DNA of 64,000 bases from Odontocerum albicorne (taxonomy: Eukaryota; Arthropoda; Insecta; Trichoptera; Odontoceridae). This document shows positions 1 to 64,000 of the stretch, one piece after another. The notes under the pieces were generated by a model. That model saw only the letters and a program-made list of their open reading frames with translations. It had not been told where the DNA came from and did not search any database. The stretch's first letter is position 1. Each line of letters starts with the position of its first letter. Made by a program: the position numbers and the translations under genes. The stretch spans positions 18,038,632 through 18,102,631 of the forward strand of contig OX463856.1 of assembly GCA_949825065.1 (NCBI GenBank). The letters are read 5' to 3'.

Positions 1-341
1 TCTTAATTCAATACAAAGAATTAAAAAAAACATACAGAAATTAACAAAATTCTTATCCAAATAGCAATCAAATGAACTTTAAAACATATCTAGAAAAAAT
101 GTAAAATCAATTACAAAATTGGAAAACATGAAAACTTGAACACATTATCAAAATGTCGCACTTGCAAAAATCTCTGTATTTGAGAATTTGATTACCTTTT
201 TAGATAACATTTTCATTGAAGTTAGCATAATGGAGATACGAATCAGACGTTACTCCAAGTCTCTGGCCTCAGAGAGCCCACTCAATGGTTCATTCTTGAT
301 AATGTGTGTGTAGTGATTTGTTACTTTTTACTTGTTTTTGA
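1..341. other. AT-rich DNA, no feature seen
   Basis: No coding potential, RNA gene or repeat structure recognised. Confidence 0.5.
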
Positions 342-440
342 AAGTCATACACATATCAATAAAAAGTCATATACACATCAATAAAAAGTCATACATATAT
401 CAATAAAAAGTCACACACATATCATATCAATAAAAAGAGC
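342..440. repeat. short tandem repeat, about 22-bp unit
   Basis: About four imperfect copies of a unit containing CAATAAAAAGTCATACAC. Unit length drifts through small indels and the last copy degenerates into CAATAAAAAGAGC. No coding role is seen. Confidence 0.75.
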
Positions 441-537
441 GAGTTTAAGTTTTACTGTAAAACGAGTATATTGAAATCATTAAAATTATTCATAACTTGA
501 AATATTTTATGAAAGAGAACAAACTTGGCATTTTTCA

Positions 538-620
538 ATTTAAGAACATAAATACATATACTAAATAATAAAGGACTTGGAAGAAGCCCCTGTGGAACCT
601 CTAAAAGGTCACGACTTTAA
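538..620 (-). pseudogene. LINE reverse transcriptase motif fragment
   Basis: The minus strand reads EVPQGLLPSPLLFSIYI-like sequence (seen: EVPQGLLPSPLLFSICIYV). This matches the GVPQG..LGPLLF motif of non-LTR reverse transcriptases. No extended ORF surrounds it, so it is a short decayed fragment. The assignment rests on one motif. Confidence 0.4.
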
Positions 621-785
621 ATCGTTCACATTCATCAGCAACTCTTGATTACCCGGATAATCTTCAATTCATCTTGCTCGATATCCAAATATACAAAAAG
701 ATGACAGCTTGGACAACACCCAACATTATCTTTAATTTTGAATCAAGTACAACATGAGATGAATCGTTATCAATTAATGAAAAAT

Positions 786-960
786 GTTTTTTTTTTTATT
801 TTTTATATCTTCGAATGAGTAATTTCAGGAAAAATAATATTAATAATTTATTTTTTATTTTTTGTATCTTCGAATGAGTAATTTCACGAAAAATAAAATA
901 AGATTTTTTTAATTTTTTTTTATCTTCGAGTAATTTAATTTCAAGAAAAATTATTTAAAA
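786..960. repeat. three diverged tandem copies, about 55-60 bp
   Basis: Each copy has a T-rich block, then ATCTTCGAATGAGTAATTTC or a variant, then GAAAAATA. The third copy has small indels. It resembles a local tandem triplication that has decayed. Confidence 0.65.
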
Positions 961-1154
961 AATTATTTTTTCATATCATTATTTAAAAAAGCGACGAAAA
1001 AGGTTCAATAACCTTTTTAATACCCAAACATACGATACAGTATAGTAACTCGAATCAATAAATTAATTAAAAAACACTTAAAAATTAAACCATCCTGACA
1101 AAAAATACGTTTCAACTTAACTCTTACAGATGTTAAGGGTCATTATTTGGCATT

Positions 1155-1325
1155 ACGCATATTGTATATAGTACCACCTAGTGGAATTATTGCCATGTGA
1201 CAATCCATTTCCACCAACCAGTTTTTTTTTAAAGAAACCCGGACAAATATACTTAGAAAACGGGTACCAGCAGGAATAAAACCCGTAACCTCCAGATCTT
1301 ACCAACTGAACAACGAAGTTCAATA
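1155..1325 (-). mobile_element. SINE A copy, tRNA-derived, degraded
   Basis: On the minus strand the copy runs from a degraded tRNA-like head to a tail containing GCCATGTGACAA and a TTGTATA-type end (read on plus as TTGTATATAGTACCACC). The same order of parts occurs in the better copies at 27.9, 40.6 and 56.2 kb. The box B region is damaged, so the copy is old. Confidence 0.65.
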
Positions 1326-2050
1326 AATATTTATGTTTATTATTAAATAAGATATTTTGCCTTTGAGGCCCACAAAGAAAACTACGACATGTCCTGAAGA
1401 ATTAGTATTAGTGCCGTCAAGTTGATATTTTTTAAATCACCTAAGTTAATAAACCCTAACGCAACAGACGAATACTGAATCAATAATAACGCTGAAATTC
1501 ACAGTAATGACACATTTTTTCAGCTCTCTGCATATTTTTCTTTCAGCTGAAATGATTAATTTGAGGTGTGTACTCCAATTCTACCATGAAATTGATGTAT
1601 TAACCATACGGATGGCAAATAAATTGCGAAAAATGTTTCAGTGCACGCGAATCGCGTATTAACGAAACGTATGAAAAAAATTATTTATTGCCACGTAAAA
1701 CTTTCGTTTTTAGAACAAATAAAATTAAACTGGACATTGGTTTATCCAGATTATCAGAATTTCTCAAAATTGACCATCGGTCCGATGGTGATAAATTTGA
1801 GATATGTACAAGTATGTATTATATTATATCAGGCAAAATTTCGTTCAGAAAGTTGTTTGGATTTTCTCAAATGGAATTCGTTATGTGAAAAATTTCGTTG
1901 CAACTTCATTGGAAACGTGATAAATGTATATTATTGTAAAAGCGTATTTTTTCGATTAATGTTTACCCAAATTACTTCAACCTGTTTTTGGCACAACTTT
2001 GATAATGAAAAAAAAAATTACGATAAAGGAAAAAAATGCACAAATTAAAA
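1326..2050. other. no recognised feature
   Basis: AT-rich sequence. A 135-codon plus-strand reading frame (1641-2048) has low-complexity composition and matches no family I recognise. It precedes a mariner relic and may include decayed mariner leader sequence. Confidence 0.4.
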
Positions 2051-2054
2051 ATAT

Positions 2055-2285
2055 ATATGTGTATGACGATCTAAATGTGGTCCGAGAAAAAATCTGTAAT
2101 GGTCATATAACACTTTAAAATGGTGTCTGCTCTGAAAAACCGATTACCACTGATCACAATCAAATCAAGACTTTGATCAAGAATAACCAGCATCCTACAT
2201 GCCACATGAGATTGCTGAGATGCTGAGATGCTGAAAACATCGAAAGCTACCGTCCGCGGGAATTCGGTGAAGTAATGTGTTTAAA
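2055..2285 (+). pseudogene. mariner-like transposase N-terminal relic
   Basis: Translation across frames gives CSEKPITTDHNQIKTLIKNNQHPT, interrupted here only for quoting (EKPITTDHNQIKTLI and KNNQHPT). This matches the SGRPSTTDDDQIKTLIENN stretch joining the two helix-turn-helix halves of mariner transposase. Upstream residues resemble YG.D.VS.R. Stops and frame changes make it a pseudogene. No DDE catalytic region is present. Similar relics lie near 10.2, 13.8, 16.7 and 39.1 kb. Confidence 0.65.
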
Positions 2286-2379
2286 TTTAACCTAAAATAA
2301 AAAAAAAACAAAAAACCCAATATTTTAAATATAAAAATAAGAAATGAGAACCATGTCGTACAGTTCATCGTAATTGCTA

Positions 2380-2775
2380 TGACACCCCTTGATGACTCAT
2401 CTCCATCCATCCCTGGACTCCACAGGTCGAAGAACACTAATTGAGTATAATCCTGTTGCGCCCCTCTTTAGGGTTCATTCTCTTGTGCGTCGTCTTTCAC
2501 GCTTCCAGTGACAACAAGTCTCTCCAAATTGTATTTTTTAAGATTTTTTGGTCACAGGTAATGTGTCCAAATCTGTCTTTGAGTCATTGACAATCTTTCA
2601 ATGACTCACTCCTTCGAGAATAGAAGCATTAACTCACCTTGCTGTCCACAAAGTTCGTAGCTTCTTTCCCCAGCGCCACATTTCAAATTCATATATTTTT
2701 TTCTACGTCTCCAGCTTTCTCTTAGTCTTCACGTCATGCATACAATTGCGAAAATAAGAAACTTAACTAGACGCA
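2380..2775 (-). pseudogene. LINE 3'-end relic, same family as 18.0 and 58.2 kb
   Basis: On the minus strand this matches, in order, the downstream part of the LINE read at 58205-58700 plus: a ..CATTGCT.GTGACC region, GGAGAG.CTTGTTGTCACTGG, then GAACC.TAAAGAG and a terminal block ending near GATGAGTCATCAAGG. Coding is broken throughout. Confidence 0.55.
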
Positions 2776-2989
2776 TTTTAGTCGTAAACCGAAAATGAAG
2801 GGAAAATCAATGTTGCAAATAACTTCGATAGCTGTCATAGCTGCCAGACGCGATTTGTTTAACAATTGTGGGTTCGGGACCCGAGTTACAGCGCCCCTGA
2901 AAATATTTTTTATCTAAGCGGCGCTTTATAAAATTGTCCATTAAATTGAGTTGTCTCAAAGTACTTCCTAAAGTAACACACGTCACCCA

Positions 2990-3062
2990 TATCTGTAACA
3001 TTTAGAGTCAGACCTTTCCAAGCCACATAACCAGCAACGGCTAAAGCCCAGTCAAAATATCG
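2990..3062 (-). pseudogene. CR1-like reverse transcriptase tail fragment
   Basis: Minus-strand translation gives DWALAVAGYVAWKGLTLN. It aligns with YYDRAFTVASSVAWNGLPPS in the CR1-like copy at 29.1-29.6 kb. Only the conserved aromatic-WN(K)GL segment survives. Confidence 0.5.
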
Positions 3063-3700
3063 TGCCTTATTTTTATTTATTTATTTAACAATTTTATTGC
3101 AAATACAATCTGGCGGGCTTATTGCCAGGCGGCAATCTCTTCCAACCAACCAGACAAAAGTAAATACGTGAGCACATGCCCACGAACCCCACAAAGACGG
3201 ACAATCACCCGAACACTATTTTTCATATAAAGTGAAATACCATCAATCAGAAGGAAAGGAAGGGATGGTAGAGAGGAAAGGAAAATAAAAATCAGGAATG
3301 AAACACCTTATTTTACTGACTAGAAATTAAGAGTTTTTTCAGTCGCTTCTTAAAGCATGCTAAAGACGGAGCGAGTCTTATATTGGTTTGTAACTGATTC
3401 CAAAGTCTCACTGCATGGACAATAAAAGACGACGTAAAGAAAGAGGAGCGGTGAACTGGAAAGGCCAATAAACAATCTTTATTTGAGCGTAGCGCTAATC
3501 CATGATTGAAAAGACGCTGAAATTTTTCGGCGAGATAAAAGGGTGTGGCGGGACAGTTAAGGATATTATACAATAGAGACAGTGTGTGAATTTGGCGTCT
3601 ATTTCTAACATTCAACCAGTTCAATGCCTTCTGGTATGAAGTTATTTGATCGTATTTTCGTAGGTTGAAAATGAATCTTAGACACACATTTTGAAGACGC
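3063..3700 (-). pseudogene. LINE 3' end: RT C-terminus and 3'UTR with SINE A-like tail
   Basis: A 124-codon minus frame (3313-3687) ends with VRLWNQLQTNIRLAPSLACF and a KKRLKKLL-type ending. This is the typical C-terminus of CR1/Jockey-type reverse transcriptases (RLWN.LP..IR.A.SL..FK..LK). Downstream lies a 3'UTR of about 250 nt. It ends with a segment shared with SINE A (GGTTGGAAGAGATTGCC, then GGCAATAAGCCC) and an AATAAATAAATAAA terminal repeat. The shared segment folds as ATTGCC/GGCAAT. The 5' part of the element is missing. This LINE is a candidate partner for SINE A. Confidence 0.75.
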
Positions 3701-3734
3701 TGTAATTATTAGATCGACTCAAAACAGCCTTATT

Positions 3735-3832
3735 GGATCGACTCAAAACAGTCACTTTATTCGATGAAGACCAAATCGGTCTTTATGTTCTACTCCTCTC
3801 TGAAGTAACATCGGAACTTCTGAATTCATCCG
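3735..3832 (-). pseudogene. possible CR1-like LINE fragment
   Basis: Similar to the segment around 29330-29400 on the same strand: a GATGAAG.CC..ATCG element followed by TTC.ACT.CT.TCTGA.GTAACATC. Only short, diverged matches, so weak support. Confidence 0.3.
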
Positions 3833-4112
3833 TTTTAAAATACCATTATCATGAATTTTCCATGATACTCTCAATATTCATTGACGGCACCACATTTCAA
3901 TAGCTTCTATTTCTTTGTGGTGGCCTAAATAAGTGTTTATGTTTATTTTTTGTTCAATTAAAATGACAATTCACTTTATTTACCACCGTTTAGAAAACAA
4001 ACTCTCGTCAAGAGCGTTCTATCTCACGACTCGAACCTACTATACTAAACGAATCACGTCTAGCAACTACAAAAGCACCCGAACGAATCATTTATAAGAC
4101 TTCCTTTATATA

Positions 4113-4316
4113 TAGTACAACCTTATACGGTTATTGCCGTTTGGCAATCTCGTCTAACCAAACAAAAAGGTATATGTAAGGCCCTAAGTGAAAATCAGAC
4201 TGAAAACCTTGTCCTTTTTTTAAACAAAAACTGGGTTTTAGCGATAATTGAACCCGCAACCTCCGGATTGGGAGACTAGCGTATTACCAACTAGGCCACG
4301 GAGATCGCCAAACACC
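4113..4316 (-). mobile_element. SINE A copy, near full length
   Basis: Read on minus, the head begins GATCTCCGTGGCCTAGTTGG (box A-like), followed by a box B-like GGGTTCAATTATCGC. Then come the body (AACCCAG, poly-T/A tract, TTTTCAGTCTGATTTTCAC), the hairpin region ATTGCCAAACGGCAAT, and a tail GTTGTACTATATAT. The head resembles a tRNA but lacks a clean cloverleaf, as usual for a SINE. Confidence 0.8.
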
Positions 4317-4975
4317 ATAGAAATATAGCGAAACTAAATTTGCATACCAAAGAAATTGAAATCCTTGTTGTAGAGGAGATCAGTCACTCTTAGCCTCCGT
4401 CAATTGATTATGCCCAGTTTACGAAAATTCTCTTAACCCCCATTCAACCATCTTAGCTTTTCTCCCCACTTTCATAAGCCTCCATCGTCTCTTATTTTAT
4501 TAGGTCGCGCTGATTTCTTATTTATGAAAAACAAATGAATGATTGTTTCATTCTAGAAAACACGAATCGTCTTCAACGATATTACTCATAAAGCGATTTA
4601 ATTGTCTTCTCACTGTAATGGCGCAATTTTCTTTAATTATCCCCTCATTGTCTTTGTTCTTGGGCTTTTATGGAGACATAAGATCTTGCAAATATTATTT
4701 TTCCTTCATTTTTATTGTTTATCGTTCATAAAATATAACCTCTTGCTTGCGTGGTTATGTATTCTCGTATCAACAGATTTCATAGTCTGTCAATTTTCAC
4801 TTATTTTTAGTTTTATGGTTTATTATTCATAACTCAAAATTCAAAAAAGTTATTACAATCAAAGATAAGCAATCATTTAACTAACGTAACATTATTAAAT
4901 CAAAATCTACACGATTATTTAATTGAATAATATAATTAAAAATACTATTTTTAATAAAAAAATACCAATCGTACG
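4317..4975. other. AT-rich DNA, no feature seen
   Basis: No recognisable repeat family or credible coding region. Plus-strand frames of 62 and 76 codons here are low-complexity and overlap each other. Confidence 0.5.
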
Positions 4976-5650
4976 GGCTTCGTTTAATGGTATTGTATGC
5001 ATATTGTAATTTATTTTATCAAACACTGTTTATTCCACTTTTTGTAACGGTATAACTCTACCGGTTTCAAGGTGCACACCTCTTCTTCAGGGAAGCACAA
5101 ATAAGACTAAATTATGTTCGAACTGGTACCGACATACACGCTTCAACGTATGGGGACTGAGGGGTAACGGAGGCATGGGACGATCTCGGCCAGCAGCGGA
5201 GAGATTTTTGGGGTATATGTGTTTACCAGATGTTCGCCTCAGTGTAACTGACTTAGAAATTTCTAGGGCTTCTAATCTGTCCAATTTATTTCCGTTACTA
5301 CTGATATGTAAGAATTTGGCATCATCGATAGAAAAAGTATGGTTTTCACGGTGACAATGATCAGCCATTTCAGAATAAATTAGAGGATTTGTTAAGGCGG
5401 ATTTGTGTTCACGAAATCTCTTTTCAAAGGATCTTTCTGTATTTCCTACATAGAAATTATCACAGCCAGCACATAAAAGTTTATACACACCACTGTAGCT
5501 AAGTATTCCATTTTTGCCTTTCCCGTTACATAAGAGTTTCCGGAGATTAAAATTAGTGCAAAAAGCTGGCTTTACGTGACTTGGATTTTTTTTGTTATTT
5601 CGTATATGTTTTTTTTAATAAATAGAACTTTGCTCCATTTAATTTAAGCA
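4976..5650 (-). mobile_element. Penelope-like element 3' part (GIY-YIG copy)
   Basis: This is a 5'-truncated minus-strand Penelope-like retroelement: the end of its ORF with a GIY-YIG nuclease domain, then a terminal segment. That segment has CTGAAGA, a short hairpin, GAAACCGGTA, TATACCGTTAC, and AAAGTGGAATAAACAGTG. The terminal segment recurs five or more times in the window, usually as inverted pairs. Confidence 0.8.
5087..5580 (-). pseudogene. Penelope GIY-YIG endonuclease domain, ORF fragment
   Basis: The open frame runs on 5' of the first Met at 5488, to about 5580, without a start codon. Visible motifs are VYKLLCAGCDNFYVGNTERS and FEKRFREHKSAL, then a distal DRLEALEI segment. These match the YKL.C..C...YVG.T.R.F..R..EH pattern of the C-terminal GIY-YIG endonuclease of Penelope-like elements, which nicks target DNA for reverse transcription. 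The usual GIY glycine-isoleucine-tyrosine core is replaced by a VYKL-type variant, as in other members. The stop codon falls inside the CCTGAAGAAG of the hammerhead-like terminal segment. The reverse transcriptase domain that should precede it is absent. Confidence 0.8.
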
Positions 5651-5960
5651 TACCTATAAATCACAATGTCTTTAAACCTCCACAACGTTAATGTCTTAAC
5701 TATAAACAATATGGTATATGTATAATTTAATGGTATACGTTTAGTAATGTAATTAAAAATATATAACAATATATTTTTTTTAAAAGATATGTTATCCAAT
5801 TGAAAGGGAGCCAAGAATTAAATTTGATAATTTAATTAAGACACATAACATTATTCAATTAAAAAACAAACAGTTATATAGTTTCATAATGTTATTTAAA
5901 AAACAAATTACATTTTTGAATCAAAAGATATACTCGTACGTTTATTTAATGTAATGATAT
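5650..5960. repeat. Penelope 3' tail fragment (+) and AT-rich spacer
   Basis: Around 5662-5725 the plus strand carries CACAATGTCTTTAAACCTCC and TTAATGTCTTAACTATAAAC, the sequence that follows the terminal segment in other copies (6240-6300, 41040-41100). The rest is AT-rich with no feature apart from a TACTCGTA 8-mer at 5931. Confidence 0.55.
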
Positions 5961-6302
5961 AGTAATTTGTTTTATCAAGCACTGTTTATACCACTTTTTG
6001 TAACGATATAACCCTACCGGTTTCAAGGCTTTCACCTCATCATCAGGGGAGCACAAACAAGAACTGTTTGAACTGGTGCCAACATACACACTTCTAACGT
6101 TAAACATTCGGGTTGGGGACTGTGGTTGGACGGAGAGAGGAGTGGAGCACAATCAGGGGACCACAAACAAGACTTATATGTACTCGTATGTTAGGTACTA
6201 GTATAATGGCATATAATGAACCGTGTTTGATAAAACAAATTACAATGTATTTAAATCTCCACAATGTTAATGCCTTAACTATAAACAATATATTGATTTT
6301 AA
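5961..6302. mobile_element. Penelope terminal segments in inverted orientation
   Basis: A minus-strand terminal copy (5965-6130) has CTGATGATGAGG, a short stem, GAAACCGGTAGGGTTAT and the GTGGTATAAACAGTG end. It meets a plus-strand tail (6222-6300: GTGTTTGATAAAACAAATTA, then CTCCACAATGTTAATGCC). The plus-strand copy lacks its own hammerhead-like core. No protein is encoded. Confidence 0.7.
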
Positions 6303-6912
6303 TTGTTTTGTTTGTGATTTCATTTTGTTTCGCCGATCGTTTATATTTCTAATTATCACGTGAAACTTAATTATTGGTTTACTGTTAAAAATTATACTGT
6401 ATTTATGAATCGTATGGTTCTGTCAAGTTCTTAAATAAATAGTTTGAAATGTTCAACACTCCAAAGAGTGCTCCATGGAGATTTCTTTACTGTTTTATTT
6501 CAAGTCATTTGGAGTCTGGAAAGGGTCGTATTTTTTTAGGTTAAAGATAAACTAAACTCAAACGTGTTTTGAGACTAAAAAGCCTATCCAGCAACTTTTC
6601 CCTCGCATCAAGATAACAAATATTGAATTTGTAAGTTTATAAAACAAAATATATTAACAGTTTAAAAACCATTGTTCTTAACACTCGCGATTTCTGTAAT
6701 TTAAATAAAATTTTACTCAATTATTTAAATTAAGTCAACACTTATTTTACACTTGAAAGAATTAATAAATAATAACCCGATTTTTTTAATTATGTGAAAG
6801 TTATGTTGATTCATGAGTGTTTACTTCATGTTTTTTTTAATTTTTAAAAAGAGTTTTATTGTTCCATTTCATAAATATTTGGTTACTTAATGTTTTTCAT
6901 GAAGCGTCATTA
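6303..6912. other. AT-rich DNA, no feature seen
   Basis: No motif, repeat family or credible ORF recognised. Confidence 0.5.
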
Positions 6913-6980
6913 CGACATCCGTGATCTAGTTGGTAAGCCGCTTGACTTCCACCCGGATGTTTTAAATTACGAGTATACTA
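6913..6980 (+). mobile_element. SINE A tRNA-like head fragment
   Basis: ACATCCGTGATCTAGTTGGT resembles the box A-containing head of SINE A. The box B half is absent or unrecognisable. A TACGAGTA 8-mer lies at its end (6968-6975). Confidence 0.45.
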
Positions 6981-7194
6981 CCGATGATACCTGATAAAAA
7001 AATGAATTTAAAAAGTCACAGACTAGTAAAAAAGTTCGTCTGGTAACAATCTCCCGTGCACTAAACGTGTTCGAGTGTTGTTGGCCCTTTGTCGCTGTAG
7101 TTCTAGCCAGATGGTTTGATTACTGAGGGCGAATACAATATGGTATCCCGGTCACCAATTCGGTTATATTGCGCTTGTATATAAAAAAATATCA

Positions 7195-7275
7195 GTACCA
7201 AAAAAACGTATGTTGTTCCATCTTCAAAATGACATCAAAAACCGCTCAAGCATTTTTGTTAAACTATGACCAAAT
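7195..7275 (-). pseudogene. mariner 5'-region relic
   Basis: Matches the reverse complement of the segment near 9975-10035, just upstream of the mariner relic there, and the segment at 14025-14095. Shared landmarks on plus are TTCCATCTTCAAAATGAC and AACTATGACC. No coding motif by itself. Confidence 0.4.
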
Positions 7276-7309
7276 AATTGCCCTGGACTATTAAACCCTT
7301 CCATAATTT

Positions 7310-8562
7310 TTTTTTTTTTTTTTTTTTATCCACTTTGCACGGATTTCTCCTGTTACACAAAGAGGGTTTGCTTCTAGCGTTAGCTTATTCGTTAGGAATA
7401 ATATCAGCCAGGATTCTTCTCATACTGCTAGACGGTACCGAGAATATATCAACCGTGTCATTCAGTTGGTTCAATATCTCTATACCACGGGTGACTGAGT
7501 GTTTAGCCATGATATTCGTCCTGTAAGTTGGTATGTAGAACAGAGGGTGATTCCTTGCACGGATATATTTATTGGGTACATATAAACTTAGTGCTTCTAG
7601 AATCGCGGGACAGTTAAAGGAACCTTGGAAAACCTTTATTAGGAATATCGCAATGGATTCTTGCCTTCTTGTTTCAAGGCTTCTATAGTTACACACCGTG
7701 AGAAGTTCGGCATGGTGAGCATATTTAGGGTAATCGCCCTTTGTTCTGTACCATAGATATCTGAGGAATTTTTTTTGTATTAGTTCTATATTGTTTTTGT
7801 ATTTGAGCTGGTGAGGAGCCCAAACCGTAGATGCATATTCTAATTTGGTTCTAATTAGATCATTATATAAGTTTCGGAGGATATCGGTGCTGTTAAATTC
7901 TCTTGATATTCTCATTACAAAACCGAGTAGTTTGTAACAGTCCGATATCAAACGTGAGACATGGTTAACGAACGTGAGTCCGACATCGAAGGTTACGCCC
8001 AAATCCTTGAATTCAGAAACTCTGTTTAGTGCCACTCCCTGTATAGTATACTGATGGTGGATTGGTGAAAACGATCGACTATAAGATACACAGACACATT
8101 TATTAATGTTGAACAGAAGATGATTTTGCTCACTCCAGGAGACTAGGGAGTCTAGGTCCTGTTGTAACTGTGCACAGTCCTGAGGTGAATTGATCTTTTT
8201 GAATATTTTCAAATCGTCAGCGAACAATAAACATGTCGAGTGACTTATGGAATTTTGAATGTCGTCTATTAATATGAGGAATAGTAGGGGACCTAAATTG
8301 GATCCTTGTGGTATACCAGATCTTGCGATAAATTCCACAGAAGACTTGTTACGGATTGTTACGTATTGAGATCTTTCTTTTAGGTAAGATGCAAATAATC
8401 CAATTAGATTATCGCTGAAGCCAAGTTTGTGCATTTTCTTAAGTAATATATCGTGATCAACTTTGTCGAAAGCTTTCTTAAAGTCTGTATATATTACGTC
8501 CGTTTGTGAAAGTTCGTCTAAGTTTGACGCAATCTGTTGTGTGAGAGAGAGAATATACATTC
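7310..8562 (-). mobile_element. 5'-truncated non-LTR retrotransposon (Jockey/CR1-like)
   Basis: A minus-strand LINE fragment with most of the reverse transcriptase, its stop, and a 3' end abutting a T run at 7309-7327 (a poly-A tail on minus). Its 3' end recurs at 14.7-14.96 kb (plus) and 15.5-15.8 kb (minus), so the family has at least three copies here. The endonuclease and ORF1 are missing. Confidence 0.8.
7385..8560 (-). CDS. LINE reverse transcriptase, C-terminal 391 residues
   Basis: It copies element RNA into DNA at a nicked target during retrotransposition. Visible RT blocks in order: TDFKKAFDKVDHDILLKKM (about residues 25-43), SGIPQGSNLGPLLFLILIDD (about 81-100), FADDLKIFKK (about 113; FADD is the catalytic aspartate pair), FKDLGVTFD, and a C-terminal TRGIEILNQLNDTVDIF region. 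This covers the palm catalytic motifs and the region beyond. Family members also have an N-terminal endonuclease, absent here. The frame is uninterrupted over the fragment, so insertion or truncation is fairly recent compared with other LINE debris here. The Met is simply the first in the surviving frame, not a natural start. Confidence 0.85.
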   Translation of the reverse strand: MYILSLTQQIASNLDELSQTDVIYTDFKKAFDKVDHDILLKKMHKLGFSDNLIGLFASYLKERSQYVTIRNKSSVEFIARSGIPQGSNLGPLLFLILIDDIQNSISHSTCLLFADDLKIFKKINSPQDCAQLQQDLDSLVSWSEQNHLLFNINKCVCVSYSRSFSPIHHQYTIQGVALNRVSEFKDLGVTFDVGLTFVNHVSRLISDCYKLLGFVMRISREFNSTDILRNLYNDLIRTKLEYASTVWAPHQLKYKNNIELIQKKFLRYLWYRTKGDYPKYAHHAELLTVCNYRSLETRRQESIAIFLIKVFQGSFNCPAILEALSLYVPNKYIRARNHPLFYIPTYRTNIMAKHSVTRGIEILNQLNDTVDIFSVPSSSMRRILADIIPNE

Positions 8563-9059
8563 AGCACGTTTGTTATTAAGTTAGCAACAATAATTTTCTC
8601 CTAACAACATCTATTCGATAAAAACGAAACCACTTTCTTGACCACCATATACTCGTATTTTGCTTTATTTTAATTTTAATTTTCATGATTTATTTTTATA
8701 CTTGCTAAATTGAATTTCACAATATTTAGAAAAAAGTTTAATTTTAATTTTTTCTCTATTAAATAAACAAATTCTGGTGGAAGGGTTCGAGATAAGTTTA
8801 TGAAACTGGGTTAAAAACGGCTGTTTTTAAGTGTCCCCAGCACGTCCTTCGGGATTTTCTTCCCTTTATTCTGGAAGAGAGACTAAAATAGAAATCTATT
8901 CTCTAATTGCCGATGCCACAATCATCAATCAATAGCAAAAATGTTTTATAGCGTGACGCAAATTGATTTTTTTCTTTTGGAAAGAAAATTAAACGGAGTA
9001 AAAGTCAAAATAGTTGTGGAACACAAGAGGGAAACGATTTGAAATATTGTGTTGTGGTA
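8563..9059. other. no recognised feature
   Basis: AT-rich sequence without recognised motifs; one TACTCGTA 8-mer at 8650-8657. Confidence 0.5.
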
Positions 9060-9194
9060 GGGGAAAATAAATACTGTACGAGTATATGGATGAGTAATGA
9101 AAGATTGGAGCAAGTTGAGGAATTCTGATATTTAGGTAGATTTTTTTTCAAATAATGGAAAAGTTAAGAGAGGTATCGAACGGCGTATAACAAT
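9060..9194 (+). pseudogene. LINE X RT fragment, left part (interrupted by MITE)
   Basis: Translation reads ERLEQVEEF*YLGRFFSNNG and KVKRGIERRI. It matches the conserved LEQVEEF.YLG..F...G...EI..RI block in the RT thumb region of insect LINEs. One stop replaces the expected residue before YLG. It continues at 9592 after a 389-bp insertion. A second copy lies at 37.9-38.1 kb (minus). Compared with that copy, TACGAG at 9077-9082 is a 6-bp gain. Confidence 0.7.
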
Positions 9195-9591
9195 TAGCGG
9201 CGGCTGGTCTAGAGGGGCGTTGGTGCGCTGAACCGGAGAAATAATTCGCAATAATTAAATTAAATATTCACAAACATGACTTCCAAAAATGTGAAATATT
9301 TTTTTAGATTAAATATATATAAGAATATTGACAAATAGTACGAGAATTTTTATTTAAGAAAAAAAAAAAAAAAAACTTTTAAAAATATTCCTTTCAAATT
9401 GACCGGCCAAGTTTGCCAATATTACCGGAGATCTCCAATACGCACCGGACGGAAACCTTAATCCATATAGGGCAGACAGAGACATACAGTAAACCGTGAG
9501 ACAGCGATTTTTCATATTCGCTCAGCGTCTCGAGGTGCATTGGTGCTCAGCGCACCAGCACACCTCGGGATCTGCCGCCGCTGATAGCAAT
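9187..9591. mobile_element. hAT-like MITE (389 bp) with 8-bp target duplication
   Basis: Terminal inverted repeats of about 36 bp, roughly 28 matching: left starts TAGCGGCGGCTGG, right end read in reverse CAGCGGCGGCAGAT, both reaching TGGTGCGCTGA. The element proper is 9195-9583. It is flanked by ATAACAAT (9187-9194) and ATAGCAAT (9584-9591), an 8-bp duplication with one change. CAGCG-type ends and 8-bp duplications are typical of hAT transposons. There is no transposase ORF, so it is non-autonomous. It splits a LINE fragment that can be followed on both sides. Confidence 0.8.
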
Positions 9592-9780
9592 ATAAACCAA
9601 AGTCAATTGGGCACTAAGACATATATACTCGAATCGGACAGTATCAGAATATGTTAAGATAATATACGAAACAGTATTTTGGTGTCAACTTTGAAACATG
9701 GGATTAAAACTTGGACATCGAAAATGACTGATAGAAACCGAATAAATGCCGTAAAAATGCGTAAATTAACAATATTTCGA
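9592..9780 (+). pseudogene. LINE X RT fragment, right part
   Basis: Continues the fragment ending at 9194. The segment reads, with frame changes, TKVNWALRH and then LKHGIKTWTSKMTDRNRINA and VKMRKLT. This matches the GSETWTMK..D..RINAFEM.FLR block seen at 20.08 kb. Decayed. Confidence 0.6.
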
Positions 9781-9889
9781 TGTATTTATAGCTTGCTATT
9801 TGATTGATTGTAGTCGGTAACTTTTATTGCATCAGTCATATTATTGTTACGTAATATTTAACGAAAAATTAATAGGGCATAATTTAATC

Positions 9890-10335
9890 ATGATACCGAA
9901 CCCACAAAGTCGTTAAGACAACATTTTTGTTGCTAACATCTTTCCAAACAGTTTGAATATATATTATGAAAGGTAATAGTTTAGCGCATTTTGTTTGACT
10001 GTGTTTTGTGTTATTTTGAAGATGGAAGTAAATAAGTGGTTTTTCGGTGCTTGATACTTATTTTTTTGAAAATTTGACACAAACCAAAAAAAGATATGTA
10101 GTGTATGGCAACGATACAGTAAGCTATCATGTGTGTTAAATGTTTACAAAAATCCACTTTGTGATATGACACTCAAAGACGGTGTCCACTTTGGCAAATC
10201 GATTACCATAAATAAAAACTTTTATCGAGAATAACCAGCGTTCTACGACACAAGAGATTGTTGAAAATATCAAAGAGCGCCATATACGAGAATTTGGTAA
10301 AATTGAGCGTTTGAATTTAATCTAAAAATATGAAA
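9890..10335 (+). pseudogene. mariner-like transposase relic with leader
   Basis: The segment at 10105-10160 reads VYGNDTVSYHVC*MFTKI, matching the YG.D.VS.RTCQ.WF.KF region of mariner transposase. It is followed by a diverged SGRP-like stretch and a helix-turn-helix remnant near 10200-10320. Stops and frame shifts throughout. No DDE domain. Confidence 0.55.
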
Positions 10336-10340
10336 CTATT

Positions 10341-10789
10341 TTCTCAACAACCCAATTTCTCAAAAAAATAAAACTTTAGTTACCGATTTGTACAACAAAC
10401 CTAAAAATATATTTGTTTATACCCATTTATCAAATTTCGAAAGTCACGACGCAAATTGTTTGAATAATAGTGTTACATTACGATAACAACGTTGTTTTCT
10501 TCTCTTTAAATCTACGGTTTTTTTTCTTAAACATCTGAATTTTTTCCACCGTTTGTAATTTTTTTTAAAACGCGACCGGTATTTCTGATAAGTCAATAAT
10601 ATAGAAGCCTATTCTACCGGCCACCTTGACATTTTTCCCGTTATGAATAAAAATAAATTCCCTTTCAAATATTATTCCATTCAGGGATATCATTGCGGAA
10701 AAAATGAGATAACATTTTAAATAAATATTTATTTTGCTGTGAAAGGATTTTGTAAAGAAGTTATAAATCATCATTTTACTTTAAAATAC
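10341..10789. other. AT-rich DNA, no feature seen
   Basis: A 69-codon minus frame (10565-10774) resembles no family I recognise and is probably chance. Confidence 0.45.
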
Positions 10790-10859
10790 ATTAAAAAATC
10801 AAAAAGTTTGGAGTGTTTCCAGAAGTTATGCACAATATACATGTACAACACCGAAACAA

Positions 10860-11115
10860 AGACGTTTCGATCAGATCGCTTATGTCATCTGCCTGCGCTA
10901 GCTTAACGCTTGTCACGCGTTTATCACACACATAGGCCGTCTGATCATACACGTATGTAATGATAATGCGAGAACCACACAATGGGACGTTTTATTACAC
11001 TACAACAATATTAAATCAACGATTTTCAAACATTAATTTTACAATGTTTACAGGTAATACAAAATAAAAATGACTAATCTATGTGACCCATACATTCGAT
11101 ACAATACAGATAGTG
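10860..11115. repeat. repeat U, partial copy 1
   Basis: Shares GATAATGCGAG...AACGTTTTATTACA-type sequence and a GTGACCCATACATTCGATAC end with 51.24-51.54 kb (right end GTGACGTCTACGTCCGATAT), and more loosely with 37.4-37.87 kb. Middles differ while ends match. Could be LTR remnants, but no LTR element body is seen. Confidence 0.45.
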
Positions 11116-11214
11116 ATTTTAGCGAAAGACTAACTTAGAAAACGTTACACAAGACAAACTTTCAACAATATTCAAAATAATGATGCAACTTTAGCCTCAA
11201 AAAAATTTATTATT

Positions 11215-11452
11215 TATAGTTAAGGCATTAACATTGTGGAGGTTTAAAGACATTGTAATTTGTTATTATCAAACACTGTTTATTCCACTTTTTGTAACGG
11301 AATAACCCTATCGGTTTCAAGGCTTTCACCTCATCATCAGGGTATTGTTTGTGCTCCTCTGATGATGAGGGGAAAGCCTTGAAACCGTTAGGGTAATACC
11401 GTTACAAAAAAGTGGAATAAACAGTGTTTGATAAAACAAATTACAATTTCAA
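11215..11452. mobile_element. Penelope terminal palindrome
   Basis: A minus-strand terminal segment (11215-11345) and a plus-strand one (11350-11450) sit with their hammerhead-like cores facing each other, only a few bases apart (TATTGTTTGTGCTCCT). Both have the CTGATGATGAGG core (degraded in the minus copy's flank), GAAACCG.TAGGGT and AAAGTGGAATAAACAGTG. No ORF lies between them. Confidence 0.75.
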
Positions 11453-11455
11453 AAA

Positions 11456-11989
11456 AAAAATAGATACGCCCTAACACTTTTGGAAAATATAAAACTATTC
11501 AGACCAAACTAAAGTTCCTAAAAATCATACTCAAGACAAAACCAATAAACATTCTTAATTAATATGCAAAAACAAACTATCAAATTTAACTAACAAATAC
11601 AAGTTAACTAACTACAAATTTAACTAACTAATACAGAAGTATATACGAGTATTCCCTTCAAAATAATTTTGTGAAACGAAATTCATCTCTGGAAACTAAT
11701 TCCACTGTTCATTGAGCCAGCATCCCACATATGTATATTGTTGTTAATGTGTTCATTATCAAACCACTGTCATTACAAACCATGTTAACCTTGTAGGTTC
11801 TTACAAGACTGAGAGTACATGGAGGTTGAGAAACGACGATAAGTGACTGATTGGTTTAGAGAAAAAACGTCCAGAAGGCTAAAGCTCTCCATTCTCTGTG
11901 TGCGATGATACTTGTGCTTGTTTGTTGTTGTTGCATCTTTGCGTGTGGGTTAATATTATCAACGTCCCTTGTCTACCCCAGTGAGTGCA
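11456..11989. other. no recognised feature
   Basis: AT-rich. The last 150 bp become more mixed in composition before SINE B. TACGAGTA lies at 11644-11651. Confidence 0.45.
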
Positions 11990-12390
11990 AAGAGGTGCAT
12001 GGTCGCGTAGTAACGCGCTGAACTTCAGTGTGGAAGGTCGCTAGTTCGAACCCCGCGCTGCGCTGCTCCCCTCTAATGACACAGGTATTTTTTTCCACCT
12101 AGTATTCAGGGGTGTAAGAATACATATAACTTCGGTCATCTCTATTCTTTAAAAAAAAAAAAAGGAAAAGCTTGCAAGTGTACTCCGATCGTCTCACTTC
12201 GGTGTGCCATCGGGTCCAGTACAACGGTGTGGTTGGTGAGTTTACTAGTGTGCAACGACTCACTCATTAAAAGAAGAGAAAAAAGAAAGAAACAAAACTG
12301 CACAGCACAACTCCCCTTTCCAACTAAATTGACGTTGAAATGGCGAGAGGTTTACGATACCCAACGACGACAACCCTAGCTACTCGAAAT
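11990..12390 (+). mobile_element. SINE B copy, tRNA-derived, long
   Basis: Head: GTGCATGGTCGCGTAGTAAC (box A-like), then GGTCGCTAGTTCGAACCCCG (box B GTTCGAACC). Body: CAGGGGTGTAAGAATAC, an A-rich tract, TCACTTCGGTGTGCCATCGG and GTACAACGGTGTGGTTGGTG, then GTGTGCAACGACTCACTC. It ends with a segment containing GACGTTGAAATGGCGAGAGG. Same order as at 59.7-60.03 kb (plus) and, reversed, 32.9-33.2 kb. RNA polymerase III transcription is inferred from the boxes. No coding capacity. Confidence 0.75.
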
Positions 12391-12839
12391 CTAGACTAAT
12401 GGGGCCAAAGATAATGTACTCTGGCCACAATCTTTAATTCGTCTCAATCATCAATTCAGATGTGTTAAAGTATATAATTTGCATAAAAAATTAGACTTGA
12501 GGAAATCTATCTTTGTTGCATTTGCCTGAGTTAAACCTATAATAGCAGGGATCACACAGGGTGTCAGAGAAATAGGTTTAACAATGGTGATTTAACGATG
12601 GTGATTTAACGGGATATGTGGATGGGAAACGTCCATAAATCTCCAGAAACAACAATACAACCGATTCTGATATTGTTTAACAAGCACTAAGCTCTGACGT
12701 TACATTCAAAATCCACACTGATGGAGTTAGGATGGCTAACTGGTATACGACATGGACTTATCCACAGAATAGAATATTTCAACAAGAATATTTGAAATTA
12801 AATAAACAAAGGGATTTTAGATAGTTTAGTTGTAGAGAA
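12391..12839. other. no recognised feature
   Basis: Contains a short direct repeat (GGTGATTTAACG twice near 12585-12612), otherwise nothing recognised. Confidence 0.45.
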
Positions 12840-12844
12840 AATGA

Positions 12845-12990
12845 AAGATGATGAAAATAAAGAGTGATGAAAGAATAACTAACCGAGTATACAAGTCACA
12901 AATGCAAAGTGTGCGGAGAAGAGGTACGAGTAGATTGAGAAAGGCGAAGCTGGATCAAATTAACCAGATTTTGACAGTATGTTAAGTATA
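12845..12990 (+). pseudogene. LINE X C-terminal fragment
   Basis: Translation VMKERITNRVYKSQ, RRRGTSRLRKAKLDQINQIL matches ERLTKQIYKANVSG.RGRGRP.K.W.DQI..IL at the C-terminus of insect LINE polyproteins. The expected RGRP/RGRL is written as RGTSRL. The two extra codons equal ACGAGT within TACGAGTA at 12925-12932. Copies at 20.35, 55.44 and 59.59 kb lack them. Confidence 0.65.
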
Positions 12991-13027
12991 CAGTGGAAAA
13001 TTTTTCATGAAGAGGTGCATTTGTATT

Positions 13028-13064
13028 TACTCTTCGTTGTATACAGCACCACCTGGTGGGCCTA
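13028..13064 (-). mobile_element. SINE A tail fragment
   Basis: CGTTGTATACAGCACCACCT is the SINE A 3' tail read on plus. No body or head follows, so it is a severely 5'-truncated copy ending at the Jockey relic. Confidence 0.5.
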
Positions 13065-13099
13065 GGGTGAACTACGTTAATTTTCGCGTCGTAGTCAGT

Positions 13100-13565
13100 A
13101 AGGGAACTATTACGAGGCTTTGTGTGGCTTGAGAGTAAACTATAGAACCTCTCTGTCAGAGAGATCGCGAATTCTCAGACAGTGGGATAACATGTGTCTT
13201 CGTGAAGCCGTTTATCACTAACAAAGTACGGCGTATCCATAATAGTGCACATAGCTTTGTTTTACAAGACCTGGAGTTAGCGCTATGAGTTTCAGCCGCG
13301 TGGCCTCAGACCGGAATGGCTTACGTTATCTGAGGATGGATGATGACCTTGTTCAACTTGTCATGAGGTGACATCTTACTTTGTCTGCCCAAGAGTGGAG
13401 AAAGGGCTTTTAGAGAATCGTTCACTTTCCCTGTGATGTATTGATGTGTTTCTTCCAGGACAGCTTCGCGTCGAGGATGACGCCGAGGTATTTTACCTCA
13501 TCGCACCACTGAACGCTCTGGATTCCTCTGGAACGCCGAAAAGTTTAAGGGGTTGGATGAAGTCC
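13100..13565 (-). pseudogene. Jockey-like RT C-terminal relic
   Basis: Minus translation in pieces: EVKYLGVILDAKLSWKKH, PLLGRQSKMSPHDKLNKVII and HPQIT*AIPV*GHAAET, followed by a decayed ...TERFYS-like tail. This aligns with VKYLGLTLDSKLSWYKH, PLICKHSKLSPRTKLHLYKA and IRPQLTYALPVWGHAKK in the intact Jockey ORF2 at 44.1-46.9 kb. Stops replace conserved Tyr and Trp. A diverged relative, not a recent copy. Confidence 0.75.
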
Positions 13566-13779
13566 AGAAAGAAGATTTTTTCGTGAAGATATGAAGGATA
13601 ATTGTTACCTTGATTACCTTGTTAATTGATAATTGCCACTGGCAATTAGTGGTTGTCTCGTCAATTCTCGTGTTTCTTCATAAACCTCCTGTTTATAGTC
13701 TCCTGCAGCTTGTTTTAGGGCAACAATATTTCTTATAGTTTAGCGTCCCCTCTATTATATTTTAGCGTCCAGATCACTG

Positions 13780-14100
13780 GTTAGTCTCGATCGAATCATT
13801 GATTTGGTCGTTATCAATGGTAATCGGCATTCGAGAATGGACACCATTTCCGAGTGTCGTATCACCATTACCGATTTTTTTAACGCAGATTTGACATACC
13901 ATACATAGTCGCTAGCTGCATCGTAGCCATACACTGTATATATATTTTTTGGTATGTGTTACATTTTTTTCCTGTGTAATAGTTAAAAACTCATCAAAAC
14001 CGAAAACTCAGTTTATTTTGTTCCTTCTTCAGAATGACGCCAAAATAACTGCTCAAGTAATTTGGGTAAACAATGACCGAAAAATTGCGCCAAACAAATC
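13780..14100 (-). pseudogene. mariner-like relic
   Basis: Minus strand contains ATGGTGTCCATTCTCGAATG followed by CCGATTACCATTGATAACGA, aligning with the SGRP..TTDD segment of the 2.1 and 16.7 kb relics. The distal part matches the leader at 7.2 and 10.0 kb. N-terminal half only. Confidence 0.5.
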
Positions 14101-14734
14101 ACCTTTCATAATAATATAATATATTTCATAATCACATTTCAGCAAGTTTGAAATAAAATAAGCAATGAAAATTTGCTCGTAACATCTATGTGAGAAAAAG
14201 TAATCATAAACAACAAACGATTACTTAATTTGAATATATTCGTTAGGAAGATAAAATATCATGTAGAATCATTGTTTTTATTACTAAATCACTTCAAAGT
14301 ATTTTGAAAATACTAAGAAATACATGAAGTATTTTGCAATATAAATATGTGAGAAAATAAAAAAAGAAAGACATCTAAGGGAGAAAAATTGTGGTAAAGC
14401 TTATGCCACATAAAAGGGCCATAAAATAAATCACATTGTAATTTACGAGACACTTAATAAGGGCGAAGAATTTTTTTTTGAAAATTCACCTACACGAAAT
14501 TTGTGGAATACACTTGTACCTCTGATGCGAAACTGCTACAAGTACAAATTTTTCATAAAATAATATTTATGATTGAGTACATATGTCAACCTGAGATACA
14601 AGCATGTGTAAATATCATAATGCCATGTCCCTTGAGTTTTAGGCAGAGAAAAAAGATCGTCAAACTTCACATTCTTACAATCTTATGTTATTCATGCTTT
14701 TCACTTTCAATCCAACTTAAAGAAGGAATATCAT
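14101..14734. other. AT-rich DNA, no clear feature
   Basis: Around 14620-14690 a CCATGTCCC...AGGCAGAGAAAAAAGA stretch resembles repeat G (36.9 and 52.1 kb) in diverged form. The rest is featureless. Confidence 0.4.
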
Positions 14735-14960
14735 AGATTAATATTCAATCCCACGTGGTATAGAGATATTGATCTAATTAATTGGTACTGTTGATATATT
14801 CTCGGCGCTGTCTAGTAGTGTGATAATACTTTGTGTAACAGGAGACATCCGTGCAAAGCGGTTAATGAATAAAAGATTACCAGACACTGTGGTAGAAAAG
14901 TAAAGAATATTCCTGTATTATCTCATTTAGTGACGTAAAATAGTATAACATATTTTCGTG
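14735..14960 (+). pseudogene. LINE 3' end, copy 2 of the 7.3-kb family
   Basis: Plus translation, with a frame change and stop, gives TRGIEI, GTVDIFSALSSSV and VTGDIRAKR. It matches TRGIEILNQLNDTVDIFSVP and the following 3'UTR of the copy at 7385-8560. Severely 5'-truncated. Confidence 0.65.
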
Positions 14961-15494
14961 TTTTAAAATTGACTTATCTCCTAATTATGTTATTTGGACT
15001 TGTGCCAGTTTTGGATTAAAGGAGCGACATCACCCACTTCTCGTATCAAAAAAGTATTCTCTATTGTGGACTCGCGGGGGTTGTTGGGATGATGAGAAAA
15101 AATACAATAGAGCAAGATATAACAAGGGAGTGTATTTGAGCTGCGCTATAAGGCTATTTCAAGGGTCAAAAATTTTGTGAAAATTGTGTTTATAGGGGGA
15201 TTGATTCCGAATAAAAGTACCCAATTTGAAAAAGAAGTGTGTATATGCAAAGAGGCAATTCGATTTGCAAAATCTTTATCTTTCTTCTTCAAAACAACGA
15301 TATTTTAATAAAATATTCCAGCCTGTATGTTATATCAAGTAGGTACGAGTATATGTGAACGATTCGTTTCGCTAAAAACGTAAGGAATCGTCAAGTGTGC
15401 TAATGCGAGCTTATAATGTTAGAGTGATTATCATAAAAATGTATACCATAAGTAAATCTACATTCATTTACTTACACATATTAATGTAATACTC
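14961..15494. other. no recognised feature
   Basis: AT-rich; TACGAGTA at 15344-15351 only. Confidence 0.45.
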
Positions 15495-15820
15495 ACTAAG
15501 GAATCTTTGTCACTTTATGAGATAATTCAGGAATCTTATTTACTTTTCTATCTTTCACGCTTTTATCAGTACCCTTTTTCATTAACCGTTTTACACGGAT
15601 TTCTTCGGTTAAACAAATTATTTTCATACTGCTAGACATCACCGAGAATATATCAACACTGTCAATCAGTTGGTTCAATATACCCCTCTATTCCTGACTA
15701 TTTAGCAATGATATTCCTTCTTTAAGTTGGTACATAAAACAGTGGGTGATTTATTGCTCGGCTGTATTTATCGGGGGCATATAAACATAATGATTCTAGT
15801 ATCACTGACTTGAAGAACGT
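15495..15820 (-). pseudogene. LINE 3' end, copy 3 of the 7.3-kb family
   Basis: A minus 60-codon frame starts MNQLIDSVDIFSVMSSSMKI and parallels NQLNDTVDIFSVPSSSMRRI. Upstream sequence to 15815 matches the RT C-terminal coding of the 7.3-kb copy with small deletions. The frame runs on into former 3'UTR. Confidence 0.65.
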
Positions 15821-16056
15821 TCAAATGAAATGAATTAGATTTTTTTTCAAAAGAATTTAATAATAACCAACAATCGGTGAAAAACATCAACCTATTTTAT
15901 TCAGTAAGATACAGGGAGAAGCCTAATTTACATAATAAAAGCTTATAGCCCGTTAAGAGTAAAAGAAAGCACAACATAAAGTGGGTGATCAGAGTACGTG
16001 ATGTTGGTACTGCCGGAGATAACAACGAGTACGTAAGTCTATTTGTGATAGATATG

Positions 16057-16585
16057 TTATATTACAATATATAAAGGATAAAGAGCTTCAGTACTTACAG
16101 TTTGTATGTTTCTTCTTTCTCTATTGGGTCCCTGATAACTAGAAACAATTTTACGCCATTTGGCTCTGTCTGTTGATATTTGTTCCCAGTTGTACCGGGT
16201 ATTAATGTCGTTAAGCGTCTTATGTAGTACGTCCTTATATCTCTTGCTGAACACCGCACTTCATCCGGGACTTCGTCAGTTCGTCAAAGAAGATATTTCT
16301 TGGGAGTCTATACTCAGGCATACGAACCACGTGCCCCGATTAACGCAGTCATGCTCGCGACACCAGATCTCGATGCTACGGCAGTTTACTCTTCTCAAAA
16401 CGTCATCATTTGATTATCTATGATACCATTGAATCGTCCTTATTTGCTTGTAGGACCTCTGCTGACATTTTTCGAGTGCTGATATGTCGTCTATAGGGAA
16501 CCCATGATTTGCATCCATACATCAGAGATGGTATGATTAGTGCTTTATAGGCTGCCGTTTTGGTTTTAAATCGTGATTAATCGTG
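16057..16585 (-). pseudogene. LINE Y RT C-terminal relic
   Basis: Minus translation: AYKALIIPSLMYGCKSW, HISALEKCQQRSYKQI, SNDDVLRRVNCRSIEIW, REHDCVNRGTWFVCLS, then RYKDVLHKTLNDINTRYNWE and DRAKWRKIV. This is the standard order A.Y.A.I.P.LLYG.E.W, L..FH.R.LR.I...W, R.L.W.GHV.RM, RYKD.LK..L, W...A.DR..WR at the end of insect LINE RT proteins. One stop and a frame shift near 16265. The same family appears at 51.66-52.02 kb. Confidence 0.75.
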
Positions 16586-16644
16586 TGTGTTGTGTTAAAT
16601 CGTGATTTACAGGAATCCCGACAAATGACGATCGTGTAAGGCAA

Positions 16645-16830
16645 ATGTAGTTTAAAAAAATCCGCACTCATGATGCGACACTCAAAGATGACATCCCTTC
16701 TGGAAAGCCGATTACGGATGATGACCAAATCAAGGTTTTGGTCGTGAATAACCAGCGAAAATATCGAAAACTACCTACTGTCCGCGAGCATTTGATGAAT
16801 TTTGTAATCAATCGAGCCTTCAGGTTTAGA
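16645..16830 (+). pseudogene. mariner-like relic
   Basis: Translation TLKDDIPSGKPITDDDQIK (read across ATGACATCCCTTCTGGAAAG and following) then VLVVNNQ matches LKDAPRSGRPSTTDDDQIK..IE.N. Only the linker and part of the second helix-turn-helix remain. Confidence 0.6.
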
Positions 16831-16934
16831 ACCGTTGGAGTAGGCAGTGAACTCGAAGTTCGTCGTTGCACGTATTAGTAATACTGCCGCGAGTGAAGAG
16901 ACAACAACACTCGTAGTTACCTGATAAACTATTT

Positions 16935-17060
16935 TGACTAACTGGAATCCTTTTCTTTATTATGTTCAAGAGGTCATAAGTAAAAACCAGACTGTAACCC
17001 TATTTGAAAAAAAAGGTAACGTTGGGAATCGAATCCGAACGTCGAGAATCAACTTAGCTA
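16935..17060 (-). mobile_element. possible SINE A copy, strongly diverged
   Basis: AACTGGAATCC, GAGGTCATAAGTAAAAACCA, GACTGTAACCC and GGGAATCGAATCCG follow the order of the SINE A body and box B on the minus strand. No tail is seen. Confidence 0.4.
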
Positions 17061-17994
17061 TGAAAATCATCAAAATAAATGTTATTTTTTTTATTATTAT
17101 TATAATCAAATTAAGCTCGCCAACAACTTGTTGAGAACTTATGACCCATTGTATTATATAGGACACACTTGATAGAGAAAAGTGGAAAGGAGAAAGAAGA
17201 AAGGCTATCGCGATTCTAAAATAAATTTACTGCCCTAAAATGAGACCAGCTTTATCTATGAAGGGAAGTATTTTACTTTCTATGACGTCAATATTTTCAT
17301 TCGAGAAAGGCTCGCTTTTTTATCGCTTCAATCAGAAAAATGTCTTAAGTGATTCGATTTTGTCTTATTTTGTTTTCCTCTCAAAGTTGTAATATCTCAA
17401 TATTGTATTTTTAAGATATTTTTTTCATTTCACGGACTTTTCAAATATCGAATTCCAAGAATCTGAAGAAGTGCTCCAAAATATGGTCGTTGGAAAAAAC
17501 TAAAAAATTCAGTGATATGCCAACTTATGACTGATGATAAACATATTGAATAAAATATGAAATTCATATATACTCGTATATATGTATATAGACGAGACAG
17601 TTGATTTTTGTCTTTCTTTTCATTGACTTTTTTTCTCTCAAACTTTCCGAGTTTTCTAAAATATGTTCAACTTTCGATATGATTTTTGTATGTGTATTGA
17701 AGTGGATGAATTATACGAATATGTATTTGTTTTAATTTTTGTTTCAGATAGTTATTTTTTTATATGTTAAGGCCTTGGATCTCCTGAACCTTGGCCTATT
17801 TCATGTTTGTATTATATGTATGGTAAGTACAAGTAGTATGCACGTACGTATTGCTTTTTGATATTTATCTGAATTTTAAATGTGTTAATATTTGTAATTT
17901 TTGTGAAAACATTCTGATTTGAGTATTACAATTGTAACTTTTTTTAGTACTCGATATAAAATAACATAATACATTGTATTCATCATCACCATCC
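17061..17994. other. AT-rich DNA, no feature seen
   Basis: A TACTCGTA 8-mer at 17571-17578 sits within a TA-rich tract. Nothing else recognised. Confidence 0.5.
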
Positions 17995-18805
17995 TGTCGC
18001 GTAGCTCATGACTACCATGATAGTCTCTGAGGGCTCCTATCCGTGCATTTCTGCACTACGTGTTTCAATGACCAGTTGTTAAGGGTAGTCCTGTTGCGTC
18101 TCTCAATTGACCAGCTTGGAGACTTTTCCTTTTTGTCAATCGTCCTTTCACGCTTTCAGTTGCCACAAGTCTCTCCAAACTGTCTTCTTGGCCACAAGCA
18201 ATGTGTCCAAAGAATCGGAGGACTTGTCGAAAAGCTATCGGTAATTCTTAGTTTATCGAGTATGGGGGCTGGTCCACATTTCAAATGCATCTATGCTACG
18301 TCTCTCGCTTGCTCTTAAAGTCTACACAGTATCCATAAATATTACGAAGACTTAGCTACGCCCATTTTCATCGTTATGCTGATTTACCAGCTTGGGCATC
18401 GCAATTTTTACCTTTCCAGTTCTTCTTTTCCCCTCAGCTCATCATCCGTTTTTCGTAATACTGGAACCTAATTAAATGTGTTGGTTACAACTGCTAGACT
18501 ATGATTCACACAATTTAATAATAGTTTGCTACTGCGATCTATAATCATTAACTTAGTATTTGGCCTATTGACTTCCAGGCCTAGGAACTTGCTCTCATGC
18601 TCCACATTTTTAAGGAACGTGGCCATTACTTCTTCAGATATGACAATTTACGTCATGTCATCTGCATATCTTAGATCTGAGAGCTTTCATCCATCAATAT
18701 CCATCCCACCTTCCTAGTCTTCAAATGCTCGTCTCATAATATATTCTCCATATAGGTTAAATAAATCGGAAGAGAGAGCATGCACTCTTGCCTTACCCTC
18801 TTTTG
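17995..18805 (-). pseudogene. LINE Z reverse transcriptase relic with YADD
   Basis: Minus translation gives LFNLYGEYIMRRAFED, then LSDLRYADDMT and ISEEVMATFLKNVEHESKFL, GLEVNRPNTKLMIIDR, and later CLWPRRQFGETCGN. YADD is the catalytic motif; flanking blocks match LF.LYAEYI.R.A, L.YADDT.L.A, E...LGL.IN..KTK.M. Several stops and frame shifts. The 3' portion matches 58.2-58.7 kb (plus), 2.4-2.8 kb (minus) and 34.7 kb (minus). Confidence 0.8.
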
Positions 18806-18837
18806 CACGTTTAACTGTTTGGAATATTATGCCACCC

Positions 18838-19600
18838 TCCCTGGATCAACATTGCCGCCTGCTAGACCTGCCTTGCCGTCCTGCTCGGACCAGTATTGCC
18901 ATCTACTGAGAGCAGATTTGCCGTCCTGCTTGAACCAGCGTTTCCACCTGCTAAACTTACCACCTGACTTAAGCTACGGTTTCCTAAGGAAGCGAGTTTG
19001 TTATATAGCGCACGTAACATGGCAGAAATGAGAACCTACAACTGTCAGTTGGAAACCTCAAATCTGATTACACATATTTTGTTTCAACTGGGCTTTCCTA
19101 TAGTCTTTGCTCTTCACATTATATAAAGCTTCATTATTTCTTACAAAATCAATCAATATTGCGTCATTTTTGCTGGTCCAAATTACGTTTACATTCTTTT
19201 TTTTATTTTAAAACGGTGTCCACTTCACGGAAAAAATCATTCCACGACTGTTTGCTCCACAATCTCGGCCGTCATGCAAATGGCAGCATTGCTATTTGAC
19301 ATTACACTCACAACCAACGCACTCTAGGAAACCAACTCCATTGGTTTGCATAGACAATGTTTTGTTACGTGCGCTATATAACGACACAACCAACGCTCTC
19401 TAAGAAACCACGCCATATGGTTTGCATAGACAATATTTTGTTACGTGCGCTATATAACGACACCACTTTCTTAGGAAACCAAAGCTTTACCGTCCTACCC
19501 GGATAAGCATTGCCGCCCACCCAGAGTCGATTGGCCATCCTGCCCGGACTAGCATTGCCGCCCACCTAGAGCCGTCCTAACGCCCTTCTTGAGCGTGATC
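18838..19600. repeat. composite repeat block with direct and inverted parts
   Basis: Three things are visible. First, a CC.CC.GG...AGCATTGCCGCC.AC unit occurs three times at 18840-18960 and twice at 19490-19580. Second, a 76-77-bp direct duplication (19312-19388, 19389-19464) contains GGTTTGCATAGACAAT and GTTACGTGCGCTATATAACG. Third, GTTATATAGCGCACGTAAC at 19001-19019 is the inverse of the latter. It is richer in GC than its surroundings. No ORF of note and no family recognised. Confidence 0.6.
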
Positions 19601-20009
19601 TCGTCATGACCTTCCGTTATTAATAAAGTAAAATCAGTGAGAAAAGACAAAAATCTGTATTTGTATTAAAAATAAATTATTAAATCAATTTTTTGTCATT
19701 GTCACCCTGATCCCCTTAAATATACTCCTCCAGTCACGGTAGTAGTACTATAGACATTTTATTACAAGGAGGCGGTATCATAATGAATGCAGTGATTAGA
19801 AATTAATGTGATGTATTAAATAAGATGAAGATGTATTAAATAAGATGAAGAAGAGCGCAATAAAATGGAATATATCAAAGTTTCAGCTTTAATTTTGTGG
19901 AGCACCGTATTAGAATATTAAACAATAAATTACTTCGTTATTCTACTTCTTGCATTAATCCACACTGCATATGTTTCTACAAGATAAATTTCTATAGGAT
20001 ACTTCGAAG
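19601..20009. other. no recognised feature
   Basis: A short direct repeat (ATGTATTAAATAAGATGAAG twice near 19810-19850) is the only structure. Confidence 0.5.
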
Positions 20010-20770
20010 TTCTCTTCAGGATAAATGTCCCATCTGAAGAGAGAGATTAATGTAATTACTAAAATAACTTTGATCTATGGGACTGAAACGTGAACATGGA
20101 AAAACTGAGAGGAGTCAAATAAATGCTGTAGAAATGCGTGCATTAAGAAAAACACATGGAGTGACATTGTATCACAAAATATGGAATAAAGTGATAAGGG
20201 ATGAATGTGAACTTAAGGCTGATGACGTTTTAAGTAAAATGAAGAAGAGCACTCTAAGATATTTGGGGCATGTAGAACAAATGAATGAAGAAAAACTAAG
20301 AAAACAAATACTCGTATATAGTAAAAATGTGAGTAAAACTTATGGTAGAGGAAGATTAAAGAAAAACACAGTTGAATCAAGTGAATTATATTTTGAAATT
20401 GAATAAGTCAGAGAAATCGTAAAAGTTGTATGAGAAGGTGTATGGATGTTAAAGAGGTGAATTAAATGTGTCATTATGCAAAAGTCTGGCACTAATTCAT
20501 CTCTGCCAACTCCGACAGGAAGAAGACATAATGGTACATGTGTATGAATGCATTTGTTACTATAATAATCATACTGGGCTGAAAAATATCTGGTGTCCCC
20601 GTGGCTGGGTTCGCCCTATATTGGTGGGGTGTATCTTGGCTGAGGGGATGTTATTAGATGAGCCCAGACCTTTTGATAGCTTCTGTGTTTAATGTATTAT
20701 CTGCAATTTATGTGTTTTAGAAGTGTTATTTAAATATATTTTGTACATACTATGTTGCTGTCAATAAATC
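20010..20770 (+). mobile_element. LINE X 3' end with TTA-repeat tail
   Basis: Contains the RT C-terminal frame (20077-20406), then coding remnants (LCKSLALIHLCQL, equivalent to the CRDR..W..L.S..P end of related elements). A 3' region follows to AATAAATCTATATTTATTTA and a TTA microsatellite. The sequence from about 20575 to 20700 is somewhat GC-richer and may be a 3'UTR. 5' truncated. Confidence 0.65.
20077..20406 (+). pseudogene. LINE X RT C-terminal fragment
   Basis: Residues in order: RSQINAVEMRALRKTHGVTL (RINAFEM.FLR...GVT), KVIRDECELKADDVLSKMKK, STLRYLGHVEQMNEEKLRKQ (LRW.GHV.RM.EERL.K.) and GRGRLKK (RGRPRK). This is the region after the RT palm in many insect LINEs. At residue 78-81 the sequence ILVYSK contains codons from TACTCG (20309-20314), which the aligned copy at 55.39 kb lacks. 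The frame is open but lacks the catalytic motifs, so it cannot act alone. Confidence 0.7.
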
Positions 20771-21273
20771 TATATTTATTTATTATTATTATTATACAAT
20801 TAATTTTGAAACGAAACTGATCACAACAGCAACCAAATATGTTAGTGTCACAAATTCACTGACATGCGTGTATATCCCTTAAAATGACAAATATTTTCAG
20901 CTATTGCATGTTACTATTAAACATTACTTTAAATTATACTATTGACCTAAATACTCATCGGTATAATATGCTACAATAAATTCTAATTTTGACATAACTT
21001 AACTGACACCTATTATATTCAGACATCTTGTCATTCGACCTTAAACATTGTTCTTAACCTTGTTAACCTTGTGATACTCCAGAATATTATTATTATTATT
21101 ATTATTATTACACATGACAAGAAATATACACAATTTGAGAAAAAACAACAGGTAATTTGATTTGGACATATAATTTTAATGGATCTGGGTTTGTTGCCTT
21201 TCATTTGTCGTATCCCCAGTAAACTAGGTTTTTGCCTGTATCTCACTGAGGATATTTAGCATGATAAAATAAA
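20771..21273. other. mostly featureless; TTA microsatellite
   Basis: A (TTA)n tract of about nine units lies at 21085-21111. No other family recognised. Confidence 0.55.
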
Positions 21274-22050
21274 TCGATACTTCTTTCCGATTTTTGATAA
21301 CACAAAAAACCCCGTTGCACGCTCTCATCAACCTGACAAACAGTGACACTCAACTACAACTGGAAACATCTTGCGAAACTCAACTCCTCCCACATTATCA
21401 CTCCAGAAAGACCAAAAATATTCATCCCACAATATACCGCACACAATCATAAGAATAAAAATCAAAACAAAAAAAAGAAGAAAAAAAGAAAAACACACAG
21501 AAACACAAATACAAAAACAACCAAAATTAAAACAACAAGAAGAGACCCACACTCACGAGCTCACATAAATCCTTTCCACTCGTCATTCATCCTGAACGCC
21601 CAAGTACTCAAAATCCTGTCGCAATAACAACCACGCTCCGATCGACTGTCTAAATGGTTTTCCTACCTTTACTTTTATTGAAGTCGGCACGCCATTGTAT
21701 GTAATGGGAGCCAAATAAGCATATTGCCTTTGGGCAAAAGAGGTTTTAACTCTAGGGATGGTGAACATTCCATTAGTTGCCATGCGTGTCATGTGTGTCT
21801 GCTGAGTTTGAATCTTCCCCTCCTCTCGATGGTAGTGCCAGAGAATGGATTTGAGATGTAAATTGGCTATGTTCAGGATCTGATACTCTCTGAAAAGCTC
21901 CGTCGTGGGATACCGGGCAGGAAGTTTATTGATTATTTTCCCAATCAATTTTTGGGAAACCTGTAATATGTGTTTTTGGGTTAAGGTGCATCCCCCCCAA
22001 ACTGATATACCGTAAGAAAGTGCTGACTGGCATAAGGCGAAGTATATACT
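21274..22050 (-). mobile_element. LINE W copy A, 5'-truncated
   Basis: A 160-codon minus frame (21583-22065) encodes IYFALCQSALSYGISVWGG, HILQVSQKLIGKIINKLPAR, YPTTELFREYQILNI and a TPITYNGVPTSIK-like end. This is the C-terminal region of a non-LTR RT. The 3'UTR runs to about 21274. The 5' break falls right after the SIYFALC codons, where sequence changes to TTTTCC. Copies B and C follow. Confidence 0.75.
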
Positions 22051-22057
22051 TTTTCCA

Positions 22058-23172
22058 AAAAACACGTTTATATTTTCATGAACTTTTAGAATCAGTAATA
22101 TTTTCTTAATATAGCCCTGTTCTAAAGGCTGACTAATAATATAATGATTAATCTAGTTCAGTAATTTTTTTTCACTAATATAATACGGAGTGATCACGCC
22201 CAGTTAAAATAATTCACTTATAAAATAATTGTTAATCATACTTCTTTCCGATTTTTTCCGATTAAATCGATACTTCTCTCCGATTTTTGATTACACAAAA
22301 AAAAAACCCGTTGCACGCTCTCATCAACCTGACAAACAGTGACACTCAACTACAACTGGAAACATCTTGCGAAATTCAACTCCTCACACATCATCACTCC
22401 AGAAAGACCAAAAATATTCATCCCACAATATGCCGCACACAATCATAAGAATAAAAATTAAAACAAAAAATACACAGAAACACAAATACAAAAACAACCA
22501 AAATTAAAACAACAAGAAGAAACCCACACTCACGAACTCACACAAATCCTTTCCACTCGTCATTCATCCTGAAAGCCCAAGTACTCAAAATCCTGTCGCA
22601 ATAACAACCACGCTCCGATCGACTGTCGAAATAGTTTTCCTACCATTACCTTTATTGAAGTCGGCACGCCATTGTATGTAATGGGAGTCAAATAAGCATA
22701 TTGCCTTTGGGAAAAAGAGGTCTTAACTCTAGGAATGGTGAACATTTCATTAGTTGCCATGCGTGTCATGTGTGTCTGCTGAGTCTGCATCTTCCCCTCC
22801 TCTCGATGGTAGTGCCAGAGAATGGATTTGAGATGTAAATTGGCTATGTTCAGGACCTGATACTCTCTGAAAAGCTCCGTCGTGGGATACCGGGCAGGAA
22901 GTTTATTGATTATTTTCCCAATCAATTTTTGGGAAACCTGTAATATGTGTTTTTGGGTTAAGGTGCATCCCCCCCAAACTGATATACCGTAAGAAAGTGC
23001 TGACTGACATAAGGCGAAGTATATACTTTTAAGAATATTTTCACTGAGCACATTTCGAATCATACGGAATATGTATCCTAGTTTTCTGATTTTTGCGCTC
23101 AAAGTGTTAATATGGACCTCCCAACGAAGGAACTGGTCAACATAAACTCCAAGGTACTTTATACTATCAACC
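22058..23172. repeat. left arm of 1.1-kb inverted duplication
   Basis: Inverted counterpart of 24322-25432. The arm includes LINE W copy B and about 200 bp of AT-rich flank outside the LINE 3' end. Because the flank is also mirrored, the pair arose by inverted duplication of a genomic segment rather than two independent insertions. Confidence 0.85.
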
Positions 23173-23215
23173 TTTTCCAAGGAAACACAACTACAGTCAG
23201 ACATGGGTGAACAAG
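22265..23215 (-). pseudogene. LINE W copy B, RT C-terminal fragment
   Basis: A 214-codon frame (22560-23204) starts at SDCSCVSLEKVDSIKYLGVY, reads VDQFLRWEVHINTLSAKIRK and LGYIFRMIRNVLSENILKSI, and continues like copy A. SIKYLGVY.D..L.W..HI is the RT block following the palm. The longest of the three copies at its 5' side. No stop in the fragment. Confidence 0.8.
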
Positions 23216-24321
23216 TGTGTAGTGTTATGTAAAATTATGACTTTGTGACCCCCTACAAAATCGTTATATCTTAATGATGCATGTACACGTGGGAAAATAA
23301 TGTAATTGCACAAAGACGATAAGCTTTATTATGAAGGGATACCCACCGTTTTATGTTGTTGAAATAAATTATCAATTACATTCCGATCTTAATATTGTAT
23401 ACACGTCTAAATCCTTACACTGAAGCTCCACATTCCTTTCCTGCTCATTTCTGGTGGCATTGTCCCGATTTCGTGTCCTACGAGTATGACTTTCAGCCTG
23501 CACAGCGGTTGATCCAATCGCATTTATTAAGTTACTTTACGAGTATATCCAATAACAACTAGATGAGTTCCGTGACCTAGTTGCTAAGATGACTGTTTTC
23601 CGAACCGGTGGTTGTGGGTTCGATCCTTTTGGAGCCCAATTTTTTTCATAAAGTTTTTATGGAGATGGTGAATTAAGGGAAATTAGACCGAGTACTTTTC
23701 TGGAAAATAAACTGCAAAAACTGCACGGAAACACTTTGTAGATAATCCGATTTGCGATAGTAACACATAAATACATATATTATAATTGGGATTTTAATCG
23801 TTAGTATTATTTAAAAAATATGTGTGTTGTATGAATTGACTGATTCATTTCATATAAGTGAATCAATAAAATTAAATAATATACATTTTAAAATTCGCAG
23901 AATGCCTCTTCCATGAAAGTCAGTGGAGTGTCAAATTTCATAATAAAAATAGTTTTCGAAACAATTTTCATAAAACAAAATACCGTGGATATGTGTTCAT
24001 CAGAGTCGAAAAATGCCATTTTTTTCATGTTTAATATATTGGCCTGGGCAATAAAAGTCCATAGCTAAAATAATTCCCAAAGTTTTGGAAGTAAATTTAG
24101 TAAAATGGTGACAACCGTAGCGATTATATGCCAGAATGAACGCTCCAAATTATACTTGGGTTGCTATCAACGCATAGCAATCCGCTATACTGAATTGCTC
24201 CAACGTCAAAATGCAGAAACTAATTTAGGTATTTATAAAAATTCTTTTTCCAAAAAATATGACTCAATATTTTGCTGAGTTAAATTAATAATAATTGTTT
24301 TAGTAAGTGGTTTTTACTTGG
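23173..24321. other. spacer of the inverted duplication
   Basis: About 1.15 kb of single-copy-looking AT-rich DNA. It contains a SINE A head fragment at 23564-23650 and two TACGAGTA 8-mers (23479-23486, 23538-23545). No coding feature recognised. Confidence 0.5.
23564..23650 (+). mobile_element. SINE A tRNA-like head fragment
   Basis: GAGTTCCGTGACCTAGTTGC (box A) and GGTTGTGGGTTCGATCCTTT (box B) stand at the usual spacing, followed by GGAGCCCAATTTTTTT. The body ends early and no tail is seen. Confidence 0.6.
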
Positions 24322-25432
24322 GGTTGATAGTATAAAGTACCTTGGAGTTTATGTTGATCAGTTCCTTCGTTGGGAGATCCATATTAACACTTTGAGCGCA
24401 AAAATCAGAAAACTAGGATACATATTCCGTATGATTCGAAATGTGCTCAGTGAAAATATTCTTAAAAATATATACTTCGCCTTATGTCAGTCAATAATCT
24501 CTTACGGTATATCAGTTTGGGGGGGATGCACCTTAACCCAAAAACACATATTGCAGGTTTCCCAAAAATTGATTGGGAAAATAATCAATAAACTGATCGG
24601 TATCCCACGGCGGAGCTTTTCAGAGAGTATCAGGTCCTGAACATAGCCAAATTACGTCTCAAATCCATTCTCTGGCACTACCATCGAGAGGAAGGGAAGA
24701 TGCAGACTCAGCAGACACACATGACACGCATTGCAACTAATGAAATGTTCACCATTCCTAGAGTTAAGACCTCTTTTTCCCAAAGGCAATATGCTTATTT
24801 GACTCCCATTACATACAATGGCGTGCCGACTTCAATAAAGGTAATGGTAGGAAAACTATTTCGACAGTCGATCGGAGCGTGGTTGTTATTGCGACAGGAT
24901 TTTGAGTACTTGGGCTTTCAGGATGAATGACGAGTGGAAAGGATTTGTGTGAGTTCGTGAGTGTGGGTTTCTTCTTGTTGTTTTAATTTTGGTTGTTTTT
25001 GTATTTGTGTTTCTGTGTATTTTTTGTTTTAATTTTTATTCTTATGATTGTGTGCGGCATATTGTGGGATGAATATTTTTGGTCTTTCTGGAGTGATGAT
25101 GTGTGAGGAGTTGAATTTCGCAAGATGTTTCCAGTTGTAGTTGAGTGTCACTGTTTGTCAGGTTGATGAGAGCGTGCAACGGGGTTTTTTTTTGTGTAAT
25201 CAAAAATCGGAGAGAAGTATCGATTTAATCGGAAAAAATCGGAAAGAAGTATGATTAACAATTATTTTATAAGTGAATTATTTTAACTGGGCGTGATCAC
25301 TCCGTATTATATTAGTGAAAAAAAATTACTGAACTAGATTAATCATTATATTATTAGTCAGCCTTTAGAACAGGGCTATATTAAGAAAATATTACTGATT
25401 CTAAAAGTTCATGAAAATATAAACGTGTTTTT
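24322..25432. repeat. right arm of 1.1-kb inverted duplication
   Basis: Mirror of 22058-23172 with few differences, including a short deletion in the LINE coding part near 24593. Confidence 0.85.
24330..25225 (+). pseudogene. LINE W copy C, frame broken
   Basis: Two plus frames (24392-24640 and 24700-24930) cover SAKIRKLGYIFRMIRNVLSE and MQTQQTHMTRIATNEMFTIP. They are separated by a deletion near 24593 relative to copy B (KLPARYPTT is lost, giving KLIGIPRRS). Also one Ala to Ile change in QSIISYG. No catalytic domain. Confidence 0.8.
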
Positions 25433-25639
25433 GATATCGTTATTTACCCCTTCAAAAGGATAATGAAAATTAAGAATTTTAATATAAACTGATTTCCTAT
25501 AAACTACTCAACAAAAAATCAACAATAACAAACCAATTATGTAAGTGATCAACTAGACAACAATGGGAATAATAAAAGCAGGAATCAATTTTCATAAAAT
25601 CATGCTAGAAAATATTTTTCTTTTTCGTCTTACACACAC

Positions 25640-25950
25640 ACATGCCATCATGCCAAGTCCCTTTCGGGGTAACAGAAAAGACATATCTTCGCACCTTTTT
25701 ATCCGTGCACACGGATAAAAAGGCATGGGGATATGTCTCTTCTGCTACCATGCACACTTATACATCTCATCATACATGTTCTTTCTCATTCTTGTATATT
25801 TTATCTCAGTTTAAATTACTCCTAATATATCCTACTTATCTTTCCTTGGCCTACTTCTTCCTCGTTATCGATTTCTTCGTCGTTATCATTTTTTGCAAAG
25901 TCTTTTACAGCCCATTCTTTTAACGTGTCCAAACTACCGCATGATTCCTA
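25640..25950. repeat. repeat G-like start and unassigned sequence
   Basis: CATGCCATCATGCCAAGTCC then CTTTCGGGGTAACAGAAAAG resembles the GCCATCACGCCATTTCCTGG and GGTAGGCAGAGA start of repeat G at 36.9 kb. The rest to 25950 is T/C-rich and not recognised. Confidence 0.4.
25673..25744. repeat. imperfect hairpin with perfect 14-bp core
   Basis: Core arms CCTTTTTATCCGTG (25694-25707) and its inverse (25710-25723) are separated by CA. Outer arms 25673-25687 and 25730-25744 (AGACATATC / GATATGTCT plus flank) pair with one mismatch. Internal bulge of six bases each side. Confidence 0.8.
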
Positions 25951-25954
25951 TCTT

Positions 25955-26658
25955 TATTCCGTTTTCAACATCCATCTCTAACTAACAGTTATTGTTTTTA
26001 TTCCGTTTTCAACATCCATCTCTAACTAACAGTTATTGTTTTTATTCCGTTTTCAACATCCATCTCTAACTAACAGTTATTGTTTTTATTCCGTTTTCAA
26101 CATCCATCTCTAACTAACAGTTATTGTTTTTATTCCGTTTTCAACATCCATCTCTAACTAACAGTTATTGTTTTTATTCTGTTTTCAACATCCATCTCTA
26201 ACTAACAGTTATTGTTTTTATTCCGTTTTCAACATCCATCTCTAACTAACAGTTATTGTTTTTCTTCCGTTTTCAACATCCATCTCTAACTAACAGTTAT
26301 TGTTTTTATTCCGTTTTCAACATCCATCTCTAACTAACAGTTATTGTTTTTATTCCGTTTTCAACATCCATCTCTAACTAACAGTTACTGTTTTTATTCC
26401 GTTTTCAACATCCATCTCTAACTAACAGTTATTGTTTTTATTCAGTTTTCAACATCCATCTCTAACTAACAGTTATTGTTTTTATTCCGTTTTCAACATC
26501 CATCTCTAATTAACAGTTATTGTTTTTATTCCGTTTTCAACATCCATCTCTAACTAACAGTTATTGTTTTTATTCCGTTTTCAACATCCATCTCTAACTA
26601 ACAGTTATTGTTTTTATTCTGTTTTCAACATCCATCTCTAACTAACAGTTATTGTTTT
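25955..26658. repeat. minisatellite, 16 copies of a 44-bp unit
   Basis: Unit GTTTTCAACATCCATCTCTA then ACTAACAGTTATTGTTTTTATTCC. Starts fall every 44 bp exactly from 25961 to 26621, with no indels. Variants: copies 6 and 16 have TTCT before GTTTTC; copy 8 TTTCTTCCG; copy 10 GTTACTG; copy 12 TTCAGT; copy 13 TAATTAAC. Length uniformity suggests recent expansion by unequal exchange. Confidence 0.95.
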
Positions 26659-27919
26659 TTTTCTCTATTAAACATTGTAATTCCAGATTATTCTACGCAA
26701 AGTACGAAGTTCTTTTGCATTTATTCTGCCTTACCTTTTAAATTACCTTTTAATGCACAAGCTTCGATTCCAAACGTCAAGCACAATCATTTTTGAACAT
26801 TTAGCGATTGATATATTTGCAAAAACAATGCTGAGTACATCATTGACCTTGTTACCTGCAAGAACACGACATTAACATTTATCTGTATTTTACATTTATC
26901 TGTATTTATTTCAAAAATACTATAAATTATTCACGCTCAAATGCCACAAAATATGATCTGGTTTCATAAAAAGTTTGTTAAGTTTAAATGGCTAAAAATT
27001 CATGAATTTCCAGTATTTGGACACAAAATTTACGACCCTTAAATCACATAAATAGAGATTAAATCAACCCAATTAATGTTAGCTAAAAGCAAGCTGATTT
27101 TTTTATTTATGCTGGTTTGGATAAAAGGTCAGAAAGATTGATTGTTACAACTAAACTTTGAATTGACACAGCTGACTTTCTTAAATTTGTGTCATAAAAA
27201 TAAATTACTTTGTCGAAGACTTTGACTTTAACTTTGTGGAACTCTTAAATATATAGACACCCACGTTCGTTATGCTTAAGGGAAAATATGATTAAAAGGT
27301 TGAAAACAATGATGGAATAAAGAAGCAATGATTTCAGTCATTATTGCATATAATCCTCAAACGAACTTTGGAAAAATTATTGTAGTGCTTCAAAGATGAT
27401 TGTCCAAGACCGTTTACCAGGTTTTGATACATTTCCGAGGCAACGATAATGGACAACACATACTACTGCATAGCTCATTAATAAGTTATTGAAAGTCAAC
27501 AATTTATTAGAACGCTGTTACATAGTTTTGCTAGACATGTTTTTATTTCCTAAAACTTTACCGATTGGCTACTCAGATCTAATGTTGTCAAATGACAGTT
27601 TTGCTATATTCGAAATTTTCATTGAAAATACTGGCAATTTTTTGGGCTGTTTGAACTCCAGGCCTTAAGCTTTATTTCATTCTTTGTGTGACGGACTTTC
27701 AATCCGTCGTCGTTACTATTCTTTTTACTTTCAGGTATGACGCCATCGGAGAAGTAGTGCCTTTGGGCAATTTTTTTTTCGTCACTCAAAACGTTGCACT
27801 CATAAAAATAATGAAGATTTCGATCATAAATTATTTTTTGATAACAAGGAAGTGAAGTTCACGCTGGATGGGGACTTATTTTGTCCCCCATTACAGCGTG
27901 GGTGTATTATATTGTATTG
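26659..27919. other. AT-rich DNA, no feature seen
   Basis: No recognised repeat or credible coding region over about 1.26 kb. Confidence 0.45.
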
Positions 27920-28125
27920 CACTTTCGTTGTATACAGTACAACCTGGCAGGCTTATTACCATGGGGCAATATCTTTCAACCAACTAGAAATATGTTGAAG
28001 AGATCTTAACTGAAAATCAAACTTGAATCTTTTTTTTTTAAATCTGGGTTTCAACGGGAATCTAATCCACAACCTCCGGGCTGGGATATAAACGTTTTAT
28101 CAACTAGGTCACAGAGGTTGGATGG
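27920..28125 (-). mobile_element. SINE A copy, near full length
   Basis: Minus order: head with TCTGTGACCTAGTTGATAAA, box B-like GGTTGTGGATTAGATTCCCG, GAAACCCAG, A-rich tract, GATTCAAGTTTGATTTTCAG, hairpin region ATTGCCCCATGGTAAT, CCTGCCAGGTTGTACTGTAT and the ACAACGAAAGTGCAATACAA tail. One of the best copies for defining the family. Confidence 0.85.
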
Positions 28126-28255
28126 TGGTGGAATCAAACTGAACTGTCAGAAAAGAGAATAGTACGAATATAATATTTGTTTCATTTTTGGCAAGTATGA
28201 ATGACGAACTTCAAGGCCAAGTGAGTGAAATATTAATTTTGATTTTATCATCCCA

Positions 28256-28899
28256 TATACAGGTTGTCCCATAGGTCAACGTCAATCCGGCATTGAAAAA
28301 GAAACCAGCTTATGACGGTTCAGAATTTTTAAAAAATCTTGAAAAAGCCTTATACTTTTCGAGTTATATAGGCATTTCTTCGAAATTTGTGAAAGTAGCT
28401 ACCCTTGGCCAAATGTTTATATGCTGTAACTACAAATTGCCATATTTTATGATTTTAATGATTGTATCGCAATCCTAGATAACGCTGGTATTAGTCGGAG
28501 TCAGATAAAAAACAAAAAAAATCTGCACGTTCGAAAAAATTTGTTTTTGTCCGATCATAAAAAGTAATATTTTTTATCAGCTTACTTTAACTCATCATAC
28601 TGTAAAAATAATGTACTACGCTAACCTGGAAAGTTACATCAAAAGATGGTATGTTTAGTCATAATTTCAAAATGGTACAATACATACCTAATGCTTTTTT
28701 AAAAATAATTTTAAATCAATAATTTCTGTAATTAAAGATCAAATTCAATAAATTTGAGTGAGACAACCGATACCGCGCATGAACGAGTTAGAGTAAGACA
28801 GCTAGTGTCACCATTTTTGACATGAAATAGCTAGTTCCTGTCAAAAATGGCCTCTTCTTCGATACCGGCTTGACGTTGAACTATGGGACACCCTGTATA
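28256..28899. mobile_element. TA-flanked inverted-repeat element, 640 bp
   Basis: Ends TACAGGTTGTCCCATAGGTC (left) and, inverted, TACAGGGTGTCCCATAGTTC (right). Similarity continues through CAACGTCAATCCGGCAT (left) and CAACGTCAAGCCGGTAT (right) to about 44 bp. TA on both sides (28256-28257, 28898-28899) fits a Tc1/mariner-type target. No transposase ORF, so a MITE. An internal 12-bp perfect hairpin (CCATTTTTGACA/TGTCAAAAATGG) lies near the right end. Confidence 0.8.
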
Positions 28900-29104
28900 T
28901 AAAATTTCCGGTGCCACATATGGGGTTCGATTTATTGTGATAGGTATTATGTATGACGACGTCCATGGTCAAAAATATGAACTTATCCTTCCATGAATGC
29001 AAGTTTTCCATTTTATCGCACCATGTATACAAGTCATCCATTGTCACGTATGGAATTCAATTTATTGTGATCGTAAATATAATATATGATTTATGGAGCG
29101 CCGT
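28900..29104. repeat. short diverged direct repeats
   Basis: A GGTTCGATTTATTGTGAT-type motif occurs near 28925, as AATTCAATTTATTGTGATCG near 29052, and as ACATTCGACTTATTGTTTT near 29712. Preceding CAT..ACAAGT..TCCA blocks are also shared. Not assigned. Confidence 0.4.
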
Positions 29105-29640
29105 GTAGAGAGCAAAGTCTCTTCAACGGTGTTCTCACTCAGGATTTAAACCCATTTATAAATGTTGATAAGACCTGCCAAGAAGATTGTCATAAAGTGC
29201 TTCCTTAAGCTACACATGCAACTAATATCTCTCACACTAGGAGGCAGACCATTCCACGCCACAGAACTAGCAACGGTAAAAGCTCTATCATAATACCAAG
29301 TCATATTGAATTGGTTAGGAACAACCTGTTTATTAGATGAAGAAGAAATCGACTTCAAGGTTCAACTTCTTTCTGAGGGAACATCCCTCAGGCACATTCA
29401 TGATAGATGCAACGGAGACTTCCATTAGGAGACTTGAATACAAAGAGACAAATTCTGAAATCAATCCGTTTGCGGCACTTAAACCAGTGTAGACAATATG
29501 GCAATATTTATGACTACCATATATCAACTTAGTAGCTGCATTGAAAACAGACTCGAGTCTAGAAGTTTGTGAATTAGAAAAAAAACAGTATATAGAATTA
29601 CAACAATCCAGACGCGACACATCAAAATAATTCGACGTAC
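29105..29640 (-). pseudogene. CR1-like LINE, RT C-terminal part
   Basis: Two minus frames overlap: 29333-29620 (SRLDCCNSIYCFFSNSQTSR, LESVFNAATKLIYGSHKY) and 29146-29358 (YYDRAFTVASSVAWNGLPPS, VRDISCMCSLRKHFMTIFLA). They match LDYCNSL..GLP.....RLQ.V.NAAARLI and RAFS.AAP.LWN.LP..IR...S...FK..LK of CR1/L2 elements. Frames differ, so at least one frame shift. Tail fragments of the same family appear at 3.0 and 32.4 kb. Confidence 0.8.
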
Positions 29641-29747
29641 AAATATTATAAGACTATAGAAAACTTAAGAAACCGTATCATTCCATATATACAAGTATTC
29701 CACACTCACATATGACATTCGACTTATTGTTTTGGTAGTTTGATATG

Positions 29748-29925
29748 AAGACCTTCGTGGCCTAGTTAGTAAAATGCCTCTCTTGCGACTCGGAGATTGC
29801 GGATTCGTACTTGTATGTATTCATTTTTGTAAAAAGGGTTTAACTTAAAACCTATTTTACATATTTCTGGTGGGTTGTCAGAAATTTCCACATGGTTATA
29901 ACTCGCCCGGTTGTACTGTATTATC
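29748..29925 (+). mobile_element. SINE A copy
   Basis: GACCTTCGTGGCCTAGTTAG (box A) and GAGATTGCGGATTCGTACTT (box B region, mutated) are followed by AAAGGGTTTAACTT, TATTTCTGGTGGGTTGTCAG, and the tail CCCGGTTGTACTGTAT. Body shortened. Confidence 0.75.
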
Positions 29926-29999
29926 GTCGTCGTTGCTGAGCCACTGTGTTAAGGATCGCTTCACCATTATAACATCAATTGTGCTAGATGTGCCGTGGA

Positions 30000-30210
30000 G
30001 TTTTTTTAAGTGAAAACGAAACTGTGCCGTAGACTTATTTTTAAGTGAGTGAGCCGTTGCACACCAGCAAACTCACCGGCCACACCGCTGTACTAGATCA
30101 GATGGTACGTCGAAGTGAGACGATCGGAGCGCATCGACATGTGTTTTCCTTTTTTTCAGCGCGGTGTTTGAACCAGCGATACCGCATAGCCATATACCTC
30201 ACATAATATG
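30000..30210 (-). mobile_element. SINE B copy, rearranged
   Basis: On plus, in order: GAAACTGTGCCGTAGACTTA, GTTGCACACCAGCAAACTCA, CACACCGCTGTACTAGATCA, GTGAGACGATCGGAGCGCAT, then CGGTGTTTGAACCAGCGATA (box B) running to the head. Internal middle part is deleted relative to 11.99 kb. Confidence 0.7.
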
Positions 30211-30554
30211 TACCATTAGCAAAATACAGTATGTATGAATGCTTTTTCAATATGTTAAATTGATAAAAAAATGAATACTAAAGAAAAGATTACTTTGTTG
30301 CCACAATTGATCATCATGTGATGATAAAGTGTGATGACCCCTCCTATTCCGATATTATTTTCGTCTTCTAGATAGGAGGTCAAATTACGTGCCTTGTGGG
30401 TCAAGTTTAGTAAGTGGAATAATAAATTAATTTCATGTTTAATTCATATTCAGAATTTGTAATAATACCACTAAATACTCGTACAATCTGAAATCTTAGG
30501 TAAATCAAAACATTATGTTTTTAAAATGTTGAAATATAAATAATCTTTTTGTAA
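30211..30554. other. AT-rich DNA, no feature seen
   Basis: TACTCGTA at 30476-30483 only. Confidence 0.45.
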
Positions 30555-30770
30555 TTTGTTTAGTCCAACACTGTTTATTCCACTTTATACAACGGCATAA
30601 CCCTACCGGTTTCAAAGTTTTCACCTCATTATTAGAGAGCACAAACAAAACTCCGGTGACGAGGTGAAACCCTTAAAACCGGTAGGATTATACCGTTATG
30701 TAAAGTGGAATAAACGGTGTTGAACTAAACAATTTACAATGTCTTTAAACCTCCATAGTGCCAATGTCTT
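30555..30770. mobile_element. Penelope terminal palindrome
   Basis: Minus segment (30560-30645) and plus segment (30650-30760) face each other, cores inward, about 15 bp apart. The plus copy has GACGAGGTGAAACCCTTAAA then ACCGGTAGGATTATACCG, so its CTGATGA is lost (CGGTGACGAGG). The minus copy reads CTAATAATGAGG. Both cores have decayed, whereas the CGGTAGG..TATACCG and GTGGAATAAAC parts remain. Confidence 0.7.
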
Positions 30771-32113
30771 AACTATAAATAACATAAATAATATTTATTG
30801 TTGTAAAGGAAATAAAAATATATTTTGGTATTTCATAGAAAAATATAATTTTCTTTGATATATCGGTAATATTGGTTTTAAAAGAAAGCATTTTAGAAAT
30901 TCTTCCATAAATAATACTTTACTTTGGCTTTCATAAATTTTGTTTTTAGGGCTCAAGGCTTTTTTTTATTTTTTAATCTTTCATTTACTGACCATGACTC
31001 TGGAACCAACAACCGGTTAATGGAAAATCCACACCATCGTTAATATGCTTCAAAAAGCTAATGAAAATTCATTATTACATGACCCTTTAGTGACATTGTG
31101 TTTTTATCGTCCCTTTTTCAATCTTTGTTTTATTCTCTTAACCATTGATGACTTTGTTAAATTTGTGATATTTTCAATTATCTACATTGATAATGTAAAT
31201 ACCCCACCTATCAGTCAAACTTTATTTTAAATATATAGTTAATTAAAATAGAACACTTGATAATAAACTAACTTACACTGTACAAGATGTTATAAGTAAA
31301 ATAAAATTATCAAGGAGAAAAATCTTGCTACGCCACTGTTGACACGTTAACAAAAAAGAAATAAAACCTGTTGCAAGAAATGTAAGACTTTTTATTAAAG
31401 AACTATATTTTATATTTTATTCCTCATTAAGTGATTTTATTATATTTTTATTAACAACGCTCATAAAAATGATATAAATTATGGACAAGGATGTATGTAT
31501 AAAAATGATAAGCCTTTGTTGTAAACGAACCAAATTTAATTAAATGAAAGAAGGTTTTTTTATATTGTTTTTTTATTTTACTAACAGTAAACTCTCCATT
31601 TACGCGGGTACTAGGTTCCAAGAAAAGAGTGCGTAAATGAATACCGCGTAAATATCAATTGAATGCTTTGTAAAGTTTTGATTTCTTACTAGTTTCCAAA
31701 TAGTCTATTTCATACGTTAAACTATTTTTAGTTCTTTATTTCCTGTTCCAACACGCTGTTCAATATTTCATTTCCCCTTTCCATCATCTGACAACTATTT
31801 CACAAGTAAACTTTATTTTTATTGCACACTACTCTTTATGAATTTTAAACTTTCTAATTTAAAAAGTACGATTGTAATTACGTTTGGTATACTCGTACTT
31901 GTATCATATTTTTTTCCGTTTTGTATAGATATAAATAAATGTTTTTCCGTTTTGACTTGATGTTTTTCACTTTGTTGTGTTTTTTCTATAATCTGTTTTT
32001 CAATAATTGCTAATCTGAATCATGGCTCAGAAACACTGACATAACATTTTTTGTTTATTACAACTGAGAATCCGGCAAAGTGACGTAACTATAGTTACTA
32101 TTTTCCCATTCGA
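30771..32113. other. AT-rich DNA; one possible pogo-like end
   Basis: CAGTAAACTCTCCATTTACG then CGGGTACTAGGTTCCAAG near 31586-31623 looks like the end of a pogo/Tigger-type transposon, but no partner end was found. TACTCGTA at 31890-31897. Otherwise featureless. Confidence 0.35.
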
Positions 32114-32171
32114 TTCGAGATATTGTTCATAGATCTTGTAACTTTCCAAGATCTATGAACAATATCTCGAA
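32114..32171. repeat. perfect 25-bp inverted repeat, 8-nt loop
   Basis: Left arm 32114-32138 (TTCGAGATATTG...), loop TAACTTTC (32139-32146), right arm 32147-32171, all 25 pairs matching. No element ends or target duplication recognised around it. Confidence 0.95.
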
Positions 32172-32379
32172 GTCTCCATTTATTTTATTATTATAGTGTT
32201 TATGGTATATATGACGTGAATAAACTTTTTTTGTGTATGTTATTCATTCAAAAAAATTCCGCTTCTAAAAATCCTACGTTAGCCCAAATGTTGCAAATAA
32301 ATTGATTTCAAACTTTGTCTCTTTGTATTCCGATCCCTTGATGCAATGTCTCCATTGTATCTTTCGAATCTAAATCTGA

Positions 32380-32575
32380 GAGATGTTTGGAGAGAAGCAG
32401 TGCTTTAAGGTCAAATTCGTCTTCATTTGATAAATGGACTGTCTCGAATCGACCCAATAGGCCGGAATATTATGATCGAGTTTTTGCCGTTGCTGATTTA
32501 GGATACGAAGGGCGCGTGCCGTTTAAGGAAAGGTCCGTTTTGAGAGGTCTTATCAAAATAAAGAAGCATATATGA
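32380..32575 (+). pseudogene. CR1-like LINE tail fragment
   Basis: A 62-codon frame reads TVSNRPNRPEYYDRVFAVAD, then RSVLRGLIKIKKHI. It aligns with PNQFNMTWYYDRAFTVASSV and GLINIYK at the end of the CR1-like copy at 29.1 kb. The central VAWNGLP is changed. The frame has a Met by chance. Confidence 0.6.
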
Positions 32576-32934
32576 ACACTACACCTAAAGCCGAATATGT
32601 GACTTTTATATATACACAAAAAATTATTTAAAGTGCGTCTTGCCTTGGTAAGTTTTGTGCGATTTTCTTACTAAATATATTTTTCAGAACATGTTCAGAT
32701 GCGGGGAATTACCCAATTTAATGTACGCTGCCATTACCTTCCTATCCTTACATTCAACTTATATGTATTTATTTTGTAATATTTTTAATCTGTTCGGGTT
32801 TTAGTTCCGCTCTTAAGAACAGTTTATTCTCCAATCAGCGCTTTATATAATTAACGAACATTTCATTGTTATTTTTAAACAATTATTCTTCGCAAGAGAT
32901 ATGACCTTCTTAATCCTGACTGATCATATCGTCA
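32576..32934. other. no recognised feature
   Basis: AT-rich sequence with no motif recognised. Confidence 0.45.
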
Positions 32935-33180
32935 TTTTTTTAAAACGGTAACACCGCTGTACTGGCTCCGATGGCACACTGAAGTGAGACGATCGGAGCC
33001 CACCGGCACGTTTTTTCCCCTTTTTGAAAGAATAGATATGGCCAAAGTCATAGGTATCCTTAAGCCTCCAAATACAAGGCGGAAAATGGCTGTGTCATTC
33101 GAGGGGAGCAGCACAGCGCAGGGTTCGAAGCGGCGACCTTCCGCACGGTAATCCAGTGTGTTACTGCACACTCGTGCAAC
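32935..33180 (-). mobile_element. SINE B copy
   Basis: Plus order: AACACCGCTGTACTGGCTCC, GAAGTGAGACGATCGGAGCC, GGCACGTTTTTTCCCC, GGCCAAAGTCATAGGTATCC, GTCATTCGAGGGGAGCAGCA, GGGTTCGAAGCGGCGACCTT (box B inverted), CGTGCAAC. So the copy reads tRNA head to tail on minus. The 79-codon frame over it is a shadow. Confidence 0.75.
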
Positions 33181-33687
33181 TCATATATGATACATATATT
33201 ATATGTATGGTAGGTAATATGTATGTCTTATACGTACTTCTTTCTGATATATTTTATATATGGGTCGTGTTAATGTTTATACTTTTTTAACACTTTTTTG
33301 TATCCAAACAGACTAGAAATTCCTATTTTTAATTAATAACTATTTGTACATTGTACAAATTAACAAATATTGTACATAATTAACAAACAATCTGAAATCT
33401 GCTGCTTCGCTGTTCTTTTTAATTCCTCTACTTTATAACAGACTAAACCGTATTAAAGTGGATAAGCATTAATGGAGACCGAGCAAATGAAGGGATTATG
33501 TAAACACGTTTCATTTAACGCAGTATCTTTATATTTTTTTTCCTTTAAAGCGTGTTTTACAAAAAGGTTACCATTTGATACATTTTTTTTAATTCTTCAA
33601 TGGCTTTATATAAATAAAATATAAATAAATATTCAGAAATTTTTTTAAAATTGCAAAATCCTTTTTAACCCCTTAAATTCCTCCGTG
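33181..33687. other. AT-rich DNA, no feature seen
   Basis: Short TGTACATTGTACAAATTAAC-type palindromic stretch near 33350; otherwise nothing. Confidence 0.45.
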
Positions 33688-34012
33688 ACCCAGTTGGTCA
33701 TGCTTTTCTTTCAACCCAGGAAAATAGGTGTTTAAGAGTGACCGGGACAACATCGTCTTAGAGCCTAATAATTCAGCCTTCTATTTAAGAGTCACTAGCG
33801 TAGGCAAGTAACTCGCGGTTCGCAAATGTTCATATTTAAAACACTACCATGTAGAGACAGGCAGTAACACTCGTACACGAGTGAAAATTTTGTGGCCAAG
33901 CAAACACTGAAACCAGACAAGAAATTTTTTTTGGGTAACATCGGAAGTCGAACCCGAAACCTCGGCGGAAGTAATTCGTCTTTTCTACTAAACCAAGGAA
34001 GTCGTTATAATA
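33688..34012. mobile_element. two SINE A head-like fragments, opposed
   Basis: Plus 33688-33712 has CTCCGTGACCCAGTTGGTCA. Minus 33895-34012 has GACTTCCTTGGTTTAGTAGA and box B-like GGGTTCGACTTCCGA with a poly-T tract after it. Between them, sequence around 33790-33890 is shared weakly with 16.83-16.92 kb (GGAGTAGGCAGTGAACTC-type). Confidence 0.45.
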
Positions 34013-34599
34013 TTTAGACGTAGCATTATAAAATTATATTTAAAAAAAAATCTAATAGAAAAGTATGCATGATAAACGTGGCAAAAGCGCAAAATAGAAT
34101 TAAGTGGATATATGTTATCCCTGTCTACTCTAATTCATTATGATGATGATAAGTTTCAGTTAGGTTTTTTCCGTAAGTCCAATAACATCTGAAAATCTTT
34201 TTTAACACCTTTTTGATTGGTTGTAAGAATTTGTACATGGCAGTAAATCCATCAGGTTGTACAACAGAAGTGTAAAATAATACTGGTATTACAAATCATA
34301 AAAAAATAATAATAAGAACTTATTGGATTCAAAGTTTAAGAGATATATCATCAATGTATTTCCCTTCTCTTCTACAATATATAAAATAATATTTTTATCT
34401 TTTGAAACCCATTTCATTTCCAAAACTAAAATCTGATTTGTGTGAGAATAAAATAAAAGTTACGATGAAGTGACTTTTCGGACAAATGCCAATCTTTTAG
34501 TCATTTTCGAGTAAAATACTCGTATGTCAACATGTTAATATGGCGTTTGTGTATTAAATATTGTCAAATCTCACAAACGTTTAACTCGGATCTTTAAAA
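34013..34599. other. AT-rich DNA, no feature seen
   Basis: TACTCGTA at 34517-34524. A triplicated ACGTCCATCCTGACGTGTA-type motif follows at 34606-34660. Confidence 0.45.
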
Positions 34600-34659
34600 T
34601 GTTAAACGTCCATCCTGACGTGTACGTCCATCCTGACGTGTAATGTTAAACGTCCATCA

Positions 34660-34790
34660 TGACTGAGCTTTGTAACTCCCGTGATTACCTCTGACGACTC
34701 ATCTCCATCGATCTCTGCACTCCGCGGCTCAAAGAGTAGTTGTTAAGGGTAGTTGTTAAAGGTAGTACAGTTGCGTTTCTCACCGTGAAA
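34660..34790 (-). pseudogene. LINE Z 3'-end fragment
   Basis: GACGACTCATCTCCATCGAT, CTCTGCACTCCGCGGCTC, and TTGTTAAGGGTAG match the 3' end of LINE Z read on plus at 58570-58640 and inverted at 2390-2460. Very short. Confidence 0.5.
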
Positions 34791-35249
34791 TATGTTTATT
34801 TTATTTGAGAATTGTATGAAAGTTGTTTGGGAGTTAAGCACGAAGAATATTTTAAATAGATAAATAAATTACACACACAAATTACAAAAAATGAAAAGCA
34901 GAAAATACATTTAAGAGATAATAATTTACCTAAAAGTGTGGGCTCTAATAAATGACAAAAAAATTAAAAAAAAGTAAACCCACAAATACCACCTCAGATT
35001 AACTGTCAGCGAAATAAGAGAAGGCTGATATGAGTCCAAATTTTATCAAAATAAAACCACAAATAGAAAATAATGTTCATACATACAAACTTTAATACGG
35101 AAAATGAAAATAAATAAGCAATAACATAAAAATTAATGAGAAGAGAACGCAGAGGCACGCACACTATCCCCGGATTCACCTCCAGCTAAAAGAGAAAAAG
35201 CAAATAAGAGTCTAAATCACAACAACAAAAATTACTAACTTTTTAGGAG
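34791..35249. other. AT-rich DNA, no feature seen
   Basis: A-rich sequence without recognised families. Confidence 0.45.
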
Positions 35250-35665
35250 ATAATGTCTTAAGTTTATTCTTAAGTTTCAGCACATTTCTGAAAAGTTCAT
35301 ATTCTTTTCCCATAAATAAGGCTTCTTTAGTGTATCCTTTGTATTACACATTCCTATATACAGTACAACCTAACGGGCAGAAAAATATTAAAGAAGTCTT
35401 AAGTGAAAATCAGACTGAAATCATTTTTTTTTATTTGGATTCCAGCGGGATTTATACCCACAACCTCCGGGCTGGGAGACAGGCATCTTACCAACTAGGC
35501 CACGGAAATCGTAATTATTTAATATTGATAAGAATGTAGCTCATCTAATTGAGCCACAAAGTCGAGCCGCGTTAATTGCAAAAGATGATATATGATGCGT
35601 TGATATACAAAAGATTCGACCGCCATCAGATCGAAAGGACAGTCTATGCTCAGAAAAGTAAATGG
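35250..35665 (-). pseudogene. LINE RT tail, split by SINE A
   Basis: Minus translation of 35540-35660 gives LSIDCPFDLMAVESFVYQRI and LTRLDFVAQL, matching STDCPSDLVTAEIFVYHTLF and SARLWNDFP at 52.9-53.05 kb. The downstream part (35255-35335) matches the 52.88 kb 3' sequence. SINE A lies between. Confidence 0.55.
35345..35515 (-). mobile_element. SINE A copy inside LINE relic
   Basis: Plus: TATACAGTACAACCTAACGG (tail), AAGTCTTAAGTGAAAATCAG, GGATTCCAGCGGGATTTATA, CCCACAACCTCCGGGCTGGG, TACCAACTAGGCCACGGAAA (box A inverted). The hairpin part of the tail is deleted. Confidence 0.75.
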
Positions 35666-35684
35666 TTTATTTCAGTTAAGTTGA

Positions 35685-36262
35685 TTGCTTGCCAAGTAAC
35701 AATACTTACATCCACTTGACGTCTGAAAGCATTCTTGGTTTATTGCTTGCCAAGTAACAATACTTACATCCACTTGACGTCTGAAAGCATTCTTGGTTTA
35801 TTGCTTGCCAAGTAACAATACTTACATCCACTTGACGTCTGAAAGCATTCTTGGTTTATTGCTTGTCAAGTAACAATACTTACATCCACTTGACGTCTGA
35901 AAGTATTCTTGGTTTATTGCTTGCCAAGTAACAATACTTACATCCACTTGACGTCTGAAAGCATTCTTAGTTTATTGCTTGCCAAGTAACAATACTTACA
36001 TCCACTTGACGTCTGAAAGCATTCTTGGTTTATTGCTTGTCAAGTAACAATACTTACATCCACTTGACGTCTGAAAGTATTCTTGGTTTATTGCTTGCCA
36101 AGTAACAATACTTACATCCACTTGACGTCTGAAAGCATTCTTAGTTTATTGCTTGCCAAGTAACAATACTTACATCCACTTGACGTCTGAAAGCATTCTT
36201 GGTTTATTGCTTGCCAAGTAACAATACTTACATCCACTTGACGTCTGAAAGCATTCTTGCAT
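35685..36262. repeat. minisatellite, 10 copies of a 58-bp unit
   Basis: Unit TTGCTTGCCAAGTAACAATA, CTTACATCCACTTGACGTCT, GAAAGCATTCTTGGTTTA. Strict 58-bp spacing. Copies 4 and 7 share GTCAAG plus GTATTC; copies 5 and 8 share TCTTAG; copies 6, 9 and 10 match the main form. So units 4-6 and 7-9 form a duplicated 174-bp higher-order unit. Confidence 0.95.
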
Positions 36263-36894
36263 CTCTACCTACGGTAGTATTACCAACACTTACAATTTCG
36301 AACTGTGATCTGAAGCCAACAAAAGTAGTCAAATCCTGAAAGTTCGGTTATAAGGGCCAAGAAAAATGTTTTATCCCGGGTACACTCTTTATCAAATCAG
36401 ATATGTTGAGGGTGGCCATAAGAATGAATGAACAATCTTTAAAATAACTAAATTATTTTGACAAACAGTGTTGATACTGTTAAAATAGGTCTGAAGGTGT
36501 TGAAACTCATGAGGCCACTGTGGTATAATTTGTGCTCTGAGTCCGCCATTTTGGGTCCGCCCCGTTATGGGTAAAATTTTGTTCGGTGGACTCCATTAAA
36601 GCATAATCTGTGGTATGGAGCGGCCGCGTAATTCCTGTCATTTGGCTTTCATTTGCCGCAAATACATCGAGACATTCGACAGGGAGAAATGTTAGGAGTA
36701 TGAATATGCCAGACATATCATACTCTTACGATTTAATATCGTCGTGCAAAGCGCAAACAATATAATCTCAGTTACATTGACTTCAGAAAATAACGTTTTT
36801 GAAATTATCCGTAAATATTTATTAGAACTCATTAAAAAATATAAATTAATAGAAATACGAGTATATAAAGATTTTTTTCTTATGTACAATATAT
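36263..36894. other. no recognised feature
   Basis: Contains TACGAGTA at 36856-36863. Nothing else recognised. Confidence 0.45.
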
Positions 36895-37330
36895 TGAGAT
36901 GTTGTTTGTACATGCATGCATACCATCACGCCATTTCCTGGTAGGAGTAGGCAGAGAGGACAGAGCGCCAGACTTCCCTATCTCGACACACATCCTTAGC
37001 CTCTTCTACATCCATACACCTCATACGATTTATCTGACTTATACGTTTCCTTCTTTCAAATATCATTCACTTGATCCAACTATACATTCCTTGGTCTTCC
37101 TCTCACACGCTTTCCACTCTTATTTGCACCATATATATGTAATGTTAGCCTTTTTTATTCATTCATTCCCCATGTGTGCTCATCTTCATCTTACTTAACA
37201 AATCTGCCTTAAGTTCACATTTATCCCTTATCTTCGACACTTCATTCTGTATTCTGTCATACATTGTCCCTTTATGTATTTCCCTTTTTTCATATACACA
37301 TTTCACTCCCATTCATAACAGTTTGCACCA
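36895..37330. repeat. repeat G copy 1
   Basis: Begins CCATCACGCCATTTCCTGGT, AGGAGTAGGCAGAGAGGACA, then GCCAGACTTCCC and TCATACGATTTATCTGACTT. The copy at 52.12-52.34 kb matches in the same order. This GGTAGGCAGAGA-type sequence reminds me of repeats in moth genomes. It may be non-coding 3' sequence of a LINE on the minus strand; no motif proves this. Confidence 0.55.
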
Positions 37331-37872
37331 AAAAATGGACTATCATTGTACGGCACCGGTACAAAGAACTGTATCATGGCTGGATGGCTGCTGCGCAATG
37401 CTCGGAGAATTCGGGTCACTTCAGAGGCATAGATCGGTGAAAAGGTAGCGTGGTGAAGAGATTCCTCTTAGGCAGGTATTAGCAGGTCTCAAGTAAAACA
37501 CAGTAGGTAGAGTGAACTGAGAATATAATTTATTTTGAAAAGGACCCTTCTTATGAACGGTCAATCGCTCACCGCAAGCGCCATTGTCATGCGCTCACAC
37601 CTCGCTTTCGCGAGTATTTATTTCGCGAGTATATATGTGGTATTTCTACCACAATTTTCGGGAGTTTGCGCAATGCAAAGACCGACCGGCCAGCGATATA
37701 GTCTCACGACGACCGTTCATAAGTCTCATTTCCGCTGCGGTTGAGATGCAGCGCGGACCCAAAGAAACATAAATATTTACAAATAAAACCAAACAAATAT
37801 CAAATTATATCAAGAATTTACTATCAAATATCTATACACATTAAGGGTGACGCATACGTCCGATACAATCAT
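37331..37872. repeat. repeat U copy 2
   Basis: The left part (TGGATGGCTGCTGCGCAATG, GGTGAAGAGATTCCTCTTAG, TAAAACACAGTAGGTAG) parallels 43573-43700. The right end (GGGTGACGCATACGTCCGAT) parallels 51525-51542. Between lies a short inverted repeat, CTTATGAACGGTC (37550-37562) and GACCGTTCATAAG (37711-37723). Could be an LTR-like or other long repeat. Confidence 0.5.
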
Positions 37873-37899
37873 TTTAGCAAATTTTGATAATGCCCGGTT

Positions 37900-38115
37900 C
37901 AAGTATATCATATGTAGTTTAGTGCCCCATTGACCTTGTTTCCTATCGCTACAGGCCGTTCGATGTCCCTCTTAACTCTTCCATCATCTAAAAAAATACT
38001 ACCCAAGCATCAGAATTCCTCCACTTGCGCCAACCTTTCATAATTCACTCATATATCGTATTTACTTTTCCTTTCACACTCAGATATTTCTGTTCGCATC
38101 TCCTACAATTTACTT
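37900..38115 (-). pseudogene. LINE X RT fragment
   Basis: Minus translation: NYERLAQVEEF*CLGSIFLD, DGRVKRDIERPVAIGNKVNG. Matches the 9.06-9.19 kb fragment, including the stop after EEF, so the two share an ancestor that already had that stop or the same change. Here the TACGAG of the other copy is absent. Confidence 0.75.
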
Positions 38116-38449
38116 ATCTAATTCAGCAATTATTCTCAAGAAAGACACTCATACAATTTAAAATAAGTTGAGTTAGAGTAATAATAATAACTAAAAAAAA
38201 TATTAAGAGGAGTTGGTCACAATCTTCTGACAGCTTGTTGAGTCTAGCTGTGCAATTACATTAATTGAAAAAAAGTGTTTTCGTATCGCTATGTTAGCAT
38301 TTAAGCTCAACTATGTTAAATAACAAAATTTTAAATTTGTTATGTTTTTTATTTTTCATATCTAATAATATTATATAATAAATGCAATTGAGTGAAACGA
38401 AATGATTATTTAAGACGATTTAAATCTTCAGCTGATTATACTGTCGATC
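38116..38449. other. AT-rich DNA, no feature seen
   Basis: No motif or repeat recognised. Confidence 0.45.
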
Positions 38450-38605
38450 TCCGTGACTTAGTTGGTAAGACAACTGCCTTCAAACTCTGAAGTAGCTGGT
38501 TCGATTCCTGTTAATATCCGATTATATTAATAAAAATCTGTTTGGTTTCTATTTAAGGACTCTTCAACATATTTCAAGTTGACTGGAAAAGGTTACCAAG
38601 TGACA
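38450..38605 (+). mobile_element. SINE A copy, tail-less
   Basis: GATCTCCGTGACTTAGTTGG (box A), GTAGCTGGTTCGATTCCTGT (box B), then CTGTTTGGTTTCTATTTAAG and CTTCAACATATTTCAAGTTG. It ends before the hairpin tail. Confidence 0.7.
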
Positions 38606-38889
38606 ATAAATATTAATTGAAAAAGAAAATTTATATTGCGCCGTTTAGAGAGCAGACTCAAATCAGCTAATTTGGAATATATACAACGAAAGTGTGATGA
38701 AAAATTGACAAACAATTTATAAACGGAAAAGTCCTTAATGCACCAAATTATTGATGTAGGTACTACAATGGCTTATGAAGACCTCTGTAAAACAAAACAT
38801 GAACTCTCTGTTGAAAATTAATACATGGTAGTGTTTGGACAGTAGTTTAGTTTTTTTTTTCGAATAGATGTCGTTAGAATGAAATGATT

Positions 38890-39225
38890 TCGTTGCTTAC
38901 TTCATTTCAAACGTGCTGAATGTATATTATTATAAAAGTTGAGCATATTTTGTTAGCCATTGTTAAGGAAAATCGATTGTGTGCTTCAATGCATCATTTT
39001 AAAGATAGTTCAAAATAACCGGTGAAAGTACAAAACTGGTAAAGATAGTATTGTACAATTTTTTTTTCGGTGGTTGATTTTTTTTTACAACTACAAATGA
39101 AAAAATACGGAACGAACCAAAAATATGTGCATTGTATGAGGACAATACAGGAAGTGATTGTGTGTATCAAATTTGGTTTAAAATATTCCGTTATGGTAAC
39201 AAGAAATTCGATTTTCAAAGAACGA
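38890..39225 (+). pseudogene. mariner-like relic
   Basis: The segment near 39128-39205 reads CALYEDNTGSDCVYQIWFKI then FRYGN. It matches ICAVYGEDALS...CQ.WF.KFR.GN of mariner transposase N-terminal region. Leader sequence resembles 9.9 and 1.95 kb. No catalytic domain. Confidence 0.55.
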
Positions 39226-39234
39226 ATGCAAAAA

Positions 39235-39368
39235 TCAAATAAATCGTAGAAGTGCATGAGGAGGTGTATGACTGTAGAACAAGCGAAAATGTATTTCAAT
39301 ATAGAAATGTCTAGTGCTCTGTCCTCTCTGCCAACCTCGACACGAAATAGTGTAATGACGTATGTATA
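39235..39368 (+). pseudogene. LINE X 3'-coding end fragment
   Basis: AAATCGTAGAAGTGCATGAG then GAGGTGTATGACTGTAGAAC and CTCTCTGCCAACCTCGACAC parallel 20415-20520 and 60035-60110. Coding is lost. Confidence 0.55.
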
Positions 39369-40470
39369 TAAATATAAAATGGAAAAAAATTCAAAGTTAT
39401 TTTGAATTAAAAGAATTAACCACGCCTTATAGCGTGTAACAGGATATATAACTTAATTCTGTATAACAGGAGGTGTTAAATTTTAATGAAATTCATAACG
39501 TAAAAAATAATTATAATGAATAAAGTTGATTTAGACCTGGGTAAATCTGTAATAAACGAAATTGCAGGTTCCTGAGAACGAAAACCACGGAAATATCCAT
39601 ATGAAATCAATTCATCCATTTAAACAGAACCTAAATTGTTTGAGCGGATGTGGTTAGCAAATTAATGTATTTGTTAATTAATGGTACAATGTTCTTTAAA
39701 ACAATAATCATATTTAAAAAACAGTAGTGAGTGCATCATACTTTTCAAAAAGATAAATATATAAAATAATAATTTAGAACAATTACAATAAAATTGAATG
39801 CAAAGAAACAAACGCAAGAAAAAAATTCAAACTGCACATAAATATGGAAGTCCAGTCTCACAACATTGCGGATATTCACCTATATGAGTAACCAACACAA
39901 TACGGATCCGTCCAAAGGTGGACGGCCCGCACTGCACAAAACCGGGCGTCACTTTTGACATCAATGTGAAATGGGAATATGAATATGGATGGATAATCAA
40001 CATACGAGTATACATACCAAACGTCAAAATCGTTCCCACAACACTCAATGTCTCAAGAGGCCAATATATAATATTATGAAAAGATTAATCATATAGTAGA
40101 ACAACAAATTAAAAAAATAAGTGAAGGATGGAATCAGACAGTTGTAAATTCATTAACCTCCTCCAGCACTGTAGATAATATATGAGAATAGATTAAAAAT
40201 ACTTATATTTATATTTTTTTCAGTTTACGCATTAGGTAATTAGTCAGTCACGTGAATGGTCATATAATGATCACATTAATTGCGCAATATATGCAGTCTT
40301 GTTATGTAATATTTGTACAAATAATTGGTTGCAATCACTTCACTATGGAATAAAACATTTTGTTAAGTGGGCCTTAAAGGAACGTGTAACATGGCAAGCT
40401 GAGTGTGTTCCTCAGTATTGAGATACGAGCTGAAATTTCTTAAATAAAGTCGAATATTTTCCTTATTGTA
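39369..40470. other. AT-rich DNA, no feature seen
   Basis: A 73-codon minus frame at 39827-40048 is not recognised. TACGAGTA at 40003-40010. Confidence 0.45.
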
Positions 40471-41095
40471 TTTTGTTTAAGTCAAACACTGTTTATTCCA
40501 CTTTTTATAACGGTATAAACCTTAGCGGTTTCAAGGTTTCCGCCTCATCATCAGCGGAGCACAAACAAAAAATACTAAATTATATTCGAACTGGTACCAG
40601 CATACACGCTTCCAATGTTAAAAAATCTAGTTGGGGTTTTTTTTTAACCTGGTGAATTTATTGCCACACGGCAATCTCTTCCAACCAACCAGAAATATGT
40701 TTTTATAGGCCCTAAGTGTTAACCAAGCTGGAATCCTGTTTTAAAAAATCTGGGTTCCAGCGGGGATCGAACCCGCAACCTCCGGATCGGCAGACAAGTG
40801 TCTTACAACTAGGCCACGTAGGTCGTCGGGTTTGTGAGGGGAGGGAGGCAAGGGACAACTTCAGCAGGCAGCGGTGAGATTTTTTTACCATTAGATCTTT
40901 ACCGTCAAAAGCATGTATATCGATTACAGTTCGAACATAATTCAATCTTGTGTGTGCTCCCCTGATGATGAGGTGAAAACTTTGAAACCGGTACGATTAT
41001 GCCGTTATATAAAGTGGAATAAACAGTGTTTGGCTAAAACAAATTACAATGTCTTTAAACCCCCACAGTGTTAATGCCTCAACCATAAATAATAT
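40471..41095. mobile_element. Penelope inverted pair enclosing a SINE A
   Basis: A minus terminal segment plus ORF end (40480-40640) and a plus segment (40880-41090) are mirrored, including the GTTCGAACATAATTCAATC / GAACTGGTACCAGCATACAC coding ends. The minus copy has CTGATGATGAGGCGGAAACC; the plus copy CTGATGATGAGGTGAAAACT. A SINE A lies between, so it is younger than, or inserted into, the pair. Confidence 0.75.
40645..40832 (-). mobile_element. SINE A copy with well-kept tRNA-like head
   Basis: Minus: GACCTACGTGGCCTAGTTGT (box A), CGGAGGTTGCGGGTTCGATC then CCCGC (box B), GGAACCCAGATTTTTTAAAA, GATTCCAGCTTGGTTAACAC, GGTTGGTTGGAAGAGATTGC, hairpin ATTGCCGTGTGGCAAT, end TTCACCAGGT. The tail after CCAGGT is missing. 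The 77-codon frame spanning it is not a gene. Confidence 0.85.
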
Positions 41096-43430
41096 ATTTT
41101 TCTTCTATCTGACAAGGTTGTAAGACTCACCACTTCCAACTAAATAAAGACTATATTCCAACTCAATTCTTGGGATCTACAGTTGAAAGTTTTTTAAACG
41201 TAAAATCTTCCGCTGTATGCGTTAATTTTTTTTTTCAATATCGGCATCCTAATTGGATGAACATATCATCAAATTACAATCCGAAATGGTTCTAACGACA
41301 TGTGAGCCACAGAAATGCAAATTAAACTCAAAGCTTTGATAGTAAAGAAATTATTCTTCCAGGTAAACTAAATTAGGTGATTACATCTCAAAAGACCTTG
41401 TGTATAGGTTGGACAGAATCGATAAAAAAGTATTTTATCCAGTCTTTGCAATTTACCCCATCGGCGTTAAGTTGATGCGATTTATGCTCTATGGAATTGG
41501 CGGAAGCTTGCATAATGAAGTCTGGACAAAACTGGCATTGTCAAGTGTTGAGTAACCATTCAGCGCGGATACTTTGGCGATGGTATCGCAAAATTAATTA
41601 GCAGTAAATTCACACAACACCAATCGTGTGGTCGGTACAAAACCCAACGCGAACGATAAAATCATAAAAAATGTTGTTAGCACGCAACTAAAGCATCATA
41701 TAAAATACTACAATTTCCATTGAGTTTTTTTTATTATACTATTTCAGTTAAAACTCGACATTGTGAGATGTTTTTATTTTTAATATGTGTTTGGATACAA
41801 AAGTCTCAGAGAAAATTTAAATGTTCAGAATTATATACTTGTACTTGATTTATTTGTCTTCATTAGAACTATATAAAACGCTGCTTTATATTTATAAAAA
41901 AATGATGTTTTAATGTTTAACAATATGTTATTATAAAATAAAACTTTAATTTGTAACATAATGCGTTATATTTCAACAGAAAATAATTATAATTTAAAAA
42001 ATGTATAGTTCTATTTTTTTAACAAAATACATTATTTTAACAAAATCATTTTGTTACAAATCAAAACTATAATATGTGTATTTAAACTTGTATGGTAACA
42101 AGACGCCGTTACAAATTAAAAGTAGAATTTGTTTTTTAATTATATTTCATAATTTGCCTAATGTGAATAAAAACGCCCCGAAAAGTGAATAAAAACATAC
42201 TGGGGCCGTGAAGTGAAAATGAAATAAAACATTGCAGAAGCTGCAGAGGCAGAAGTATTCTAATTTTGCAACACATGCTATCATTGTAAAAAAAACCGGC
42301 AATTAGAAAGTAGGTACTTGCAATATTTAATTAAGTAGTTTATTTTCAAACTAAATATTTGTTTTGTACTTTTTACAAAAGAAATAAAAATACATTTATG
42401 GTCTTTCGCATTTCGAGTACATGTGTACTCATAAATAAAGTAATTATTAAATGAAAACAAAATTTGAGAATGTTTTAAAGTAATAAAATGTAAAAATCCT
42501 TTATTTTATTAACGTTTTGAATGCATAAAATTAGTAACGTTCGGTGCAACCGTTAACTTTTAAAATTTATACAAAAAAATATTTTTAAGTGCCTGGAAGA
42601 CCCAGATTGACAAAACGAAGAAGAAAAACAGGACAACGCCGGCTATGGCGAAAAACTACAAACGCTAAACAATGACAGTCTCTTAATGTGGATTGGAGAT
42701 CACGGATTTCCAACGAAGATTGACAAAACCAAAAAGAGAGACGCCGACAAGTTAAGACACAAATAATATGATGATTTTTAATGTGCAGCAACGGTTAAGC
42801 ACACATGGCCGTTAGAATGGAAGATTTGGAAGAATCGTCCATCACAGAATTTACGTGTGGGAATATATGAATGAGTACCTACTGCAACTCATCCTCTCTG
42901 CCTATATTATAAGGAGCACGACGAGATGGAATAAAATATAAGTAGGTTATTAAAAAATATTTATTATTTGTTTTCGCACATCCTTGGATGGGATTTTCAG
43001 CTAGTAGTTTTACATAAATTTAAACAGAAAATGATTATATTTTTAAACGTGTATAGAGTTAATTTGTAATAAATTACTTTATATTAAATGGAAATCAATT
43101 ATTTTAAACGAGTTTAGTTTTAATTGTTAACAAATGCTAATAATCATTATTTGATGCGTAACGACCGTATTTATAAAAGTGATTGGTTTTTGTGCGGAAA
43201 ATGAAGGAAGTAATAAAGGCCTAATCATGGCGAGAAAGAGCGAGACAAGGAGGGACAGAAAGGTATAAGGTTGAGAGAAGGGGAGCGGAGGGAGAGATAG
43301 AAAGAAGAATAAAGGAAATACACTTACCACGATTTCCTTAAAATAGTCTCTTAGAGGATCTTCGTTGAACGAATCCTGGAAATGGGCTAAAAGTCAGGAA
43401 TGTGAAATAATTAAAAATAACTATCACACA
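41096..43430. other. long AT-rich stretch, little recognised
   Basis: No transposon protein is recognised. Around 42590-42920, an AAGACCCAGATTGACAAAAC segment recurs partly 110 bp later (GAAGATTGACAAAACC), and CTCATCCTCTCTGCC resembles the LINE X 3' end. 43200-43320 is purine-rich on plus (GAGAAGGGGAGCGGAGGGAG). Otherwise featureless for about 2.3 kb. Confidence 0.4.
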
Positions 43431-43708
43431 GATTCATAAAAAATATCAGTCGAGAACCTTTTGATAATAATAAGGTCAGTTTACAAATTCTAAGGTTTAT
43501 TAATTATACAATGAGTAAAGAGGGTAAGTGTTGGTTGGTACATGTACATCACCTTTACAAAGACTGTAAAATAGGTGGATGTTTTCCGCTCAATCCTCGA
43601 ATATTCCGGCGTGAGTTCAATGAGTCTTGGTGACAGCTGGGTGAAAAGATTCCTTTTAACTGGTAGAAGTTGATCGAAATAAAACAGTATGAAATTTCGG
43701 ACGAGAAT
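43430..43708. repeat. repeat U copy 3, left part
   Basis: GGTGGATGTTTTCCGCTCAA, GGTGAAAAGATTCCTTTTAA and ATAAAACAGTATGAAA match copy 2 in order. The copy is interrupted at 43709 by the Jockey elements and resumes at 51241. Confidence 0.5.
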
Positions 43709-43719
43709 GTGTTTCGGTT
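43709..43719. repeat. 11-bp junction repeat, left of Jockey copy 1
   Basis: GTGTTTCGGTT, identical to 49288-49298 and 51230-51240. Probable target-site duplication. Confidence 0.75.
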
Positions 43720-44145
43720 ACTAGTGATTGATAACTTGTTTGGAGTTTCGGTCCGATGGTAGGACACCTTACTCCTTCATCGGATAAGTTCTGACTGTTT
43801 TGATATTTTGGAAATTTTGGATCTTTTTAGGAGTCGGGAAAGGATAGGTTTGTGGTAAATGTTTTGATTTTATGAATGATTATGAGAAATTATAAAACGA
43901 TTAAATACATAAATAAATGTGATAGTATATACATAATATTACATAAGAATATACATTTAGTTGTGTCGTCACACACGAATATATTGAATGGGTGAAAAAT
44001 AATGGTTATGAATAAAATATAGTACGAAAGTGAATATAGTATGTAAATATATATAGGTAATTAAGTGGATAAGGAGACGTGTGTGACTTGTATAAATATA
44101 TTAAAAATGTAAAAAATGTTTATTGAAGGTGGTAAATGTGGTTGC

Positions 44146-46953
44146 CTAAGGGGGTAAACTGTCTTGCGGAGGAGCTGTCGATGTAGGGGAATCCAGAGTG
44201 ACGATCGGTGGGTCATTTGGGGGGATGATTACGGTTAAGGAGTGGGGGTTCGGAGGGGCGTTTCGTAATATTGATTTCGGGCGAGTGTGTCTGAATCTGG
44301 TGTTGGCGCTGTAGTTATCTAAGGATTTTATGATTGGGTTGGGATGACAGGATACAGAGCTGTAAAACCTCTCGGCCAGAGCGCGCATATGTTCGGGGAT
44401 GGTATGTAGTTTGATATCCGCGTGGAGTCTAGAGTTACGTACTATGTAGGGTGCTTTTAAGATTATGCGGAGGGCTTTGTTTTGAATGACTTGAATGTGA
44501 TGTAGAGTTGATTTCTTCGCGTGGCCCCAGACCGGAAGGGCGTAAGTCAGTTGAGGTCTGATGATCGCTTTATAGAGATGGAGTTTAGTGCGCGGGCTCA
44601 GTTTGCTGTGTTTGCAGATCAAGGGATATAATGATTTGAGTGTTCCGTGAGCTTTTGATTTAATATTATGGGCGTGTTTGTACCACGAGAGTTTACTATC
44701 CAAGGTGAGGCCTAAGTATTTCACGTGTTTCGTCCATGGTACGCTCTGGCCGAAGAGTTTGAGAGTTCTGACGGGTTCGATATATCTGCGTGAGAAGCGG
44801 ACAGCTGTGCTTTTGGAAGGATTTATTTTGATCTTCCATTTGGTGCACCAGTGCTCCAAGATGGGAATGAAGTCTTGCAGTCTATCGTGGGAATCGGACT
44901 CATATTTCGATGAAGAGAGGAAGGCTGTGTCGTCAGCGTATTGCGCGGTGATACAATGTGTGCGTGAAAATTGAGGCATATCGCTCGTGTATATGTTATA
45001 CAGGATAGGGGACAGCAGTGCACCTTGGGGTACTCCTGCCAGAATGGGGCGTGGGGATGAGTTTATGCCGTCTATTTTGACGGAGAAGGAGCGATTTTCG
45101 AGGAATGATGCGATGATTTGCACTAGTCTGAGGGGAATACCTGACTTGTGCAGTTTGAATATGAGTCCGTTATGCCAGACTGTGTCGAAGGCTTTCGCCA
45201 CGTCTAGTGAAAGGAGGGTCGTGAGGCCTTTGGCTCTGAAGGATTTGATTATGTGTTCTACAACGCGAAGAAGCTGATGGCTGGTAGAGTGTAATGGCCT
45301 AAATCCGTGTTGCGAATCTGGGATGATGTTGCGTGAGTAAGTTTCGGTGGAGAGACGTTCGAGGATTAATTTCTCGAGCACTTTACCTAGAGTCGGGAGC
45401 AGGCTGATCGGTCTGTGATTTTCGGGGATAATGTGGCTTTTACCCGGTTTGGGGAACATGATGACGTCGGCGTTTTTGAAAGGGGTCGGAAAGAATTTAT
45501 GTCGAAGGCAGGCATTGTAGATGGCAGTAAGGGCGTAAATGGCTTTTTTCGGGAGTTTTTTCAAGGTAAGATTATTGATTTTATCGGGGCCGGGTGCTTT
45601 TTTATTAATGAGATTTTTAATGATAGATTGTATTTCTATCGGTGAGAAGAAGTCTGTGGTGGGGGGGGTTTGCTCATTTAATATGTCGACGACTGCATTG
45701 TCGACCATTATTGAGTGAGAGGGGTCAGAGAGGTCTGCATTAGGCGAGAAGATGTTTGCTAGAGAGTCAGCAAAGGTCTCTGCGCGGTCGCGAGCAGAGA
45801 AAACGGGGCCATTTGGTCCTTGAAGAGAACTGGGTCGGGAGGGCGTATTTCTAAGGCAGCGCGTTAATTTCCATTTGAGTCCATCATTATATTCGAGGGA
45901 CTCGACGAAGTCTGACCATTTGTCATTGCGGAGTTGCTGTAGGAGGTGTTTAATTTTTTTGACTAATCTGTTGTAGTCGGTCTTGTAGGAGGGGACGGCT
46001 GTGTTTTGCCACAGTTTTCTGGTTTTGTTTTTTTCCATAATCAGTATTTTGATATGTGAAGGAAGGGGAAGTTCGGGTTTATCGGCTGGTCTCTCTTTTG
46101 AAGAGGATGTGAGAGCGGATTTGATGGTGGCTGTGAAGTCATTTATAGCGGCGTCTATGGAGTTCGTGTCGGGGAAAGTTGTCGGTATTTTGATGCTGCT
46201 GTCGACGTTAATAGCGAAATCGCTCCACGAGGTGATGTGTCGCGGAGGGGCTGTGGGCGAGAAGGGTGGGAAGCCATCCGTCAATTGAAGTAATACCGGG
46301 TAGTGATCGGATTGAAGCTGGTGAACAGTCGTGAGATCTGTTTGATAGTGAATGTCGTTATGGACAATGATGTCGATGACATCGGGGCGATGGCTGTCTA
46401 TTAGCGGATAGAGGGTGGGAGACGTGGGTCCTTCCACGAAGTATCTTTTGCGGGAGGAAATTTCATCGAGTATATTGCCGTGAGTGTTGGGAATGCGGCT
46501 GTGCCAGAAGTGGTGTTTAGCATTCAGATCTCCCGCCATGATGGTGGGGATATTGTCTGCGAGGAATGAGTCCAATTCGGACTCGACAAGTGGGGAGGTA
46601 GGTGGAAGATAAGTCGCGCAAAGTTTAAGGGGGCCGTGGTTGGCTGTGTTCACCACGACGCATGTGGATTCTATGTAGGAGGTGGGAGGGGAGGGGATGC
46701 GGCAGTGGTCTATTGTGCTTTTGATGAGAGTTGCGGTGCCGCCTTTTCTGCCGATGAGGCGGTCGTCTCTGTAGCAGTAGTAGTTGCGGATGCTGTAACG
46801 GTAGCTCGGTTTGAGATGCGTTTCCGTTATCAGCAACACGTCCAGGTTGTGCTCGAGGAGGAAATCCTCGACCTCGTGTTTGTGTGCTCTGAGGGAACCG
46901 TTTGCATTCCAGAACGCGGCGGATATGTGTGATGGTTTATAGGTGCGAGCCAT
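44146..46953 (-). CDS. Jockey ORF2: endonuclease and reverse transcriptase
   Basis: A 935-residue protein that nicks target DNA and reverse-transcribes the element RNA. N-terminal APE-type endonuclease, about 8-225: FWNANGSLRAHKHEVEDFL, LLITETHLKP (Glu), GDLNAKHHFWHS (about 139, Asp/Asn), SDHYPVLLQL (about 214, catalytic His). RT about 480-740: PKPGKSHIIPENHRPISLL, SLDVAKAFDTVWHNG (about 588), GVPQGALLSPILYNIYTSD, QYADDTAFLSSS (YADD about 671), KYLGLTLDSKLSWYKH. C-terminal region has YALPVWGHAKKS and Q..QNKALRII. Length fits the Jockey clade, which lacks RNase H. Start chosen at the ATG overlapping the ORF1 stop: 17-nt overlap, different frame, suggesting re-initiation or coupled translation. 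Confidence 0.93.
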   Translation of the reverse strand: MARTYKPSHISAAFWNANGSLRAHKHEVEDFLLEHNLDVLLITETHLKPSYRYSIRNYYCYRDDRLIGRKGGTATLIKSTIDHCRIPSPPTSYIESTCVVVNTANHGPLKLCATYLPPTSPLVESELDSFLADNIPTIMAGDLNAKHHFWHSRIPNTHGNILDEISSRKRYFVEGPTSPTLYPLIDSHRPDVIDIIVHNDIHYQTDLTTVHQLQSDHYPVLLQLTDGFPPFSPTAPPRHITSWSDFAINVDSSIKIPTTFPDTNSIDAAINDFTATIKSALTSSSKERPADKPELPLPSHIKILIMEKNKTRKLWQNTAVPSYKTDYNRLVKKIKHLLQQLRNDKWSDFVESLEYNDGLKWKLTRCLRNTPSRPSSLQGPNGPVFSARDRAETFADSLANIFSPNADLSDPSHSIMVDNAVVDILNEQTPPTTDFFSPIEIQSIIKNLINKKAPGPDKINNLTLKKLPKKAIYALTAIYNACLRHKFFPTPFKNADVIMFPKPGKSHIIPENHRPISLLPTLGKVLEKLILERLSTETYSRNIIPDSQHGFRPLHSTSHQLLRVVEHIIKSFRAKGLTTLLSLDVAKAFDTVWHNGLIFKLHKSGIPLRLVQIIASFLENRSFSVKIDGINSSPRPILAGVPQGALLSPILYNIYTSDMPQFSRTHCITAQYADDTAFLSSSKYESDSHDRLQDFIPILEHWCTKWKIKINPSKSTAVRFSRRYIEPVRTLKLFGQSVPWTKHVKYLGLTLDSKLSWYKHAHNIKSKAHGTLKSLYPLICKHSKLSPRTKLHLYKAIIRPQLTYALPVWGHAKKSTLHHIQVIQNKALRIILKAPYIVRNSRLHADIKLHTIPEHMRALAERFYSSVSCHPNPIIKSLDNYSANTRFRHTRPKSILRNAPPNPHSLTVIIPPNDPPIVTLDSPTSTAPPQDSLPP

Positions 46954-48592
46954 GTTCTTGGATGTAGTTAAGGAGGTTCATGGCTTCGGTGATGGCTGAT
47001 TTTAGGTTGTTTAGAATGAGATCGCGATTTGGGGGGGGGGCGACGGGCGATGTGTAGTTTTGGGGTGTAGATGACGATAATAGGGGGCGGCGAGTTGCGA
47101 CGTTCGCATATGACGCGTTGGAGGTGACCGGTTTCGATGCACTCTGGGGGGCGTTGGGGAATCGCCATGTGGCGTTGATTGCCGAGGGGGCGTTCGAAAG
47201 GGGGCGTTGGGGGTCGTTGGTAGAGGGTCGTTGGTAAATGCCATCCATGAGGGGGCGTAAGGGCTGCGGGGTCTGGAAGTGGTGTTGGGGAGCGATTGAA
47301 GGGAAGTTGCTCTTAGGGAAGCGTGGGCAGCCTCTGAAGTTGGCCGTGTGTGGGCCTCCGCAGTTACAGCAGGTGGCGGGAGTGTCCGCGGGCTTCCTGC
47401 ATTCTGATGTGTGATGCGTTCTACCGCATTTAACACAGTTGGCTGGGGCGTGGCAGTTGCCGGCGGAATGGGCGAACTGTTGGCATCGATGACACTGGCC
47501 CATGCCTTTGCGCTTGTTCAGCTCCTCCACTGTGACTCGAATATCGAGTACACCGTGGAGTTCGGTGAAGATGCGCTTTGCGGCAGAGTCCCTTGTCATC
47601 TTGACAACGACCATGGGGAGTTCCACTCGATTTCGGTTTTTCATACGGTATACGTTCTGGACCGGGTAGTCGAGGGATTTAAACTCAATCATTATGTCCT
47701 CGACGCTGATAGGGGTCGGTAGGCCACGAATGACGGCTAACAGGGGCTTTTCGTTCTCCAGGTGGAAGGAGTGGTATGGGATGGCGAGAGAGTCGGTAAT
47801 GTGGACGAGGGAGCGGTAAGCATCGACGGTTTCTGTGGAGATTTTTAAATCTCCATTGGGCTGAACCTTCGAGGTGAAGTTAATGTTTTGAGACCTGAGT
47901 TTGGCTCTCAGGTCGCCGTACTTGTCGGAATTATGAAGAACGATGGGGGGGATGCGGTCTTTTTTGACCGGAAGTAGAGGTCGTACGACTGTATTTGAAG
48001 GTGGAGCGGGAGCTGCGGGAAGAGGAGGGCTGAGTGGGCCTCTCATCCTTTTGTTTGTTTGGGTCGCAGTGGCATCATCTGGTTTCGGGTTTGTCTGGGG
48101 GCGGACGAGGGGGGGGCTTATTTGAGACTGGAGAGCCCTTTTTCGGTTTTTGGCAAAAGATTGCCAGTCCATATCTGGAGTATCCGGGATGATGATTGTT
48201 GGTGGGGGATCCATAGTGGCAGAGGAGCGCGGTGGTGTTGGGAGTGAGACGGTTGGCAAGACAGTTGGTGAAACGGGTGAGGGGTTTGTGGCCGCGATCG
48301 AGACCTCACCTTTGTTGACGAGCTCCCGAAGGAGTTTCACCATCTTCATCGTTACTCTTTTGGAAGTGTTCTCCATATTGAAGAGCTCGATGGCTTCTTC
48401 GAAAGTGGAGATGGTTAAATCGGGGGATGTTGAGCGGACCGGAGACATAGCGGTTGATGGTGTAGGCGAGGCCACGGGGACGGAAGCGGGCGTTTCAGGC
48501 GTTGATGTTTTCCTAATGATGATACGTGGGGTTGTGATGAAGAAGTCCGACTTGGCGGACTTGGCGGACTTGATGGACTTGACGGACTTCAT
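46937..48592 (-). CDS. Jockey ORF1: gag-like RNA-binding protein
   Basis: A 551-residue protein expected to bind the element RNA and form the RNP. The N-terminus is Lys/Ser-rich with repeated KSVKSIKSAKSAKS. Residues about 40-230 are Pro/Thr-rich and probably disordered. A folded segment about 235-355 contains KDRIPPIVLHNSDKYGDL and VIRGLPTPISVEDIMIEFKS (RRM-like, PRE_C2HC-type region). Three CCHC zinc knuckles follow at about 364-420: CHRCQQFAHSAGNCHAP, CVKCGRTHHTSEC, CCNCGGPHTANFRGCP. The C-terminus is Pro/Asn-rich. It starts at the first ATG of the frame, after an in-frame upstream stop region. Domain order matches Jockey ORF1 proteins. Confidence 0.92.
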   Translation of the reverse strand: MKSVKSIKSAKSAKSDFFITTPRIIIRKTSTPETPASVPVASPTPSTAMSPVRSTSPDLTISTFEEAIELFNMENTSKRVTMKMVKLLRELVNKGEVSIAATNPSPVSPTVLPTVSLPTPPRSSATMDPPPTIIIPDTPDMDWQSFAKNRKRALQSQISPPLVRPQTNPKPDDATATQTNKRMRGPLSPPLPAAPAPPSNTVVRPLLPVKKDRIPPIVLHNSDKYGDLRAKLRSQNINFTSKVQPNGDLKISTETVDAYRSLVHITDSLAIPYHSFHLENEKPLLAVIRGLPTPISVEDIMIEFKSLDYPVQNVYRMKNRNRVELPMVVVKMTRDSAAKRIFTELHGVLDIRVTVEELNKRKGMGQCHRCQQFAHSAGNCHAPANCVKCGRTHHTSECRKPADTPATCCNCGGPHTANFRGCPRFPKSNFPSIAPQHHFQTPQPLRPLMDGIYQRPSTNDPQRPLSNAPSAINATWRFPNAPQSASKPVTSNASYANVATRRPLLSSSTPQNYTSPVAPPPNRDLILNNLKSAITEAMNLLNYIQEHGSHL

Positions 48593-49287
48593 GATTGTTT
48601 AGTCGGAAGAAGAAATGAGCAGAAGAAGAAGAATAACGGTAGAAGTAAATGTATAAATGGCTGTGGAGAAAGTATAGGTAAGTTATAATAATAATAATAA
48701 GATGAAATGAACAAATAAATAAATGATAGATAAGGTTATGAAGGGTGATGTGAATAAATGAATGAAGTATGGGATGAAGATAGGATGGGAAGAGTTGCCG
48801 ACCTTATTCAGATTTGCAACTCCGCCCGAGGAGTGGAAAAGAGTGAGAAGGACAGAACAGTCAGTAGCTTACTTGACGAAGAAGAAGACGACTGGCATGG
48901 ACCGGAACTCGAAACAAATTAATTCACTTATAACTTTTTTTTTTTTTTTTTGGAGGCCTGCTCCTTAATGTATAGAAAACGCGAACAAAGTTAAACACTG
49001 GTGGCCGTGACGAGGAAATTGTTCATGCGCAAGCGCGGTTGATGACGTCACTTGGTGTGACGAGCGTGGGCGAAATGCGAAGCTTCGGTGAAGATGACAC
49101 TGATTGCGACTGCGCGCGAGCACTATGTTCGGTGACAAACGGGCGTAGGCGACACTGCGAGCGCACAATTGGCGGGACGCGGGCTGATACGGTTGTATCT
49201 ATCTATCGGAACGAACTGTGGAGAGAGCGCGTATGTTTGCGGGTAAAGGCGACTGCTCCAGAGCAGGTCCGTGACTGGAATGCCTGT
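48593..49287 (-). promoter_or_regulatory. 5'UTR and probable internal promoter of Jockey element
   Basis: About 695 nt upstream of ORF1 on minus. The distal part (48960-49287) is GC-rich. It includes CAGTCGC and CAGTCACG motifs near the start, compatible with an initiator-type internal promoter as in Jockey elements. This is inference. The proximal part is A-rich with AATAATAATAATAAG-type runs. The boundary at 49287 is set by the 11-bp repeat. Confidence 0.5.
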
Positions 49288-49298
49288 GTGTTTCGGTT
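49288..49298. repeat. 11-bp junction repeat between Jockey copies
   Basis: GTGTTTCGGTT, separating the 5' end of copy 1 from the 3' end of copy 2. Confidence 0.75.
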
Positions 49299-51229
49299 AA
49301 CTAGTGGTTGATAACTTGTTTGGAGTTTCGGTCCGATGGTAGGACACCTTACTCCTTCATCGGATAAGTTCTGACTGTTTTGATATTTTGGAAATTTTGG
49401 ATCTTTTTAAGAGTCGGGAAAGGATAGGTTTGTGGTAAATGTTTTGATTTTATGAATGATTATGAGAAATTATAAAACGATTAAATACATAAATAAATGT
49501 GATAGTATATACATAATATTACATAAGAATATACATTTAGTTGTGTCGTCACACACGAATATATTGAGTGGGTGAAAAATAATGGTTATGAATAAAATAT
49601 AGTACGAAAGTGAATATAGTATGTAAATATATATAGGTAATTAAGTGGATAAGGAGACGTGTGTGACTTATATAAATATATTAAAAATGTAAAAAATGTT
49701 TATTGAAGGTGGTAAATGCGGTTGCCTAAGGGGGTAAACTGTCTTGCGGAGGAGCTGTCGATGAAGGGGTGTCCAGAGTGACGATCGGTGGGTCATTTGG
49801 GGGGGTGATTACGGTTAAGGAGTGGGGGTTCGGAGGGGCGTTTCGTAATATTGATTTCGGGCGAGTGTGTCTGAATCTGGTGTTGGCGCTGTAGTTATCT
49901 AAGGATTTTATGATTGGGTTGGGATGACAGGATACAGAGCTGTAAAACCTCTCGGCCAGAGCGCGCATATGTTCGGGGATGGTATGTAGTTTGATATCCG
50001 CGTGGAGTCTAGAGTTACGTACTATGTAGGGTGCTTTTAAGATTATGCGGAGGGCTTTGTTTTGAATGACTTGAATGTGATGTAGAGTTGATTTCTTCGC
50101 GTGGCCCCAGACCGGAAGGGCGTAAGTCAGTTGAGGTCTGATGATCGCTTTATAGAGATGGAGTTTAGTGCGCGGGCTCAGTTTGCTGTGTTTGCAGATC
50201 AAGGGATATAATGATTTGAGTGTTCCGTGAGCTTTTGATTTTATATTATGGGCGTGTTTGTACCACGAGAGTTTACTATCCAAGGTGAGGCCTAAGTATT
50301 TCACGTGTTTCGTCCATGGGACGCTCTGGCCGAAGAGTTTAAGAGTTCTGACGGGTTCGATATATCTGCGTGAGAAGCGGACAGCAGTGCTTTTGGTAGG
50401 ATTAATTTTGATCTTCCATTTGGTGCACCAGCGCTCCAAAATGGGAATGAAGTCTTGCAGTCTATCGTGGGAATCGGACTCATATTTCGATGAAGAGAGG
50501 AAGGCTGTGTCGTCAGCGTATTGCGCGGTGATACAATGTGTGCGTGAAAATTGAGGCATATCGCTCGTGTATATGTTATACAGGATAGGGGACAGCAGTG
50601 CACCTTGGGGTACTCCTGCCAGAATGGGGCGTGGGGATGAGTTTATGCCGTCTATTTTGACGGAGAAGGAGCGATTTTCGAGGAATGATGCGATGATTTG
50701 CACTAGTCTGAGGGGAATACCTGACTTGTGCAGTTTGAATATGAGTCCGTTATGCCAGACTGTGTCGAAGGCTTTCGCCACGTCTAGTGAAAGGAGGGTC
50801 GTGAGGCCTTTGGCTCTGAAGGATTTGATTATGTGTTCTACAACGCGAAGAAGCTGATGGCTGGTAGAGTGTAATGGCCTAAATCCGTGTTGCGAATCTG
50901 GGATGATGTTGCGTGAGTAAGTTTCGGTGGAGAGACGTTCGAGGATTAATTTCTCGAGCACTTTACCTAGAGTCGGGAGCAGGCTGATCGGTCTGTGATT
51001 TTCGGGGATAATGTGGCTTTTACCCGGTTTGGGGAACATGATGACGTCGGCGTTTTTGAAAGGGGTCGGAAAGAATTTATGTCGAAGGCAGGCATTGTAG
51101 ATGGCAGTAAGGGCGTAAATGGCTTTTTTCGGGAGTTTTTTCAAGGTGAGATTATTGATTTTATCGGGGCCGGGTGCTTTTTTATTAATGAGATTTTTAA
51201 TGATAGATTGTATTTCTATCGGTGAGAAG
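49299..51229 (-). mobile_element. Jockey copy 2, 5'-truncated
   Basis: Nearly identical to 43720-45652, same strand. It carries the 3'UTR and the last about 500 codons of ORF2 and stops abruptly at 51229. 5' truncation is usual for target-primed reverse transcription that ends early. The few differences from copy 1 are scattered substitutions, so both insertions are recent. Confidence 0.9.
49726..51229 (-). pseudogene. Jockey ORF2 fragment (RT), copy 2
   Basis: Open frame of 505 codons counting from 51243; the first few codons (MNRNT) are flank, element sequence starts at FSPIEIQSII. It retains all RT motifs (GVPQGALLSPILYNI, QYADDTAFLSSS) but no endonuclease. Differences from copy 1: LERWCTKW for LEHWCTKW, INPTKS for INPSKS, VITPPND for VIIPPND, LDTPSS for LDSPTS. 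It cannot retrotranspose itself. Confidence 0.9.
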
Positions 51230-51545
51230 GTGTTTCGGTTCATTGTGCGTCCTTTATATAAAGTCCATCACACGTTGCAAGCATATCGATCTAACCGCTT
51301 ACGTCGTCACCCTTCCCTAGCTCATTATTTGCCAAGCGGTCATTGCGCGCGGGCGGGGGTCGTTCGATATCTGCTAATCGGCTGGCTTCAACCTATTAAA
51401 TTTTATCCAAGCCACTCGATTCATAATAATGCGATAGTGTGAGAAACAAACAAAAGAACGTTTTATTACAATACAATATTATTTTTATTTTCTAGCAATA
51501 TAATCTACATCATTAATCTAAGTGACGTCTACGTCCGATATATGA
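51230..51545. repeat. junction repeat and repeat U copy 3, right part
   Basis: GTGTTTCGGTT (51230-51240) then sequence continuing repeat U: AATGCGATAGTGTGAGAAAC, GAACGTTTTATTACAATAC, CTAAGTGACGTCTACGTCCG. With 43430-43708 it forms the pre-insertion locus. Confidence 0.55.
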
Positions 51546-51659
51546 ACTTATATTATGGAAGTTGGCTTGTGATGGTGCAAGGGACATAGGAGAGAGCCGA
51601 AAAAGGATCTGGTGGTATGCCGCTCTTTGTAATTTTCATTAGGTAGTACGGTTAAAAAA

Positions 51660-52020
51660 AGTTTGCGAACCCCTGCTCTATGGTACTAAGGAATGTTTAT
51701 TTTTGTTTGAGGTGCGCTGCTGATATTTTTCGAGTACCTTAATGTACCATATGCATGAACTCATGTTTCGTATCCCCCATATAGGAGATATGGTATTATT
51801 ACAGCTTTGTAGATTGGCGTTTTGGTTTTCAGTGTTAGATGACGATTATCAAACACTCTCCCGCGAAGATCCGTTGTATCGCACTTTGGTTCACAAAGCG
51901 AAACCTCCTCAGCTTCTAAGCCGTCTATTTGTCTTGTCAAACGACTTTGGGTTGTCAGAATCGGTTCCTGTCTGAAGCGCATACTGTCGACTTGGAAAAT
52001 GTAGTTTGCCAAAACCTTTT
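51660..52020 (-). pseudogene. LINE Y RT fragment
   Basis: Minus frame (51761-52012) has RLTRQIDGLEAEEVSLCEPK, GRVFDNRHLTLKTKTPIYKA, VIIPYLLYGGYET, and beyond it TLRYSKNISSAPQTK. Matches RI..A...F..L..RVF.N..L...TK..VY.AVV.P.LLYG.ET. LINE family shared with 16.06-16.58 kb. Confidence 0.75.
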
Positions 52021-52119
52021 GAAATATGGCTCATAAAACTAAGCCATTCTGGATATTTATTTAGCGAACATCCGTTTCACCTTGTATTTTCGCATCCCTT
52101 GTATTTTAACCATCATACA

Positions 52120-52340
52120 AGTACATGTATACTATCACTCCGTTTTCTGTCAAGGTAGGCAGAGAAAAAAGAGCGCCTGACTTTCCTACACACACGTTCT
52201 CATACGACTCGTACGATTTGTCTGATATTTAACATTTATTTCTTTCAAAATATCATACACTATATCCAATCATTATTTCCTTGCTCTTTCTCTACTACAC
52301 TATGCACTGTCTTCATTCCTTCGTTTCAATCTTTGTTCAT
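52120..52340. repeat. repeat G copy 2
   Basis: CTATCACTCCGTTTTCTGTC, AAGGTAGGCAGAGAAAAAAG, GCGCCTGACTTTCC, CTCATACGACTCGTACGATT and TTATTTCTTTCAAAATATCA run in the order of copy 1. Confidence 0.55.
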
Positions 52341-52449
52341 CCGAGCAATTCTTTAAAGTTATACAATATAACACGCTATAACAAAAGTAATAAAATTATT
52401 CTAATATGGAGTTCCACAGAGTTAATAAATTAATATAACTGATTTTACG

Positions 52450-52725
52450 AAAAAATATTGGAGAGTTTTATTTATGCGATGGATAAATGTGCACTAAGAA
52501 AAAATCGTGGTGTGTCAATGTATGAAAGAAAAGAGTTTTAAGACGGTTTGGACATGTGGAGAGAATTAAAAGTGTAAGGTGTGCGTGAATAGATTGAATG
52601 AAAAAAAACGATCCTGGATCAACTAGACTAGATTTTGAAAGAAGATAAAGTGAGAAGTTTGAATAATGGAAGATTGTGCATGACGAGACGTATTAATGTG
52701 GATGAGCCTTAAGTTGTGTGATCAT
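52450..52725 (+). pseudogene. LINE X C-terminal relic
   Basis: AAATGTGCACTAAGAAAAAA, GGTGTGTCAATGTATG, AGACGGTTTGGACATGTGGA (RRFGHVE), GATCCTGGATCAACTAGACT and TTTGAAAGAAGATAAAGTGA follow the LINE X order. Frames broken. Confidence 0.6.
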
Positions 52726-52869
52726 AATGATTGGTAGCCATAGTCACGTATTTAATATAGTATATGAAAACAATGTTTGAAAAATACTAACAAGAATAAA
52801 AATTACATATTAATCTCCTGGAAAACCGATATTAGGGGGAAAATTGTATGGGAGCTTAGAATGAGGAAT

Positions 52870-53060
52870 ATTATTTAATAAATAATGCTTCTCTAGTTTA
52901 TTCTTAAATATCTACAAGAACATAACATCTCACTGAGACAGGAAAATCGTTCCAAAGTCGAGCCGAGTGAACCGCAAAATACGATGTGTAGAATAATGTG
53001 TGATATACAAAGATTTCTGCCGTCACCAGATCGGAGGGACAGTCCGTGCTCGGAAAAAAG
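52870..53060 (-). pseudogene. LINE RT C-terminal fragment
   Basis: Minus translation: STDCPSDLVTAEIFVYHTLF, YTSYFAVHSARLWNDFPVSV. Matches the R....F.....RLWN.LP..IR ending of CR1/Jockey-type RTs. Same family at 35.25-35.66 kb and a shorter tail at 61.40-61.48 kb. Confidence 0.65.
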
Positions 53061-53334
53061 GGAAAATTTTCAGGCAGATACTAATGACAGCATAAATTAT
53101 TTATCACTTCAAAAAGGGTTAACAAGACGTGGAAATTTGTTCGATGTCTTATTTAAAGCCCAAATTCGAGTATGGCACAAATTCGAATATGTGATAATTT
53201 TTTTAGATAAAAATAAACCAAAGCGTATCCAGTCTATCCCTTTTAGTATTGACATAACAAAGATCTCCATGGTCATTAAACGTTATTCAGAATCGGTTTT
53301 CAAATATATACATTAAGCAAGGATGCGTATTAAC

Positions 53335-53735
53335 ATTGAAAGTAGAGCATGCATTAGAAACTTATACACTGAAAGTAGAGCATGCATTAGAGTGAATGAA
53401 GCCTTAATTGAATGATTTGATATTTCAAAAAGGGTTAAGCAAGGGTACGTTATGTCATCCTGATTGCTCAATATTTATATAGATTAATGTATTATATTGT
53501 ATTACACTTTCGTTGTACACAGTACAGCCTGGGGAGCTTATTGTCAACAAATGTAGAGCATATATTAGAGTGAATAGAGCCTTAACTGAATGGTTTAATA
53601 TTAAAAAAGGATTAAACAAGGGTGTGTTTTGTCACCCTGATTGTTCAATATTTATATAGGTTCATGTTTAGTATTGTATTACACTTTTGTCGTATACAGT
53701 ACCATCTGGGGAACTTATTGTCAATCAACCTCCCA
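53335..53735 (+). repeat. tandemly duplicated LINE X RT core plus SINE tail
   Basis: Two about 180-bp units (53370-53548 and 53550-53730), each reading NRALTEWFNIKKGLNKG-like sequence (unit 2) and FQKGLSKGT (unit 1). Each then has the LF.I-type CSIFI and a SINE A tail on minus (CTTTCGTTGTACACAGTACA and CTTTTGTCGTATACAGTACC). The coding part matches V..G.L..WF.I..GL.QGC.LSP.LF.IY of LINE RTs. A third partial start is at 53335-53370. Both parts were duplicated together. Confidence 0.65.
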
Positions 53736-54329
53736 TGACCATAAAGAAATTGGGTAGTCCGATGGTTTGGATTCACCAACAAGGAACCGAGGCTCATCCT
53801 GACACAATAAATAAATTTAAATAATCTGTCTTGAGACGTGGGATGACGGCCATCTTATTGCCAGGTTGACAACTAGGCCTCTGCGAGGTGTCATCCCTTG
53901 CAAGGGGTCAAGGCAGATGTTACCTATATTCTAGGACTAGGACCGACCCTTAACGAGTGATTATTATTCTCGATGCCGTCAGCCTTCGAACACCGAACCT
54001 CCAGATTCAACGGAGCGAACCATCATGATCGAGAGTGCTTCAGTTAAACATGTCCGTATAAACCTAAGCGATCGCCAATAGCATCCACCGTTAAATGCCG
54101 ATTGACGTCCTTTTGGCAACTGATAGCAAACTTATGTAGGTCATAACACACAATACTAAAAAAACATAAAGCTAGTTCGCGAAGAACGATAAGCCTCATA
54201 TGGATTTCTCCAAACGCAAAATAGTCAGAAACGACATCATCAATATGCCAGCTCCAACTATTATATTGCAGTTATCGAGGCATCAATTATTGAATAAATC
54301 AACAGCGATACAGTTATCAGCAAGGACGT
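53736..54329. other. unassigned, mixed composition
   Basis: Less AT-rich than average (for example CTAGGACTAGGACCGACCCT). Not recognised as coding or as a known family. Confidence 0.4.
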
Positions 54330-54415
54330 TAAATTGGGTGCAAACGAGAATCGAATCCGTAATCGCAAAACTGGAGGACGGGTGCTTTACCAACTATGCT
54401 ACGGAGGTCGTCTTA
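54330..54415 (-). mobile_element. SINE A tRNA-like head
   Basis: Minus: GACCTCCGTAGCATAGTTGG (box A), then AAAGCACCCGTC and ACGGATTCGATTCTCG (box B). No clear body follows. Confidence 0.6.
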
Positions 54416-55319
54416 AAATTTCAGATGGAAGAATTTTACTCAAAGGGTTGGGTACTTTATAAACTAAATCAACCCTTACTTAACTTCTGTAGAAACTCAA
54501 TTAAAATCTCAAAACATCAATAAACATGTATTAAATTCATGCCGTTTCCCTTCATCAATATGTGGTGAGAAATTTGAACCCAAATCCAACCCTCCAGAGG
54601 TGATAAACACTGAGTCGTAAAATATAACCAGGGGGATGCAATAAAGCGCCTCTCAATGAGTTGAGTATTGAACGTTTTTATGAAGTCACTTCGCGGTCGT
54701 TTCTCCGCACGATATCGCTTTGTAAGTATTTTTCTTGTTTCTTCTTGTATTTGTGACTTAACTTGAAAATTTTCGCGATTGCCTTGCTTCGTTTTCTTCG
54801 TACTTATCTATGGTGTTAAAGTATGAACACTTACTCAGGCCACAACAAAGAAACTAAAAGAAAATTAAATGTGGTTACTTCAAGGAATGCTTAGATAAGA
54901 TGGATTGACAAAGTTCGTCAGATGACATCTTGAAACAGATGAATAAATAACAAAGATAAGTATTATTCACTATCAAAGGGAAAAGTTTGAGTATAATGCA
55001 AAGAGAAAAATATGAGATCTTCAACTGGAATTGTTGGGGAAAATTCATGGCAGAACTAGTGCGGGAAAAGACATATCTCCTGATTGAAGAACTTTGGAGA
55101 CTGGTTTTATTGTATGCCAATTCAGAGCTATTGCCTCAAAGACAGGCCTGGGTAAACTTACTCGATCAACAACCACATAAAAATGAGGTATTTTTACTAG
55201 GTTCATTATTCAGAAATGTTAATATATAATGCTATAAATTAGATAACTTTTTGATAAGTAAATTGTATGAGAAAATGAATATTGCAAAATCGGAATGAAG
55301 GGATTAGGTATATTAATTT
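54416..55319. other. no recognised feature
   Basis: Overlapping frames of about 80 codons on both strands at 54875-55229 are unassigned. No family recognised. Confidence 0.4.
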
Positions 55320-55480
55320 AAGGTTGAAATGTGATTCAGATGAATAAGATCACACTGAGATGGTTTGGGCATATAGATCGAAGGAATGAAGAAAGACTAA
55401 CTGAACAAATTTATAGAGCAAATGTGAGTGGCAGGCATGTGAGAGGAAGACCAAAGAAAGTCATTATTGTTGCATCTTCA
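55320..55480 (+). pseudogene. LINE X C-terminal fragment
   Basis: A 72-codon frame: MNKITLRWFGHIDRRNEERL, TEQIYRANVSGRHVRGRPKK. Textbook LRWFGHV.RM.EERL...IY.ANVSG.RGRGRPRK. This is the best-preserved version of the segment and serves as reference for the 6-bp gains at 12.93 and 20.31 kb. Confidence 0.75.
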
Positions 55481-55489
55481 TGTATGACA

Positions 55490-55660
55490 GTATTACAAAT
55501 ACATGTAACGACGAACTTCGAGTTCAGTGCCTACTCCAGTAGTTCTTAAGCACAAGTACTCGATAATGGGGCGAATACAGTTTTGTCTCTTCTGCCACGC
55601 TCTTAAAGAGGTCCAACGCCAGTTAGGCAATTGAGTGGCGCACCAATCGAATGAATGAAT
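55490..55660. repeat. short dispersed repeat
   Basis: ACGACGAACTTCGAGTTCAG then TGCCTACTCCAGTAGTTCT is the inverse of 16833-16880 (GGAGTAGGCAGTGAACTCGA). After it, CCAACGCCAGTTAGGCAATT is unassigned. Confidence 0.45.
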
Positions 55661-55974
55661 ACGTATGTGAGGACTTTATAAAGGACACAACTTATCTTTA
55701 CTCACCTAAATTATTATTTTTCTTGTTATAACTTGATAAGATTATTCAATAATTTTATACACCTAAATTTATTTTTTCTTGTTATAACTTAATTAATAAG
55801 ATTCTTCAATAGTTTAAGTCTTTGATTGGATTTTTAATTAAGCAGAACCTAATTTGAATCAGTGTGATTTTAATTTGAGCTGACTGCAAATCATAATAAT
55901 AATGGATACTTATGGTAGATCACTATATAGTTTGTAAATATATTCGAGTATATCCTGAAATTACACATATGTGA
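55661..55974. other. AT-rich DNA with short duplication
   Basis: ACACCTAAATTTATTTTTTC and TTGTTATAACTT... occurs twice near 55705-55800. Confidence 0.45.
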
Positions 55975-56060
55975 AAGCACAGCATGTGGTTCGAACTAGC
56001 GATCTTCCGCATGAAGTTTAGCGTGTTATCTACCGGTCGACCATGAACCTCAATTGTTTA
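55975..56060 (-). mobile_element. SINE B head fragment
   Basis: Plus: AGCATGTGGTTCGAACTAGC, GATCTTCCGC, ACCGGTCGACCATGAACC. On minus this is the box A to box B head of SINE B. No body. Confidence 0.55.
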
Positions 56061-56164
56061 TTGTGTTGATATGTTTTTTTTTATTTGGATTGAGTGAATT
56101 GTTATGGATTATTATATTTTTTTTCTTTGCAATGAATTAAAAATTCTTTTTTTAAAGTACATTA

Positions 56165-56402
56165 TTATTTTGTAAGGTACATTGTATTGCACTTTCATTG
56201 TATACAGTACAACCAAGCAGGTTTACTGCCATGTGAAAATATCTTCCAGCCAACCAGAAAGATGTTAAAGAGGCCTTAAGTGAAAATCAGACTGGAATCC
56301 TTCTTAAAAAATCTGAGTTCCAGCGGGATTTGAACCCGCAACCTCATGAGCTGGGCTGGGAGATAGGCATCTTACCATCTAGACTTCGGAGTTCGTCCAA
56401 TG
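56165..56402 (-). mobile_element. SINE A copy, full length
   Basis: Plus: TTGTATTGCACTTTCATTGT, ATACAGTACAACCAAGCAGG, TTTACTGCCATGTGAAAATA, CTTAAGTGAAAATCAGACTG, GAGTTCCAGCGGGATTTGAA, CCCGCAACCTC, then a short GAGCTGGGCTGGGAGA duplication, TACCATCTAGACTTCGGAGT. Head to tail on minus. Confidence 0.85.
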
Positions 56403-57019
56403 TACAATTGATGATAAATAAATATATAAGTAAGCCTCAGAAGCAGAAACGATCAGCCTCTTTGTCTCTCCACTAAGTTAAACCTGCGAGTCACACAGTT
56501 TCCGGGGTATGTCGCTGTCCGTGCGCTGGGAGCTATTCGAAGCCAAAGGTGAAGAGTTTAAAATGTCAGCGGACCTGAGGCTGAGTACTTTCAAGGTGAC
56601 CCTAAACAAGTTAGTACTGTCCACAACGTACTATCGTTTTACATCTCGCTACACCCCAAATACGTTTTTTTTTCAATATTTATTATCTTTTGAAAATGAC
56701 GATGGCCATATACTCGTATAGCTGCCCGCGAAGAAAGTCCCACGAAGAATATCCCGCGAAGAACCTACCCCACAGTACCGTCTAGTTCCGCATCGACTTG
56801 CAAGAGGAATTTTACGGCTTGCTCGAGCCAAGTGAGAGTTAAAGTCTTAGTAAAGACTTAAACAAGTCAGAGAAATGGATAATATCCAGTTCACTTGAGA
56901 AATTATTGCTAAAATAGTTTTATGAGATCAAGATTTATTATAACAAAATGGGAGGCGAGGGTGCTGTTAGTTGTAAAGAAAAACGTTCACATTTTAAGGT
57001 ATGTTACATATGTTAACTA
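56403..57019. other. unassigned
   Basis: GC-richer around 56480-56620. A 70-codon frame there is not recognised. TACTCGTA at 56711-56718. Confidence 0.4.
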
Positions 57020-57330
57020 AATACATTTTATACTCGAAATTTCTAAGCACCATATAGAAGATATGAGAAGTTTAAAGCGATAGAAGTAAGATTTTTGCGT
57101 AGAATGTGGGGAATAGAAATGTTTGACTAAATACAGACAGAATGCATATTGAAAGAGTATTCAATACTCAGCATGAAGGAAGGAGCATTGAGATGGTTCG
57201 ATGATTGAAAAATATACAATAATCATATACGATTTACAAAAAATAAACTAAACAAATAGTTTAGAAGATATATGAAGTTTGGGAAGGCATAAAAAAACGT
57301 GGCATGGCCAAATTAATCAATTCCTTTAAG
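57020..57330 (+). pseudogene. LINE X C-terminal relic
   Basis: AIEVRFLRRMWGIEMFD then ECILKEYSILSMKEGALRWF, DD*KIYN. Matches A.EM.FLRR..G...DR, ...GALRWFGHV. Then GTGGCATGGCCAAATTAATC corresponds to W.DQI. Stops throughout. Confidence 0.65.
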
Positions 57331-57452
57331 AAGAAAGAGTGATTTTTTTACAAAAAAAGTATGTATGACAATATTTACATCCATACACCTTCTCATACAA
57401 CTTCTCCGATTTATCTGACTTACTTTTTTTTAAAGTGGTTTATATTATATAT

Positions 57453-57946
57453 TTTAACTAGACAATTAACTTGTGCTGTATAGGGTTACAGATTTTTTAA
57501 ACCGTTTCTGAACTGTTATGTTATATAACGGTACTTATATAAAATATTCATGAGATTAACTACTAACGTGCATCTATAAACACATTCTATGTCTGTTTTC
57601 CAGATAAGAGATTGCGTTAAACACAATTATATCACCCCTACACATCGCTTGACGGCTATGTGTAGGGGTGATATAATTGTGTTTGAATACTATAATAACA
57701 AAACTATAAAATCTTCATTCACGATTATTATTAATCCAACAAAACGTGGATTAAACGAAATTGTTTAAATTGCATAATTTAATTATTGCAGCACGCGCAT
57801 TAATTTATTTATAAAAGTTAAAAAGGTTGTGCGACATTTGGTATTGAAAAATCGTAACTATCTAAAATAATGTGTTATTTGCAGTTCAGAAACGTTATAA
57901 AAAAACTCTTTAAATGTGCATAGCACAAGTTAATTGTCTATTTAAC
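57453..57946. mobile_element. foldback element with 19-bp perfect ends
   Basis: TAGACAATTAACTTGTGCT (57459-57477) and its exact inverse (57922-57940). Inner inverse match CGTTTCTGAACTG (57503-57515; 57882-57894). TTTAAC abuts both ends (57453-57458; 57941-57946), giving a 6-bp direct repeat that contains TTAA. A perfect hairpin is inside. No ORF. Its right arm also belongs to the dispersed repeat at 58.0-59.07 kb. Confidence 0.75.
57619..57684. repeat. perfect 27-bp inverted repeat, 12-nt loop
   Basis: Arms 57619-57645 and 57658-57684 pair at all 27 positions (outer AAACACAATTATATCACC). Loop CGCTTGACGGCT. Lies inside the foldback element. Confidence 0.95.
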
Positions 57947-58019
57947 TTATGCAATGCAAGGTTTTAGAGTCGTATAAACATATAGAGGTATATGGAAAAT
58001 ATTACATCATAGTAAATAC

Positions 58020-58205
58020 ACCGTACAAGAATATAGTCAAGTTAACAGATAGTGTTAAAAGAGGCTCACGCCCTAAAACGAAAACCCCCACTGTAATTAG
58101 AAAACTCATCAGATAAATATAATGCACAAGTTTGGTAAAAATCTTTCAGTATTTGCAGTTCAGAAACGTTATGAAAAGCTTCTTATCGTCTAGTATAGGA
58201 AATAT
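58020..58205. repeat. dispersed ~200-bp repeat, copy B
   Basis: Landmarks in order: ACAAGAATATAGTCAAGTTA, ACAGATAGTGTTAAAAGAGG, CTCACGCCCTAAAACG, CACTGTAATTAG, CATCAGATAAATATAATGCA, TTTGCAGTTCAGAAACGTTA, TCGTCTAGTATAGGAAA. Confidence 0.75.
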
Positions 58206-58700
58206 GGTCTGGAAGTGGTCAATTACTTTATTTAATCAGGCTCCAGTATTACCCACAATGGAGGATGCGAGGCTGAGGTGAAAAGAAGAACTGCGCCAAG
58301 TTAAGTGTCTCGTGTTGGGAATATTCATGTGATGCGCGGAGACTTGGACTCTGAGAGCAAGCGAGAGACATAGAATAGATGCGTTTGAAATATGTTATGG
58401 TGCTGGAGAAGGATGTTACCAATTCCATGGACAACAAGGCGAACTAACGCCACATTGCTCGTGGCCAAGGAGACAGTTTGGAGAGGTGTGTGGTTATTGG
58501 AGGCGTTGAAGGATAACGCACAAGAGGAAAAATCTCAATGTGTTGTACTGACCAAGTGAGAGACGCAACTGGACTACCCTTGACAACTATTCTTCGAGCC
58601 GCGGAGAGCAGGAATGGATTGAGGGGAGTCGTCGAAGGCTATCATGAGAGTCACGATGTTTAGTCATAAGCTACTGGACAGGATGATGACGGTGATGATA
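58206..58700 (+). pseudogene. LINE Z C-terminal relic
   Basis: Translation in pieces: CAETWTLRASERHRIDAFEI, GQGDSLERCVVIGGVEG, CTDQVRDATGLPLTTILRAA, ESRNGLRGVVEG. Matches C.TWTLR..E..RIDAFEM, ..LE.LVVTG.VEGKR.RGRSP.RW.DQ....TG..L..ALR.AEDR..WR.IV. Stops and frame shifts. It splits the dispersed repeat into copies before and after. Confidence 0.75.
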
Positions 58701-58724
58701 AGAAACAAAAAAACATAGTAATAA

Positions 58725-59070
58725 CATCGTACAAGGGTAAAGTAAAGGGAACAGAAAGAGTTAAAAGATGCTCGAGTCATATAGCAAAAACACTCACTGT
58801 AATAAGAACACTCATCAGAACAATATAGTTTGTCAAAAAAGTACCAGTATTTGCAGTTAAGAAACGTTACAAAAATCTCTAGAACCGTGCATGGCGCTGA
58901 TTAATCGTCTAGTATAGGAAACATTATAACAAAAAACCCTTACAATAATGTAGTCAAGTGAACAGATAGTGTTAAAAGAAGCTCACGTCCTAAAGCAAAA
59001 ACCATTACTGTAATAAGAACACTCATCATGTGAATATAATGCACAAGTTTGGGAAAAAGTGTCCCGTCAA
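58725..59070. repeat. dispersed ~200-bp repeat, copies C and D
   Basis: Copy C (58725-58925) and partial copy D (58935-59065) repeat the order seen at 58020-58205: TTAAAAG...GCTC, CACTGTAATAAGAACACTCA, TTTGCAGTTAAGAAACGTTA, CGTCTAGTATAGGAAAC, and ATAGTGTTAAAAGAAGCTCA, GTAATAAGAACACTCATCAT. Confidence 0.75.
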
Positions 59071-59507
59071 AAAACGGTTCAGTACAGCTGGACACGTAAA
59101 ATAAGCGAAAAAGTCCTCGAGACATTTGGAAAAAACTCCAGAATATAGGTGAAACACATACCATATATCATACATTATATTTTTATTAATTATGCCATCG
59201 TTCATATACTGGCTCATAAGAATTTCTCCCAAATCCAGCTAATATCCAATCATCTCGTGATCGACATCCAGAATTATCCGCACGTACATGAGGACATTAA
59301 AGATGCGACCCACATAGGACTTAAAGCAATATTGCCAAAGGAAAATATCATTAACTTATTGGCGCCCAATTTTACTGAGCTGGAACATTTTTTTAATATC
59401 GTTTATATTTTTTATAAAATCCATAAAAAAAATCTTGTTAAAGGAAAAACTGGGTGTTGTTGCCAGGAAAAGTGTAATTGAATTAGTTTTGTACACAGAG
59501 TAACAGA
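59071..59507. other. unassigned; 110-codon open frame
   Basis: A plus frame (59149-59481) encodes a His/Ile-rich sequence. It contains HVHEDIKDATHIGLKA and ends CCCQEKCN. Not recognised. Opposite-strand frames are as long, so chance is likely. Confidence 0.3.
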
Positions 59508-59565
59508 AAACCTTTGTAGCCTAGTTCGTAAGATTTCTTTCATCCAACTCATAAAGGCCAAGAAA
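59508..59565 (+). mobile_element. SINE A head-like fragment
   Basis: ACCTTTGTAGCCTAGTTCGT resembles box A of SINE A. No box B found. Confidence 0.35.
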
Positions 59566-59584
59566 ACAAATATACAGTTCCATT

Positions 59585-59694
59585 GTGAGTGGAAATCGAG
59601 GTAGAAGAAGACCAAGGAAGGTGTGGTCGGATCAAGTGTATGATTTTTTTGAAAGAAGTAAATCTAAAAGTCAGAGAAATCAGAGGTGTTGTAT
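59585..59694 (+). pseudogene. LINE X C-terminal fragment
   Basis: SGNRGRRRPRKVWSDQVYDF then FERSKSKSQRNQRC matches GKRGRGRPRK.W.DQ...FL......S.R..R. Open but only about 35 codons of true homology before SINE B begins. The overlapping frames are a composite. Confidence 0.7.
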
Positions 59695-60035
59695 TAGGTG
59701 TAGAGGTGCAACGCACTGGACTTTCGTGCGGGAGTTCACCGGTTCGAACCCCGTGCTGTGTTACTCCCCTCGAATAACATTGGATTTTTTCTGCCTATTA
59801 TTCAGGGGTATACGGATACCTATGACTTAGGTCATGTATATATGTTTTTAAATAAAGGAAAACATGTCGGTGTGCTTCGATTGTCTCACTTCGGTGTGAC
59901 AATCTTCGGATCCAGTACAACGGTGTGACTGGTGAGTTTGCTGGTGTGCAACTCGACGGCACAGCTTCGTTTTCCATCTGAATTAACATTGAAATGCCGA
60001 GAGGATCCTCGACTACGAGGCTCAGCAAGGAACGA
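59695..60035 (+). mobile_element. SINE B copy, full length
   Basis: GGTGTAGAGGTGCAACGCAC (box A), TTCACCGGTTCGAACCCCGT (box B), CTATTATTCAGGGGTATACG, CTCACTTCGGTGTGACAATC, GTACAACGGTGTGACTGGTG, TTTGCTGGTGTGCAACTCGA, CAGCTTCGTTTTCCATCTGA, ACATTGAAATGCCGAGAGGA. It appears inserted between two pieces of LINE X (59585-59694 and 60035-60150). Confidence 0.85.
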
Positions 60036-60150
60036 ATGAGGTGTATGGATATAGAATAAGCGAAAAATATGTGTTGCGATAGGAAAATCTGACGCTCCCT
60101 GCTTATCCTAATAAGAAAACTGCGCAATAGTATATGAATGAGTTTAACAT
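60035..60150 (+). pseudogene. LINE X 3'-coding end fragment
   Basis: AATGAGGTGTATGGATATAG, AATAAGCGAAAAATATGTGT, CTGACGCTCCCTGC parallel 20430-20520 and 39245-39350. Confidence 0.55.
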
Positions 60151-60569
60151 TGAATTCTGACCGGAGTTAAATTGTGCGTTCATTAATTTTCCGTACGAGT
60201 TATATGTAGGTTTTTCCGGGAATTTCCATAAAGATTAGTAAATGGCGTTTCATTACACTTCTACCCTGGCGTTGAATATAAATGAAAGCTGCTCCAGTAA
60301 ATGTACTGGCATATTAAGAAGACGGGGCCGCTCAGGGGAATATTAATAAAGGATGTGTTCCGGATGATGAGATATCACGGAGGCTGCGTATGTGATAATG
60401 CGCTAAAAATGTTGTGCATAATATATTATCAAGATCTTCATTGAGAAAAATATCTCACAACCCTAAATATTTTCATTTTGTGTCCGTTACAGTACTTTTT
60501 CACTTCAATATAATAAAAGAAATAAAATGACAATAAATAATTAGTTAGCACTCTCAGTACCTAATACTG
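60151..60569. other. no recognised feature
   Basis: Mixed composition, no family recognised. Confidence 0.45.
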
Positions 60570-60655
60570 TGCCGTAGAGATTTATTTATTTCCTTCTTTT
60601 TTAAAGTGAGTGATCCGTTCAACACCAGCAAACTCACCGACCTCTTTATAAACTA
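60570..60655 (-). mobile_element. SINE B tail fragment
   Basis: CTGTGCCGTAGAGATTTATT, AAAGTGAGTGATCCGTTCAA, CACCAGCAAACTCACCGACC match the distal end seen at 30.01 kb. Head absent. Confidence 0.65.
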
Positions 60656-60994
60656 GAGAATATATAAACTAGTGTTTGTGTAATTTAACTATATACGAGT
60701 ATATTGAGATAAAGTTTGAATTTTATCTCGAACATACAATGATTACCCAATGAATGCAAGCAATTGATAAACAAGTTGGATATTATTGTGTAACATTTGG
60801 TCGCATACTGTACGTGTAATAAGTGGGTGTAAAGAGAGTTTAATCTGAAAGTTTATTAAAATACCTATGGTGTTCAAAAAGAACACTTTTATTAGAAAAA
60901 GTTAGAAAATGCAGGGTAAAAAAAATTCAATTTTGAAATCAAGACAATTGTTTAAAATGAGAAACAAATTACGCGTATGACTTATTTACACGAG
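60656..60994. other. AT-rich DNA, no feature seen
   Basis: TACGAGTA at 60694-60701 only. Confidence 0.45.
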
Positions 60995-60995
60995 T

Positions 60996-61227
60996 TTTCG
61001 GGCATATAATATGCTCTACCCATTAATGTAAAGTCATCGGACATATAATATGCTCTATCCATTAATGTAGTCGTCGGACATATAATATGCTCTACCCATT
61101 AATGTAAAGTCATCGGACATATAATATGCTCTACCCATTAATGTAAAGTCATCGTACATACAATATGCTCTACCCATTAATGTAAAGTCATCGGACATAT
61201 AATATGCTCTACCCATTAATGTAAACT
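60996..61227. repeat. minisatellite, 6 copies of a 39-bp unit
   Basis: Unit GTCATCGGACATATAATATG, CTCTACCCATTAATGTAAA. Copy 2 has CTCTATCC and lacks the final AA; copy 3 starts GTCGTCGG; copy 5 has CGTACATACAATATG. Confidence 0.92.
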
Positions 61228-61399
61228 AATTTATTGATTTTAAAAAACCTCTTCCAATTGACCAGCTTTTGATTCATAATAAATATTGCCTTAAAATAAT
61301 ATAGAAAACAATATTTTGAAAAAATTCACATAAACCAAATTAAAGATAAATCTCAAGGAAAATAGAGGTAAGGGTGAGAATTAAGGAAGAGAAATATTT

Positions 61400-61482
61400 T
61401 GGATTAAAAAATGCTTCTTTTGTGTATTTTTAAATATTGATAAGGATATAACACATTTGACTGGGACATTTTCTTACTTTAA
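61400..61482 (-). pseudogene. LINE 3'-end fragment (52.9-kb family)
   Basis: AAATGCTTCTTTTGTGTATT, AAATATTGATAAGGATATAA, CATTTGACTGGGACATTTTC matches 52885-52955 in order. No coding motif. Confidence 0.5.
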
Positions 61483-61644
61483 CGACGTGATGAAATTAAT
61501 GTTAACACTAACTAGGGAATGTTAGCATTAACGAATTTCGAAGATTAACATTTACATATAATATATAATACTCGTATATGGCATGTGTTTATCTAATGAA
61601 CGTGACGTTATATATAAAAATCTTTTCCACAGGATTCAGAGTCC

Positions 61645-61925
61645 TAAAGTTATGTCTTTTTCCTGGCACTGTCCCAACTCATTGCCTAGGTAGGCTGTTG
61701 GAGTCGGCTCTTCTCGTTCTCAGGCTGTATATTCTTCGGTCCTGGGTGTCGCTTTCATCTAGGCGGTTTCTCTGCAGAATTTTGGAGCATTGAGTCATCC
61801 AGGAGTTCTTTGGTCTTCCTCTGGACGGCTGTCGAGGAACATCCACAGACATTGCCTGATTTACAGTATGGTCTGGTGGTCTCCGTCTTATGTGCCCGTA
61901 CCATCTCAGCTGTCGCTCAGAATCC
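61645..61925 (-). pseudogene. LINE V C-terminal fragment
   Basis: Minus translation: ERQLRWYGHIRRRPPDHTVN, QAMSVDVPRQPSRGRPKNSW, MTQCSKILQRNRLDESDTQD, RRIYSLRTRRADSNSLPRQ, stop. It matches R.RWYGHI.RRP.D......M...G.R.RGRPK..W........L......DRR.YR..TRRADP. Uninterrupted from the break to the stop, distinct from LINE X, Y and Z. Confidence 0.75.
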
Positions 61926-62094
61926 TAAAGTTATGTACATTCACTTATTTTCTTGCCAGACACAATTTAAAAAATATATCATATATTTTAAAAGCATCCC
62001 ATGCAAAACACCAAAATAGCAAAATGCTTAACAATAACAAAATAGTCTGACTTGATAAAATAAGAACTCTAGATATAAATCAATCCAACAATAT

Positions 62095-62377
62095 ATGTTT
62101 TCCCTTTGAAACCATGGTTTAATATTATAATAATGAATAAGATGGAAGTGTCTGTCATGTATCGTTTGCAGACGGGTCACTGCGTGGTTACTAATCACCT
62201 TTACTGAATGGATATTGTGGATAATCCCAACTGCGAGTGTGGTCTGGATGATGAAACTATAGACCATATATTTTTCGGTTGTCCTTTGCGAGACAGATTT
62301 GGTTTTCTAAAAACCATATCTTTACCGCTTCCAATGAATGTTGCGTTTCTTCTTTCTTCATGGAACTTTTCCATTTA
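62095..62377 (+). pseudogene. LINE with RNase H, C-terminal fragment
   Basis: MYRLQTGHCVVTNHLY then MDIVDNPNCECGLDDETIDH, IFFGCPLRDRFGF. It matches R.RTGH......L......D.P.C.CG..ET..H.L..CP, the segment after the RNase H domain of R1/I/Jockey-type non-LTR elements. One stop after HLY. A mariner-type element has inserted at 62378. Confidence 0.7.
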
Positions 62378-62929
62378 TATAGGGTCTTTCAAATTGAGCG
62401 GTTTTTTTTTATTCTTGGATAAAACACAGATAGCGTCGCGAACTTGCCTGGGTCTTATGACATTTAAGAAGTGTAATATATGGCATTTATAAAAATGGAG
62501 TCGTTTACAGTATAACAACGCGTTCAAATTGAGAAATTTTGAATCTATTGTAATCTCCGGAAACGGTGATGTTAATTGGCCACCAAGATCATGTGATCTG
62601 ACATCGTTGGACTATTTTCTCTGGGGCTACGTGAAAATCCAGGTCTATAAGAATGACGCCTAATCAATTCCTGAGCGAAATTATTCGCTTTATTGGTGAG
62701 TTAGAACCGCAATTATTCCAAAATTTCATCTAAAATTTTGTCAAAAGAGTGGACATATGTGGAGCTGCAAGAGGTGGATATTTGGCGGATATTGTTTATT
62801 GTGTTTAAATGGCATGCATTATACTTCAATGACCAATAAAAAGTTTATTGTAATCAAAGCAAATTGTGTGTTTTATTCAAGAGTTAAAAAAAATAATTAA
62901 AAACACCGCTTAATTTGAAAGGCCCTTTA
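62378..62929 (+). mobile_element. mariner-like deletion derivative, about 548 bp
   Basis: Inverted ends AGGGTCTTTCAAATTGAGCG (62381) and, reversed, AGGGCCTTTCAAATTAAGCG (ending 62927), 19 of 21 matching. TA on each side (62378-62379, 62928-62929). Inside is only the distal transposase part: DVNWPPRSCDLTSLDYFLWG, YVKIQVYKNDA, stop. This matches the WPPRSPDLTPLDFFLWGYLK segment containing the third catalytic region of mariner/rosa-type DDE transposases. N-terminal and first catalytic regions are missing, so it cannot move by itself. Confidence 0.75.
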
Positions 62930-63010
62930 GATCGATTATTAAATTTTTGAAGTTTAATCAGTTGAAACTTAGAATTATCTAGAATTGTCATTTTTTCAAA
63001 TTGGTTTATT

Positions 63011-63118
63011 TATATTGACTCATATATTGTAATTGCATAGTGACTTTATATTGACTCATATATTGTAATTGCATAGTGACTTTATATTGACTCATATATT
63101 GTAATTGCATAGTGACTT
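63011..63118. repeat. three perfect copies of a 36-bp unit
   Basis: TATATTGACTCATATATTGT, AATTGCATAGTGACTT, at 63011, 63047 and 63083, identical. A recent local triplication. Confidence 0.95.
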
Positions 63119-64000
63119 TAATTTCGTGGCACAAATCATCCTAGTTTGAGTGAATTGCCTACTTAAAAAAACAGTCATACAATGACAAAACCCCAAACAT
63201 AAAATTAGAAACCTCACAAGATTTGAGCTTCCCTTAGGATCAACTGAAAATATTTTAGTCATATGTTTTGAGGCTTTCGCAAATCTTCGTATCATTCGGA
63301 TAAGGTATTCGGAGGGTTTTACCGCGTGATTTGCCTTACAATGCCGAGCATCATAAACCAAACCACGTGACAAAACACTCCATGTAACCTTATACAACAT
63401 TTTAATCACAAATTTATTTATTTTCAGTATTATAATTTCAATTTAAGCTTCCTTGCGTTGAATGCGGTTAGTTAAAGTTATAGAAGTAAAATTTATATAA
63501 CATTGGTCAAAAAGGCAAACCTTGGAATACTTTCTCTCGTCGCTAAGGAAAAGTTGAAAGGACCGCGAAAGCAATAAATCTACAGCAACTATCCAGCCAA
63601 CACAATCCCTTGGTAAGTTCATTCAGGCCTCATTACCCTCGCAGGGGCTCGAAACAGTCGGTAAGGCCCTTTTGTGTCCTAATATCCCTCCTGAATCGGA
63701 AAAAGGAGCCCGGTGTTAAAGTCTAGAGTAAATTTTCATTCAACTTTCGCTAACTTAATAACGACTTCTTTCATATTCAAATTTATTCGTAATTATCTCT
63801 TTTATATGCATAAGCTTGTTAAAAGTTATACTAAACATTAAAAGAGAAGTTAAGAACAAGATATAATATATCTTATCAGTTCCAATTCAGTCTTGTACGA
63901 GATTTAAATAGAAAAAAATACTAAAATTTTAATATTGGGTTAAATTACTCTGCAGACAACCAACCAAGTCAATAAAATAATGTTAATATATTTTACTTCT
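63119..64000. other. no recognised feature
   Basis: A 105-codon minus frame (63092-63409) is Cys/Arg-containing but matches nothing I recognise. Sequence near 63600-63710 is GC-richer (CCCTCGCAGGGGCTCG), unassigned. Confidence 0.4.

What the first reader, a model, noticed from the sequence alone, without database searches (positions are those of the whole stretch)
5931..61576. Dispersed 8-mer TACTCGTA/TACGAGTA that looks like a 6-bp excision footprint at TA
I count 20 copies. TACTCGTA: 5931, 6181, 8650, 17571, 20309, 30476, 31890, 34517, 56711, 61569. TACGAGTA: 6968, 9077, 11644, 12925, 15344, 23479, 23538, 36856, 40003, 60694. Orientation is balanced. At roughly two-thirds AT, about 2-3 would be expected by chance. 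In three LINE X fragments a related copy in the window lacks exactly six bases: 9077 versus 38056 (CTG[TACGAG]TATATGGATG / CGATATATGAGTG); 12925 versus 20347 (AGAGG[TACGAG]TAGATTG / AGAGGAAGATTA); 20309 versus 55405 (CAAA[TACTCG]TATATAG / CAAATTTATAG). A gain of TA plus four bases (CTCG or CGAG) is what excision of a TA-target (Tc1/mariner-type) element leaves. I see no element with CTCG/CGAG ends here. The density, about one per 3 kb, would mean a very active former or hidden transposon, or another six-base insertion process.
Basis: partly seen in the sequence, partly recalled or inferred. Interest (0 to 1): 0.88.

Follow-up and report, generated by a model that had tools for sequence, protein, structure and literature searches.

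The report
Mariner transposon excision scars, genome-wide
The repeated 8-letter word is the six-base scar that a family of jumping genes (mariner) leaves when it cuts itself out, and this insect genome, probably a caddisfly's, carries a few hundred thousand of them, far more than the recognisable copies of the jumping gene that remain.

Summary
In the whole 1.287-Gb genome the word occurs 381,502 times, its reversed control 30,151 times. It is a gain: 11 of 22 comparable sites have a relative shorter by exactly six bases, against 26 of 726 other TA-N4-TA sites. Taking the six bases out leaves an ATATATAT-like target. At least 15,794 such ends remain; 18 sampled ends show the same target preference. 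These are therefore mariner excision footprints, TA plus CGAG or CTCG. The class is known. Unusual are the number (up to about 44 per surviving element, an upper bound), the few one-base derivatives, and four added bases where mariners are reported to cut three inside. Whether the cut is four bases, or three-base overhangs join through a GA/AG mispair, is unresolved.

The parts
5931..5938 (+). TACTCGTA, candidate footprint
   Evidence: relative at 4889 ambiguous
6181..6188 (+). TACTCGTA, candidate footprint (preceded by G)
6968..6975 (-). TACGAGTA, candidate footprint
   Evidence: one relative shorter by 5
8650..8657 (+). TACTCGTA, candidate footprint
9077..9084 (-). TACGAGTA, footprint in a repeat; relative at about 38056 is six bases shorter
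11644..11651 (-). TACGAGTA, candidate footprint
12925..12932 (-). TACGAGTA, candidate footprint; relatives shorter by 6 (one) and 4 (one)
15344..15351 (-). TACGAGTA, candidate footprint
17571..17578 (+). TACTCGTA, candidate footprint in an AT-palindromic context
20309..20316 (+). TACTCGTA, footprint; 6 of 8 alignments to relatives are shorter by exactly six bases
23479..23486 (-). TACGAGTA, candidate footprint, 59 bases from the next
23538..23545 (-). TACGAGTA, candidate footprint
30476..30483 (+). TACTCGTA, candidate footprint
31890..31897 (+). TACTCGTA, candidate footprint
34517..34524 (+). TACTCGTA, candidate footprint
36856..36863 (-). TACGAGTA, candidate footprint
40003..40010 (-). TACGAGTA, candidate footprint
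56711..56718 (+). TACTCGTA, candidate footprint
60694..60701 (-). TACGAGTA, candidate footprint
61569..61576 (+). TACTCGTA, candidate footprint
59562..59590 (+). unfilled relative of the 20309 site (AAGAAAACAAATATACAG...), six bases shorter

Best explanation
Most of the copies are excision footprints of mariner-like (Tc1/mariner superfamily, DD34D) transposons whose terminal inverted repeats begin CGAGG. The element inserts at a TA inside an ATATATAT-like site and duplicates the TA. On excision a few terminal bases stay on each flank as 3' overhangs carrying CGA(G) on both sides. The two overhangs are joined: the outer C and G pair, the inner GA faces AG, and resolving that mismatch toward one strand or the other gives TACGAGTA or TACTCGTA, a net gain of six bases. 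Shown here: the word's excess, the six-base gain, the target site, the existence, type and target preference of CGAGG-ended elements. Inferred: that these elements (and not another CGAG-ended one) made the scars, and the joining step. Two geometries give the same product: a four-base stagger with fully overlapping overhangs, or the usual three-base stagger with a two-base overlap and one base filled in on each strand.
For: Excess. Gain: 11 of 22 sites with relatives have one shorter by exactly 6, against 26 of 726 for other TA-N4-TA sites (Fisher p 4e-10); the same 8-mer is shared by a relative in 2 of 22 against 386 of 726. Clear cases: L018:1501 against its own tandem neighbour, L047:883 (11 of 15 alignments), L059:1794 inside a Tc1-type transposase region (16 of 18). 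Target: after removal of the six bases, 40 half-sites of the 20 window copies read A 29, T 23, A 29 at -3 to -1 and near background from -4. Source: L027 holds a 931-bp TA-flanked element with 30-bp, 90% identical terminal repeats starting CGAGGC, a PF01359 transposase piece, D-34-D spacing in three further copies; 10,763 ends of this family, reversed control 0; 15,794 ends by a wider pattern, control 208. 18 sampled ends have A 13, T 12, A 11 of 18 at -3 to -1 outside the TA.
Against: An unguided tally of clean gaps of 1-16 bases gave the TACTCG class only 4 of 33 distinct six-base gains, tied with another class. Of the 22 comparable sites, 11 do not show a six-base relative: 5 are equal-length at the mode, others differ by 4, 5, 11, 12 or 14 bases, some readable as compound footprints, some as poor alignments. 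Mariners are reported to cut three bases inside; the plain three-base footprint TACGATA is not enriched (19 vs 35 expected). A reconstructed CGAGGG-ended mariner, Hsmar2, left non-canonical footprints in cells (PMC3770610). No excision was observed, and no allele pair filled/empty at one locus was seen.
Confidence: 0.9

Rival explanations
1. The scars come from another TA-target element with CGAG ends, for example a Minos-type Tc1 transposon, whose known footprint has the same length.
For: Minos leaves a 6-bp footprint (PMC10992017 passage); its ends begin CGAG (recalled). Tc1-type transposases are plentiful here (150 of 1,568 candidates scored, all 150 listed).
Against: Of the 30 Tc1-type loci fetched, the terminal repeats that could be found begin TACAC or TACAG or are unclear, none TACGAG. 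CGAGG mariner ends are abundant and share the target preference. The Minos terminal repeat itself was not searched for in the genome.
Confidence: 0.08
2. The 8-mer is a functional DNA motif (protein-binding site) kept by selection.
For: Near-palindromic, sharply defined, 13-fold over the reversed control.
Against: It is absent as a six-base block from most comparable repeat relatives, sits in LINE and transposase remains, and is flanked by a TA-target consensus.
Confidence: 0.03
3. The 8-mer is ancestral sequence of amplified repeats.
For: Some copies sit in tandem arrays: L021 about 1935-2440, L011 (two copies), and at least 11 of the 100 places listed for C1 lie in two arrays of period 66 and 99.
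Against: Outside arrays, relatives rarely share it (2 of 22, both the L011 pair).
Confidence: 0.04

Closest known systems
Macrosiphinimar mariner elements of aphids (irritans subfamily, DD34D; Apismar1.1, Mpmar1.1)
   Same: Terminal repeat CGAGGCGTGTCCAGAAAGTAAGTGTACT in the paper's table (PMC5490172 passages) against CGAGGC[AG]TATCCAGAAAGTAAGTGTACTGA here; DD34D; internally deleted copies of about 0.9 kb in both.
   Different: Aphid copy numbers in that paper are tens; here over ten thousand ends. No footprints are described in the passages seen.
Rhodnius prolixus mariners (Rpmar33 and others)
   Same: Rpmar33 repeat CGAGGCATGTCCAGAAAGTAAGTGTA; many Rhodnius mariners start CGAGG (PMC4678618 passage).
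   Different: The words footprint and excision do not occur in that paper's main text.
Minos (Drosophila hydei) excision footprint
   Same: Six-base footprint at TA (PMC10992017 passage); CGAG/CTCG resolution of a heteroduplex is recalled from work on Minos, not seen here.
   Different: Minos is a Tc1-type element with long terminal repeats; the source here is mariner-type.
Sleeping Beauty / Mos1 footprints
   Same: Cut-and-paste at TA, scar made of terminal bases plus TA (PMC7827188 passages; PMC3878927 passages).
   Different: Three-base overhangs there; four bases between the TAs here.

Membership tests
Tc1/mariner excision footprint | TA on both sides of the added bases | tested here: met
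   One-mismatch words that lose either TA are at background or below in the window except TACTCGAA 9 vs 2.3
Tc1/mariner excision footprint | Clean gain of TA plus terminal bases against unfilled relatives | tested here: met
   11 of 22 vs control 26 of 726
Tc1/mariner excision footprint | Added bases equal the ends of an element in the genome | tested here: met
   CGAGG... ends beside TA, 10,763 and 15,794
Tc1/mariner excision footprint | Same target preference as insertions | tested here: met
   only 18 ends
canonical three-base mariner footprint | Three terminal bases between the TAs (TACGATA/TATCGTA) | tested here: not met
   19 vs 35 expected in the 255-kb pool; blunt three-base product TACGATCGTA 418 vs control 508 genome-wide
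mariner DD34D (source elements) | Transposase_1 domain and D-34-D spacing | tested here: met
   PF01359 1.1e-20 in one L027 piece, the other piece matched no family; spacing 34 in L067, L068, L070
mariner irritans subfamily, Macrosiphinimar | Terminal repeat and closest transposases | tested here: met
   best named relatives Cacopsylla melanoneura 80% and Uroleucon formosanum 79%
mariner irritans subfamily, Macrosiphinimar | Placement in a tree of mariner transposases | not tested
   no tree built
Minos | Minos terminal repeat and transposase | not tested
   no search with Minos sequence was run

The most novel reading that the evidence does not exclude
This genome is a record of mariner traffic in which leaving is the rule: hundreds of thousands of excisions fixed as six-base scars, up to about 44 per recognisable surviving element, so that scars, not copies, are the family's main mark; and CGAGG-ended mariners leave a four-base footprint because two three-base CGA overhangs lock through a tandem GA/AG mispair, or because their transposase cuts four bases inside.
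Probability: 0.45. Interest if true: 0.78.

Novelty: new variant of a known kind. Interest (0 to 1): 0.62.

Why it matters
Transposon history is usually read from surviving copies. Here the scars count departures, are identical in sequence, datable by decay and sit in their target context, so excision rate, repair outcome and target choice of a mariner can be measured in nature from one genome. The same word should be excessive in any genome with many CGAGG-ended mariners; Rhodnius prolixus (Rpmar0, 8,041 copies) is a ready test. Two scars of six bases per locus keep reading frame, so effects on genes may be small. A short dispersed word like this can also be mistaken for a regulatory motif.

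Tried and rejected
Ancestral-repeat and binding-motif readings: rejected. A second footprint class TACACGTA: its excess in the pool came mainly from one tandem array in L013. Text searches for the 8-mer found primers and oligonucleotides in the 20 papers listed each time, nothing relevant. Searches for mariner/Minos footprints and genome-wide footprint counts listed no paper on dispersed mariner footprints; only listings, not all papers, were looked at. A search on tandem sheared GA mispairs gave no usable paper, so that part of the mechanism rests on recall. Nearest-neighbour energies did not single out CGAG among 16 C-NN-G self-duplexes, and a single fold was ill designed; neither supports the mispair idea. 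One search used a wider terminal-repeat pattern that was one N too short (234 vs control 114) and is replaced. The one-mismatch genome count (448,778 vs control 101,510) mixes decayed cores with flank variants and was not used for dating. Rfam: no match in the window. PMC8872012 was opened by mistake.
Full report
Observation. The window holds 20 copies of TACTCGTA/TACGAGTA at exactly the listed coordinates, ten in each orientation. An order-2 Markov model expects 1.6. After masking seven tandem arrays and three near-identical LINE copies it has the lowest chance probability of any 8-mer seen at least five times, 20 against 1.45; among TA-N4-TA words the next is TAATAATA, 32 against 10. The window lies in a genome of 1,287,057,991 bases in 1,241 contigs (C24:18038632-18102631). 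There the word occurs 381,502 times, its reversed control 30,151 times; ATACTCGTAT 122,672 against 2,416. The excess is about 351,000, one per 3.7 kb. This overstates separate events: some copies are multiplied in tandem arrays, at least 11 of the 100 places listed, and the L021 minisatellite. In the part of the fetched DNA not chosen for the word (41 sequences, 184,247 bases, window included) there are 45 sites, 0.24 per kb.

It is a gain. Loci fetched from the same genome plus the window were pooled, overlapping loci dropped and arrays masked (255,440 bases). For every TA-N4-TA site, 2,310 in all, relatives in the pool were aligned; alignments of 160 or more columns at over 99.5% identity were set aside as possible overlaps. 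Of 158 TACTCGTA sites 22 had a spanning relative; in 11 some relative was shorter by exactly six bases, in 9 that was the commonest difference. Of the other sites 726 had relatives, and 26 had one shorter by six (12 as the commonest). A relative kept the same 8-mer in 2 of 22 against 386 of 726. Fisher p for the six-base difference is 4e-10. Good examples are L018:1501, whose tandem neighbour lacks CTCGTA, L047:883 and L059:1794, each within a many-copy Tc1-type family. Against this, 11 of the 22 do not show a six-base relative: five are equal in length at the mode (two of them the L011 pair), others differ by 4 to 14 bases. Two of the latter, in L047 and L050, carry about 15 added bases at the same TA of one family and look like compound scars. 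An unguided tally of gaps with strict flanks found the TACTCG class in only 4 of 33 distinct six-base gains, tied with ACTGCT.

Target. With the six bases taken out, the 40 half-sites of the window copies read A 29, T 23, A 29 at positions -3 to -1 from the TA and return to background at -4: an ATATATAT-like palindrome, as known for Tc1/mariner elements (recalled). The 157 pooled sites with flanks show the same.

Source. Of 237 TACGAG in a 235-kb pool, 166 are followed by TA; among the rest one family recurs, TACGAGG[CG][AGT]TATCCA[AG]AAA[GC]TAAG. L027 holds a whole copy: 931 bp, TA on both sides, 30-bp terminal repeats 90% identical, with broken frames of a mariner transposase, one piece matching PF01359 at 1.1e-20, the other no family. 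Genome-wide 10,763 ends match the family pattern (control 0), 15,794 a wider one (control 208), with at least two families visible in the listing. Six distinct copies with both ends among those fetched measure 856 to 953 bp, shorter than the 1.3 kb of complete mariners in the papers. In three loci the frame is open across the second and third catalytic D, 34 residues apart. The closest named transposases are from a psyllid (80%) and an aphid (79%). The repeat is nearly that of Macrosiphinimar, irritans subfamily, in aphids (PMC5490172, passages) and Rpmar33 in Rhodnius (PMC4678618, passage). Outside 18 sampled ends the bases at -3 to -1 are A 13, T 12, A 11 of 18 (p 0.001, 0.006, 0.03), the preference of the scars.

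Numbers. About 351,000 excess words over 15,794 ends gives 22 per end, 44 per two-ended element. This is an upper bound: decayed ends, other CGAG-ended families and tandem copies are not accounted for. The scars look young: in the pool the word is 158 against 7.4 expected, while all 24 single-mismatch words together are 204 against 184, six of that surplus in one array. With A and T flanks the surplus is clearer, 38 against 21.7, again six in that array. Roughly one to four substitutions per hundred sites on average; this is my estimate, and the Markov expectation contains the scars themselves.

Joining. Sleeping Beauty and mariner transposases nick three bases inside (PMC7827188, passages), Mos1 leaves three-base overhangs (PMC4505599, passages), others two to three (PMC2170065, passages). 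Minos leaves a six-base footprint (PMC10992017, passage). Here four bases lie between the TAs. Either the cut is four inside, or three-base overhangs CGA on both flanks overlap by two, GA facing AG, and one base is filled in on each strand; both give C(GA/AG)G, resolved to CGAG or CTCG. The sequence does not decide. Simple three-base scars (TACGATA) are not enriched; the blunt fill-in product of three bases is not enriched (TACGATCGTA 418 vs 508); that of four bases is rare, 53 places against 7 for the reversed word but about what a Markov model gives. This leans slightly to four bases. That tandem GA mispairs are stable is recalled; energies computed here did not show it.

Orientation. ATACTCGTAC occurs 57,124 times, GTACTCGTAT 41,593 (controls 1,395 and 1,631), net ratio 1.39. 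If the choice between CGAG and CTCG were random they should be equal. So the resolution seems to depend on the flank; arrays may contribute. Unexplained.

Organism. COX1 from contig C1241 is 95% identical to Psilotreta and 91% to Marilia, odontocerid caddisflies (family membership recalled). Odontocerum albicorne has a 1.306-Gb assembly and over 312 Mb of LINEs (PMC8881205, passages), similar in size to this genome, so that species is possible; not proven.

Verdict. The kind of feature is known; its number here and the four-base form are what is new to me. Literature searches listed no report of it, but the library is partial and only listings and passages were read.

Noticed in passing
window 43708-45649 and 49287-51229: Two LINE copies 99% identical over 1,943 bp; a 943-residue open frame (44146-46977, -) matches apurinic-endonuclease and reverse-transcriptase families and a 553-residue frame (46937-48598, -) shows zinc-knuckle-like Cys/His motifs: a probably young Jockey-like element.
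   Followed up: partly
window 25953-26663, 35680-36259, 60998-61225: Tandem arrays of 44-bp (16 copies, 98%), 58-bp (10 copies, 97%) and 39-bp units.
   Followed up: no
window 21270-25432: Three LINE fragments 92-98% identical, one inverted, within 4 kb.
   Followed up: no
L021 about 1935-2440; L011 41 and 191: Minisatellite-like repeats whose unit contains the footprint: scars can be multiplied by tandem duplication.
   Followed up: partly
L047 about 1017 and L050 about 1018: Two copies of one Tc1-type family each carry about 15 added bases, of different sequence, at the same TA: repeated hits or compound footprints.
   Followed up: partly
genome-wide: ATACTCGTAC exceeds GTACTCGTAT by 1.39 after subtracting controls, so CTCG/CGAG choice depends on the flanking base.
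   Followed up: partly
L031-L060: Several Tc1-type families with ends TACACT[AG]GCGGTCATTGAAATG and TACAGTCTGTTTGACAAG; the corresponding scars were not conspicuous in the window (TACAGTA 17 vs 8.2, TACATA 69 vs 58).
   Followed up: partly
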